Part shown: one piece after another, positions 1-64,000 of the stretch
Position numbering within the stretch: the stretch's first letter is position 1
Layout: every line of letters starts with the position of its first letter
Source of the DNA: Sipunculus nudus
Lineage: Eukaryota; Annelida; Sipuncula; Golfingiida; Sipunculidae
DNA: 64,000 nt
Assembly: GCA_026874595.1 (NCBI GenBank)
Contig: CM049309.1
Location: 306,501-370,500 of the forward strand
Direction of reading: 5' to 3'
Position numbers and translations under genes: made by a program
The notes under the pieces: generated by a model
The model's database searches: none
What the model was told of the DNA's origin: nothing
Seen by the model: only the letters and a program-made list of their open reading frames with translations

Positions 1-38
1 ATCAACTTGGGATCCCTGATATTGTTTGTTTCATTCAG

Positions 39-275
39 GCTGGTGATGGCAGCTGGACACCAGATATACCAGTGCTACAGGACTATTACTTGCCAGAGCA
101 GTCTCTGTTTGCTGGTTTGGAGGAGAACGAGTCAGTCCATGCAGTCCTGAGCTGCTTCAGAGATCTAACAGCACTGATGTGGATGCTACAGGCACGGGAT
201 GAACTGTCACTGAACCTGAGACAGAAGGCTCAACTGCTACAGAAAAAGGCAGGCTTTGCTGCCCATTATTTATTA
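39..275 (+). CDS. CPLANE1: CPLANE1-like exon (first in window)
   Basis: An acceptor (TTTGTTTCATTCAG) ends at 38. The open frame begins AGDGSWTPDIPVLQDYYLPE in phase 0 and contains the helical stretch ALMWMLQARDELSLNLRQKA. The chosen donor is TTA|GTTAGT at 276, which leaves phase 0 and fits the next exon. A GC donor after 248 (AAAAAG|GCAGGC) would also keep phase, so the last nine codons are less certain. Confidence 0.7.
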
Positions 276-3200
276 GTTAGTTTATATGCGATGAAAATAA
301 AAAAAATCATTTATAGCTAAGATGACTTTTAGCCATATCGACCTGTGAGATCAAACATTATCCATAACTGTTATATAGGTATGTCAGTTGATATCATACT
401 CCTAGAATATTAAATAAACTAAGATTAACAATATAAGATGATATTATCAATTAAGAGAAAGATAATTTTAGGTAAGCTGACTTTAATCATGCTACACAAT
501 AAAAATTCACTTGGTCTGTTCACCTTTGTCTGTCTGTTGAATTTCAATTTATTTTTTAAAAAAATCAGATATTACACACAAGGTTGACAGGCAGCAGTTT
601 AATCATCATGCCCATACTTTTTTTTATTATTGATATTGATCCTTTAACTGATGAAACCTAAAATAAATTGTTTTTCTCAGAGTGGCACTTCAAGGGTGAA
701 AGAAGCAGATTGGTTGGACAGGTGTCAATCAGCATTTGAATGGGCAGAGCATATGATGCCATTTATGTATTTCCTTGATGCTGAAGGTGAAGTTTCAGGA
801 ACTTTACTCTCACTTCTTCTTGAGCTTCCACACACATTGGAATCCGCCCATGTTCTAGCACACTACTTCCATGACCTAGAAAACCTGGATCCAGAAATTC
901 AAGAGAGAGTCCGAGCTGTTCTGATGGAGTGGAATAATATTTTCTTAGATAAACAGAGCTCAGATTCAAGGAGGAAATCTCGCAAATCTGATAACCATCC
1001 CCTACCATCACCAAGAGGGGCTACATTGTCAACTGCATTCCATAAATATGTTCAGCAAAATGAAAAGGAAATGAAGCAGAGAAGGGATGCCTTTGGAAAG
1101 ATTGAGCAGTTTGTTTTTGCAGATCATAGTGACCAAGAGCTTTCTGAACCAGATGGTTTGAATTACATTGGTTCCCGATCATTTGAGAGTGATAACATGT
1201 TCCTCAAGTTCTTGGACACATTTTACGCAGTGTGTTTTAATCGAGCTGTTGAGGAAGAACATGAAAGTCAGACTACCCATCAGCCTTTGCTGCAACCATT
1301 TGCCTCCGCAGTCAGAGAACGAGAACTCAGTTCTGTAGCCCACCAAGCTGCAACAAACCTGCAAAAGAAGCAAGCCCTGGTACAATCCCCTCGACGTGAG
1401 AAGATTTCAATCAGGAAGCCAGCTCCACCAGAAATCATTGATTTAGACTTCCTTGTGGGAGCTAGTCCCAAGAGGAATTTTGGTTTGTTTCGCAGTAAAA
1501 GTGTCAGTGACATCAGAGGTCGATCTGATTCTAGTGTTGTAGCAGACTCTCAGGGTCTTGAGAAAAGGTATTTAAGCGATGTCAACCTGGCTGCGGAACC
1601 GATGGATAAATTACCGCCGCCAGCAAGGACAAGAAGTTCTAGTCTCAACCGAGTAAACAGGAGACCAAAACGTAGCTTTAGCACCCCAGAGACTAAATCT
1701 AAGTCAAATCAGGGTGGGAAAGTTAAACGTAGCTTAAGTTCATTGAATTCACCTTCTGGAGGAAGTGAAGACTCTATATCAAGACCTTTTGAAGATGATC
1801 CATTAGCAAAACCTCTTATTCCTACTCATATTCTTACTCAGCTCAAGTTTCAGAGGCAGTACAAAGAACTTGAACAGTTAATGGAATGGCTTGTTCGCTG
1901 GTCTGGCAAGCAGCATTTGCTTAGTTTGAAGAAATCCCAGCAGGGGACAGAAACATCTGCCATGTCAGTCAGTCCAGCGATGAGGATCCGAGTCCACCCA
2001 CAGATGGTTATGCACAGCATCTGGTTGATGGACAATGAATATCATGCATCAAAGATACAGAGCCAGAATGTGGTGGATGAGAATGTGGTGTCTGATGAAG
2101 GTATTACAGCTGGAGAGAAGCAATTGGATCTAGAGGGAGCTAACTGCTCTAAAGAAGCTAAGCCTCCAGAACACTTTGTCCCACCAGAAGATATTCCAAA
2201 GAAAGATATTCTTAACAGCAAAACTGGTAAATTGCCAAGAAAGAAGAAAGACAAACTTAAAAGAAAACCAGTAGTTCCACCACTTAATCTTGAGGAAGAG
2301 CCAATCATAGCCCAGTCTGAAATTGAGGCACAAATTCAGCCAGTTAGAGTGCATTCTGAAACAGAGGCTAAATTTCAGCCGTCCAGAGTGAGTGAAGATG
2401 AACTGACCCAGGTAACAGATGTTCACTCTGACAGAACTACAGGCAGGGCATTACCATCACTTCGCAGTGTTCATAGTGACCACAGGTTAGTTGACTTGCA
2501 GTCTACTTTGTCCATGTGTAATATCAACACTGTTTTGTCTTCCAGTGATCATCATTACTTACGTGTAATGGATCTCTCTTTGTATATTTTTTTCTGTATA
2601 CAATATTCATGCGATCCCTTATAAATCTCTTATAAAATAGCTACCATCATTTGCAGTATTTAACCTCAAATCCCAAGCACAATTTTGTGTATTTTTATTT
2701 ATAACTAGACATTTAGCTGAAATTAATTAAATAAACCAGATTTATTGAAGATATGCAGTGAATCCTCTTCTCTGTTGAGATTTGCTGATGATTTATATTT
2801 TATCGGTATAAAATTGTTTATTGTGCAGATGATAGTCTGTTTGTTCAAGTGAAAGTACATAAAGTAATAAGAACTATGTACCATCATTATTTAAACATGG
2901 GTAATAATATTTTATACTTCTGTTCCAAAAGTCCTGGAAGAATCAGCAGCCCTGGCCTTGGGTCACTGCCAGAAGAAACCAAGAAGACTGAAACTATGGA
3001 CAGTGCTGCTGCTGACAGCAGGTTAGCTCAGAGCTTTATACTCATATGTATGATGTGGGGCTGTAATGATGCATTGAATAATCTACATGTACTATATTAA
3101 AACAATATTCAAATAATATCTAAAATAATAATTGATACATTGAATCAAATCTAGACACTAATTTATAGTTGTATTACACTTATTTTCAAACACTTTTTAG

Positions 3201-6200
3201 CTCAGCTGACTTTCAGTCATGCTGAGCTATAGCGATCACTCTTTGTCCGTCGTCCGTCTGTCCGTCTGTCTGTCCGTCTGTCCGTTAACCTGGCACAAAT
3301 CGTAACCGCTGGACTTAGAATCTTGTAACTTTACATTCTGAGAGGTCAATGAAAAATCTCCTTGGAAACCAGAAATTAGGTCTCTGTTACCCATATCCTT
3401 CGAGCTATTGGGCCCCAAAGTATCCCCCAGAATAGTCAAAATTTTCATACAAAAACTTTAATATCTCATTAACTACATCACTGATGGTCATGATTTTTGG
3501 CATACATATTTATGATGAGATGTTTCATCAGTTCCTGCAGATTGGTGGCGCCACCTGTATTTTTAGATTTTTTACGAATTTTTTTCTCTATTTTTAAGAC
3601 CTTTAAAAATGTGAACAACTGTTAACAGGGCACAAATCATAAAGACTGGACCTAGAATCTTCATTCTTGACACAGTGAGAGACCTATGAAAAGTCTCCAT
3701 GGAAACCAGAAATTAGGTCTCTGTTACCCAAATCCTTTGAGCTATGGGGCCCCAAAGTACCCCCCAGAATAGTGAAAAATTTCATACAAAAACTTCAATA
3801 TCTCATTAACTACATCACTGATGGTCATGATTTTTGGCATACATATTGATCATGAGATGTTTCATCAGTTTCTGCAGACTGGTGGCGCCACCTGTATTTT
3901 TCGATTCTTTACGAATTGTTTTCTCTGTTTTTGAGGTCTTTTAAAATGTGGACATCTTTTAACAGGGCACAAATCGTTAAGACTGGATCTAGAATCTTCA
4001 TTCTTGACACAGTGAGAGACCTATGAAAAGTCTCCATGGAAACCTGAAATAAGGTCTCCGTTACCCATATCATTTGAGCTGTGGGGCTCCCAATTACCCC
4101 CCAGAATAATGGAAAATTTGATTTAAAAAAACTGCAACATCTCAATAACTACAATACAGATGGTCATGATTTTTGGCATACATATTGATCAAGAGGTGTT
4201 CCATCATTTCCTGCAGACTGGTGGCGCCACCTGTATTTTTTCAAATTTTTACAATATTTTTTTCTCTATTTATGAGAACTTTAAGGATGTAATTATCTGT
4301 CAACAAGGTACAAATTGTAATGACTTGACCTAGAATCTTTATTCTTGACACACAGGGAGACCCATGAAAAGTCTCCATGGACACCTGAAATTAGGTCTCT
4401 GTTACCCATATCCTTAGAGCTATGGCACTCCAAAGTACAGCTCGGAATAATGGAACATTTGATACATAAGCTGAAGTATCTGAACAACTTATGCAGAGAT
4501 CACCATAATTGTTTGCATGGATATTGATCATGGAGTGTTTCATCAGTTTTTGCAGACTGGTGGCACTACCTGTATTTGTTTGGGTTTTTAGCTCAGCTGA
4601 CTGTAAGTCATCTGAGCTATAGCAATCACTCTTTGTCCGTCGTCCGTCCGTCTGTCCGTCCGTCTGTCCATCTATCCGTTAACCTGGCACAAATCGTATC
4701 GCTTGACCTAGAATCTTGTAACTTGACATTCTGAGAGGTCCATGAAAAATCTCCTTGGAAACCAGAAATCAGGTCTCTGTTACCCATATCCTTCAAGCTA
4801 TGGGGCCCCAAAGTACCCCCCAGAATAGTAAAAAATTTCATACAAAATCTTCAATATCTCATTAACTACAACACTGATGGTCATGATTTTTGGCATACAT
4901 ATTGATCATGAGATGTTCCATTAGTTCCTGCAGACTTGTGGCGCCACCTGAATTTTTTTCTCTATTTTTGAGACCTTTTAAAATGTGGACATCTGTTAAC
5001 AGGGCACAAATCGTAAAGACTGGACCTAGAATCTTTATTCCTGAAATTCTGAGAGACCTATGAAAAGTCTCCATGGAAACTAGAAATTAGGTCTCTATTA
5101 CCCATATCCTTCAAGCTATGGGGCCCCAAAGTACTCCCCAGAATAGTGAAAAATTTCATACAAAAACTTCAATATCTCATTAACTACATCACTGATGGTC
5201 ATGATTTTTGGCATACATATTAATCATGCGATGTTTCATCAGTTTCTGCAGACTGGTGGCGCAACCTATATTTTTCGATTTTTTACGAATTGTTTTCTCT
5301 GTTTTTGAGGTCTTTTAAAATGTGGACATCTTTTAACAGGGCACAAATCGTTAAGACTGGATCTAGAATCTTCATTCTTGACACAGTGAGAGACCTATGA
5401 AAAGTCTCCATGGAAACCAGAAATTAGGTCTCTGTTACCCAAATCCTTTGAGCTATGGGGCCCTAAAGTACCCCCCAGAATAGTGAAAAATTTCATACAA
5501 AAACTTCAATATCTCATTAACTACATCACTGATGGTCATGATTTTTGGCATACATATTGATCATGAGATGTTTCATCAGTTTCTGCAGACTGGTGGCGCC
5601 ACCTGTATTTTTCGATTCTTTACGAATTGTTTTCTCTGTTTTTGAGGTCTTTTAAAATGTGGACATCTTTTAACAGGGCACAAATCGTTAAGACTGGATC
5701 TAGAATCTTCATTCTTGACACAGTGAGAGACCTATGAAAAGTCTCCATGGAAACCTGAAATAAGGTCTCCGTTACCCATATCATTTGAGCTGTGGGGCTC
5801 CCAATTACCCCCCAGAATAATGGAAAATTTGATTTAAAAAAACTGCAACATCTCAATAACTACAATACAGATGGTCATGATTTTTGGCATACATATTGAT
5901 CAAGAGGTGTTCCATCATTTCCTGCAGACTGGTGGCGCCACCTGTATTTTTTCAAATTTTTACAATATTTTTTTCTCTATTTATGAGAACTTTAAGGATG
6001 TAATTATCTGTCAACAAGGTACAAATTGTAATGACTTGACCTAGAATCTTTATTCTTGACACACAGGGAGACCCATGAAAAGTCTCCATGGACACCTGAA
6101 ATTAGGTCTCTGTTACCCATATCCTTAGAGCTATGGCACTCCAAAGTACAGCTCGGAATAATGGAACATTTGATACATAAGCTGAAGTATCTGAACAACT

Positions 6201-9200
6201 TATGCAGAGATCACCATAATTGTTTGCATGGATATTGATCATGGAGTGTTTCATCAGTTTTTGCAGACTGGTGGCACTACCTGTATTTGTTTGGGTTTTT
6301 AGCTCAGCTGACTGTAAGTCATCTGAGCTATAGCAATCACTCTTTGTCCGTCGTCCGTCCGTCTGTCCGTCCGTCTGTCTGTCTATCCGTTAACCTGGCA
6401 CAAATCGTATCGCTTGACCTAGAATCTTGTAACTTGACATTCTGAGAGGTCCATGAAAAATCTCCTTGGAAACCAGAAATCAGGTCTCTGTTACCCATAT
6501 CCTTCAAGCTATGGGGCCCCAAAGTACCCCCCAGAATAGTAAAAAATTTCATACAAAATCTTCAATATCTCATTAACTACAACACTGATGGTCATGATTT
6601 TTGGCATACATATTGATCATGAGATGTTCCATTAGTTCCTGCAGACTTGTGGCGCCACCTGAATTTTTTTCTCTATTTTTGAGACCTTTTAAAATGTGGA
6701 CATCTGTTAACAGGGCACAAATCGTAAAGACTGGACCTAGAATCTTTATTCCTGAAATTCTGAGAGACCTATGAAAAGTCTCCATGGAAACTAGAAATTA
6801 GGTCTCTATTACCCATATCCTTCAAGCTATGGGGCCCCAAAGTACTCCCCAGAATAGTGAAAAATTTCATACAAAAACTTCAATATCTCATTAACTACAT
6901 CACTGATGGTCATGATTTTTGGCATACATATTAATCATGCGATGTTTCATCAGTTTCTGCAGACTGGTGGCGCAACCTATATTTTTCGATTTTTTACGAA
7001 TTGTTTTCTCTGTTTTTGAGGTCTTTTAAAATGTGGACATCTTTTAACAGGGCACAAATCGTTAAGACTGGATCTAGAATCTTCATTCTTGACACAGTGA
7101 GAGACCTATGAAAAGTCTCCATGGAAACCAGAAATTAGGTCTCTGTTACCCAAATCCTTTGAGCTATGGGGCCCTAAAGTACCCCCCAGAATAGTGAAAA
7201 ATTTCATACAAAAACTTCAATATCTCATTAACTACATCACTGATGGTCATGATTTTTGGCATACATATTGATCATGAGATGTTTCATCAGTTTCTGCAGA
7301 CTGGTGGCGCCACCTGTATTTTTCGATTCTTTACGAATTGTTTTCTCTGTTTTTGAGGTCTTTTAAAATGTGGACATCTTTTAACAGGGCACAAATCGTT
7401 AAGACTGGATCTAGAATCTTCATTCTTGACACAGTGAGAGACCTATGAAAAGTCTCCATGGAAACCTGAAATAAGGTCTCCGTTACCCATATCATTTGAG
7501 CTGTGGGGCTCCCAATTACCCCCCAGAATAATGGAAAATTTGATTTAAAAAAACTGCAACATCTCAATAACTACAATACAGATGGTCATGATTTTTGGCA
7601 TACATATTGATCAAGAGGTGTTCCATCATTTCCTGCAGACTGGTGGCGCCACCTGTATTTTTTCAAATTTTTACAATATTTTTTTCTCTATTTATGAGAA
7701 CTTTAAGGATGTAATTATCTGTCAACAAGGTACAAATTGTAATGACTTGACCTAGAATCTTTATTCTTGACACACAGGGAGACCCATGAAAAGTCTCCAT
7801 GGACACCTGAAATTAGGTCTCTGTTACCCATATCCTTAGAGCTATGGCACTCCAAAGTACAGCTCGGAATAATGGAACATTTGATACATAAGCTGAAGTA
7901 TCTGAACAACTTATGCAGAGATCACCATAATTGTTTGCATGGATATTGATCATGGAGTGTTTCATCAGTTTTTGCAGACTGGTGGCACTACCTGTATTTG
8001 TTTGGGTTTTTAGCTCAGCTGACTGTAAGTCATCTGAGCTATAGCAATCACTCTTTGTCCGTCGTCCGTCCGTCTGTCCGTCCGTCTGTCCGTCTATCCG
8101 TTAACCTGGCACAAATCGTATCGCTTGACCTAGAATCTTGTAACTTGACATTCTGAGAGGTCCATGAAAAATCTCCTTGGAAACCAGAAATCAGGTCTCT
8201 GTTACCCATATCCTTCAAGCTATGGGGCCCCAAAGTACCCCCCAGAATAGTAAAAAATTTCATACAAAATCTTCAATATCTCATTAACTACAACACTGAT
8301 GGTCATGATTTTTGGCATACATATTGATCATGAGATGTTCCATTAGTTCCTGCAGACTTGTGGCGCCACCTGAATTTTTTTCTCTATTTTTGAGACCTTT
8401 TAAAATGTGGACATCTGTTAACAGGGCACAAATCGTAAAGACTGGACCTAGAATCTTTATTCCTGAAATTCTGAGAGACCTATGAAAAGTCTCCATGGAA
8501 ACTAGAAATTAGGTCTCTAATACCCATATCCTTCAAGCTATGGGGCCCCAAAGTACTCCCAAGAATAGTGAAAAATTTCATACAAAAAATTCAATATCTC
8601 ATTAACTACATCACTGATGGTCATGATTTTTGGCATACATATTAATCATGCGATGTTTCATCAGTTTCTGCAGACTGGTGGCGCAACCTATATTTTTCGA
8701 TTTTTTACGAATTGTTTTCTTTGTTTTTGAGGTCTTTTAAAATGTGGACATCTTTTAACAGGGCACAAATCGTTAAGACTGGATCTAGAATCTTCATTCT
8801 TGACACAGTGAGAGACCTATGAAAAGTCTCCATGGAAACCAAAAATTAGGTCTCTGTTACCCATATCCTTCGAGCTATGAGGCCCCAAAGTACCCCCCAG
8901 AATAGTGAAAAATTTCATACAAAAACTTCAATATCTCATTAACTACATCACTGATGGTCATGATTTTTGGCATACATATTAATCATGAGATGTTTCATCA
9001 GTTTCTGCAGACTGCGGACGCCATCTGTATTTTTTCGATTTTTTACGATTTTTTTCTCTATTTTTAAGACCTTTAAGGATGTGGTTATGTGTCAACAGGG
9101 TACAAATTGTAACAACTGGACCTAGAATCTTCATTCTTGTCATGCAAGGAGGCCCATGAAAAGTGTCTGTGGAAACCTTAAATTAGTTCTCTGTTTCCCA

Positions 9201-12200
9201 TATCCTTCAAGCTATAGGACTCCGAAGTATCCCTCAGAATAATGGACAATTTGATACAAAAGCTAAAAGTATCTGACCAACTAATGCAGAGGTCACCATG
9301 ATTCTTTACATGCATATTGATTATGGAGTGTTTCATCAGTTTCTTCAGACTTATGGTGCAACCTATATTTTTATTAAATTTTTTTGAATTTTTTTCTCTA
9401 TTTTTGAGACCTTTAAGGATGCTGTCATCTGTTAACATGGCACAAATTGTAACAACTGGACCTAGAATCTTCATTCTTGTCATGCAAGGAGGCCCGTGAG
9501 AGTGTCTTTGGAAATCTGAAATTAGGTCTCTGTTACCCATATCCTTCACGCTATAGGACTCCGAAGTATCCCTCAGAATAATGGAAAATTTGATTCAAAA
9601 GCTGAAGTATCTGAACAATTAATGCAGAAATCACTATGATTCTTTGCATGGATGATGACCATTAAGTGTTTTTATTAGTTTCTGCAGACTGGTGGAACCA
9701 CCTGTATTTTTTTTAAAGTTTACGCATTTTTTCCCATATTTTGAGATATATAAATTCAGAAACAATCTTGGCTTATTCTTTAATCTGTTTGATGCTTCAG
9801 TTGAATGGGTATATACTACCATTCAGATGATAAAATTGCCTTTTGCAAATCTCTTCCCAGTCAGCTGAGCGTCATGACCCATGGGTCACTTGTTTTTATC
9901 CAAAACTCATATCTGAGGTCATATAAACAATATACATGATGTAATAAGCATAATTGTTTACAAGGAAAGTCATGATACCTTCTGCATTTGATGTTAAAAA
10001 AAGCATCCATCATTGTATCCCTAGACAAAGTTGGGATACTATGGTTTAAGCATGGTCGCGCCGCTGCAGAGATTTCATTTGGACGCAATACGTTAGCTGA
10101 TAACTCAAAAAATATTTTACAGATCTTTACCAAACTTGACATGTGCATAGATATGGGTGAGAGGACAAAGCCTATAAAAAATGGGGTCATGACCTTTTCT
10201 AGGAGAGTGACCTTGGCCTTGAATAGATCCATTTTGGGTAAAATCACACAAATTCATAAATATCTCAGAAAAATCTTTCATGGATTGATAAAAAAATCAA
10301 CTTGACCGAAGATCTAGGGCAGCGTTGACAGGTATTGGAAACTGGTGGCGCCACCTGTTATCCTTTACTTGTTGTTGTGCAGTTTAATACCCCCATCATT
10401 GGCACCTAACAGTACTGTGAGCATTATAAGTCAAAAACTAATGGACAGATTTCTTTCATATTATGCATATACATAGACATAGGTTATGGGAGGATGTGTA
10501 TTAAAATTGGGATCATGACCTTGAATATTGCCATATATGGTGAAATTCACACAAAATCATATATATCTTAATAAGGGATGCATGGATCGGTCCAAAAATC
10601 AAACTGACTGAAGATCTTGGATAGCTTTGTCTTCTGTGGAAAACAGGTGGTGCCACCTTCTGTCCTTTTCTGGTTTTTTCGCACTTTTTAATACCTTATC
10701 ATTGCTGCTTGACAGTACTGAGCATTATAAGTCTAAAACTAAAGGACAGATTGGGCTGAAATTGTGCATGTCCGTTTATCTTGGATACCTCCATCTTGTA
10801 TTCAAGACTGGTGGTGCTATCTGCAATCGTTATTGTGTGACGTCATTCCATACATTTGCTTTTGGTGAAAATTATATATCCAGGGTGGTTCAAGGTATAG
10901 GTATTGGTCTGAAATTATTTGCTGCTGAAGATGGGGGCCTATTCTTAAAGGGGGGGGGGATTAATTGTCTGGGGATACTATGGCACCTGGTGCCAAGAAA
11001 TATCTAGTTGTATATAACTTCACATACATGACATCCCTTTTAGTTCACTCTGTGAACTTGCACACTTGTGCAGCGTCCATCGACTGTTACCAAATATCTC
11101 AGCAGCCGCTGCTGCTTTCACCACAAAACTTTGCAGACTTTTTAGCAAACCTGTGAGCTTAAGAGATGGTGTGGTGTTGTACATCATCTGTGCGTTAACC
11201 ATAGCTATCTCAAAAACAGCAGGAGCTAGCATCACCAAATTTTTTTGCATATAATCAGTCATCCAAAACACTATATCGGATTTTGTTTATTTTTTTTCTA
11301 ACTGCATTTTCTTAGATTTTATGGGGAAAAAGCTAAAAAAGCTTTAAAAATCTTCTTCTCCGAAACTGTCCAGCCAAATTGTCCAATATTTCACAGAAAT
11401 GATCCTTGGAACAATCTCTCTCAAGTTTGTTCGACAGGAGGTTGAACTTTGTCATCTGTCCAAAAAAGCATATAAAATTTAAATCTCAGAAACGGCTGGA
11501 GCTATCATCACCAAATTTAATGCCAATGATGGTCACATGAGTCATATCTGAAATTGAGGTATTGGTGGCGCCACCTGCATTGATCTGTTTTTTTACAAGC
11601 AAAAACGTAATTTTAGATTCTTCTAGCTTATACACTGTTTTATGATGAAACTGTTAAGCTGATTGGTTTAAACTTAACAAGAATTATTCTATGGTAGGGG
11701 GTCTGCCAGTTTTATAAGAATAGATTGGGTAATGCAGCTTTAAAAAAGTAGTGTAGCCAATTGAAAAGGCGTTCTGTGTTTGAAAACAGATTTGACAACA
11801 TGCCAAGTTTCAGCAGCCAAGTCAAGAGGTCACTCAGTACAACCAGGTGGGGTCCAGACATCACCATGGCAACTGACCTGGCTCTGTCTGGTGTCCAGAT
11901 AATGTGTCTAGATGTCTAGACACAGTGTCTAGACATTTAGACACCTAGTCTAAACGCAGAATGCCCAGATTAGAATTGTTGAAACTAAATCTTTTAACTG
12001 TTTGAAAAAACTTGGTTTGCATTTTTAGCGAATCTGTGAGCTTATGCAGTGGTGTAGCGTCGTTCTTCTTGCGTCATAGCTATCTCAAAAAGGGCAGGAG
12101 CTTGCATCACCAAATATTTTGCAAAGAATTTCTCATCTAATAAAAATTTTATCGGATTTTGCTAATTTCTTGGCTAACTGCTTTTTCTTAGATTTTATAG

Positions 12201-15200
12201 GGAAGAAGCTAAAAACATGAAAAAAAATGTTCTGCTGCCAAATTGTCCGTTCGTCTGTCCCAGTAATTTTCCCTGGCAAAAAGAACATATCCGAAAAATC
12301 CTGACTGATACATCCTAGTTTTAAAATGTCCTAATCCGAAACTTGCAGGTCCGAAACGTCCATTTTTCTGAAATCAAAATGACTAAGGAAGATATGCAGG
12401 ACATAAGAGGATCAATATTAAATTTATAAATAAACCTCCATTCATACTCCCAAACTTTGCACATGTTCACATTAAGCCTGTAGGCCTTGTTTTATTTTAA
12501 GGAATTTTCAAAATTTTATCTCAATGTGTCCATGAAGGTGTATGTATGTGTGAACTACAAGATAAAATTTAAAACATGGAATATCAGATTATTGAGATAA
12601 TCGACAAGTAAAAAAATCAAGTATTGGAATAGGTTTTGACAAAAGATTTCCCTGACTCACCATGCTTTGTGGTATTGTGACCTACATAGTTAAACGTTAT
12701 AACAAAATTGGATTTTAAATTTTAGATTTTAGATTTTATATGCCTGTCCTTGACTCAACATATAATGCTATACCAACAGTCTGTTGTTAACTTTGTGTAG
12801 CTGTGATAACTTTCTGGGGCTTTGATGGGTTTTCACGAAATACTATTATCTAGCCCGAGTTCGGTTATAGGCAAAGTCAAGGCATATTTAATGAGGTCAG
12901 AGGTCACAAGGCTACTTTGTGGTGTTGCAGCAATAACTTATCAGGAATATGATGAATTTTGATGAAACAATAGACCAATATTATATCTCATCTAATTTTG
13001 ATTCCCGGCAAAATCCATGCATATTTAATGAGGTCAGAGGTCACAAGGCAAGTTTGAGGTGCCATGATGACTTACCAAAATCTGATGGATATTCATGAAA
13101 CTCGTTATGAATATCAACCAATATTGTTTCTCATCCTAATTTAATTCTTGGCCAAATTCACTCATATTTAATGAGGTCAGAGGTCACCAGAAATAATATG
13201 GGCGTATAATGCACAATTGCAGTGTTCTTTTTAGACTTTGGATTGCCTGCTGTATACCAAACAATGCCAGCTATACAATTTGAGGCACTGCAATTGTTTA
13301 TAAATATGCAAATTTATCCAAATTATGCAGCTCATAACTTTGCACTGACAACAGTGCAGTGCACTGGAATGGTTAGTCAAGTATAGACCTGTCTGGCTAT
13401 GCATGAGTACCTCACATACTGTGTGTAGGTTTATGTTTATCTGCACATTGTCATCATGGTTTGTTTATTTGCACTAAACCAGTCTTTAGTATAACCTTTC
13501 TCAGATGGTCCAGCAGTAGGGTCAGGTCTGTATACCTGACATTACCTGTTTATAAACTACTACACCATGTCTTATAAATATAATATATGGTACATGGTAA
13601 CCTGAACAATATATGTGTTGCTGCCATGTGGCAAGTAAGTATTTTATTCCTACTCACTTTGTCATATATAGCTGTCACATTTTCTAGTTATTTTGGATTT
13701 TATCATGTATAGCTAAATCACAGCATATACTGATCCACGGTAGGAATGAACTGTTGGGACGGGGGTAGTAGGGTTCAGGAGCTTAAGGTTAGGGATTTTG
13801 CCATGAAGTCACAGTACTGCACATATTATGAGAATCTTCTTAGTTAACTTAGCCAGCTGTCTCCTGAGGTTTGCTCTTACCTTTCACAATCATTCACCAG
13901 TAGAACTGTTCTCAAGTTATATCAGACACCTGTATTACATACTACACCTGATATATTGTTATATATGTCTTAGTCAAACTAATGGTCTTCTTGTGCAACT
14001 AAAATAAACTGCACATGAGGTTGTAGGACTAAAATATCTCCCAGTGGTTTTAAAGCTGACAAACACAGTGACAAGGGACTCATGATGTTAGAGCAATCAC
14101 TGGGTAATTGATGGATAGGGATAAGAGCCCTTGATGAGTGCTAATATTATTCTACTCCCTTCTTTTGTATAAATCTGAGGCCATAACAGTGTGTAAAGTT
14201 TGGTTTCAATAAGAATTTAAACTGATTTCCCACAATATATTCAAGGGTATGCAGGTGTGTGTATTTGGTAAATAAATGTGAATTAACCTGTTAACAAAAG
14301 CATTTTTTGTGTAAAAGCTATTATTGTTTCATAAAGATAAGTTTTGCTCATTTCTTTTTCAACTTAGTGAATAGAGATGATTCAACTGGCATGTAAATGT
14401 AGGGTTACATTTTAAAGATTTTACATGAAATTGAAGTAGACCACCCTATCATAGGCCCCACCCCCTCCCCCTTCCCTGATTAATGTGAATATAAATTACC
14501 AATACACCATACCATACAAATATGACTTTTGTGAATTTAATTGTATCCGCCAAAACAGAGTTTTGCGGATACTATGTTTTCAGCTGCACGCCGCCGCCGC
14601 GTAGGTGTCCAGAGAACTCCTCCCTAACCGCTGGGCAGAATTTTACGAAACCCAGGATTATGTTCGGGTCATATGTGAACTGCTGCGCCCCGATTTTGTT
14701 TTGACCTCTGACCTTTCCTCTGCGCTCCGCGTCCGTTTGTGCGTCTGTTTCCACACATAAACCCACATATCTCGGGAACCGTTTGACGGATCAGGAAAAT
14801 TTGTTTGCACAAATGTAGCCCTTGGAGAGCTTTATAACATACACACAAAATGGTGGCGCCACCTGCAACCATGTTTGCACAGTGTCCATCTGTTCGTCTG
14901 CCTTGGGTTAAAATCACTCATATCTCTGCAGTGATTTGACTAATTCATCTGAAATTCGGCATTCGTATACATCCTGGATAGCTTATCGGATTTTATGACA
15001 GGTGGCGCCACCTACATTCACATTTACGCTGCAAACATCCAAGCTCATATCTTGGGAACCGTTTGACGGACTGGGCCAAAATTTAGCATGTGTATAGATC
15101 TCACATAGCTCTTTATCATACGAAAAACTGGTGGTGCCACCTGCAGCCATTTTTGCACAGCTCCCATCTGTTTGTTTGCCATGGGATAAAATCACTCATA

Positions 15201-18200
15201 TCTCTGCAGTGATTTGACTAATTCACCTGAAATTTGGCATGCGTATACATCCTGGATAGCTTTTCTGATTTTGTGACAGGTGGCACCACCTACATTCACG
15301 TTTACGCTGCAGACATCCAAGCTCATATCTCGGGAACCGTTTGACCGATTGGGCCAAAATTTTGCATGTGTATAGATCTCACATAGCTCTTTATCATATG
15401 CAAAACTGGTGGCGCCACCTGCAGCCATTTTTGCACAGCTCCCGTCTGTTTGTCTGCCATGGGGTAAAATTACTCATATCTCGGCAGTGGTTTGACATAT
15501 CTGCCTCAAATTTTGCATATGTATACAACTCGGATGGCTTTCTGGATTTTGTGGTAGGTGGCGCAACCTACATACACCATTTGGCTGCAGACATCCATGC
15601 TAATATGCAACACTTCACTCTATTTCCCCTTGCCACTCAATCCATGCCTCACTTCACCCGCTCCACTCTGATTTAGGCGGATACACGTAGTCGCTTGTCG
15701 ACTACCCGTATTCTAGTTTCTGAATTGAACACTGCTGATAACACCGATCCAAGTTGTGTCATGTACTTTTATAATGTGCAAGGATTATACATAAGCATAA
15801 ACTTACTTAAAATTATAAGTCATGTTAGCATTAAATCAGAGGATTTCTTCTGTATTCAAAGGGATATATATTTGCGAGGGGATATAGTAACACCTCCATT
15901 CATGCATTCGTCTGTCTAAGTGCTGTCTGTCTGTCCTGAATTGGCTTGTGGATCTATTTTAAGCTTAACCGTTTCACCAAAATCTTTCTTCTTGCACGTA
16001 AGGCTCACTCACCTACAGATGAAGAACCCTATCCTTTTTCGGGTCAAAGGTCAAGACCACAGGACCCAGTCCATGAAAAAGCTTGTCAACCCATTTTAAG
16101 CCAAACTGTTTGTCCAAAACCTTTCATCTTGCACATGTGGCTTACCCACCTACGATTAAGAACTCTATCGATTTTGGGGTCATGGGGTCAAAGGTCAAGG
16201 CCACAGGACCCACTCCTTAAAAAAAAAAATGTGGACCCATTTCAAGCCAAACCTTTTGCAAAAAACTTTCATCTAGCACATATGGCTCACCCACCTACAG
16301 ATAAAGAACCCTATGGATTTTGGGGTCATGGGGTCAAAGGTCAAGGCCACAGGACCCACTTCTTGAAAAAAAGCTTGTTGACCCATTTTAAGCCTAACCG
16401 TTTGTCCAAAACGTTTCATCTTGCACATATGGCTCACTCACCTACAGATAAAGAACCCTATCGATTTTGGGGTCATGGGATCAAAGGTCAACGCCACAGG
16501 ACCCACTCCTTGAAAAAAGCTTTTGGACCCATTTTAAGCCAAACCATTTGACTTAAACCTTTCATCTTGCACATATGGCTCACCCATCCACAGATGAAGA
16601 ACCGTATCGATTTTGGGGTCACGGGGTCAAGATAAGGGCCACTGGACCCACTTCTTGTAAAAGCTTGTCGACCCATTTTAAGCCATACAGTTTGACCAAA
16701 ACCTTTCATCTTGCATAAATTGCTCACCCACCTACGGATAAAAAAACCCTATTGAGTTTTAGGTCACAGGGTCAAAGGTCAAAGTCACAGAGCTGCCCTC
16801 ATTTTCACACTTTGTAATACACACAATATAATTATGCTCCTGTGCAAGGGGATGCTCCTGTTTGCGGTGTTCTTGTTGCATTTTTTTCTGGCTAAGTCTG
16901 GCCCATTTTTTATTATATCCCATGGTTTATTTATTACCTGATTTTCAGAAAAGTAAATCCAGTAGAGATAAACCTGTGATTTTTGTTATCAGGGGAATCA
17001 ATCATTGTAATGCAAGAAGATTTATATTTAATGCAATACTTTCTACAAATTCCCATCATTTCAGGGCTATGAGACTTGAAGACTTAGAACCTGCTGCCAG
17101 TGATCCCCAGATGGCAGCACATACAAAACTAAAGCCTGCAGCGAATGCCACCTCTAAAGTAGAACCTAAGTCCATACCATCTCCCCCACAACAGAGCCAT
17201 GCAGCAGTTAAAACATCCCAGGCGATGACCTCTGACACTCAGCAAGCCATGTCTAACGGCATCACTACAGCTGACGAGCTCAGGGATGTGGTCAGGAACG
17301 AACTACGAGCAATCATGGAGGTAAAGTTTGAGGGAGAGTTTGAAGAAAGATTTAGTTTTTAAATTTTTAAAAATTTTCAGTGGGTTAACATTTTGTTTAC
17401 AGTTGGTAAATATTCATATCTTTTTCAATGGGTAAATATTCCTATATTTTTTTCAGTGGATAAATATTCATATCTTTTTCAGTGGGTAAATATATCTTTT
17501 CTTCAGTAGATAAATATTCCTATATTTTTGTGATTAAATATTCAGGTATTTTTTTCAGTTGGTAATTATTCATATAAATCTTTTCTTCAGTGGATAAATA
17601 CTGTAGTATGCTTTTTGTCCCAAAAAGAGAAATAATCGCGAAAATAAAACCTCTGTGAATAAGATACCTCATATACACAGGTGACTGGTCATATATAATA
17701 CATAGCCCAATGGCATTTGATGATAGTTATCCACATGACCATGATATATAGCCTCATTGGCATTTAATGTGTGTTATCCACATGACTAAGATATATAGCC
17801 TCATTGGCATTTAATGCATGTTAACCACACGACCATGATATATAGCCTCATTGGCATTTAATGCATATTAACCACATGATCATGATATATAACCTCATTG
17901 GCATTTAATGCATGTTAACCACATGACAATGATATATAGCCTCATTGGCATTTAATGCATGTTATCCACATGGCCATGATATATAGCCTCATTGGCATTT
18001 AATGCATGTTATCCACATGACCATGATTATACCCTTATTGGACTTTAATGTATGAATGAATGAATAGAAATTTACTCTGAAATAAAAGGCATCAGGCTCA
18101 TGGTTCCACAAAGAGCATGTGTTTAGCATCATAAAAATTCAACAATATCAAATTGTAACAGCATAACATGAACTAAAAAAATGCATTAAAACACAATGTT

Positions 18201-21200
18201 GTATGAAAACCCATGTTTGCAATATCTAAACACAAGCAGAAATTTTTCAATCACATATTTCATTTCATTTAAAGGTCAAATAATAACAATAATAATACCA
18301 ATTATAATAATAATAATAATAAAGAAGTGAACATATAAACAAACAGTAGTACAATGCATTGATGGAAAACAGATTATCTATTCCTTGATTGGTAGATGAA
18401 TAAGTAAGTGAATAAATAGATTACCGTAAAATCTCCACTTAAAACCGCGGTTTAATCAAGAAATTCAAAATCTTGAAATCAGGTTGATTTCCTGAAAGCA
18501 CTGTGCGGTTTATACTAGAAGGGTTTCCTGAATATCTTCCTGACAGGCATCGTTTTTGGGCCGGCGCGTGGGCGATAATATTGCAACTTTCGGAGGCTGT
18601 TCTTAGCATGCATGGGAGCCGTGTGTAAATGTATTATTTACGATTATTTGTTATTTATAAATTAAATATTGCTGATTAGTTTTCGTGTGATATATAACTT
18701 GTTATAAAATCTTGGTAATTGTCACCAAATAATACGTTTAAAACAACCCTGCTGTTACACACAGCGGTCCACTTCGTTGGGCATGGTCAAGCAAAATTTA
18801 AATAAAAGCCTACTTTAAACCCATTTGCGGCATTATTTAGAAATGATTATTTGTTTAAAACGTAAAATGAATAAAAAGCTGACATCGTAAAGAGTCACAC
18901 AATGGCAGACAATCGTTTTAAAATCAAGTTTGAGAACCGCCATGTGCTGAAACTCCCCGGTATTCTGCTAAGAATAAATTGAACGGCTGTACGCGGTGGG
19001 TGGTAAATAGAACAGCCACCTATTTCGTCCCAGCGTGCCTTGCGCGAACACTGCCTTGACAAAATGGCTCTCCACACGGAAACTTTCTTCAGGAAAAAAA
19101 CTTGCTAACCCGGACTGGCCACTTTAATTTTACCTTAAAATCACTCGTTTTCAAGCGTCATGTTTCCTATACGTGCGTATCTGGAAAAGGTAACTTCAGT
19201 TACTTTGATATTTAGTTAAGTTAACCAGCGATGTTTTCAACGCACCAGCAAATTGTGACATGGAGCGATGTGAACGTACGATGTGACGAAGATAATACCG
19301 AAGTAACCGGTATGAAAATGATTTGAATCTTCCGAGTTATTCCAGAAAATGGAATTTTCATCAAAAATTAAGATTTCAAAATATTACTTTTAGAATTAAA
19401 ATATACAGTGACTTGAAATAGATCAGCAGAATATTTTTTCCAAAATATAATGACAAATCGGTAGCAAACAAGAATACGGCACGGAATATAAAATCTGTAT
19501 AAACAGGCAGAGGTTCACCGGCCCTTACGTCTTCCCAAACTTCATGCTTGAGTGACCCTGCAAAAAAGTGTTATGATGTGTTTAAACAAAATGCCCAAGG
19601 AATTTTTAAAGTGGACAGGAATGGCCGAGTCGCAACCTACGCGTGTTCATTTCTAGATGATTGCTCGATTGTGTCTTTTGTCAAATCATTCCGTAGCGAA
19701 AGTTGGTGCGGTTTTAAAGGGGGGTTCTTAGTATTTGAGCCCCTCGCGGTGTCTCGCCTGGAATTTCGGCCAAGTCTGGGTGCGGTTTTAATCGGAAGTG
19801 CGGTTTTAAGTGGAGATTTTACGGTAATTAGATGATAGCTTTCAATTCATCATCTCTCCTGGCAAAGGCATAGTGTACATAGGTCATTTAATGTATGTAA
19901 TCAACTTGACCATAATATATAGCCTCATTGGCATTTAATGCATGTTATCCACATGACCATGATATAAAGCCTCATTGGCATTCAATGCATGTTATGAACA
20001 TAACCACAATATATAGCCTCATCAGCATTTAATGCATGTTATCCAAATGACCATGATATATAGCCTCATTGGCATTCAATGCATGTTATGAACATAACCA
20101 CGATATATAGCCTCATCAGCATTTAATGCATGTTATCCAAACGACCATGATATATAGCCTCATTGGCATTTAGTGCATGTTATCCACATGGCCATGATAT
20201 ATAGCCTCATTGGCATTTAATGCATGTTATGAACATGACCATGATATATAGCCTCATTGGTATTTAATGCATGTTATCCACACGACCATGATATATATAG
20301 CCTCATTGGCATTTAATGCATGTTATCCACATGGCCATGATATATAGCCTTATTGGCATTTAATGCATGTTATCCACGTGCCCATGATATATAGCCTCAT
20401 TGGCATTTAATGCATGTTATCCACATGGCCATGATATATAGCCTCATTGGCATTTAATGTATGTTATCCACATGACCATGATATATAGCCTCATTGGCAT
20501 TTAATGCATGTTATCCACATGACCATGATATATAGCCTCATTGGCATTTAATGTATGTTATCCACATGACCATGCCTGTTTGTTTTAACAGTTGAAAGGC
20601 AAAAGATTGCTATTATAAAATATAAATAAATTATATGTTACCTGTAAATAAAAGATAATATAAGATTTTTCATAAATAATATGTATATAAGATTTTTCAT
20701 ATTATCTGCCTGTAGGGGACAATTAAGAACATCAGCTCGTTGTTGTGGATCAAATTGTTAAGATTGAGCATACATATTAAATAATCAATGTGATAATGGA
20801 TTAACTGTGTAGATTACTGCATAGTAAGACCAGGAAAATGGAACCCTCGTGAAACAATGAAATAGTGACAATCTCGAATATGAAGCTTTGCAAATATGAA
20901 GGAAACCACAGTTTATTTTTTTTCAGTGAGTAAATATATCAAAAAGAGAACAAAAAAGCCTGTCAAAAATTAGCTGTTATATTTTCATGATAGCAAAACT
21001 TAAGGTATATCATATATTATAGTTTTGCCAACTACATGCCCCCACTTGTTGATTCCTAAAAAAATTTTTGTTTCAGCCCTTTAAAACTAAGCCTTTTAAA
21101 AACTAATAGAAACAGAGTTAAAAATGATCTAGGGTTTATATATGATGCTTTATATTAAAATACTCCATTTTTGCTCTTAAATGGATGACCATTTTATATA

Positions 21201-24200
21201 CATTCTAAATTTTATTAATATAATGCTTATTTTTTCTTTTTTTTTTTATATAGGCTCAGCATCAAGGAATCTTGGCAATGCTTGGGGCTTTGAATGGTGA
21301 ACCTGTCAATCAGTTAAAGTCCAGTCAGAAAAAAGGAGTGGAGTCTGTTGTACAGAAAGCGAACCAACCACAGACAGAAGTCAAGAGCAAGCCATCAGAT
21401 AAGTTGAAGGACAAACAGCACTCGGAATGGAGTGAAGTCCTGGATCATGAGATGATGAACGGTCCGTTAGATAAATCACAAACTGATGATGATGAAGTAT
21501 CCCTGCTGCCTAGTGATGGCCTGTCTCCAAAGTCAGATGGGCCGATGAGTATGCAAGATTTAAAGAAAAGTGCCTTCCCATACCAAGGTCATGCTCAAAA
21601 ACGGTCTTCTGCCCTCCCAAGTGCCTTACATGAACTGAAATTATTGAAAGCTCATGTGTCTCCAGAGCGTGGATTTCTCACAAAACAAGGATCACCACCT
21701 TCAAAATATGGATCTCCATATCATCCAGGCCCTGCCTACCCTGGGAAGGAGAATGTCATGAGTTATGCACCTCAGTTTGGAGCTGGTCTACAACATCAGG
21801 TTTACCACACCAGTCCCAGTCCAATGTTTGCTGGTGCCATGAGAATGCTGGATATGTTTAATAAGTCACTAGGAGTGAACCACCCACCTGGGCATGTTAT
21901 GAGTCATGGCATGCAATCAAATATGGAACCACCAACTAAGGACACAGATGTTCCCAGAATGCCATTGTTACAAATACATAACACACAGCAAGCTTCCCAG
22001 GCCTTGTTTCCTAACTTAATGAACAGTAAACACAGCTTCCCTAAAAAAGTGAGTTTTCCAGACTTGGCCCAAGAATCAGCATCAGGGGCCCCTGAACATG
22101 GGTGCCAGCATGGATTTGTCCCCTTCCCTCTGTTGAGGCTCCCAGTGAATGATGGGAAACCTAGACTGGTTCCTCCTCACATGAAGGAAGAAGAGATGAA
22201 GCCTGTTGACCATGAGGACAGTAGAATTAACAAGAGGTTTGTACTTTAATTTGAAGCTGGCTGTCTGTATATACCTGTCTCCAATATCCATTTTCTGTCA
22301 TCTGTAAAATACCTTTAACCTTTCCATTTTAAAGTTGTTTTATTTGAAAAAAATGTTGAGAACCAAAAATGCACAGATTCTTTCACACCTTGAATTCTCT
22401 CTTAACTCTCAGTCTGGCCATGTGTAATAAACTGTTTTTCATGCTTGTACACCAGCTTGTAGGCGTCAAGCCAGTAGATTATTTATGAATTTAGTTTGGG
22501 TTTATCTGAAAAGAAGAGTGTTTATCTTCAAGTTTTTAATTTACCTTTAAGAGTATGATGTCTATAATGAAACCCTGTGGTGGATTTTAATATGGAAAAT
22601 TAGTTCAATCTGCTAATTTAATATAGGCCACAATTGCACCTATGTTAACAATTAATGGCCCCACTTCAAAGAAGTGGCAACATAACTTTGTGTTCCTTTC
22701 AATAGAACTACCTTATGAGTGAGCTTTATGTTTGCCTGATTATTATTGTTTACAGATCAAAAAGAAGGGAACATATAGTAAACCATGATGTGGCAACCAG
22801 TCTGTCAGCCAGGATGACACAGACCACACCACGAGAAGAACCAGTGAGTACACAACAAACTCTCTGCTTTCTGGGGATATATATCTTTAAGTTATTGGTT
22901 GTGCACTGTTTTAATATTAGTGGTTTCGCTGAAAATGCATTTGTATTTTCAGGATTGGCTGAAGAAGCGCTTTAGGTGGTTTTGGACTGTTAATGGATAA
23001 AATATAAAGTACAATCAGAATCAAGAAAATCATTTATATTTGAGTGTGACCTTTGATAACTAAGGGTATATGCATGGGATACAGGGGTCAAGGTATCACC
23101 ATTGATATTGCCTACACCAGCCTCCACTTTCTCAATACTGGACATGGGTTCATCCCTGCTATATTCTTGCTAACTGGCCCATTCATCACTTTGAGGTACA
23201 GTAGTAATGTCTGCAACTGTCATATTTGTCCTTATAGAAGCCATTTGCATAAGCAGCAGCCTTAATAGCAGACAGAAATTTGACTCTCATACATTATTAC
23301 AGTTCACATGTTCCATTCCATGTGAATCCAGTCTGATAAATCCCCTTTTCAGTGCAGACACCTCTTGATTAAACATCACACTGAGTTACCAATTATGAAT
23401 ATTCATACATTTATCCTTCATTGGCCAATACAGTGGTGATAGAGTGCCAAGGGGTTACCAAGGGACTTTGTTTCTGAAGCAGCTCAGGGACCAGGAGAGG
23501 CAATCAGCATGAATCCATGTCTCGATTTAGACCATCTACAATTCTACAAACTTATAGGGTTCCTTCTAGTGGTTATGTCTTGTCACCTGCCAGAAGTTCA
23601 CAAATACTTAATATTTCTGCCTATTGGTGCAGCTGAATTTTACCTCATTGGAACTTTTTCTTAACATTGTTCCTTATTGTGGTGTCTTATACTATGTAAA
23701 TAACCCAACCACTGGATCAGGACGTGCGTTTTGTATTTTCAGGTGGCGACTCCTAGCAGGCCTCAGAAGACCCAGGAGATTCAGGCAGGAAGTGGAGTTG
23801 TTGATACAGAGGAGACAGTTCCACTGCATGATGGGTATGCTTTCAAACCAGGTATGTTACAGCTACAGCTCTATTTTCATCAATTCAGGTTTTTAGCTCA
23901 GCTGACTATAAGTCATCTGAGCTATAGTCGTGGTCCATTGTCCGTTGTCTGTCTGTCCGTCCGTCTGTCCGTAGATGTGGCATGTTTTGAAACCGTAAGA
24001 CCTAGGAATCCAAAATTCGGCATAATGTTAGATATTCCCAAGATCTCCTACCAAGCCAAAAACTGGGTCTTTGCGACTTTGTTCCTTTGAGAAATTAAGG
24101 AAAAACCTCAATTTTTTTTATTAAAAACCTATTTTCACACTTCAGGACCGCCTAATTTCAAAACCACTCATCTGTTTTTAGCTCAGCTGACTATAAGTCA

Positions 24201-27200
24201 TCTGAGCTATAGTCATGGTCTATTGTCCGTCGTCCGTCCGTCTGTCTGTCCGTGCGTTCGTCCGTCTGTCCGTCTGGATGTCCGTCCGTAAGACTGGCAC
24301 GTTTCAACACCGTTCGACCTACGAATCTGAAATTTGGCATACAGTTAGATGTCCCCAAAATCTCCTACCATGCCAAAAATTGGGTCAATATGACTTTGTT
24401 CCTTTGAGATATTAAGGAAAAACCTCAATTTTTTATTAGAAATTTATTTATCACACTTCAGGACTGCCTAATATCAAAACCACTCATCTGGTTTTCTTCA
24501 TTTTTACCATAAATATTCCTCTATATGGTTCCTATGTACATGCTTGAAATTAAGTCAGTATTATTTAATTTAAAAAAGTTATGGGCCCAAATATAATGGA
24601 CTTTGTAAAAAAATAAGGAAAGATATTTTGTAACTTAAGACCAAAAGTGTTAAAGGTAGGAATTTTTTTTTCAGTAATACTACTTTAAATAATCAAAATT
24701 GAATTGTATACCAAAAATTAGATCAAAATCTGTTAATTTTTTTTAAATATTGGCAAAAATATAAAATTGGTACCTTAAATTTCCCAAAGTTTGACCATGG
24801 CAGGTTTTTTTCCTGTAACTGCTGTGGATTTAATTTTCAAAGCATGTTTTTGTTACCATTTCAACTGTTAAAACAAAAAATTTGAAACCAGTTGATCTAA
24901 AACTTTAGATTTTATTCAAGTTTTAAAGCACCATGTCATATATTGTTTACACCAAGCTAGTGTTATGCAGTTTACTAGAGCTCCGCTCCCCAGCTTCAGC
25001 TCTAAGTTCCTTAAATTTTGCATACAGTTAGATGTCCCCCAAATCCTCTACCATACTAAAAGTTTGGTCACTAGGACTGCATTCCTTCGAGATATTAAGA
25101 AAAAACTTCATTTTTTCCATTAAAACCCCATTGTTACACTTTAAGATTGCCTAAAATCAAAACCACTGATCTGACTTTGATAATATATAATATACATATT
25201 TTTCTATACATTCGCTATGCATATGCCAGAAATGATGTCAGTATCGTGTAATTGTTTTAAGTTCTAGGCCAAACCATAATGCACTTTGTAAAAAATCAAG
25301 AAATATATTTACTCTCTTAACATGAAAATTGCTGAAGGTAGACATTTTTTGCCAGGGATATAACATAATTTAATCAAGATTCAATTGTATTCCCAAAATT
25401 AGTTCTGAATTTTTCAAATTTTATAAGTTATTAGCATAAATATAAAATCAGTACCCAACTTTGGCCATGGCATGTTTTTTCCCTGTAAGCACTGTTGATT
25501 TAATTTTCATATCTTGCACTGATAAGGATTTAGGCTTCTAAATTCTGAAGTTATAAAAGGAATTGGTCAAAAACTAGCTTTTATGAAAGTTTTTATGAGA
25601 CCATATCACACCTTGGCTGTACTGAAGCCCCTCTTTTATGTCCCCACATTGACCTTTCAGGCCAATTATGCATGCTTGAAGCGAGGCACTCTGCAGCCAG
25701 CCAGCTCTTGGGTGGCTTCAACTGGATCTAACTGTCCAACCCTCTCCACTAGTATTTGTTTAGGCCATAAACATAACAATAAACTTTTTTTTTAATATTT
25801 GGTTTATGATAAGAACTTAAAAAAATAAATGGAAAAGGAATTTATAGTTAATGAGTTACAGGGGATTACCTTGCAATTACTGATCATTTATGGATCTTCC
25901 ATGGATGGCCAAAATTGTATATCAAATAACACCATGCAATCACCATTGGGTATTTTTCATTTCAATCATAAAAATGAAAAATAAATAATTTAAATAAATT
26001 GTTGTTTACTATTAGGGATTATATGAAGCAAGATAATGATAGACAAGGATACAGTTGATTATATTAAATTAATCTAAATTTCCAGGTCTTTTCCAGGTCT
26101 TTAACTTGTTGGTTTATATTTATTACAAAATTAAAATAATAAATAAATATGTCAAAAATTTAAAATATTACTCAGACAAGTGTTCATTAAAGATTTTAAT
26201 TTGTTTGACTTATAACTCATGGTTGTATCAGTTGTTACATGAGACTGGCTAAATAATCAAAATTTATATTGCTGGTCCTTTATTTCAGTTCATAAAATTA
26301 AACATTTCCAACTCCAGTTTGCTCCTGGTATGATATATTGGGTGTTTTGATCCTTGGATTAATTTTAACACATGTATTAGTTTTATAGCTGAGAATACTT
26401 TTCTTGTTTTCCTGATACCATTTAAAAAAATATAAATATTCAAATTTTTCCTGTTAGTGCTGTGGATATAATTTTCACAGCATGTACACATTAACATTTC
26501 ATCTGTTAAAATCTGAAATTTGAAACCAATTGATCAAAAACTGTAGATTTTATTCAAGTTTCCAGGTACCATGTCTTCATTGTTTGCATCAGATCAGTAT
26601 AAATGCAGTGTACTGGGCAGTTACATAACACCTTCAGGTCTGACCTACTGCCACTGTGAGTGTCTGGGTCAGGCTGGGTCAGGCAGTAATTACCAGAGAG
26701 CCTCTCTTTCTCTCTCTCTCTCTGGCAATCTAGGTCTCTCTTTCTCTCTCTTTCTCTCCTCTGCTTTTTCTCTTTCTTTCTCCATCTTTCTTTCTCTCTC
26801 TCTCTCTCTCATTCTCTCTCTCTCTCCCTAATTGCCTCCCTTGCTCCCTCCATCCCATTCTGTTGACAGGTACTATAAACTAGATACATTAGCTATAAAT
26901 ATTGATGCAATTTAGAAATGTGAATCAACTGAAATATTCACAATCACATGTATGTTTTACTGTAAATTTATAGTAACATTCGGAAACTTGGATTAAAATT
27001 ATGTAATGAAAAAAAGGAATAAATGCAAATATTGTTAATTTTTTCTTGGCTCAGTAGAATGGGGAAAAAATTATTTGCTTTGTTTCTCCATCTTTCTTTC
27101 TGTTTTAAATATTTAATGTTCATGAATAAACTTTTTTTTATAAGCACTGTTGAATTAAATTTCATATCCTGTATGTATATGCAAGGGTGTTGTAACTCTC

Positions 27201-30200
27201 ACCATCCCCTTCTTCATCCCACTGAGGCTTTGCTCCTTGGCACTGTGAACAATAGTTCTATGGCTATAGCATAAAATTTAATAATTAAAGAAAATATCTA
27301 CAGAGAGACAGAGGCATTGTAACTCTGATCATAACACAACACCCCTCCCCCCCTATCAAGTCATTGCACCTGTGGAATGAGGACATTATGGCAACTGTAT
27401 ACATATCATAAAATTGATAAAAAAGGTTTACCAAATAAATTGGATCTCATCAGACAAATGTGTAAACTGTTGAACTGTCAACAGCTTATCAAAAAGGTAA
27501 CCAATGGAAAGGCATGGTCAGGTCTCAAATATTATTTGCAACATTTTCTTCAATCATATAAACCAGCCATGGCCCAGATTACCTCTTCCTCTCAAAAATT
27601 ATCTACATTTCATCATATTTTTAAGATTTTAACCTTCCAGGTGGTTGAGTACTGTTGACCATTTGTCCATAGGTACCTATGTACATGCCAGAAATTATGT
27701 CAATATTGTGTAATATGTAGACGTGAGGGGCATCAAAATAATGCACCTTGTCAAGACCGATCTTGTCAAGATATTATGTCATACAGTCACAAATTCATAA
27801 ATCCCCTCATCAGTATAGTTAATCATAACCTTTTATCTGTCAAATTGAACTCTTGCAGTTTTCCATACACTATAGATCCTTCAACAAATAGCCTTATCAT
27901 CATTATACCACTGCTTAGCATACTGTCATTGCATTCATATTTGCTCAAATAAATTGCTTTTGTCGACCCCTCCCAAATAAATAAAAAATAAACCACTATA
28001 TTTTACTCCATATTAATCCATCAGTCAGGTTATTTCATATATCATTTACTCACATATTACATTATATTCCTATATAAAACCCAACATGACCATGATATTC
28101 TAAGCTTTATCTACTCAATATAGTATCACAACGGTGATACATTTATAGTCCAATCAGGATCAGCTGAGCGTCGTGACCCATGGGTCCCTTGTTCCTCATA
28201 TTTGCCATAAATATTCCTCTATATAGTTCCTATGTACATGCCAGAAATTAGGTCTGTATTATATAATTAAAAATGTTATGGGCTCAAACATAATGCATTT
28301 TGTAAAAAATCAGGAAAGATATTTTATCACTTAACACAAAACATGTTAAAACTAAGGACTTTTTTTCCAGTAATATAACTTTAATTGATCAAAATCAAAT
28401 TGTATAAACAAAATTAGATGAAAATCTTTTAAATTTTTTAAAATATTAGCAAAAATAAAAAATTGGTACCTTAAATTTTGCCCATCTTTGGCCGTGGCAC
28501 AATTTTTCCTGTAAGTACTGTGGATTTGATTTTCACAGCATGTACAAATAAGGATTTAATCTGTTATAATCTGAAATTTGAAAATTAAAGCTGCAAAATT
28601 AGGCTAGTTATTGAATTTTTTCAGAGGCTCTTGTTGTATTCCCTTATATTGTCAAGCAGTCCACTTTGGTCACTGTAGGTCATTCAGTGCAGCTCTGTAT
28701 GCTCCCAAGGCTGTTGGCATAATCCTAGATGTCCCCAAGATCTCCTACCAAACTGAAAACTGGGTCTTTGCGCCTTTGTTCCTTTAAGAAATTAAGAAAA
28801 AAACCCAATTTTTTATAAAAAACCTATTTTCAAACTTCAGGACTGCCTAATATCAAAACCACTCATATGTTTTTCCTCATATTTGCCATAAATATTCCTA
28901 TATATAGGCCCTATGTACATGCCAGAAATAAGGTCTGTATTGTATAATTTAAAAAAGTTATGGGCTCAAACATAATGCAATTTATAAAAAATCAGGAAAG
29001 ATATTTTATTGCTAAACACAAAACATGTTAAAGCTAAGGACTTTTTTCATTAATATAACTTTAATTAATCAAAATTAAATTGTATACCCAAAATAAGATC
29101 AAAATCTTTTAAATTTTTTAAAATATTAGCAAAAATAAAAAAATTGGTACCTTTAATTTTGCCCAACTTTGGCCATGGCACGTTTTTAGCTCAGCTGACT
29201 ATAAGTCATCTGAGCTATAGTCGTGGTCCATTGTCCGTCGTCCGTCCGTCTGTCCGTCCGTCCGTCCGTCCGTCCGTAGATGTGGCACGTTTTGAAACCG
29301 TAAGACCTAGGAATCCAAAATTCGGCATAATGTTAGATGTCCCCAAGATCTCCTACCAAGCCGAAAACTGGGTCTTTGCAACTTCGTTCCTTTGAGAAAT
29401 TAAGGAAAAACCTCAATTTTTTATTAAAAACCTGTTTTCACACTTCAGGACTGCCTATTATCAAAACCACTCATCTGTTTTTCCTCATATTTACCATAAA
29501 TATTCCTCTCTATAGTTCCTATGTACATGCCAGAAATTATGTCTGTATTATTTAATTTAAAAAAGTTATGGGCCCAAACATAATGCATTTTGTAAAAAAT
29601 CAGGAAAGATATTTGATCACTTAACACAAAAAATGTTAAAGCTATCAACCTTTTTTCCAGTAATATAACTTTAATTAATCAAAATTAAATTGTATACCCA
29701 AAATTAGATGAAAATCTTTTAAATTTTCTAAAATATTAATAAAAATAAAAAATTGGTACCTTAAATTTTGCCCAACTTTGACCATGGCACGTTTTTTTCC
29801 TGTAAGTACTGTGGATTTAATTTTCACAGCATGTTTTTGTTAGCATTTCAACTGTTGACACCAAAAATTTTAAACCAGTTGATCAAAAACTGTAGATTTT
29901 AATAAGTTTTCAAGCACCATGTAACATATTGTTTACATCAAGCTAGTGTTATGCAGTTTGCAAGAGCTCAGCTCCCCAGCTTCAGCTCTTAGTTCCTTAA
30001 ATTCGGCATACAGTTAGATGTCTCCAAAATCCCCTACCATGCCAAGAATTTGGTCACTAGGACTTAATACCTTTGAGATATTAATGAAAAACTTCATTTT
30101 TCCATTAAAAACCCATTGTTACACTTCAAGACTGCCTAATATCAAAACCACTGATCTGACTTTAATCATAAATAATATACATATTTTTCTTTCTCTATGC

Positions 30201-33200
30201 ACATGCCAGAATGATGTCAGTATTGCGTAATTGTTTTAAGTTATGGGCCCAAACATAATGCACTTTGTAAAAAGTCAAGAAATATATTTACTCCCTTAAC
30301 AAGGGCATTGCTGAAGCTAGAGATTTTTTTTGTCAGGGATGTAACATTATTTAATCAAGATTCAATTGAATACCCAAAATTAGTTCTGAATTTTTCAAAT
30401 TTTATAAGTTATTAGTATAAATATAAAATTAGTACCTTAAATTTTGCCCAACTGTGACCATGGCACGTTTGTGTCCTGTGAGCACTGTTGATATAATTTT
30501 CATATCATGCACACATTAGGATTTCAGCTTTTTAGTTTAGAAAGCTGAAAGAAATTGGCCAAAAATTGTAGCTTTTATTAATGTTTTTTATGAGACCCTG
30601 TCAGACTTTGGCTCTCTCCAGCCCCTCTTGAGTCACCTGTATGTTGACCTTGTTGACCTTTCATCAAATTATGCACGCTTGAGGCGAGGCATACAGGAAT
30701 CCAGGCAGCTTATGGCCAGCCACAGTTGATCCAGGTGTCCAACCCAACTCATCTAGTAGTTTTAACCAACAACATAACAATAAACAATAAATTAATAAAT
30801 TTTTATTGGTTTTTAATAACAAATTAAAGAAAAATAGAAAAGGAATTTGTTAGTTTATAATAACAGGAAATTAACTTGCAGTTACTGATGATATAAGAAT
30901 CTTGTATCGATGGGTAGAATGTCACATATTCCAAATAACACCATGCAGTCACCTATGGCATTTTTCAGTTCAATTTTAATAATAAAGAAGTAAATCATAT
31001 TATTCATTACTAATCATTAGGGATCATATGAAGGAAATTAATGATAGACAAAGATGCAGTTGATAATATTAATCTAGATTCCTACTGTGTCTAGTGTGTA
31101 CATTGATGTGAAATTAGTCCAAAATGAATTTTTTACAGTTATTTTTTAATATAAATAAAAGCCATAAAACCAGGTACTTATGATCATTATTTAAATGTGT
31201 GAATTTTGTATATTCTGGATTCTCAACATCATTGGTTGGTGAAACTGAATAAATACCAGACATGGTGCTAATACTTTGTAATTATATTTAAATACGAATA
31301 TGATTATGTACTCCATTATAAAATTTCTTGCATAAAGAATAGGAATTCAGGTAAAAATGAAAGTATATGAATACTCGTGCAAATACCTTCAAAATGTATT
31401 CATGAATGCATTCATGAATATATTCTTTAAAATTATTTTAATAATCATATCAGTTATATTTCAATTAAAAAAATCATGATTCTCTTATTATTTTTTATAA
31501 GAATTATATTTGGGACAATATTTGTAATTTTTTTTAATAAATAGTTAAACTCTTATATTATATGTTCTGCTTATAAGTTATTTGGCCAAGTCAAAATCTG
31601 TGTGACAATAGTACTCCATTTGTTAATAAAATAAATGAAATCAATCCTCTTCCCTGTCTCCAAAGGTACTATCAAAATCATACATAAGCTAAACAACAAC
31701 AACTCATAATACAGCTTATATTTATTACCACACAAAACCAGCATGTGCCTCATTTCTAAATAATATTTTTTTATCATATATAACAGCTGAGCGTCGTGAC
31801 CCATAGGTCCCTTGTTTTCCTGTAAGTACTGTGGATTTAATTTTCACAGCATGTGCACATAAGGATTTAATCTGTTAAAATCTGAAATTTGAAAATAAAA
31901 GCTACAAAATTCGGCTAGTTATTGAATTTTTTTTGGAGGCTCTTGTTGTATTCCCTTATATTGTCAAGCAGACCACTTTGGTCACTGTAGGTCATTCAGT
32001 GCAGCTCTCTATGCTCCCCAGACTGTTGGCATAATGTTTGAGCTTGATCAGGCTGTCTGCAGTTAATACCATATCACAGGGAGCCTTTTCCTCTCCCCCC
32101 CCCCCCACCCCATTCTGTTGACAGACCTGTACTATGAACTAGATGAATCTTAAAATCAACATTTTTTTCAGCAAGAGCAGTAACAACGGAGACCCCTCCC
32201 CCCACCCACCCCTTCAATACACAGGACTAATAAACAAGATGAATCTTATTATTTTAATGTTAAATAAATTCATTTTGATGAGACTTGGCCAATTTTGATA
32301 TTTTAAAGAAAAAAATTTCAGGAATTTAATCCTTATATTCCAATGTGATAAAATATCAGGATCTAATGTAAGTGCTAACTGACAAGATTTAAGAAGATAA
32401 AAATACTTTGTAGCATTTCATTCATATCTCTAAAAGTTGGCAGGTCCTAGGTGTGAATAACACTGTTAACTTAGTGTTAAAATTAGGAATATTGGTCAAA
32501 CTTTGTGGGATTAATTGTATCGCCAGACATAGTCTGGAGATACTATGGTTTAGGCACGGTCGCGCCGCCGCCGCCGCAGAGATTTCTTTTGGACACAATA
32601 ACTCAAAAAATATTTCACGGATCTTTACCAAACTTGGTATATGTATAGATATGGGTGAGAGGACGACGCCTATATAAAATGAGGTCATGACCTCAACTAG
32701 GAGAGTGACCTTGACCTTGAATAGGTTCAATTTTTGGGAAAATCACACAAATTCTTAAATATCTCAAGAAAACCTGCATGGATTGATCCCAAAATCAAGT
32801 TGATCGAAGATCATGGATAGGGTTGTCATGTTCCAGAAACTGGTGGCGCCACCTATTATTCTTAATTGTTTTCATGCCGTTTAATATCCCCAAAATTGCT
32901 ACTTGACAGTACTGTGAGCATTATAAGTCAAAAACTAATGGACAGATTTCTTTCATATTATGCAAATACATAGATATGGGTTATGGGATGATGTTTATTT
33001 AAATTGGGGTCATGACCTTTCCTATGAGAGTGGCCTTGACCTTGAATATTGCCATATATGATGAAAATTACACAAAATCATTAATATCTCAATAAGGGAT
33101 GCATGCATTGGTCCAAAAATCAACTTGACCGAAGATCTTGGATAGTATTGTCATGTACCAGAAACAGGTGGCGCCACCTGTTATTCTTTTACTTGTTTTG

Positions 33201-36200
33201 TGCCGTTTAATACCCCATCATTGCCATTTATCAGTACTGTGAGCATTATAAGTCAAAAACTAATGGACAAATTTCTTTCATATTATGCATATACATGGAT
33301 ATGGGTTATAGGATAATGTTTATTTGAATAGGGGTCATGACCTTTCCAATGAGTGGCCTTGACCTTGAATATTGCCATATATGGTGAAAATCACACAAAA
33401 TCATTAATTTCTCAATAAGGGATGGATTGATTGGTCCAAAAATCAACTTGAACGAAGATCTTGGATAGTGTTGTCATGTACGGGAAACAGGTGGTGCCAC
33501 CTGTTATTCTTTTACTCGTTTTTGTGCCGTTTAATACCCCATTATTGCCACTTAACAGTATTGTGAGCATTATAAGTCAAAAACTAATGGACAGATTTCT
33601 TGCATATACATAGACATGGGTTAGGGGATGATGTATATTGAAATTTGGATCATGACCTTTTCTATGAGAATGACCTTTTCTATGAGTGTGGTCTGATATT
33701 AATTGTTGCTGAAGATGGGGGGCCTATTCTTAAAGGGGGGGGGGGGGTTAATTGTCTGGGGATACTATGGCACCTGCGGTGCCAAGAAATATCTAGTTTT
33801 TAACTCATATGGGGCCATATATTTAACTTTTGAAAACTTAATACCTTCACACATTATTTGTTTATGAAATGTTACTTTTATATAACACTTACTGTAGGTC
33901 TATTTGTTCCCTTGGTGCATCACTAAATGGTTTAGCTCATGTCCATTATTCTATAATTTACAGTTTCATTTTAGCAGGGCCATTTTCTCATAGCTTTTCT
34001 AATGATACAACACATGAAAAACCAAAATAAATAAAAATATTTTGCAGTGACTAATATTTTCCAAAATTCAGCTGAGTGATGTGACCCATAGGTCCCTTGT
34101 TTCTTAATTCTATTTTGTAGGATTTCTTTCAGGTTTTACGATTTTGAGCTCAGTTGACTGTAAGTCATTGTTTCCTCTTAGTTAAAAAAATGTATTTCCT
34201 TAACCATGGTGTCAATATATGCTTCTGAAGAAGGGGCCCTGCTGTGGTTGCTTTTATGTTTGCGGGGGTTTCACATTTGCGATTTTCACAAAGGGGAAAT
34301 TACTTTGGAAAAAAAAACCTTCCTAAATAAGATGCCACATCTGCACAGGTAATTTATTCTATAGATTCAGTGGCATCTCAATATAGATAATAATACCAAG
34401 ACTGTATTATATCTGCCAATATTCATGAAGAATCCGCCTGCTCAAAGTTCTTTTAGCTCCGTGTGCAATTGTTAAAATTTTGTGTACATATTAGGTAACT
34501 GATATAATTGTTAGGTACATTGTGTAAGTACATATTAGGTAACTAATATAATTGTTTGGTACATTGTGTAAGTTACTGTACATATTAGGTAACTGATAAA
34601 ATTGTTAGATACATTGTGTAAGTTACTGAACATAGTAAATAAGTAACTGATATAATTGTTAGGTACATTGTGTCAGTACATATTAGGTAACTGATATAAT
34701 TGTTGGTTACATTGTGTAAGTTACCGTAAATCTTGTTTTATGGCCGCACGTCTATTTATAGCCGCACCCTGAGTTTGCAAGGTCTCTTAAAGGAGCTCCC
34801 ACTAAGGTCCGAATACCCAAAACCCCCCTTAAAGGCCGCACCCTGACTCCGTCTCTGGCCATAGGGTAAGATTATCAGCTGCACGTAGCAAAATAAATCA
34901 CGACAAAGCTGCTTTAATGAAGACTAGAATAAAAATATATTTAACGTTGCGATAGGGACAAAATATCTGTATGTTACTAACGACTTTTGCACATGGATTG
35001 GCAGGCATTAATCAGAAAAAGAAAGTTTCCCTGAACGATCATTTCGTTTGAATGGTGGTTAAGCAAAACGATTCTTGTATGCATCAAAACACTTCTTTGC
35101 ATGTATGTGCAATTGTCAAAGACCATAGTATGAACACTGAATTGAGGTTTATATGTACATTCATTGAAGCAAAAAGCCTGAATACTATCCACTATTACGC
35201 ACCATCACGCAGTAGCATTCAGGGGGCGATATGATGGCTAAGACTGCTGAAACTGTCAGATTTTCAACCTGCAGAAACCTGAATCACGGCTCGTGGTATA
35301 CATATAAAAATTAAATGTAGAACCTTGACATGTATATATATAACATATATGTACATATCTAACTTATTATAAAAAATCTTGGTAATTGTCACCAAATAAT
35401 ACGGTTAAAACAACCCTGCTGTAACACAGCGGCCTACTTTGTTGGGCATGGTCAAGCAACATTGAAATAAATGCCTACTTTAAACTCATTTGCAGCATTA
35501 TTTAGCAACGATTATTTGTTTAGAAAGTAAAATGAATAAAAAGCTGACATCGTAAAGAGTTGCTGACGATCGTTTTAAAATAACGTTTGAGTGACGCAAT
35601 GTGTTGAAACGCCCTGGTGTTCTGCTGAGAATATTTTGAACGGCTGTATGCGGTGGGTGGTAAACAGAACAGCCACCTATTCCATCCCAGTGTGCCTTGC
35701 GCGAAGGCTACCTTGACAAGATGGCTCCCCACACGGAAACTTTCTTGAGGAAAAAAACTTGCTTACCTCTACCAGCCATTTTAATTTCACATTAAAATCA
35801 CTCGTTTTCACGCGTCATGTTTGCTATTCATGCTTATCTCGACAAGGTAACTTCAGTTATTTTATTATTCAGTTGATTTGACCAGCCATGTTTCAAACGC
35901 ATCAGCAAATTGTGACATGGAGCGATGTCAACGTACGATGTGACGATGATAATACCGAAGTAACTGGTATGAAAATGATTCGAATCTTCCGAGTAATTCA
36001 AGAAATGGAATTTTCATCATAGATTAAGATTTCAAATTATTACTTTTAGAATAAAAATATACAGTGACTTTAAATGGATCAGCAGAATATTTCTATCCAA
36101 AATATATTGGAAAATCAGTAGCAAACAAGAATACGGCACGGCATATAAAATCTGTATATTCACCAAATTCCATCGGCTGTAGTGATGTGTTATACCATTT

Positions 36201-39200
36201 ATATCTACAAGCGGTTTCCCCTCTAACAGTATTTCCAGTCATACAATATATCCGTGATTGTATAAAAAAAAACAAAGATTAAACAGAAGTAAATGACCGG
36301 GCTATACGCATTCAAGGATGGTTTTCCAGAAACATGACATGGGGGCGAGAAGATTGGCTATTCAATATTGAGGTACATGTATCAGACATTATAAAAAATG
36401 TCAGTAAGTAACCTGCTAAATATGTTATCTCGTAATAAGTGTTGTTTTTGTTCAATTGTTATTGTTATTGTTCAATTGATTGCAAATAATTATTATACTT
36501 TGTATGAACATTTAGACTATACAATTTTATACAATAAATCTGTGACTACAAAGAGTATTTCCTCTGTGGTGTGCTTGATCTCCTATTATCACCCAAAGGA
36601 GCGCCATGTCTGGGAGAGAGTTCTTCTCACAGTTCATTTCTGATAAACCATCTATTTATGGCCGCATCCCGAGTTCAGATAAAAAGTCGAGATTTTCGAT
36701 TTTGATTTTGTTTTTTTAAGGCCGCGGCGATAAAAACAGGATTGACGGTACTGAACATATTAGGAAACTAATATAATTGTTTGGAAACATTGTGTAAGTT
36801 ACTGTACATATTAGGTAACTGATATAATTGTTAGGTACATTGTGTCATTGCATATTAGGTAACTGATATAATTGTTAGGTACATTGTGTAAGTTACAGTA
36901 CATATTAGGAAACTAATATAATTGTTTGGAAACATTGTGTAAGTTACTGTACATATTAGGTAACTGATATAATTGTTAGGTACATTGTGTCATTGCATAT
37001 TAGGTAACTGATATAATTGTTAGGTACATTGTGTAAGTTACAGTACATTTCTGGTAACTGATGTAATTGTTAGGTATATTGTGTATGTTACTGTATATAT
37101 CAGGTAACTGATATAACTGTTATGTACATTGTGTAAGTTACTGTACATATTAGGTAACTGATATAATTGTAAGGTACACTTACTGTCTGTTCATCAATGA
37201 CGCTTTCTTTCACATGTGATATCTCAACTTGAAAATGCTTGATTTTTCCCAAATTCACAGGGATCATCGGGGTCTATGAGGACTCCAGACCTAGTAAATT
37301 ACAGACCTGTCTGATTCTGCAATATACCTGCCAGAGCACAATCATTGATTTTACTTCATGCGCATAATCTAAAAAAAAATAAATTTGATTTTTAGCTCAG
37401 CTGACTATAAGTCATCTGAGCTATAGTTGTGGTCCATTGTCCATCGTCCGTCCGTCTGTCCGTCCGTCCGTCCGTAGATGTGGCACGTTTTAAAACCGTA
37501 AGACCTAGGAATCCAAAATTTGGCATAATGTTAGATGTCCCCAAGATTTCCTCCCAAGCCAAAAACTGGGTCTTTGCGACTTCGTTCCTCTATATAGTTC
37601 CTATGTACATGCCAGAAATTATGTCTGTATTATATAATTTATAAAAGTTATGGGCCCAAACATAATGCATTTTGTAAAAAATCAGGAAAGATATTTCATC
37701 ACTTAACACAAAACCTGTTAAAGCTATGGACTTTTTTTCCAGTAATATAACTTTAATTAATCAAAATTCAATTGTATACCCAAAATTAGATCAAAATCTT
37801 TTAAATTTTTTAAAATATTAACAAAAGTAAAATATTGGTACCTTAAATTTCACCCAACTTTGATATGGCACGTTTTTTTCCTGTAAGTACTGTGGATTTT
37901 ATTTTCACAGCATGTTTATGTTAGCATATTGTCTTTTAACCTCAAAAATTTGAAACCAGTTGATCAAAAACTGTAGATTTTATTCAAGTTTTCAAGCACC
38001 ATGTCACATTGTTTACATCAAGCTAGTGTTATGCAGTTTGCAAGAGCTCAGCTCCCCAGCTTCAGCTCTCAGTTCCTAAAATTTGGCATACAATTAGATG
38101 TCTCCAAAATCCCCTACCATGCCAAGAATTTGGTCACTAGGACTTAATTCCTTCGAAATATTAATGAAAAACTTCATTTTTCCATTAAAAACCCATTGTT
38201 ACACTTCAAGACTGCCTAATATCAAAACCACTGATCTGACTTTAATCATATATAATATATATATTTTTCTATACATTCTCTTTGCACATGCCAGAAATGA
38301 TGTCAGTATTGCGTAATTGATTTAAGTTATGGGCCCAAACATAATGCACTTTGTAAAAAAAACAAGAAAATATTTACTCCCTAAACAAGGGGATTGCTGA
38401 AGCTAGAGATTTTTTGTCAGGGATGTAACATTATTTAATCAAGATTCAATTGAATACCAAAATTAGTTTCAATTTTTCAAATTTTATAAGTTATTAGTAT
38501 AAATATAAAATTAGTACCTTAAATTTTGCCCAACTTCGACCATGGCACGTTTGTTTTCTGTGAGCACTGTTGATATAATTTTCATATCATGCACACATAA
38601 GGATTTCAGCTTTTTAGTTTAGAAAGCTGAAAGAAATTGGCCAAAAAGTGAAGCTTTTATTAATGTTTTTATGAGACCATGTCAGACCTTGGTTCTCTCC
38701 AGCCCCCTTTGAGTCACCTGTATGTTGACCTTGTTGAACTTTCAGCAAATTATGCATGCTTGAAGCGAGGCATTCACTGGGGCAGCCAGGCAGCTTATGG
38801 CCAGCCACAGTTGATCCAGGTGTCCAACCAAACTCATCTAGTAGTTTTAACCAACAACATAACAATTAACAATAAATTAATAAATTTTTATTGATTTTTA
38901 ATAACAAATTGAAGAAAAATAGAAAAGGACTTTGTTAGTTTATGATAACAGGAAATTAACTTGCAGTTACTGATGATATAAGAATCTTGTATCGATGGAT
39001 AGAATGTCACATATTCCAAATAACACCATGCAGTATTTTTCAGTTCAATTTTAATGATAAAAAAGTAAATCATATTTTTCATTACTAATCATTAGGGATC
39101 ATATGAAGGAAATTAATGATAGACAAAGATGCAGTTGATAATATTAATCTAGATTCCTACTGTGTCTATTGTGTACATTGATGTGAAATAAGTCCAAAAT

Positions 39201-42200
39201 GAATATATTACATTTATTTTTTTTTTAATATAAATAAAAGCCATAAAACCAGGTACTTATGATCATTATTTAAATGTGTGAATTTTGTATATTCTGGATT
39301 CTCAACATCATTGTTTGGTGAAAACTAGACAAATACCAGACATGGTGCAAATACTTTGCAATTGTATTTAAATACGAATATGAATTTGTACTCCATTATA
39401 AAATTTCTTGCATAAAGAATGGGAATTCAGGTAAAAATGAAAGTATATGAATACCAGTGCAAATACCATCAAAATGTATTCATGAATGCATTCATGAATA
39501 TATTCTTTAATATTATTTAAATAATCATTTAAGTTATATTTCATTTTAAAAAATCATACAATTCTCTTATTATTTTAAATAAAAATTATATTTGGGACAA
39601 TATTTGTCATTTTTTTTAATAAATAGTTAAACTTATATTATATGTTCTGCTTATAAGTTATATGACCAAGTCAAAATCTGTGTTACAGTAGTACTCCATT
39701 TGTTAATAAAATAAATGAAATCAGTCCTCTTCCCTGTCTCCAAAGGTACTATCAAAATCATACATAAGCTAAACAACAACTCATAATACAGCTTATATTT
39801 ATTACCACACAAAACCAGCATGTGCCTCATTTCTAAATAATATTTTTTTATCATATATAACAGCTGAGTGCCGTGACCCATAGGTCCCTTGTTCTCAAAT
39901 TCACAGGGATGATTGGTGTCTATGAGGGCTCCAGACCTATTGAATTACAGACAAGTCTGAATACCCGTATGGCCACCAGGCCATCAGAGCACAATTGGTG
40001 AATTTCTCTCGCATGCAATATCTCAAAGAGAATACACGTGATCTTTCTCAAATTCACAGAGATGATTAGTGCCTTGAAAGCTTCAGCTCTATTGAATTAC
40101 AGACTCATCCATAAACAGATATGGCCCCCAGAGCAAAATCATTAAAATGGGGAACCGAAAATTTATTCGTATTTCCGAAATATATTTCAAGTTAGTAAAA
40201 ACCTAAAATGAGTATTGTAATTATGAGTCATAAGGCTGCAGTCATGTGTAAAGCCCAGTGGTGACCCTAATTAATTAGTTCTGGGGCGATATTGTCGCCG
40301 GGCCAAAGTTGTGAAAACTACAGCTGGCCCCGCACATTCGGCCCCCTGTACCCCTAGTAAGCGATTGAGCAGTTTATCCGAGAGCACTTGTGTGTTATCA
40401 ACAACATCTCGTTTGTACGCAAGCAAGCATAGTTCGTCGGCAACGGACAGGATGTCATGCCAAATAACTTAGCAATTTACTCGCATCAGAATTGGTGAGG
40501 TATAATTCATTAAACGCTTGTGCTCGAGCAGCTTTTATATGTCCCGGTCTTCAATTACGTAGATCGATAAGAAACACCGTGTTCCTTGGCATTGTCATTT
40601 GACCTTTCCCTTCAGTGAATTTGATGAAAAAACGAGCACGGACGTATCCTGAAAGCAGGTTAGACTGATCTTTGCCAATTATACTTAGCAATAATCCTAT
40701 ATTTTTATACTTCCAGGTCTTCAATAACGAATATCGAAAAGATACACTGTGTTCCCCGGGTAAAATGGCATTGAGTTAATCATTAACTGATGTACTAACT
40801 TGCTGCTAGACCCTTGTCCGCATTTCCGAATGTTCGTTTTTACTAACAAAACGCTTGTCCCCCGACGCTTTCGGAAAAACGGCGCTCTACTGTATTATGA
40901 ATTATTTCAGGTACATTTGATGAATATCTTGACAAGCAGCATGAACTAGGCTCGGCAGCAGATAACAGTGCCAAGCTGCATTACAAGACTGTCAAAGCAC
41001 TGTCTCCAAGAAAGGTGAGTGTGAACAAACATGTCATGCTCACTCACTGACTTCACATATTCTTTTATAAAAGCCTTTCATTTTAGTGTTGAGGACATTA
41101 GTTTGGTGATGTCATTCTATCTAATATAACTTATAACAGTCAGCTGGGGAAATACAAGGGCTAATGTTCTTAGCATTTGCTTGCTGGATTTTCTTCAGAT
41201 TCTTTAAAATTTTTCCATATGCTTAAAGATCCTTTTATATTTTTTAATGTTTTTTAAGGCCTTGACAGTTCATAGCTGATTTTGACAATTTCATCAATAA
41301 GACCTTGACTCTGAGGACTAGCCATGACAGACCAGGAGGGCCAAGGCCTGCTTTAACCTGTCTCTAATCTCATTATCGTCTTTGTAAAACAGTCTGTTTG
41401 AAGATTATGCATAACACAAGACAGTTAGAAAGTTGGGCAGTGGGTGGTCAAGGAAGCTGTACAAAAAAGTGGGCTCTTGAAAATCGTAATCAATGTCCTT
41501 GAGAAATCTGGCAGCAGCTTGAAAATGAAAGAAAAATGTAGAAAACCTGGTTGAAATAATTCTCATCTTTATCACCAGTTACTTTCTAGTTGTAGTTTAA
41601 AGTACTTTGTTATATGTTGTGATAATGTCTTTTTTTTGCAACTCTTAACTAATGGGACATAATGTATGAGCATAAGATAAGTGTAAATGCATCACATGAG
41701 TGGTTTGGTTTTTGTCAACACCTGAAGAATAAGTGTACCAAGTACCTGAAAATGTGCATATCCATAGATCTTGGACTCCTCCATCTTGTACTCAAGACTG
41801 GTTGCACCATCTGCAATTGTTTTGGTGTGGCGTCCATCTGTACATGTGCTTTGGGTGAAAATTGTTCATATCTCCAGAGTGGTTCAAGGTATAGGTTTGA
41901 AATTTGGCATGTCCATCTATCTTGGAAAGTTTTCTTGTAAACCAGACAGGTGGCGCCACCTATCTTCCCCTTTCTGTAGAATAAATTAATGCCCTTTTCT
42001 CAAGAGTAATTCACCATATTGGCCCCCATATTTGGTGAAAATATTGTTTCTCAAGTTGATAGATGGAAGAAACAATAGTCGCTTGCTGAGAGTCAGCATG
42101 TGCTGCTGGAGATGGGAGGCCTATTCCTTAGGGGGAGGGGGGATTAATTGTCTGGGGATACAATGGCACCTATGGTGCCAGGAAATATTTAGTTATTTCA

Positions 42201-45200
42201 CAGTTCTCAGTTGATCTTTAATGTATTTGTCTGAAAATATTGTTTATGCATGCTTTAGTATATATTTGTGTATTTATATGTTGTTTCCAGGGAAACAAGA
42301 AGGATGTTGCTGTGGAGACAGAGGAAAGGAGCCTGACAAGGGAAATGGCCACAGCCACTGTGATGGAAACAGGTACAAATCTGCTTTCTTACTGATGTAA
42401 TATTTATCATCCAGCATTAAGTAGCAAGGTATTATGTTGTTTCCTTGATTTGTTGGGTTGTCAATAAGCAACTGTTTCAGAAAGTCATGAACAGATTTTT
42501 TTTTAATTTTGGAGAGGCTTAGGGTCAAACACAAGAACCAATCCATTTGATTTTTGAGGTAATCTGGAACACCAAAATATATGTTTTAATTTGAAGGATT
42601 CTATTTCATTGTGCATTTGAGTAATTTCTCCATTCTAACAAAGGGCCAGGGCCATTCAATGGTATTAGGGGCTGTATCTGTGTAACAGCTCACCTGTTAA
42701 CTTTGTTGGTGAACCATGATACAGAAAAGTTTGATTAAGATCTTTGCCAAAGGTATACATGTAGGCTAAAATGATAGTTCGAGCTTATATGTATACGTGA
42801 AGGCTAAAATGATAGTTCTAGTTTATCTGTATACATGTAGGCTAAGGTGGTAGTTCTAGTTGTCTGTGTACATGTAGGCTAAGATGATAGTTCCAGTTTA
42901 TCTGTATTGATGTAGACTAAAATGATAGTTCTAGTTTATCTGTATATGTGTCGGCTAAGATGATAGTTCCAGTTTATCTGTATAGATGTAGACTAAAATG
43001 GTAGTTCCAGTTTATCTTTATAGATGTAGACTAAAATGATAGTTCCAGTTTATCTGTATACATTTAGGCTAAGATGATAGTTCTAGTTTATCTGTATACA
43101 TGTAGGCTAAGGTGATAGATCAAGTTTATCTGTAAACATGAAGGCTCAGATGATAGTTCCAGTTTATCTGTATACATGTAGGCTAAGATGATAGTTCAGG
43201 TTTATCTGTATACATATAGGCTTAAATGATAGTTCCAGTTTATCTGTATATGTGTAGGCTAAAATGATAGTTTTAATTTATCTGTATACATGTGGGCTAA
43301 GATGATAGTTCCAGTTTATCTGTATATGTGTAGGCTGAAATGATAGTTCCAGTTTATCTGTCATCAAGTAGGCTAAGCTGATAGTTCAAGTTTATCTGTA
43401 TACATGTACTGTAAGACAATAGTTCTAGTTTATCTCTTTTACAGCTTACAAGTATTATATATTTTTTTAAAGAAAACAGTATTTACTTCATTTTAGATTA
43501 AACAAAAAATAAAAAAATTGCTGACTTTAATTCATCATAAATTGTTTCAACATATAAATGTTGTAATTAATATTAATCTGTTACATTGGGATTGTTCTTA
43601 AGACTCCTTTTGTCAAACTGGTTCCTGTTTCAGGGACCAATCCCATATCAGATGCAATAGAAGATTACAGAAACACTCAAGCAAGAGTTGAGGGGCATAT
43701 TCTGGCACCGAATATCTTCATGGACCTCAAGTTTCAGGACGCCAGCAAAGATAGCAACGTAAGGCCAAAAAAAATAATTATATTGCATTAGGCCAGTAGG
43801 CCTTGTTTACGGTGAATATAGAGTAAAATATCATTATGTCTCAAACACTGGCATAGAAATGACAGACAGATGGTTAAAATATATGATAATAATGACGTAT
43901 ACTTCAAATTAGTCAAGAGTTTTAAAGGATCATCAAATATGTGTTATTTTTATTTCTTGTACATGTAATATTATCAATAAAACCAGACTGAAAAGAACTA
44001 TGGGTCTCAAAATCTTGCTGTGATCCCCAGAACACATGCCCCCCCCCATGGTCATGACATTGGGATTCCCCATCAAAATGCAAGATGGTCATGCATTGTT
44101 AAAACAAGATAGGAGATCATTTACAATACAATGGGAATTTCTTTAAGGCATATATAATCTTTGTTGGTATTTCTTAATTAAATATTTAATGCAAAATAAG
44201 TTTATTAGAAGTAAGTTTATGAAATGAACTCTGCTTATGGGGCATAATGCCAGCCATGTTTAATTTCACAGAACAGTCACGAAGCATGAAAATAGTGAAA
44301 ATACAAAAAATAATTTCTTTTTGTTGGCCGTAATTTTACAAATTTTAATTTCATCACACAAAAATAAGATCGATTCCATATGATTAGTTTAGGTTTTTAT
44401 GGAAACCGAGCGTGTTAACACATTGTTAGATGTGAACACTGGTGCCACATAGCGGCCACTAGAGAAAATAGTTCAGTGAGATACTGCTACAGAGATAGCA
44501 GGTATTCAGCAGTATCTTTCCACAACATTATAACCTTTCAGTAGATGGCAGTAAATCTACTAAACTTTACAGTCTTAGCCTATACTGACCTCTTGTTTTT
44601 TTTTTATATTTTTAGCTCAGTTAACTTTTGGTCATGCTGTGCTATAGCAATGAGTCTTTTTCCGTCGTCTTTGCATCTGTCCATTCATCTGGTCATCTGT
44701 AACTGTAAGGGCTAGAATCATGTACCCTATCATATCTCCTTGCAAACCTAAATTTTGGTCACTACAACCTATATTCTCCGAGTTACCGGTGGGTTTGCAT
44801 CCCACAAAATTTATTCTTGTAGCCAAAATTTTCATCTCAAATATTCCATCATTCACATAAGCCTCACCTACCAACAGGGGAGGAACCATAATTATTTTGA
44901 GGTCACAAGGTCAAAGGGCAAGGTAACAGGACCAAAGTTCTTCTTTGAAAAAGCTTGTTGATGCAGTTAAGCCAAACCTTTCATCCCAAACCTTTGATCT
45001 TCACATATGGCTCACTTACCAAGAGGGAGAAGAATCCTATAGATTTGAGGTCACACGGTCCAAGGTCACAGGATCTACTTCTTTAAAGGTTGTCTACACA
45101 TTTCAAGCTAGCCGTTTCATTCCAATCCTTCCAAATATGCCTCATCTATGCATCACTCAATTTGATTCAAACTTCATATTTATGGGTCTTTTTGTTAGAA

Positions 45201-48200
45201 GAAATAACTTATTGATTTTAGGGTCGACTGGTCAGGAGGTTAAAGGTTGCAGGTCAAAGTTATTCACACATTGATTGCCAAGTGATCACTCCAGTTTTAA
45301 GTGGTTAGTAGTTACCCATCACTCTAGAAAGAATCCAGTGGATATGTGGGCTTAAGGCCAAGGTCATAGGTCAAGGATGTTCACAATAAAAACTTAATTT
45401 GTAGACCATCTCTATTTTTATGCCCCCGCCACAAAGTGGCCGGGGCATATAATTTTACCCATGTCCGTCCTTCCGTCATTCCGTCATTCCGAAATCAAAC
45501 AGTTGTACGGACTTTTTTTCGCAATGCCTGCAGATATTGGCCTGATTTTCGATGTGTGGGCAGATAATAACCAGTTACAGATCAAGTTCGCATTTCGTCC
45601 CGGTTGACCTACTTTTGATCATTTTACATCTCATAAACTTAGAAAATTTCATGAAAAATAGAAATTTTCATGACAAATACACATGTACAGACTTTTTTTT
45701 CGCAATGCCTGCAGATATTGGCATGATATTTGGTGTGTAGGCAGATAATGACCAGTTTCAGATAGAGTTCGCGTTTCGTCCCAGTTGACTTACTTTTGAC
45801 CGTTTTACGTCTCCTAAACTTAGAAAATTTCATGAAAAATAGAAATTTTCATGACAAATACACATGTACAGACTTTTTTTTCGCAATGCCTGCAGATATT
45901 GGCCTGATTTTTGGTGTGTATGCAGATTTAGACCAGTTACAGATCGAATTCGCGTTTCATTCCAGTTGACCTACTTTTGACTGTTTTACACCTCCTTAAC
46001 ATAAAGAATTTCATGAAAAATATAAATTTTCATGACAAATACACATGTACAGACTTTTTTTCGCAATACCTGCAGATATTGGCCTGATTTTTGGTGTGTG
46101 GGCAGATAATGACCAGTTACAGATCGAGTTCACGTTTTGTCCCAGTTGACCTACTTTTGACAGTTTGATGGTGCTCTAACATAGAAAATCCATAAAAAGT
46201 GCACATGTACAGACTTTTTTTCACAGTGCCTGCAGATACGGGCCTGATTTTTTGTGTGTAGGCAGATAATGACCAGTTACAGATCGAGTTCTTGTTTTGT
46301 CCCAGTTGACCTACTTTTGACCATTTGACTGCTCCTGAACATAGAAAATTTCATGAAAAATAGAAATTTTCATAACAAATGCATATGTACGGACTTTTTT
46401 TCCTCAATGCCTGCAGATACCACCCTGATTTTTTCTGTGTGGGCAGATAATTACATTTACAGATAGAGTTCGCGTTTCTTCCCAGTTGACCTACTTTTGA
46501 TTGTTTTACGGCTCTTAAACATGGAAAATTTCATGAAAGACAGAAATTTTTATGGAAAATGCACATGTATGGACTTTTTTTTACAATGCCTGCAGATACT
46601 GGCCTGATTTTTATTGTGTTGCTTGATTATGACCCGTTACAGATTGAGTTTGCATTTTGCCCTTGTTGACCTACTTTTGACCATACGACACCTCCTGAAC
46701 TTAAAAAAAATTTCAAAAATTAACAAATGTTTCTAATTTGCGTCAGGCAGGGGCATTCATGTCGTTCCAACACATCTAGTTCTTGTATATATAACCATTG
46801 CACTCCAACTAGTTCATCTCACTCTGTGGCCTTAATTGTGAGTAACACTTGTGATATTTGACTCCCTTTTGTATCATCCCATTGAATGATAAGATCATGA
46901 TTAGTGCATAACAAAAACACTCTGTTGCTGGAATGCTTCAGCCAGGCATTAAGACTATTAGAGTATAGTATTAAGGTTTATCTACTAATTTATAAGATGA
47001 TGGGAACATTTTGCAGTTTATTTTATGGAATCATATCAGTAAACTTAGTTTCCTAGATATCTGAATACTTTTATACAAATCATCAGATATACCAGCAAGT
47101 GATTTTTTTGCTATTTATGTTGATCTTATATCTAGCCTGTGTGGTGTTCCTTTTGAGACTGACAGGTATCAAGCAAGCTATGGGATTAGTTCCTGATAGC
47201 TCAACAGCCATACATTTTGCCTCAGAACATCAAGTCGCTGTGTTTAACCAGACATATGTGATATTTATTTCTGTCATCATAGAAAGTTTCAATAAAATTG
47301 GCAAATAGGTTCTTCAGAAATTTGACTGGAAGTTGTGAATCTCAGCCCATGATGTTGCAGGTCATGCTTGGCAGCTGAGCATCATGGCCCGTGGGTCACT
47401 TGTTTCAATGTATGATGATGCTGAATTTTATTCCAGAAGGTTGAATTAAAATTGCTTTGGTATCCTCATAATTCAGTCTATACAGTAGATATTTGTCACC
47501 CGCTATTGCCCCCTTGGCAGATGACACAGAAATGGTGAGCGTCTGTCTTGCCATCCCGCCGTCTGGCCAATCGTCTGTCCGTCACACATTTGTTAACGCA
47601 ATACCTCAAAAAGAATTTGAGGTACAATCACCAAACTTGCAGCATTGATGCACCTTATCAAGGGCTAGATCAAGTTTGAACATGGATGACCTTGATGTAG
47701 TTTTCAAGGTCATGGAGACTATGCTAAAATGATATTAACACAATAACTCAAAAAAATTTGAGGTACAGTCACCCAACTTGCAGCATTGATGCAACTTATC
47801 AAGGGCTAGATCAAGTTTGAACATGGATGACCTTGATGTAGTTTTCAAGGTCATGGGGACAATATGCTAAAATGATATTAACGCAATAACTAAAAAGAAT
47901 TTGAGGTACAGTCACCAAACTTGCAGCATTGATGCATCTTATCAAGGGCTAGGTCAAGATTGAACATGGATGACCTTGACCCATTTTTCAAGGTCACAGA
48001 GGCTATAATTCTAAAATAATGTTAACGCAATAACTTATGAAATTTGAGGTATAGTCTCCAAACTTGCATCATTGATGCACCTTATCAAGGGCTATGTTAA
48101 GCCCAAACATGGATGACCTTGATGCATTTTTCAAGGTCACAGCAGCGATAATGTTGAAATGATTTTAACACAATAATTCAAAAAGAATTTCAGGTGCACT

Positions 48201-51200
48201 AACCAAACTTGCTGCATTGATGTTTCTGATGGAGGGCCAGGTCAAGATTGAATATGGATGACCTTCATGCAGTTTTCAAGGTCACAAGGGTAATTTTGTT
48301 GTGTGACATTGACCCATCTCAAATTTCATATATGTATTAACAACTTATTTTTTCTAGCTATTCCCACATCAGGTGGGGGACATACTAGATCTGTTCCACA
48401 GATCAACTTTTCCCTTGTGTTTTACTAAATCTGTATAAACATGGCAGTATGGTGTGTCTCCAGAAACCAAGCAGCCCCCGCTCCTTCATCAGCGTGGTAG
48501 ACATACAGGGGGCAGCACTGGACAATATCATGTCTCAGATGCCTGAGAAGAAGGTGATACTGCAGCAGTCTCCTGATCCCGTGCCAGCTCCACACATCAG
48601 CACCAAACTTCCTAGAGGGATACTCAAGTCAGGTGTGTTTGAATAGTGTGTAAAATGACTGTCATTCTCAAAATCAGGGGAATCCTTAAAGCATGAGTTT
48701 CTTTTTTATTTAAGTCAGAAAATTTTATTAAAATGCCTTTGATCATGAAAATCAGGAAATTTGATTGGCCCAAAAGGGAAATAAGCCAATCTATTACCAG
48801 TTTATTTTGTCTTATTTCCAAACAGCACATCCATCAGATGATTTACTGTGTTGTTTTTATTTTGAGTACATTCAGTTGTACATGGAATATATACATATTA
48901 GTTCCTTAGTATCACTATGTATACTGTAACAACAAAGATAATGTGACAAATGTGAAAGTTCATTGTAGAGACTGCATGACAGATCATTGTAGATAATGAA
49001 TGACCAAGAAGAGAAGGAATGCATACTGACACATCAAAGATGTTATTGAATTTCTGGATGCTCTGTACACTGCAGTCTCTGGTCTGCCTTGCAATCTCTG
49101 AATTGAACCTTTGGTTCTGTATAATCAGTCTGTATTGTCAGTCTTGAACTGTGTCACGTTGCTTTACAGAATCCACAAAACAGAGTAGCAGTCCTGAGAG
49201 ACAGCCTGGTCCTGATGCTGTGACAGCAAGACTCCTTGAAGATCGCCCTCTGGATGCCAGCATTGATGAGTATGTTAAATTTCCACCAGGGGTCTCTGCT
49301 AGGCTCACCTCTGGTCAAACTCACCAGACTTATGTAGGTCTTGAAATTTTAGGATCATTCTGGCTCCATGAATCATCCTGGTTTGACAATGAGCATTTTG
49401 AAAATTTTGGCCTAATCAAAATAGAATAGTTTCCTAAAAACTGTTGTATTAGGATTTGGAATTTTCACAAGTGGGCATGTATAGATACATGCATTCATGA
49501 AGTTAAGCAATAATACACAGTGTGTAATTGATAATTTAGCCCTATTCAGGACTACACCATTGAACTGGTAATTCATACAATTGTCTCCTGTACTTTTTTT
49601 CAGAAAAGAAAATGTAATATTTAAAGAATAAAGCCTTTTGTATATGTTGGTTAATCTTGATGCCTTTAGTTTCCAGCGATGGTCCTGATTACTCAAAACC
49701 TTCCCTGTCATACAAAAGTTTAAAGAAAAAATCATATTTAATTTTATATCAGTTCTCAGTGTGATGCTAGTCACCTGAGCATCATGACCCATGGGTCACT
49801 TTTCTGATATTACCTGCTTCTTATATGTAAAGGGGCATTACATGTGAAGTTTAGTATACAATGTTTCAGGCTGGTAGCAGCTGATATGGCTACAAAGGGA
49901 TATCGCTTCCGAACAAAAAGTGGAATCAGAAAGAGGCTAGGGCAGATGAATGATCAAATCTCTGCCATCAATCAGATGTCAGCCAAAATGGAGGCTGAGT
50001 TCCAAAACACCCGACTGGTGAGTACCAACAGTCAAACACAGGAAAGGTCACATACTCCAGTCACTCACACAGGAAAGGTCACATACTCCAGTCACTCACA
50101 CAGGAAAGGTCACATACTCCAGTCACTCACACAGGAAAGGTCACATACTCCAGTCACTCACACAGGAAAGGTCACATACTCCAGTCACTCACACAGGAAA
50201 GGTCATGTACTCCAGTCACTCAAGGATAAGAAACCTGTTCAGATCAGTGATTATATCAATTGGTGTTGACATGATATGATTAAGAATGGAAAAAAAATTA
50301 TGAAACCTTGTCCAATTGAATGTCTGAATGGTTGATGCCTTTTTGTGTGTATTTTTGTATTTGCACAACTTAAATTTTTGATGTTTTGCAAACAAATAAA
50401 GTAAAACTTACCTTGGTTAATATTCATTGCCAGATAGGATACATTCTGTAATTTAGAATAATCTTAAATGGGATGAACACTCTTTTACATAACTTTGGCA
50501 ATATTGTTCAGCCCCAGTGGAATGTTGACAAAAAACTCATAATAAATCATTTCAAAGATTAATACCAGGTGTCTTTGAGGGTAAATTGTTTTATTTTTTA
50601 CCTTGAATAAAAGTATACTAATAAGTATACACTTTTCTATCTGCATATGAATCTTGTAAATAATTATTGGCTTTTGTATTCATGCATTATTTCAGCTTAT
50701 GAACACAGTTGAAAACATGGCCGAGGCAATGGAGCCAGACAGGGAGCAATACCCTCCAAGTAGAGCATTAAAACATGTTGGCACACCAGGGACCCCAGTC
50801 AAGGAACTACAGGTAAGTGTACTACCAACAGACCTAAAACCACAGCTCACATTCTATATTAGACTGGCCAAGTCAGTATGCATTAAAATGACATATCTGA
50901 GCCAGTGAATATAATTTGCCTCCAGATTTGATTAAATTACTATCATATAGCATGCCGTACCACACATGGCTGTGGGCATACTGACATATAGAGTGAACAA
51001 CAAGGTGATAGCGCCACCTGTCACTACCTGGCTGTACTAGGGGTTTTCTTTATACATCAGCAATATTGATGTCTTCATCAGGATTTCATTACAAATAAAG
51101 TACAGTAGAGCGCCATTTTTCTGAATGCCGATTTTCTGAAAACTTGTTTTACCAAAATTTAAAATCGGGAACCGAAAATTTATTGGGATTTAAGAAAAAT

Positions 51201-54200
51201 TTGTCAAGCATGTAAATACCTCAAAGAATTTATTTGTAATTACAAGTCACAACAGCCTGCAGTCAAATATTTAAGCCCAGTGGTGACCTTAATTAATTAG
51301 TTCTGGGCCGATGTTGTCGCCAGGAAAAGGTGTGAAAACTACAGCTGGTCCCGCAATGTTAGGCTCCCTGTAGCCTCAGAAAGGGGGGAGCAGTTTATCC
51401 AAGAGGACTTGTATGTTATCAACCATATCTCGTTCGTACCCAAACAAGCAGGGTTGGTCACCTTGGGCTAGGATGCCAGGCCAAACAAATGAGCAGTTTA
51501 TTTGCATGAACATACATCACTTGTGCTCAAGCAGGTTTTGTTCATTGCCAAGAGCAAATGTGTCATCTGCCTTAACTCGCTATTACTCAGCTTATTCATC
51601 ATTTCATGTTTACTGTCATGAAAATCAGTGCTGCTCAAACACGATCGTCTTGCTGTCACTTGTCAAAGATATGGAATCAAAGAAGAGAAATGGACAATGT
51701 TATGCTTTGATGACTAGCTGTCAATCCTTGAACCCCCTTGTTGAATTTGTTGAAAAAGTGGCCACTACGTATTCTAAAAACCAGTTAGACTTATCTTCAC
51801 CAATCCAGCTCTGCAATAAATCCAATATTTTTATACAATAACATAGGCCAAAAAGAAAAACAGTGTTCCCTCAGTAAAATGGCGTTACTATAAATTAATC
51901 AACTGTCTTATGAACTTGTTGCTTGACCTCTGACCGATTTTCCCAAAATTTGCTTTTCCTTAAAAAGTGCTTTTCCCCTGCCGATTTTGGAAAAACGGCA
52001 GGGGAAAAGCCATTGTCATTGCTGGTGTTGGGACTGATGAGGGATTATAAACGATGATCAGTCAGTTAATGCAAACGATCCAGTGATTGATGTTGCCCTG
52101 CCATAATTGATTACAGAGTTTTTCAGTTAGGTTTCATAATGACAAAAGGAACACTTTAATAAAAATTATGCTACCAAACTTCTGTTTTTACTAGTATATT
52201 CACACCTAAGAGTACTCTATATACATGTAGGCTACAGAGTTATTAGATCTATATATGAGTTGAGAGGATGTACAGGTCAGTATTTGATCAGATATATCAT
52301 ACTCCTAGAGGTCAACCAAGTTTTACTGATGATTGACCATGAAATTACCACTGATTCCCAACACTTCTCAAAACACATCTAATAATAAATCATCAGTCGC
52401 TGATATGCTGTCAATGATTGATTATGATCAAGGAAGCGATTCCTAACACAAGTCATTGCCATTCTTGACCTTAAGTGTTGTGTAATAATATGCCATTGAG
52501 AAGGAAATGCTAACTCATTCAAGTGACTTGTCACATACAAATTAATGCAAGTATCAGCAACTTACCCTGTTTACTTAATAGACCATTAGGATGAGCAGCT
52601 AAAGAAGCTTTATTTTTGTGGCCATGGCATCTATCCAGGTGCTGAATTACATTTTATTTCCTATGTTTCTGTTATCAAACAGCCCGGCAGGCCTTATTAT
52701 ATAGCATTAGGGGTTACATTTTACAAGCTTCAGTCAGCTAACTGAACTGATTTGTTGTTCACCTTAAGTCTCCATTGTGCTGAGGTTCACACCTGTATAG
52801 AATGACTGCAGAAACCCTGCCATATGTATTCACTGGCCAAGAACATCATATGTTGTCTGGTAAAACTGTGCTGTTGTGTCTATTAAAGGGACATTTTCAG
52901 AAGCTAAATTGTATCTATTCTTTCACACTATTAGTTCAGTTTTGCTTTATACAAATGTTTTCAAGCAAAACCATCCACACGGTCTCATTTTCTCGCATAC
53001 GGCTGTTTAACACCATGTTATGGCTCTGCGTAGTGGTAAACACAGTCTGTTTACCATTACAAGGCCGTGTGACCAGAGGTCCGATTGAGAGGGATAACAT
53101 GCATTGTTTCAACCAGCACAAACATGCATTAATTTTTGGGCCAAGTCAGACCAGGTATCTCCTGATTGACACTTGTTTTGTTCAACAATGCACACTGCCC
53201 CACACGCTTTGTTTATATGACATGTCATCACGCCTTGTCCACTGTTTTAATCATTTGTTTACAGGAGAAAGCAAATGGTTTAAGGGCAATATTTTTGCAG
53301 ATACAGATTTATTTTAAGGGTGAAGAAGCTATTTTTTGTGTTAACTCAACATGCTTGGGCCCCTTTAGACATAAAGTTCAATCATGTAATGATGGATTTT
53401 TTAAGCTAGTATTTAGTCAAATGACTCCAAGAGAACTATCAAAGAAAAAACTTACTTGTAAAATGTAAAAAAAAAACATATTATTTTAACATATGTAAAA
53501 GATGTGTAAAATAAATCAGAAAGGTTTAGTTATACACGCAGTAACTAGACAATTTTGAGTTAAATAAATATTGATCTTGTGAATTAGGAATTTTCATCTG
53601 TGATAAATAATTGTTAATTTAAAGGTTACAATCGAAGCACTGTTTAATTTATTATTTGGTTTTTACAGGATGGTTCTCCAAGGGAAAAAGGTCCAGGAGT
53701 CAGTCAAAGGTAGATATTTATAATCAAGAGAAATGAGATTCAGTTAATAATACAGAAAAAAATTCATAATTGTGGTTTTGCAGTGATGCAATGTCTTGTT
53801 TAATACACTTTAATTGAGTAAAAACTATTTTTAAATACATGTACATTTTAAATTAAAAGTTTTTACTCTGTAGTATGCTTATTACTCCCAAGTTAACTTG
53901 AGACTGGTTATTTCTAACTTTTAACATAGATAATGAAAGACTTGATGAGACAGATATGCTCATTGTTGTATTACTACCAGTAACATGCAGTTTGTTGCAA
54001 GATTCTGCCCACAATTTGTCATAGAATTTGATTCAGGCACTTGAAAATTGTTCCTGATTTGTTTCTTTTGTCACAAAAAAATTAAATATGTAACTTAGTA
54101 TTTAATAAATTGAATAAGACTATGTATCCAGATGTTGACTGTGAAGTATAGTCCTTACAAAAGTCCTGTCATTTTCATCTTTTGGAGGTATAAATGTTTT

Positions 54201-56426
54201 GAATGTTTATGAAGCCTGAAGGTTTGTGGAATTTCTCAAACCTTCAGCTTAATCTTTCAACTGTCCAGGTTATGTTTTCAGATAAAAACAAAAATATGTT
54301 TAGCAAAGAGTCCTGTTTATAGGCCAGTTATATCATAACAAAAATACAGTAGAACCTGTCTAAAAGACCACCTCTCTGAATTTAGACCACTTTTGGCCAG
54401 TCCCATGGCTGCTCTTATTACACTGTGTAAATATTCAGAAATACCAGCTTCTGTGGCTCAGGATAAGAGCACATTACTCAAACCCTGGAGATCATGAGTT
54501 AAAATCTCAGTCTAGGTGGTGAGATTTTTCACGGTGGGCCCCACCAAGGGTAAGCACTCTGCAGGCTAATGGAAAGCTGTGCCTAACGGCCATGTTTCAC
54601 TCGCAAACAAGTGTGCCTTTTGTGGTTTTCTGGGTATGACCCAGCAATTGGGACATTAACACACCCAGGGCACACAGGTGCAGTAGTCACTGTGCCTGGT
54701 AAACACAAGGACATTAAATGAGAGGAACTGTGTGATACTGCCCTGTCATTTAGTCCAAAACTGGAATAGAATTCTGCAGATGTACATATACATAGTTAAG
54801 TTAGCATAAAAAATGGAGGCAGTCACCTCCAACAAAAAATTAAAAAAAAAAATGTATTAAGAAATTAGTTATTCGTGAAAGGTTCCTGATATTCAGACTA
54901 TCCTTCACCAGTTATGAAGACTCTCAGCTAGAGATAACAGGGCTGAGTGGTGTCAGTGATGTTGTGGCTGAACTGGTTGCCAAGGGTGATGTGGATGCCA
55001 CTGAAGCAGGCCTCAGCAGCAGAGACATGGAAAAACTAACAGCCAGAGCAAGGTAAGAAGAGATAAACCCATACAGCCCTGACCAGTGCTGAACTCTTCT
55101 CCATATCCAGTCAACTGTTTACTCCTTGCCTCAAGATTCAAATGTCTTTTGGAACTAGTGTATTCCCTGGATGTTAATTAGCTCTGCTCTTGGAAAAGAT
55201 GTACACACATATACAGCAGGGATCATCTCGCTATTCCTATCACAATACTTCACTCACGGTACAATACAGAATACAATACATATTATGTATTATAATTAAG
55301 ATTCCAAGACAAATTTTCCCCATGTACATGGAAATGTTATTAAGAGTACTCTGATGTCCATTTAACCATAAATAAAAGTGATTCCAAAACAGTTTGTCAA
55401 TCAGATGTGATTCAGTTTGAATCTTACCTGTGACGTTTCACCTTTGCTGCTGTTGGTGATGCAGAAGAACTGTTTTTAGATACCGATATTGCTTTCCACT
55501 GGATGATTAAATATCATTGCCATATCAATACAGACATTGGACTATTTCCTGACAGTATTTGACTTTGTATCTTGATAAAGCCATGCACCCATGAATCAAT
55601 ACAGCTGTAATATACATACAGTGTGAACTCATTGCACTAAAAACATGAATATATCCTTCCTTTGTCAAAGTCAAAAGTTGTAACTTCAGATTGAGAGGAT
55701 CCACATTTTGATCTGTAACTTTAGGTTAAGAGGTTCCAAATTTTGGTCTGTAACTTAAGGTTTAGAGGGTCCAAATTTGGTCTGTAACTTCAGATTGAGA
55801 GGTTCCAAATTTTGGTCTGTAACTTCATGTTCAGAGGTTCCAAATTTTGGTCTGTAATTTCAGGTTGAGAGGTTCTAAACTTTCAACACTCGATTACAGG
55901 TTCCATGACCATAATTTCACATGTCATCATGTCAGTGATTATTACTGGATGATGCTTGCAGGCAGGTAACACAGGGACAAGACGTCAGGCTGAGTAACGA
56001 GCAGCTCCGGGAGATATTCTCAGCTCGCTCACCACGAAGGATTGGTGAAGACCAGAGTGAGGCTGACAGGAGGAAACTACATGAGTGGATGGATAAAAAG
56101 AGGGCAGAACTTATGCGCATGTGGAGAAAAGAGCGAGATGAGACACGGGAACATGAACGTCGTCCATACAAGGAAGAGCAGGATTCTATGCACATGGTAA
56201 ATTCAGACAACTTTTCTATGTATTCTTTCATTTTATTCTATCTTGCAGTTTGTCAGAGGCCTTTCAAAACAGAAGTTTTATTACATGAACAGCAATGTGA
56301 GCTTTTCTGTGGGTTCTCCAATCTGTAGGGGATTTTGTACAGACCATAAGTATACACCCAGTGCTCGCAACCCAAGTTTTGTCACTGGTACTGTCTCTGC
56401 CTCTGCCGCTGCCTCACTACCACCAG
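39..56426 (+). CDS. CPLANE1: CPLANE1/JBTS17-like gene, 3' part, 18 exons (partial gene model)
   Basis: This is one spliced gene on the plus strand. Exons at 39-275, 681-2485, 2932-3021, 17065-17320, 21254-22236, 22756-22843, 23743-23851, 40911-41014, 42291-42372, 43634-43758, 48464-48632, 49170-49269, 49870-50017, 50696-50812, 53669-53709, 54897-55052 and 55962-56196 join with matching phases; 56351-56426 is tentative. All introns are GT-AG. The joined product is about 1,640 residues without a stop. It has a helical segment starting SGTSRVKEADWLDRCQSAF, long Ser/Pro/Lys-rich disordered stretches and a charged coiled-coil C-terminus. This resembles the C-terminal half of CPLANE1, a protein of about 3,200 residues in human that acts with INTU, FUZ and WDPCP at the ciliary basal body in intraflagellar transport and planar polarity. 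The exon model is seen in the sequence; the family name is an inference without a search. The 5' exons and the stop codon are missing from the window. Confidence 0.66.
276..680 (+). other. Intron, no recognised content
   Basis: AT-rich intron between the first two exons. It ends in a good T-rich acceptor. I see no repeat family in it. Confidence 0.6.
681..2485 (+). CDS. CPLANE1: CPLANE1-like large exon (about 601 codons)
   Basis: The acceptor TTGTTTTTCTCAG ends at 680 and the donor CACAG|GTTAGT is at 2486. The frame enters in phase 0 and leaves with two bases (AG) of a split codon. The first 80 residues are helical and hydrophobic (ADWLDRCQSAFEWAEHMMPF), followed by leucine-rich LLSLLLELPHTLESA. 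The middle is basic and serine-rich, with repeated R-S-x-S or R-x-x-S sites such as FRSKSVSDIRGRSDSS and RPKRSFSTPETKSKS, which look disordered and possibly phosphorylated. A Lys-rich patch (LPRKKKDKLKRKP) follows near residue 520. Single very large exons are common in this kind of long ciliary scaffold. The open frame runs on to 2624, but the strong donor and the phase of the next exon favour ending at 2485. Confidence 0.82.
2486..2931 (+). other. Intron, no recognised content
   Basis: AT-rich intron between the 1.8-kb exon and the 90-base exon. No repeat or RNA gene recognised. Confidence 0.55.
2932..3021 (+). CDS. CPLANE1: CPLANE1-like exon
   Basis: A 90-base exon between CTGTTCCAAAAG| and |GTTAGC. 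It completes the split codon as AG|T (Ser), encodes PGRISSPGLGSLPEETKKTE and leaves AG for the next exon. The sequence is Pro/Ser/Glu-rich and probably disordered. The 14-kb intron that follows is almost entirely repeats. Confidence 0.62.
3197..9892 (+). mobile_element. Family A Helentron/HINE-like element, 6.7 kb, amplified inside
   Basis: The left end is a hairpin, AGCTCAGCTGACT / AGTCATGCTGAGCT at 3199-3228, followed by a GTCC/GTCTGTCC-rich tract. The body is tandem units of about 337 bp. The right end at 9862-9892 has CAGCTGAGC, an inverted copy of the left GCTCAGCTG, then the 16-bp palindrome GTGACCCATGGGTCAC-like (one change) and CTTG before a T-run. Short subterminal inverted repeats, a 3' hairpin and T-run insertion without target duplication are the hallmarks of non-autonomous Helentron elements (HINEs); bivalve 'pearl' elements have the same plan. 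No replicase or helicase frame is present, so it would depend on a partner elsewhere. The small open frames in it are by-products of the tandem units. Confidence 0.72.
3650..8845 (+). repeat. 1,711-bp tandem triplication inside family A element
   Basis: Sequence repeats with a period of 1,711 bp, nearly identical over about three periods. Extra left-end hairpins lie exactly at 4590, 6301 and 8012, while there is only one right end (9862). The copies differ at very few sites, for example in the GTCC tract near 4670, 6381 and 8092. Each unit holds one head plus five core units. The event is either very recent or an assembly effect. Confidence 0.88.
10014..11009 (+). mobile_element. Family B Helentron/HINE-like element
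   Basis: Left end GTATCCCTAGAC...GGGATACTATGG at 10015; right end AATTGTCTGGGGATAC then the hairpin GGCACC..GGTGCC and AAGAAATATCTAGTT ending near 11009. Core units of about 310 bp contain GCATTATAAGTC and GGTGGCGCCACC (10344) or a one-base variant (10647). A G-run of nine or more precedes the right end. The better preserved copy at 32516 defines the family. Confidence 0.6.
11144..12025 (+). mobile_element. Family D element, copy 1
   Basis: Left end AGCAAACCTGTGAGCTT at 11144 and right end CTTGGTTTGCATTTT at 12011-12025, giving the inverted pair GCAAACC/GGTTTGC. It contains one GGTGGCGCCACC (11564) and a large inverted repeat of TCTAGA steps at 11904-11946. The copy at 56862 has the same layout. 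Confidence 0.55.
12027..12300 (+). mobile_element. Family D element, head of a second copy, truncated
   Basis: AGCGAATCTGTGAGCTTATG starts immediately after the right end of copy 1, in the same orientation. The body is lost after about 250 bp, where it runs into other repeat sequence with a GTCCGTTCGTCTGTCC tract. Confidence 0.45.
12320..12490 (+). repeat. Family E fragment with hairpin right end
   Basis: A 170-bp segment closely matching 59681-59850. It ends in AGCCTGTAGGCCTTGTT, a hairpin tail like those of the HINE-type families. Another tail of this kind (TTAGGCCAGTAGGCCTTGTT) is at 43788. Confidence 0.55.
12885..13190 (+). repeat. Three ~140-bp tandem units, each with a perfect DR1 element
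   Basis: TATTTAATGAGGTCAGAGGT recurs three times. AGGTCAGAGGTCA sits at 12894, 13031 and 13174. The units diverge between these points, so the array is old. Confidence 0.6.
13191..14541 (+). other. Intron stretch without recognised repeats
   Basis: AT-rich intron sequence between the DR1 array and the family C element. I see no coding exon, RNA gene or repeat family; it may be the original intron sequence. Confidence 0.5.
14542..15717 (+). mobile_element. Family C Helentron/HINE-like element, copy 1
   Basis: Left end GTATCCGCC (14543) followed by the hairpin AAAACAGAGTTTT and GCGGATAC. Right end GGCGGATAC (15676-15684), an exact inverted copy of GTATCCGCC, then the hairpin GTAGTCG-CTTGT-CGACTAC and CCGTATTCTAGT. 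A CCGCCGCCGC tract lies just inside the left end. The core alternates two half-units of about 149 and 129 bp, each carrying GGTGGCGCCACC or a one-base variant. Confidence 0.7.
15870..16866 (+). mobile_element. Family F element with six ~146-bp units
   Basis: Units start near TTTTAAGCC.AACCGTTTG and contain GGCTCACCCACCTACAGAT and GGGGTCAAAGGTCAAGG. They are bounded by GCGAGGGGATATAGTAAC on the left and CAAGGGGATGCTCCTGTTTG on the right. Related units occur inside the family A copy at 44860-45390. The bounds are less clear than for A-C. Confidence 0.55.
17065..17320 (+). CDS. CPLANE1: CPLANE1-like exon
   Basis: The acceptor CCCATCATTTCAG ends within 17064 and the donor ATGGAG|GTAAAG is at 17321. 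It completes an Arg codon (AG|G) and reads AMRLEDLEPAASDPQMAAHT, then a Pro/Ser-rich linker, then ITTADELRDVVRNELRAIME, an amphipathic helix that continues into the next exon. It leaves in phase 0. The ATG at 16862 upstream is not a gene start; that stretch is intron. Confidence 0.78.
17365..17605 (+). repeat. Short tandem repeat of TTTTTCAGTGGGTAAATATTC
   Basis: About seven imperfect units of roughly 30 bp directly after the exon donor at 17321. The units resemble acceptor sites (TTTTTTTCAG|TGG), so several cryptic acceptors lie in a row. Confidence 0.65.
17686..18055 (+). repeat. 47-bp satellite array, part 1
   Basis: About eight units of 47 bp with CATGATATATAGCCTCATTG and GCATTTAATGCATGTTATCC. 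It is the same array as 19885-20575, separated from it by 1.8 kb including a TIR transposon. Confidence 0.85.
18056..18421 (+). other. AT-rich spacer with (TAA)n microsatellite
   Basis: This lies between the first part of the 47-bp array and the TIR transposon. It contains an AATAAT/TAATAATAA run at 18283-18322. No gene was seen. It may be part of an older insertion, since it also interrupts the array. Confidence 0.5.
18424..19824 (+). mobile_element. TIR DNA transposon, non-autonomous, family I copy 1
   Basis: Perfect 25-bp terminal inverted repeats: the left runs CCGTAAAATCTCCACTTAAA.. (18424-18448), and the right is its exact complement (19800-19824). Both sides are flanked by TA, the expected target duplication. 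TGCGGTTTTAA recurs three times just inside the right end. The interior (about 18705-19510) is homologous to the copy at 34734. It is 1,401 bp long with no transposase frame. The TA duplication points to the Tc1/mariner/pogo group, but the class is not certain. Confidence 0.82.
19885..20575 (+). repeat. 47-bp satellite array, part 2
   Basis: About 14 units of the same 47-bp repeat as 17686-18055, many nearly identical. Two adjacent double units (with GAACATAACCACRATATATA) show that amplification also happened in steps of two or three units. Confidence 0.88.
20576..21253 (+). other. Intron stretch without recognised repeats
   Basis: AT-rich intron ending in a long T-run and TATATAG acceptor. 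No repeat or RNA gene recognised. Confidence 0.5.
21254..22236 (+). CDS. CPLANE1: CPLANE1-like large exon (about 328 codons)
   Basis: A T-rich acceptor ending TATATAG precedes 21254. The frame enters in phase 0 as AQHQGILAMLGALNGEPVNQ, continuing the helix of the previous exon. Donor AACAAGAG|GTTTGT leaves two bases (AG). The middle is low-complexity with Ser, Pro, His and Met; near the end is a hydrophobic block FVPFPLLRLPVNDGKPRLVP, the best candidate for a conserved motif here. The exon lies between two repeat-dense introns and shows no frame break, so the gene looks intact. Confidence 0.8.
22237..22755 (+). other. Intron, no recognised content
   Basis: AT-rich intron ending in GTTTACAG. 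No repeat family recognised. Confidence 0.55.
22756..22843 (+). CDS. CPLANE1: CPLANE1-like exon
   Basis: Between TTATTGTTTACAG| and |GTGAGT. It completes an Arg codon (AG|A), reads SKRREHIVNHDVATSLSARM then TQTTPREEP, and ends in phase 0. The donor is close to consensus. Confidence 0.72.
22844..23742 (+). other. Intron, no recognised content
   Basis: A 0.9-kb intron of average composition. Small open frames have no recognisable protein and no phase-compatible splice sites. Confidence 0.5.
23743..23851 (+). CDS. CPLANE1: CPLANE1-like exon
   Basis: Between TTGTATTTTCAG| and CCAG|GTATGT. It reads VATPSRPQKTQEIQAGSGVV then DTEETVPLHDGYAFKP and leaves one base (G). A family A mobile element head starts only 42 bases past the donor, and the following intron is 17 kb, mostly nested repeats. 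Confidence 0.7.
24178..28192 (+). mobile_element. Family A element nested in the outer copy (copy 2)
   Basis: Left end at 24180; right end CAGCTGAGCGTCGTGACCCA at 28161 followed by TGGGTCCCTTG. Left flank AAACCACTCATCTGTTT and right flank TTCCTCATATTTGCC rejoin into the uninterrupted sequence seen at 29463-29495, so the insertion site is a T-run with no duplication. It includes the CT microsatellite at 26700. Confidence 0.72.
26695..26830 (+). repeat. CT-rich microsatellite
   Basis: Mostly (TC)n with TTTC interruptions. The open frame through it (Ser/Leu/Phe) is an artefact of the repeat. Confidence 0.9.
29186..31813 (+). mobile_element. Family A element nested in the outer copy (copy 3)
   Basis: Left end at 29188, followed by five or more GTCC units; right end CAGCTGAGCGTCGTGACCCA at 31784 then TAGGTCCCTTG. 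Left flank CCATGGCACG + T-run and right flank TTTTCCTGTAAGTACTG rejoin into the uninterrupted core sequence at 29784-29812. It is closely related over its whole length to 37392-39891. Confidence 0.75.
32516..33797 (+). mobile_element. Family B Helentron/HINE-like element, best copy
   Basis: Left end GTATCGCCAGAC with the hairpin CCAGAC-ATA-GTCTGG; right end GTCTGGGGATAC, inverted with one mismatch, then the hairpin GGCACC-TGC-GGTGCC and AAGAAATATCTAGT. A GCGCCGCCGCCGCC tract lies inside the left end and a G-run (13) before the right end. The core has about 320-bp units with GGTGGCGCCACC at 32842 and 33168 and a one-base variant at 33489. Confidence 0.7.
34101..34474 (+). other. Intron spacer
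   Basis: Low-complexity AT-rich sequence with a stray head motif (GAGCTCAGTTGACTGTAAGTC near 34146) that lacks the rest of a family A left end, so probably a broken copy. Confidence 0.4.
34475..34733 (+). repeat. 50-bp satellite array, part 1
   Basis: Units of about 50 bp with TACATATTAGGTAACTGATA and TAATTGTTAGGTACATTGTG. The array is split by a TIR transposon and resumes at 36751. Confidence 0.85.
34734..36748 (+). mobile_element. TIR DNA transposon, non-autonomous, family I copy 2
   Basis: Imperfect terminal inverted repeats of about 25 bp: left CCGTAAATCTTGTTTTATGG.., right complement CCGTCAATCCTGTTTTTATC... TA is present on both sides (34732-34733, 36749-36750). The array unit AAGTTACTGAACAT is restored if the element and one TA are removed. 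The interior (about 35360-36160) is homologous to copy 1, with the shared GGTAATTGTCACCAAATAAT and GCTGACATCGTAAAGAGT, but the ends differ (TATGGCCGC here, TAAAACCGC there). It is 2,015 bp long, with no transposase frame. Confidence 0.82.
36751..37175 (+). repeat. 50-bp satellite array, part 2
   Basis: About eight units of the 50-bp repeat. A block of about 120 bp (near 36765 and 36895) is itself duplicated almost exactly, a higher-order step. Confidence 0.85.
37190..37391 (+). repeat. ~130-bp tandem unit array, left part
   Basis: CAAATTCACAGGGATCATCG and TCTATGAGGACTCCAGACCT match units on the other side of a family A insertion at 39893-40145. Confidence 0.6.
37392..39891 (+). mobile_element. 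Family A element, copy 4
   Basis: Left-end hairpin at 37394 with a short GTCC tract; right end CAGCTGAGTGCCGTGACCCA at 39861 then TAGGTCCCTTG. It is inserted between two units of a different ~130-bp tandem repeat. It is highly similar to 29186-31813 from about 37600 onward. Confidence 0.75.
39892..40145 (+). repeat. ~130-bp tandem unit array, right part
   Basis: Two more units with TTCTCAAATTCACAGGGATG and TTGAATTACAGAC. They continue the array at 37190-37391. Confidence 0.6.
40150..40892 (+). mobile_element. Pogo/Tigger-like TIR element, left-truncated (family J copy 1)
   Basis: The right end, read in reverse, is CAGTAGAGCGCCGTTTTTCC then GAAAG, followed outside by TA. CAGTAGA...TTTTCCGAA ends with TA duplications are typical of pogo-group elements. 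Body segments such as GGGAACCGAAAATTTATT and CCCAGTGGTGACC match the copy at 51103. The left terminal repeat is missing. Its end lies 18 bases before an exon. Confidence 0.7.
40911..41014 (+). CDS. CPLANE1: CPLANE1-like exon
   Basis: Acceptor GAATTATTTCAG ends at 40910; donor AGAAAG|GTGAGT. It completes a Gly codon (G|GT) and reads TFDEYLDKQHELGSAADNSA then KLHYKTVKALSPRK, ending in phase 0. A pogo-like transposon end stops 18 bases upstream of this exon. Confidence 0.75.
41650..42194 (+). mobile_element. Family B element, right part
   Basis: The right end GTCTGGGGATACAATGGCAC then the hairpin GGCACC-TAT-GGTGCC and a TTTAGT tail at 42194. One GGTGGCGCCACC at 41950. It lacks a recognisable left end. 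Confidence 0.55.
42291..42372 (+). CDS. CPLANE1: CPLANE1-like exon
   Basis: Between TATGTTGTTTCCAG| and ACAG|GTACAA. It reads GNKKDVAVETEERSLTREMA then TATVMET in phase 0 and leaves one base (G). The exon is short and charged, and probably disordered. Confidence 0.72.
42373..42761 (+). other. Intron stretch before the 38-bp array
   Basis: AT-rich intron directly after the exon at 42291-42372, followed at 42762 by the minisatellite. No repeat family recognised. Confidence 0.45.
42762..43440 (+). repeat. 38-bp minisatellite array
   Basis: About 17 imperfect units with GGCTAAGATGATAGTTCCAG and TTTATCTGTATACATGTA. It is entirely intronic. Confidence 0.88.
43634..43758 (+). CDS. CPLANE1: CPLANE1-like exon
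   Basis: Between TTCCTGTTTCAG| and AGCAAC|GTAAGG. It completes Gly (G|GG) and reads TNPISDAIEDYRNTQARVEG, then HILAPNIFMDLKFQDASKDS, ending in phase 0. The hydrophobic block ILAPNIFMDLKF suggests a short folded or binding motif. Confidence 0.76.
43788..43813 (+). repeat. Family E right-end hairpin (isolated)
   Basis: TTAGGCCAGTAGGCCTTGTT matches the tails at 12474-12490 and 59832-59850. It stands 30 bases after an exon donor with no body attached. Confidence 0.4.
43814..44608 (+). other. Intron stretch without recognised repeats
   Basis: AT-rich, with a short C-run near 44041. No gene, RNA or repeat family seen. Confidence 0.5.
44609..47403 (+). mobile_element. Family A element, old diverged copy with nested G
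   Basis: Left end AGCTCAGTTAACTTTTGGTC at 44611, with a degraded hairpin and degraded GTCC tract; right end CAGCTGAGCATCATGGCCCG at 47376 then TGGGTCACTTG. The core here is family-F-like (GGTCACAAGGTCAAAGGG near 44903), which suggests that ends and cores recombine. A family G element is inserted at 45419. Confidence 0.55.
45419..46781 (+). mobile_element. Family G element with seven ~181-bp units
   Basis: Left-end hairpin TATGCCCCCGCCAC-AAA-GTGGC.. (45419-45451), then GTCCGTCCTTCCGTCATTCC. Right end CAGGCAGGGGCATTCATG and ATCTAGT at 46780, with GGGGCAT as an inverted copy of ATGCCCC. Units share CTGCAGATATTGGCCTGATT and CCAGTTGACCTACTTTTGA. It ends in TCTAGT, like families B and C. Confidence 0.72.
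47500..48400 (+). mobile_element. Family H element with five ~142-bp units
   Basis: Starts with GTCACCCGCTATTGCCCCCTT and a GTCTGTCCGTCACAC tract. Five units carry CAAACTTGCAGCATTGATGC and GATGACCTTGATG. The right end has the hairpin CCCAC-ATCAG-GTGGG and ACATACTAGATCT. It finishes only about 70 bases upstream of the exon at 48464. Confidence 0.6.
48464..48632 (+). CDS. CPLANE1: CPLANE1-like exon
   Basis: Acceptor GGTGTGTCTCCAG ends at 48463; donor AAGTCAG|GTGTGT. It reads KPSSPRSFISVVDIQGAALD, then NIMSQMPEKKVILQQSPDPV, in phase 0 and leaves one base. RSFISVVDI is a compact hydrophobic motif inside an otherwise Pro/Ser-rich tract and looks like the sort of short conserved segment kept in this family. 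It follows a 4.7-kb intron of families A, G and H. Confidence 0.77.
48633..49169 (+). other. Intron, no recognised content
   Basis: AT-rich intron ending in TTGCTTTACAG. No repeat family recognised. Confidence 0.5.
49170..49269 (+). CDS. CPLANE1: CPLANE1-like exon
   Basis: Between ACGTTGCTTTACAG| and GATGA|GTATGT. It completes Glu (G|AA) and reads STKQSSSPERQPGPDAVTAR then LLEDRPLDASID, leaving GA. The frame stays open for about 50 more codons past the donor, but only this donor gives the phase needed for the next exon, where GA|G makes Glu. Confidence 0.74.
49440..49803 (+). mobile_element. Remnant with family A type right end
   Basis: CACCTGAGCATCATGACCCA at 49770 then TGGGTCACTT gives a family A-like tail with the GTGACCCATGGGTCAC palindrome core. 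No head is recognisable. Confidence 0.45.
49870..50017 (+). CDS. CPLANE1: CPLANE1-like exon, coiled-coil segment
   Basis: Between ACAATGTTTCAG| and CGACTG|GTGAGT. It continues as LVAADMATKGYRFRTKSGIR, then KRLGQMNDQISAINQMSAKM, an amphipathic helix likely to form a coiled coil together with the next exon (LMNTVENMAEAME). It ends in phase 0. A 31-bp minisatellite begins 23 bases past the donor. Confidence 0.78.
50031..50222 (+). repeat. 31-bp minisatellite, six copies
   Basis: CAGGAAAGGTCACATACTCC then AGTCACTCACA repeats every 31 bp from 50041, nearly without change, starting 14-23 bases after an exon donor. The frame stays open through it because 31 is not a multiple of three but no unit frame contains a stop; phase shows it is intronic. 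Confidence 0.9.
50222..50695 (+). other. Intron, no recognised content
   Basis: AT-rich remainder of the intron after the 31-bp array, ending in ATTATTTCAG. Confidence 0.5.
50696..50812 (+). CDS. CPLANE1: CPLANE1-like exon
   Basis: Between TGCATTATTTCAG| and CTACAG|GTAAGT. It reads LMNTVENMAEAMEPDREQYP then PSRALKHVGTPGTPVKELQ, phase 0 at both ends (39 codons). The helix at the start continues the coiled coil of the previous exon. Confidence 0.77.
51103..52000 (+). mobile_element. Pogo/Tigger-like TIR element, right-truncated (family J copy 2)
   Basis: The left end CAGTAGAGCGCCATTTTTCT then GAAT at 51103 is preceded by TA. The body matches family J copy 1 at 40150-40892, including TTAATTAGTTCTGGG and TATCCRAGAG. 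Near the right end GGAAAAACGGC is followed by unrelated sequence, so the terminal 9-10 bases are lost. No transposase frame; the 142-residue open frame inside is not recognisable. Confidence 0.68.
52001..53668 (+). other. Intron stretch without recognised repeats
   Basis: Moderately AT-rich. A 171-codon open frame at 52802-53317 has no recognisable protein, no splice-site support and an irregular Cys/Phe/His-rich composition, so it is probably chance. No RNA gene seen. Confidence 0.45.
53669..53709 (+). CDS. CPLANE1: CPLANE1-like micro-exon (41 bases)
   Basis: Between GGTTTTTACAG| and AAAG|GTAGAT. It reads DGSPREKGPGVSQ and leaves AG. It is short, so support rests on strong splice sites and on phase agreement with the exons on both sides (phase 0 in, phase 2 out). 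Confidence 0.6.
53710..54440 (+). other. Intron stretch without recognised repeats
   Basis: AT-rich intron sequence between the 41-base exon and the SINE-like repeat. Confidence 0.45.
54441..54720 (+). repeat. Possible tRNA-derived SINE
   Basis: TGGCTCAGGATAAGAGC resembles a tRNA A box, and about 35 bases later GAGTTAAAATCTC resembles a degraded B box. The tail part (AAGCACTCTGCAG then CTCGCAAACAAGTGTG) has a diverged partner at 56642-56725. There is no clear A-tail. Confidence 0.4.
54897..55052 (+). CDS. CPLANE1: CPLANE1-like exon, small helical domain
   Basis: Between TCCTGATATTCAG| and AGCAAG|GTAAGA. It completes Arg (AG|A) and reads LSFTSYEDSQLEITGLSGVS, then DVVAELVAKGDVDATEAGLS and SRDMEKLTARA, leaving AG. 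The alternation of LxGLSGVSDVVAELV and GLSSRDMEKLTARA suggests a small helical bundle. It sits 176 bases downstream of a SINE-like repeat. Confidence 0.78.
55053..55670 (+). other. Intron stretch without recognised repeats
   Basis: AT-rich intron; an AATACAATACA run near 55262 only. Confidence 0.45.
55675..55880 (+). repeat. ~35-bp minisatellite, about six copies
   Basis: GAGAGGTTCCAAATTTTGGT and CTGTAACTTCAGGTT repeat with small changes. Confidence 0.8.
55962..56196 (+). CDS. CPLANE1: CPLANE1-like exon, charged C-terminal coiled coil
   Basis: Acceptor GATGCTTGCAG ends at 55961; donor CACATG|GTAAAT. It completes Arg (AG|G), reads QVTQGQDVRLSNEQLREIFS, then a strongly charged helix with RRKLHEWMDKKRAELMRMWR and KERDETREHERRPYKEEQDS. 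A Trp-Met-x-x-Lys-Lys/Arg basic helix followed by an EH-x-x-x-P turn is how I remember the end of CPLANE1; this exon is the main reason for the family call. It ends in phase 0. Confidence 0.8.
56351..56426 (+). CDS. CPLANE1: Tentative next exon
   Basis: In phase 0 this would read YTPSARNPSFVTGTVSASAA then ASLPPG and leave one base at CCAG|GTACCA. The composition (Ser/Ala/Pro) and phase fit the gene, but the acceptor (CAGACCATAAG|) has a poor pyrimidine tract. No following exon was found. Confidence 0.4.
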
Positions 56427-56861
56427 GTACCAGCCCTCAATGATTTACTGGCACATTGTGGTCTCTCTGGATCTATCAGATTACCAGTCTGGAGCATGCC
56501 CTGGCTCATTATGGCTTACCTCGGTGCACCAGCAATCGTTTTATTCAGATCCGATATATCCTGTGGCTCTGTGGTTTTCACTGTGCTGTTCGTTGCTCAC
56601 ATATCCACCTACACTCCTTCCCATCAATCACTACCCAGTGTGAGCACTCTGCAGCCTTTATGGGAAGGCTGAACCCCACAGCCTGGTATCACTCACAAAC
56701 GAGTGCGTCTTTGGGAGGTTCCTCAAACTGTGTTATGACCGAGCCATGGATATGCTAACCATTCCCGGCCCTTCAGGTGCCGCAAAAACACCGGGCCTTG
56801 GTGACATCAGGATATACCACAATGCCATGGATCCTTTGGTGCAGGACCTCCATTACCTTAA
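56427..56861 (+). other. Unassigned region, partly repeat-like
   Basis: GC is higher than in the surrounding introns. 56642-56725 resembles the SINE-like element tail at 54555-54640. No coding exon could be placed with a fitting phase. It may continue beyond the family D/C/E block at 59851. Confidence 0.35.
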
Positions 56862-57796
56862 AGCGAACCTGTGAGCTTATGCGATGGCGCAGCGTCGTCC
56901 GTAAGCCGTCAGCCATCCGCCGTCCAGGGCTGGCTTTCGGCCGTCCATGGCTGTAAGTCAGAAACCGTCAGAGCTAGCAGCTCCAAATTACATGTAAGAA
57001 TTAGTCACATGTGAAATTTGTTGCCCTGGAGCTAAGTAATGGGTATCTGCATTAATTTAGATTTTATAGAGAAAAAGCTTAAAAACCTTTAAAAAATTTC
57101 TTCTCTGAAACTCTATAGCAAAATTGTCCAATATTTCACAGAAATGATCCCTGGAACAATCTCTCCCAAGTTTGTTCGAATGGTTCCAGTTCGAAGATTT
57201 TTGGCGGAGTTACAGGAGGTTGAACTTAGTCATCTGTCCAAAAAAGCACACTAAAATTAAAATCTCAGAAACTGCTAGAGCTATAATCACCAAATTTTAT
57301 ACCAATGATTATCACATATGTCATATCTGATTTTGAGGTATTGGTGGCGCCACCTACATTGATGTGTTTTTTACAAGCGAAAATGTAATTTCAAACTCTA
57401 CTAGCTTATACACTGATTTATGATGAAACTGTAAAGCTGATTGGTTTAAACTTTACAAGAATTATTCTATGGGTTCTGCCAGTTTTTATAAGAATAGATT
57501 GGGTAAATACAGCTTAAAAAAAGCAGTGTATCCATTTGAAAAAGGCTTTCTGTATTTGAAAACAGATTTGACAACATGCTGAGTTTCAGCAACCAAGTCA
57601 AGAGGTCACTCAGTACAAACAGGTGGGGTCCAGACATCACCATGGCAACTGACCTGGCTCTGGGGGAGTGTGGAGACAATGTGTCTAGACGTCTAGACAC
57701 AGCGTCTAGACATCTAGACACAATGTTGAGATGCAGAATTCCCAGATTATTGGAACTATATCCTTCAACTGTTTGAAAAAACTTGGTTTGCATTTT
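56862..57796 (+). mobile_element. Family D element, copy 3 (most complete)
   Basis: Left end AGCGAACCTGTGAGCTTATG at 56862, then a GTCCGTAAGCCGTCAGCC tract; right end CTTGGTTTGCATTTT near 57795. It contains GGTGGCGCCACC at 57343 and the 20-bp palindrome GTGTCTAGACGTCTAGACAC at 57681-57700, followed at once by GTCTAGACATCTAGACAC. Confidence 0.6.
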
Positions 57797-57799
57797 AAG

Positions 57800-59680
57800 C
57801 GAATTGGGTTTATCCTCAGTTCAGATGTGAACTGCAGCCCCCTCATTTTTGGTTGACCTCTGACCTTTCCTCGCTGCCCAGGGTCCATTTGTGTGTCTGT
57901 TTCCACACATAAACCAGCATATCTCGGGAACCGTTTGACCGATCAGGCTAAAAATTTTGCACAAATGTAGCCCTTTGATAGCTTTATAACATACACTAAA
58001 AGTGGTGGCGCCACCTGCAACCATTTTTGCACAGCCTTCATCTATTCATCTGCCTTGGGACAATATCACTCATATTTCAGTAGTGGTTTGACTTATCCAC
58101 CTAAAATTTTGCAGGTTTATACATCCTGGACAGCCTTCTCGATTTTATGATAGGTGGTGCCACCTAAATTCACTTTTACTCTGCAGACATCCAAGCTCAT
58201 ATCTCGGGAACCGTTTGAATGATTTGGCCAAAATTTTGCATGTGTATAGATCTCACATAGCTCTTCATCATAGGCAAAACTGGTGGTGCTACGTGCAACC
58301 ATTTATGCACAGTGTCCATCTGTTCATCTGCCTTGGGATAAAATCACTCATATCTCAGCAGTGGTTTGACTTATCCACCTGAAATTTTGCAGGTTTATAC
58401 ATCCTGGACAGCTTTCTTGATTTATGACAGGTGGCGCTACCAACATTCAGGTTTACTCTGCAGACATCCAAGCTCATATCTCGGGAACCGTTTGACTGAT
58501 TGGGCTAAAATTTTGCATGTGTATAGATCTCACATAGCTCTTCATCATAGGCAAAACTGGTGGCGCCCCCTGCAACCATAAATGCACAGCACAGATCTGT
58601 TCATCTGCCTTCGGATAAAATCACTCTTATCTCAGCAGTGGTTTGATATATCCACCTGAAATTTTGCAGGTTTAAACATCCTGGAAAGCTTTCTCGATTT
58701 TATGACAGGTGGCGCCACCTACATTCAGGTTTACACTGCAGACATTCAAGCTCATATCTCGGGAACCATTTGACCGATTGGGCTAAACTTTTGCATGTGT
58801 ATAGATCTCACATACCTCTTCATCATTGGCAAAACTGTTGGTGCCACCTGCATCCTATTATGCACAGCGTCCATCTGTTCATCTGCCTTGGGATAAAATC
58901 ACTCATATCTCAGCAGTGGTTTGACTTATCCACCTGAAATTTTGCAGGTTTATACCTGCATCCTGGACAGCCTTCTCGATTTTATGACAGGTGGCGCCAC
59001 CTACATTCACGTTTACTCTGCAGACATTCAAGCTCATATCTCGGGAACCATTTGACCGATTGGGCTAAAATTTTGCATGTGTATAGATCTCACATACCTC
59101 TTCATCATAGGCAAACTGGTGGTGCCACCTGCAACCTATTATGCACAGCGTCCATCTGTTCATCTACCTTGGGATAAAATCACTCATATCTCAGCAGTGG
59201 TTTGACTTATCCACCTGAAATTTTGCAGGTTTATACATGCATCCTGGACAGCCTTCTCGATTTTATGACAGGTGTCACCACCTACATTCACATTTACTCT
59301 TCCGACATCCAAGCTCATATCTCGGGAACCATTTGAGCGATTGGGCCAAAAGTTTGCATGTTTATAGATCTCACAAAGCTCTTCATCATAGGCAAACTGG
59401 TGGGGCCACCTGCAACCATTTTTGCACAGCGTCCATCTGTTCATCTGTGTCACTCATATTTCAGTAGTGGTTTGACTTTTCCACCTAAAATTTTGCAGGT
59501 TTATACATCCTGGACAATTTTCTTGATTTTATGACAGGTGGCACCACCGACATTCACGTTTACGCTGCAGACATCAATGCTGACATACAACACACCTCAC
59601 TCTATTCCCCTTGCCACTTAATCCATGCCTCACTTCACCCGTCCCACTCTGATTTCTGTTGTCTACCCATATTCTAGTTT
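57800..59680 (+). mobile_element. Family C element, copy 3, left end lost
   Basis: About seven core half-unit pairs with CATATCTCGGGAACCGTTTG, GATCTCACATAGCTC and GGTGGCGCCACC or variants. It ends in a degraded right end GTCTACCCATATTCTAGT at 59679. The GTATCCGCC head is missing; the sequence begins within the head region right after the family D right end. Confidence 0.6.
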
Positions 59681-59850
59681 TAAAATGTCCTAGTCTGAAA
59701 CTTGCAGGTCCGAAATGTCCATTTTGCTAAAATCATAATGACTAAGGTAGATATGCAGGACTTAAAAGGATCAATATTAAATTTTAAAAATAAACCTGAA
59801 TTCATACTCCCAAACTTTGCACAGGTTCGCATGAGGCCTGTAGGCCTTGT
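59681..59850 (+). repeat. Family E fragment, copy 2
   Basis: Matches 12320-12490 and ends in the hairpin AGGCCTGTAGGCCTTGTT. Confidence 0.6.
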
Positions 59851-60650
59851 TATCTTTAATTGATAAGCCACACTTACTGTATGCCTATCCCCAGGGTTTT
59901 GGGCTGATTCTTGTCTGTTGTATGCCCCATCTGTCAAAGACTGGCTTCCTCACACTCCTCTGGTTTATGAATTCTTACAAGGTGTTCACTTCAATTATTC
60001 TCAGCCACGTATCTTTACTCCTTCATTCTGTCTTAATATCTTACTCCACCATTTCCGGCGCTTCTTTTTCACCTGTCTCATAATTTGGTGTTTCTTCTTG
60101 CTCTTGCCTTGGCAGGGCATCGGGCTTAGCTGCCTGCTGGTTTTTTCTGCAACTCTTCTTTTCCCCCTGTTTTATCGTTAAATCAGCCATCTGTTGCCCC
60201 TGCGGTTCTATGGCTCCTTCCTGCTCTCCCTAACGGGCATTTTAGGTTTGAAGCCACAATCTGTCCAGTTCATGCCTTTTGCTCTACCTCCAGGCGAACA
60301 TGTCTCACTGGAAGACCTTTCTTCCTTCAATGTACCCGCTAATGATGACAGAGCAATCGCTACCTCCTTGCTCACTTATCTGGCATCTCAATTTCCCAGT
60401 TCCAAAAGAAGGGCTTCTGGAAATCTCCTTTCATGACATTTTATCTAAATGATATCCATCTACAGGCCTCTGGTCTGTAATCTGGTCCTGTAGTTGCTGC
60501 TGGTGCGGTTCTTCAATTCTCACCACTGTCTACCATTCCAGCCACTACTTCGACGATTCCTGCCAAGTCTTCTAGGCACGAGTTGTCTCCGTTCAGTTCA
60601 CATCTTCCTTAAAGGCTGGTATCTCCCCTCCCCATGGGTTACCTATTATT
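59851..60650 (+). other. Unassigned region of higher GC
   Basis: Contains Pro/Ser/Leu-rich open frames, including 60194-60436 with PFALPPGEHVSLEDLSSFNV. I could not assign it to the gene by phase or to a known retroelement. It could be a decayed retrotransposon fragment. Confidence 0.3.
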
Positions 60651-60656
60651 TTTTTA

Positions 60657-63600
60657 TTAGCTCAGCTGACTATAAGTCATCTGAGCTATAGTCGTGGTCC
60701 ATTGTCCGTCGTCCGTCCGTCTGTCCGTCCGTCCGTCCGTCCGTCCGTCCGTAGATGTGGCACGTTTTGAAACCGTAAGACCTAGGAATCCAAAATTCGG
60801 CATAATGTTAGATGTCCCCAAGATCTCCTACCAAGCCGAAAACTGGGTCTTTGCGACTTCGTTCCTTTGAGAAATTAAGGAAAAACCTCAATTTTTTTAT
60901 TAAAAACCTATTTTCACACTTCAGGACTGCCTAATATCAAAATGACTCATCTGTTTTTCCTCATATTTACCATAAATATTCTTCTATATAGTTCCTATGT
61001 ACATGCCTGAAATTATGTCTGTATTATATAATTGTATCCGCCAAAACAGAGTTTTGCGGATACTATGTTTTCAGCTGGCCGCCGCCGCCGCCGCCGCGTA
61101 GGTGTCCGGAGAACTCCTCCGTAACCGCTGGGCGGAATTTTACGAAACCCGGGATTATGTTCGGGTCACATGTGAACTGCTGCGCCCCGATTTTGTTTTG
61201 ACCTCTGACCTTTCCTTTGCGCTCTGCGTCCGTTTGTGCGTCTGTTTCCACACATAAACCCACATATCTCGGGAACCGTTTGACCGATCAGGAAAATTTT
61301 TTTGCACAAATGTAGCCCTCGGAGAGCTTTATAACATACACCAAAAATGGTGGCGCCACCTGCAACCATGTTTGCACAGTGTCCATCTGTTCGTCTGCCT
61401 TGGGTTAAAATCACTCAAATCTCTGCAGTGACTTGACTAATTCACCTGAAATTGGGCATGCGTAAACATCCTGGATAGCTTTTCTGATTTTATGACAGGT
61501 GGCGCCACCTACATTCACGTTTACGCTGCAGACATCCAAGCTCATATCTCTGGAACCGTTTGACCGATCAGGAAAATTCTTTTGCACAAATGTAGCCCTT
61601 GGAGAGCTTTATAACATACACCAAAAATGGTGGCGCCACCTGCAACCATGTTTGCACAGTGTCCATCTGTTCGTCTGCCTTGGGCTAAAATCACTCATAT
61701 CTCTGCAGTGACTTGACTAATTCACCTGAAATTGGGCATGCGTATACATCCTGGATAGCTTTTCTGATTTTATGACAGGTGGCGCCACCTACATTCACGT
61801 TTACGCTGCAGACATCCAAGCTCATATCTTGGGAACCGTTTGACCGATCAGGAAAATTCTTTTGCACAAATGTAGCCCTTGGAGAGCTTTATAACATACA
61901 CCAAAAATGGTGGCGCTACCTGCAACCATGTTTGCACAGTGTCCATCTGTTTGTCTGCCTTTGGTTAAAATCACTCATATCTCTGCAGTGACTTGACTAA
62001 TTCACCTGAAATTTGGCATGCGTATACATCCTGGATAGCTTTTCTGATTTTATGACAGGTGGCGCCACCTACATTCACGTTTACGCTGCAGACATCCAAG
62101 CTCATACCTCGGTAACCGTTTGACCAATCAGGAAAATCTTTTTGCACAAATGTAGCCCTTGGAGAGCTTTATAACATACACCGAAAATGGTGGCACCACC
62201 TGCAACCATGTTTGCACAGTGTCCATCTGTTCGTCTGCCTTGGGTTAAAATCACTCATATCTCTGCAGTGGTTTGACTAATTCACCTGAAATTCGGCATG
62301 CTTATACATCCTGGATAGCTTTTCTGATTTTATGACAGGTGGCGCCACCTACAATCAAGTTTACGCTGCAGACATCCAAGCTCATATCTAGGGAACCGTT
62401 TGACCGATTGGGCCAAAATTTTGCATGTGTATAAATCTCACATAGCTCTCTATCATATGCAAAACTGGTGGCGCCACCTGCAGCCATGTTTGCACAGCTC
62501 CCATCTGTTTGTCTGCCATGGGATAAAATCACTCATATCTCGGCAGTGGTTTGACATATCTGCCTAAAATTTTGCAAGTTTATACATCCCCGACAGCTCT
62601 CTTGATTTTATGACAGGTGGCGCCACCTGCATTCTAGTTTATGCAGCAGATATCCAAGCTCATATCTTGGGAACCGTTTGACCGATTGGGCCAAAGTTTT
62701 GCATGTGTATAGAGCTTTCTGGATTTTTTCGTAGGTAGCGCAACCTACATACACAATTTGGCTGCAGACATCCATGCTAATATGCAACACTTCACCCGTT
62801 CCACTCTGATTTAGGCGGATACAAGTAGTCGCTTGTCGACTACCCGTATTCTAGTTTAAAAAAGTTATGAGCCCAAACATAATGCATTTTGTAAAAAATC
62901 AGGAAAGATATTTGATCACTTAACACAAAATATGTTAAAGCTATGGACTTTTTTTCCAGTAATATAACTTTAATTAATCAAAATTAAATTGTATACCCAA
63001 AATTAGATCAAAATCTTTTAAATTTTTTAAAATATTTACAAAAATAAAAAATTGGTACCTTAAATTTAGCCCAACTTTGACCATGGCACATTTTTTTCCT
63101 GTAAGTACTGTGGATTTAATTTTCACAGTATGTTTTTGTTAGCATTTTGTCTGTTAACACCAAAAATTTGAAACCAGTTGATCAAAAACTGTAGATTTTA
63201 TTCAAGTTTTCAAACACCATGGAACATATTGTTTACATCAAGCTAGTGTTATGCAGTTTGCAAGAGCTCAGCTCCCCAGCTTCAGCTCTCAGTTCCTTAA
63301 ATTTGGCATACAATTAGATGTCTCCAAAATCCCTAACCATGCCAAGAATTTGGTCACTAGGACTTAATACCTTCGAGATATTAATGAAAAACTTCATTTT
63401 TCCATTAAAAACCCATTGTTACACTTCAAGACTGCCTAATATCAAAACAACTGATCTGACTTTAATCATATATAATATACATATTTTTCTATACATTCTC
63501 TATGCACATGCCAGATATGATGTCAGTATTGCGTAACTGTTTTAAGTTATGGGCGCAAACATTATGCACTTTGTAAAAAATCAAGAAATAATTTACTCCC

Positions 63601-64000
63601 TTAACAGGGAGATTGCTGAAGCTAGAGATTTTTTTTTCAGGGATGTAACATTATTTAATCAAGATTCAATTGAATACCCAAAATTAGTTCTGAATTTTTC
63701 AGATTTTATAAGTTATTAGTATAAATATAAAATTAGTACCTTATATTTTGCTCAACTTTGACCATGGCACGTTTGTTTCCTGTGAGCACTGTTGATATAA
63801 TTTTCATGTCATGCACACATAAGGATTTCAGCTTTTTAGTGTAGAAAGCTGAAAGAAATTGGCCAAAAATTGTAGCTTTTGTTAATGTTTCTATGAGACC
63901 ATGTCAGACTTTGGCCCTCTCCAGCCCCTCTTGAGTCACCTGTATGTTGACCTTGTTGAACTTTCAGCAAATTATGCATGCTTGACGCGAGGCATAAACT
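60657..64000 (+). mobile_element. Family A element, copy 5, runs off the window
   Basis: Left-end hairpin at 60659 and a pure GTCC tract (60703-60750). The core continues after a nested family C element at 62857 and matches 29540-30700 and 37630-38770. The right end lies beyond the window. Confidence 0.72.
61032..62855 (+). mobile_element. Family C element nested in family A (copy 2, intact)
   Basis: Left end GTATCCGCC at 61034 with its hairpin and a (CCG)n tract; right end GGCGGATAC at 62815 then GTAGTCG-CTTGT-CGACTAC and CCGTATTCTAGT. Core pairs with GGTGGCGCCACC appear at 61349, 61499, 61629, 61779, 62059, 62339, 62468 and 62617. The flanks TATATAATT and TTTAAAAAAGTTATG rejoin into the uninterrupted family A sequence. 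Confidence 0.8.

Follow-up and report, generated by a model that had tools for sequence, protein, structure and literature searches.

A short palindromic box recurs across 12 sampled repeat families of Sipunculus nudus and may bind a nuclear protein

Introduction

Cg_HINE elements of Crassostrea gigas consist of non-autonomous Helentron ends placed around short arrays that resemble satellite DNA (satDNA). Their ends comprise a left subterminal repeat with an inverted repeat, a GTCC-type microsatellite, a right subterminal repeat and a 3' palindrome (PMC7492417). The divergent mollusc monomers of the BIV160/Cg170/pearl satDNA family hold two conserved motifs (PMC5139131), and oyster satellitomes are dominated by Helitron-associated satDNAs (PMC11136912). 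CENP-B-box-like motifs have been described in nematode satDNAs (PMC3694981), and such motifs of satellites are also mentioned in PMC5139131.

Here we analyze a 64,000-nucleotide stretch of Sipunculus nudus DNA, referred to as the window (positions 306501-370500 of contig C4; the genome comprises 1.43 Gb in 153 contigs), in which a 12-bp palindrome recurs. The elements carrying it resemble Cg_HINE in the type of their ends, in their short satDNA-like arrays and in having related flanks with unlike cores. Whereas the palindrome of Cg_HINE lies in the right flank, the one described here lies in every core module; likewise, the relevant whole-length similarity in Cg_HINE is reported to be confined to four clusters, while here one module extends over 12 families (PMC7492417). 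As in BIV160/Cg170, short motifs persist in divergent monomers that are found in Helitron-type elements. That family, compared by its description only, has two motifs, whereas here there is one near-invariant 13-bp edge box (PMC5139131). Retention of a short box in otherwise divergent tandem monomers is also a feature of the CENP-B box, but the latter is 17 bp long and has another sequence, and the arrays described here are short, dispersed and located within mobile elements. The setting is already known. The consulted portions of PMC7492417, PMC5139131 and PMC11136912 describe neither a near-invariant 13-bp edge box present in 12 families nor such a copy number.

Results

Within the window, GGTGGCGCCACC occurs at 56 places when up to two mismatches are allowed (27 are exact, 19 have one mismatch and 10 have two), compared with 0.46 expected and a maximum of 3 in 100 shuffles. 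Across the whole genome the 12-mer is found at 218,178 places with at most one mismatch, and a control at 575. A genome-wide search for GGTGGCGCCACCT returned 76,127 forward and 76,139 reverse matches, against 6 and 5 for a reversed-pattern control; as 12-mers with an A before and a T after are scored on both strands, distinct GGTGGCGCCACCT places number fewer than 152,266. Inspection by eye placed 53 of the 56 window places inside the named arrays (Table 1) or near relatives of these, the others being at 23742, 32558 and 51007. A previous interpretation of this DNA, the sequence-only reading, had proposed that the palindrome recurs across repeat families, with a characteristic spacing in each and with CpG-to-TpG or CpA changes among its variants. 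All three proposals hold. The motifs are mostly 337-339 bp apart in A1 (range 318-378) and 302-325 bp apart in B, alternate between spacings of ~149 and ~129 bp in C, and occur once per copy in both copies of D; CpG-to-TpG/CpA is the most frequent class of single change. The A1 array additionally holds nearly identical 1711-bp higher-order copies.

The window is without any match in Rfam at the gathering threshold. The letters of the 12-mer had a single match in the literature text available for searching, an unrelated chitinase paper. Beyond the source genome, one viral-contig and six prokaryote-contig pattern matches were returned, which we take as chance since the profile found the module in none of them (best E 2.3).

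Table 1. Arrays, elements and an example module in the window (window coordinates).
Feature	Position	Strand	Description
Example module, family Ca	15319..15420	+	Upstream part 15319-15406, palindrome and T 15408-15420; profile E 2.1e-19, exact motif at predicted place
A1 array	3284..9702	+	~337-bp unit, one module per unit; motifs 3544 to 9691
Element B1	10012..11009	+	B modules, motifs 10344, 10646; then E-type module at 10810 (3 mismatches)
Repeat D1	11299..12033	+	One module, motif 11564; 83.7% identical to 57044-57804
Element C1	14535..15719	+	6 modules, motifs 14852 to 15557
Element B2	32514..33801	+	Motifs 32842, 33167, 33490
E/F element	41717..42197	+	E module, decayed box 41800; F module, exact box 41949
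Repeat D2	57044..57804	+	One module, motif 57343; adjoins C2
Element C2	57807..59655	+	Motifs 58004 to 59537; C1/C3 terminal features incomplete
Element C3	61026..62857	+	Motifs 61349 to 62734

The elements that contain the arrays A1, B and C have ends resembling those of HINEs (non-autonomous Helentrons). A left subterminal repeat with an adjacent inverted repeat was recognized by eye in A1, B1/B2, C1 and C3. On the right, also by eye, a subterminal repeat is followed by a 3' palindrome or hairpin, which is GACCCATGGGTC in A1, TGGCACC..GGTGCCA in B and GTAGTCG..CGACTAC in C1 and C3. The ends of A1 were placed by eye at ~3197 and ~9870, and element ends read CTAGTT or CTTGTT (by eye). The left-flank microsatellite is a GTCC tract in A1 and a CCG tract in B2 and C, and the central repeats are satDNA-like tandem arrays. 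By eye, no HINE-type ends were recognized in D, and the left feature is missing in C2. B1, B2 and E/F have a right end in common despite their unlike cores, which supports the previous interpretation in part.

The genome contains 143 Helitron_like_N matches. At eight loci representing five of these 143, a small sample, the motif and the module are absent (best module E 0.081), which speaks against the previous suggestion that the palindrome may be a site for the Helentron machinery. When ten end words were compared with the same eight loci, TCTAGTT and ATATCTC alone were found, and no A, B or C termini. We consider it unlikely that the machinery itself, whether the Rep/helicase or an element-encoded endonuclease, binds or cuts the box. 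Such a role would suit the HINE-like ends of the carriers A1, B and C and a constraint that acts on lineages only (see below), but the sampled loci lack both motif and module, repeat D has the box with no recognizable HINE ends, and the box is placed in the core repeats and not at the termini. A Helitron-type 3' hairpin was dismissed because a loop-less 12-bp palindrome gives at best a 4-bp stem.

To compare the families, motif places were taken from the window, from 24 loci on contig C1 picked among exact genome matches, and from fifteen 10-kb pieces, each starting at a round coordinate of some other contig, and were grouped into 12 families. The grouping used 139 modules, made up of 131 modules and hand-picked ones (16 offered). 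Four clusters (14 of the 139), judged to be chance groupings or in the wrong orientation, were not counted among the 12 families; the per-position base counts for the 131 modules still include chance or misoriented rows. An ungapped fixed-offset comparison of the flanks was replaced by leave-one-family-out profiles, as it had overlooked part of the homology owing to small indels, and between-family MAFFT identities were discarded as evidence because chance clusters attained similar values (0.29-0.42).

In the leave-one-family-out test a 92-bp upstream profile, without the motif, was trained on 11 families and then applied to the one left out. Each family contributed no more than 8 sequences to training and 6 to testing, with 60 to 360 dinucleotide shuffles per family. 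The upper median exceeded every shuffle in 12 of 12 families, with I, J and K represented by one sequence each and H and D by two. Two of the four G copies had no profile match, and one of six B copies (1.9 bits) fell under its own best shuffle (2.5). The downstream 60 bp gave weak above-shuffle scores in E and F only; when compared directly, some downstream sequence is common to C, E and F. By these profile tests, the 12 sampled families are homologous upstream of the motif and mostly not downstream. The families can consequently no longer be called "otherwise unrelated", as the sequence-only reading had it, since the upstream homology is found with the motif removed; alignment as one core, which that reading had named as grounds for simple homology, is observed on the upstream side but not along the full length. 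The landmarks of the module are ATATCTC at ~-83, AAATTT at ~-51 and TAT..ATC at ~-37, followed by the palindrome and an invariant T, which on sequence grounds are the 3' edge of an ancient module of ~105 bp.

The motif and the module occur together. Among exact motifs with sufficient flank, 81 of 82 end a module match (27/27 in the window, 52/53 in the loci on contig C1 and 2/2 in the random pieces), as scored by a profile trained partly on those same modules. At the exception, L026:387, an A-type HINE 3' end lies a few bases ahead of the box (by eye). A motif-blind scan with the upstream profile only (E ≤1e-3; motif counted with ≤4 mismatches and within 14 bp of the expected place) found the motif at 58 of 60 window matches and 10 of 11 random-piece matches, while two control motifs always had at least 5 mismatches. 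Two of the three matches without the motif are B half-modules, which read GGTCATGACC where other modules have GGTGGCGCCACC; the third is a partial match in L043. Because the scan profile was trained on motif-bearing families, the combined 68/71 is no complete census, and motif-less families may escape a profile trained on families that were gathered via the motif.

With all families weighted equally, the 13 motif columns hold a mean of 1.61 bits per column, compared with 0.49 for the upstream module and 0.32 downstream; the best other 13-column window upstream reaches 0.70 bits per column. These values bear on simple homology, according to which the box was inherited with the rest and looks conserved because the families were found through it. 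The motif was indeed used to collect the families, and the upstream module is homologous across them. This explanation nevertheless appears very improbable, given that 13 adjacent columns stayed while the remainder drifted and that the motif was recovered in 68 of the 71 motif-blind matches, albeit with a profile trained on motif-bearing families.

Within families, copies were sampled by flank anchors and not by the motif. One anchor set gave 62 rows among 100 listed matches and the other 53 among 100 (51 used); repeats and rows of deviating length were removed by eye, and one short B row was dropped by a length filter. Among the matches listed, the non-CpG motif sites were off consensus at a rate of 0.023 in Ba, versus 0.028 for the flank, and of 0.042 in Cb, versus a flank mean of 0.077 and median of 0.032. 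The CpG pair of the motif was off consensus at 0.117-0.169 within families, again among the matches listed. The decayed fraction of the motif CpG was 0.25 versus 0.29-0.48 for other CpGs in Cb, 0.11 versus 0.25 in A1 and 0.29 versus 0.33 in B; it was 0.35 in Ca, which has no other CpG to compare. Protection of the motif CpG was dropped as an interpretation, the samples being too few and motif-conditioned. The expectation that the motif is better kept than its neighbouring bases thus holds between families (1.61 vs 0.70 bits) and fails within them. Taken together, these sequence comparisons suggest that constraint works on spreading lineages and not on resident copies: since resident copies decay roughly neutrally, the box would be kept in lineages that are still spreading. 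Constraint at the level of lineages argues against a host role for single copies and points instead to a contribution to the element's spread. The flank median in Cb lies below the motif value, which counts against the protein-binding reading proposed below.

The palindrome had also been put forward as a recombination point. Consistent with this, the A1 copy L037:670 changes sequence directly after the box (by eye), whereas the array-to-flank junctions of A1, B and C that were read by eye are separated from the closest box by ~30 to 260 bp. A related explanation is that the palindrome is a CENP-B-box-like rearrangement signal that promotes expansion or exchange of units. The homology between families does end at the box, and in the phBglII400 satDNA a 12-bp palindrome is the site of 13 of the 16 breakpoints (PMC5139131). 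In view of the distant junctions, we regard a rearrangement signal as an unlikely explanation of the box.

The box is preceded by A or T and followed by T; because this outer T makes the site asymmetric, a plain symmetric dimer is probably not what recognizes it. The core of the CTCF site is AGRKGGCRS, and the minus strand of the box is AGGTGGCGCCA, which corresponds to the 3' half of such a site. If CTCF used the box, the elements would have distributed CTCF-core sites in very large numbers. The genome encodes a CTCF orthologue at C11:67037578-67038510 (one continuous match with 56% identity and E 4.9e-109; next best 41%), which retains the helices of fingers 3 to 5, as read by eye from the alignment. 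With a JASPAR profile, columns 8-19 gave a median score of 18.6 of 20.1, above the 99.9% background level of 17.1; the T after the palindrome is the base that the CTCF half-site requires, and family H reached 25.2 of 31.2 on the full profile. In contrast, the full 19-column profile gave a median of 7.9, less than the 99th percentile of random 52-mers (10.7), and the half-site has no need of the far arm of the palindrome. By rounded score, ~15 of 70 exact copies (family H and ~13 others) exceed the 99th percentile of the CTCF background. As many known motifs could be tried, the half match is weak, and it seems doubtful that the CTCF orthologue docks on the box. Mouse B2 SINEs, a transposon, have spread CTCF sites. 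The parallel lies in a binding core multiplied by an element, with a CTCF orthologue present here; the difference is that most copies here fail the full CTCF profile. The consensus of E2F sites is TTTSSCGC, and by eye the box is without the leading T run of this consensus. E2F, T-box, E-box/ZEB, NFI and RFX sites were dropped on their consensus alone.

Discussion

Survival of 13 bp while the rest of the module drifts is best explained by a functional site. A functional site had been suggested previously; the suggestion gives the best account of the pattern between families, and it finds no excess conservation within them. We propose that GGTGGCGCCACCT is the best-kept box of the module and a putative binding box for a sequence-specific nuclear protein, a reading to which we assign a probability of roughly 0.5. 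Tandem copies of the module, alone or within longer units, make up the repeats at the centre of several HINE-like non-autonomous Helentron families. The protein would most likely be host-encoded, and its binding would favour amplification or expression of the elements that carry the box. Lineages that lost the box would have left few descendants, while copies once inserted would be free to decay. On the best reading, the box would bind a protein and may thereby aid spread; the motifs that oyster Cg170/BIV160 repeats have in common are comparable.

A more specific and rather improbable version holds that the palindromic slot of a dispersing transposon module recruits a host chromatin protein, CTCF or other, such that several Helentron lineages planted near-identical sites numbering on the order of a hundred thousand. 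The B half-modules, with GGTCATGACC for GGTGGCGCCACC, would then have had their slot switched as if changing partner.

The central repeats of Helentrons are usually regarded as cargo. That the box is near letter-perfect over 12 divergent families and yet decays in individual copies suggests that this cargo is of consequence for the element. As a putative protein-binding site, the box also offers a short oligonucleotide for fishing out its factor. Should this factor have an architectural or regulatory role, the elements supply a large number of its sites in the genome.

Some lineages carry a box with a broken arm. In Bb the left arm is altered to GGTAG or GATAG, and the motif is off consensus at 0.100 versus 0.029 for the flank among the matches listed; in family E the box ends in ATC. 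Both lineages have multiplied, an observation that counts against the protein-binding reading.

A second half-module in B units

The B units, which belong to one of the array families with HINE-like (non-autonomous Helentron) ends, also carry a second, diverged half-module. At the matches to the module profile in these half-modules, the position expected for the box (the 12-bp palindrome and its invariant T) is occupied by GGTCATGACC, which is found at four places in the window (10185, 32683, 33008 and 33333). Genome-wide, the pattern ATATCTC followed after 60-88 bp by GGTCATGACCT gave 26 + 23 matches, compared with 2 + 0 for the control. One half-module contains AGGTCATGACCT (Table), which is identical to the classical palindromic nuclear-receptor element.

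Arrangement of the module and box elsewhere

The A1 array forms a 1711 bp higher-order repeat with nearly identical copies (window 3544-8688). This higher-order unit occurs a second time on the same contig, about 0.74 Mb away (C4:1050449-1053658). At the sampled locus L026:387 a box without the module is immediately preceded by the 3' end of an A-type HINE, which reads GACCCATGGGTC followed by CTTGTT in reverse; the arrangement resembles what would be left if one element had inserted into a module. At L037:670, an A1 copy, the sequence switches immediately 3' of the box and continues with what resembles a portion lying further along the A1 unit.

Two loci matching the Helitron_like_N domain, L055 and L057, have long reading frames and a tandem repeat of their own upstream, with offsets that look like multiples of 69 bp; this upstream repeat is not the box-bearing module. 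The query with CTCF, a candidate box-binding protein, was matched by many C2H2 zinc-finger reading frames. Among the matches listed, many lie on contig C16 and others on C7, C9 and C11; they may represent an expanded family of DNA-binding proteins.

Other repeats of the window

The window also holds a dispersed repeat of another kind, whose partial copies are adjoined by GTCC tracts, and further tandem arrays.

Table. Additional features of the window.
Feature	Position	Unit	Remark
AGGTCATGACCT	32682		B half-module
Dispersed repeat, long copies	29503-31819; 37585-39896		93% identical
Dispersed repeat, partial copies	24174-26067; from 62847 on
Tandem array	15944-16790	about 146 bp	without box
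Tandem array	45504-46684	about 181 bp	without box
Tandem array	47593-48286	about 143 bp	without box
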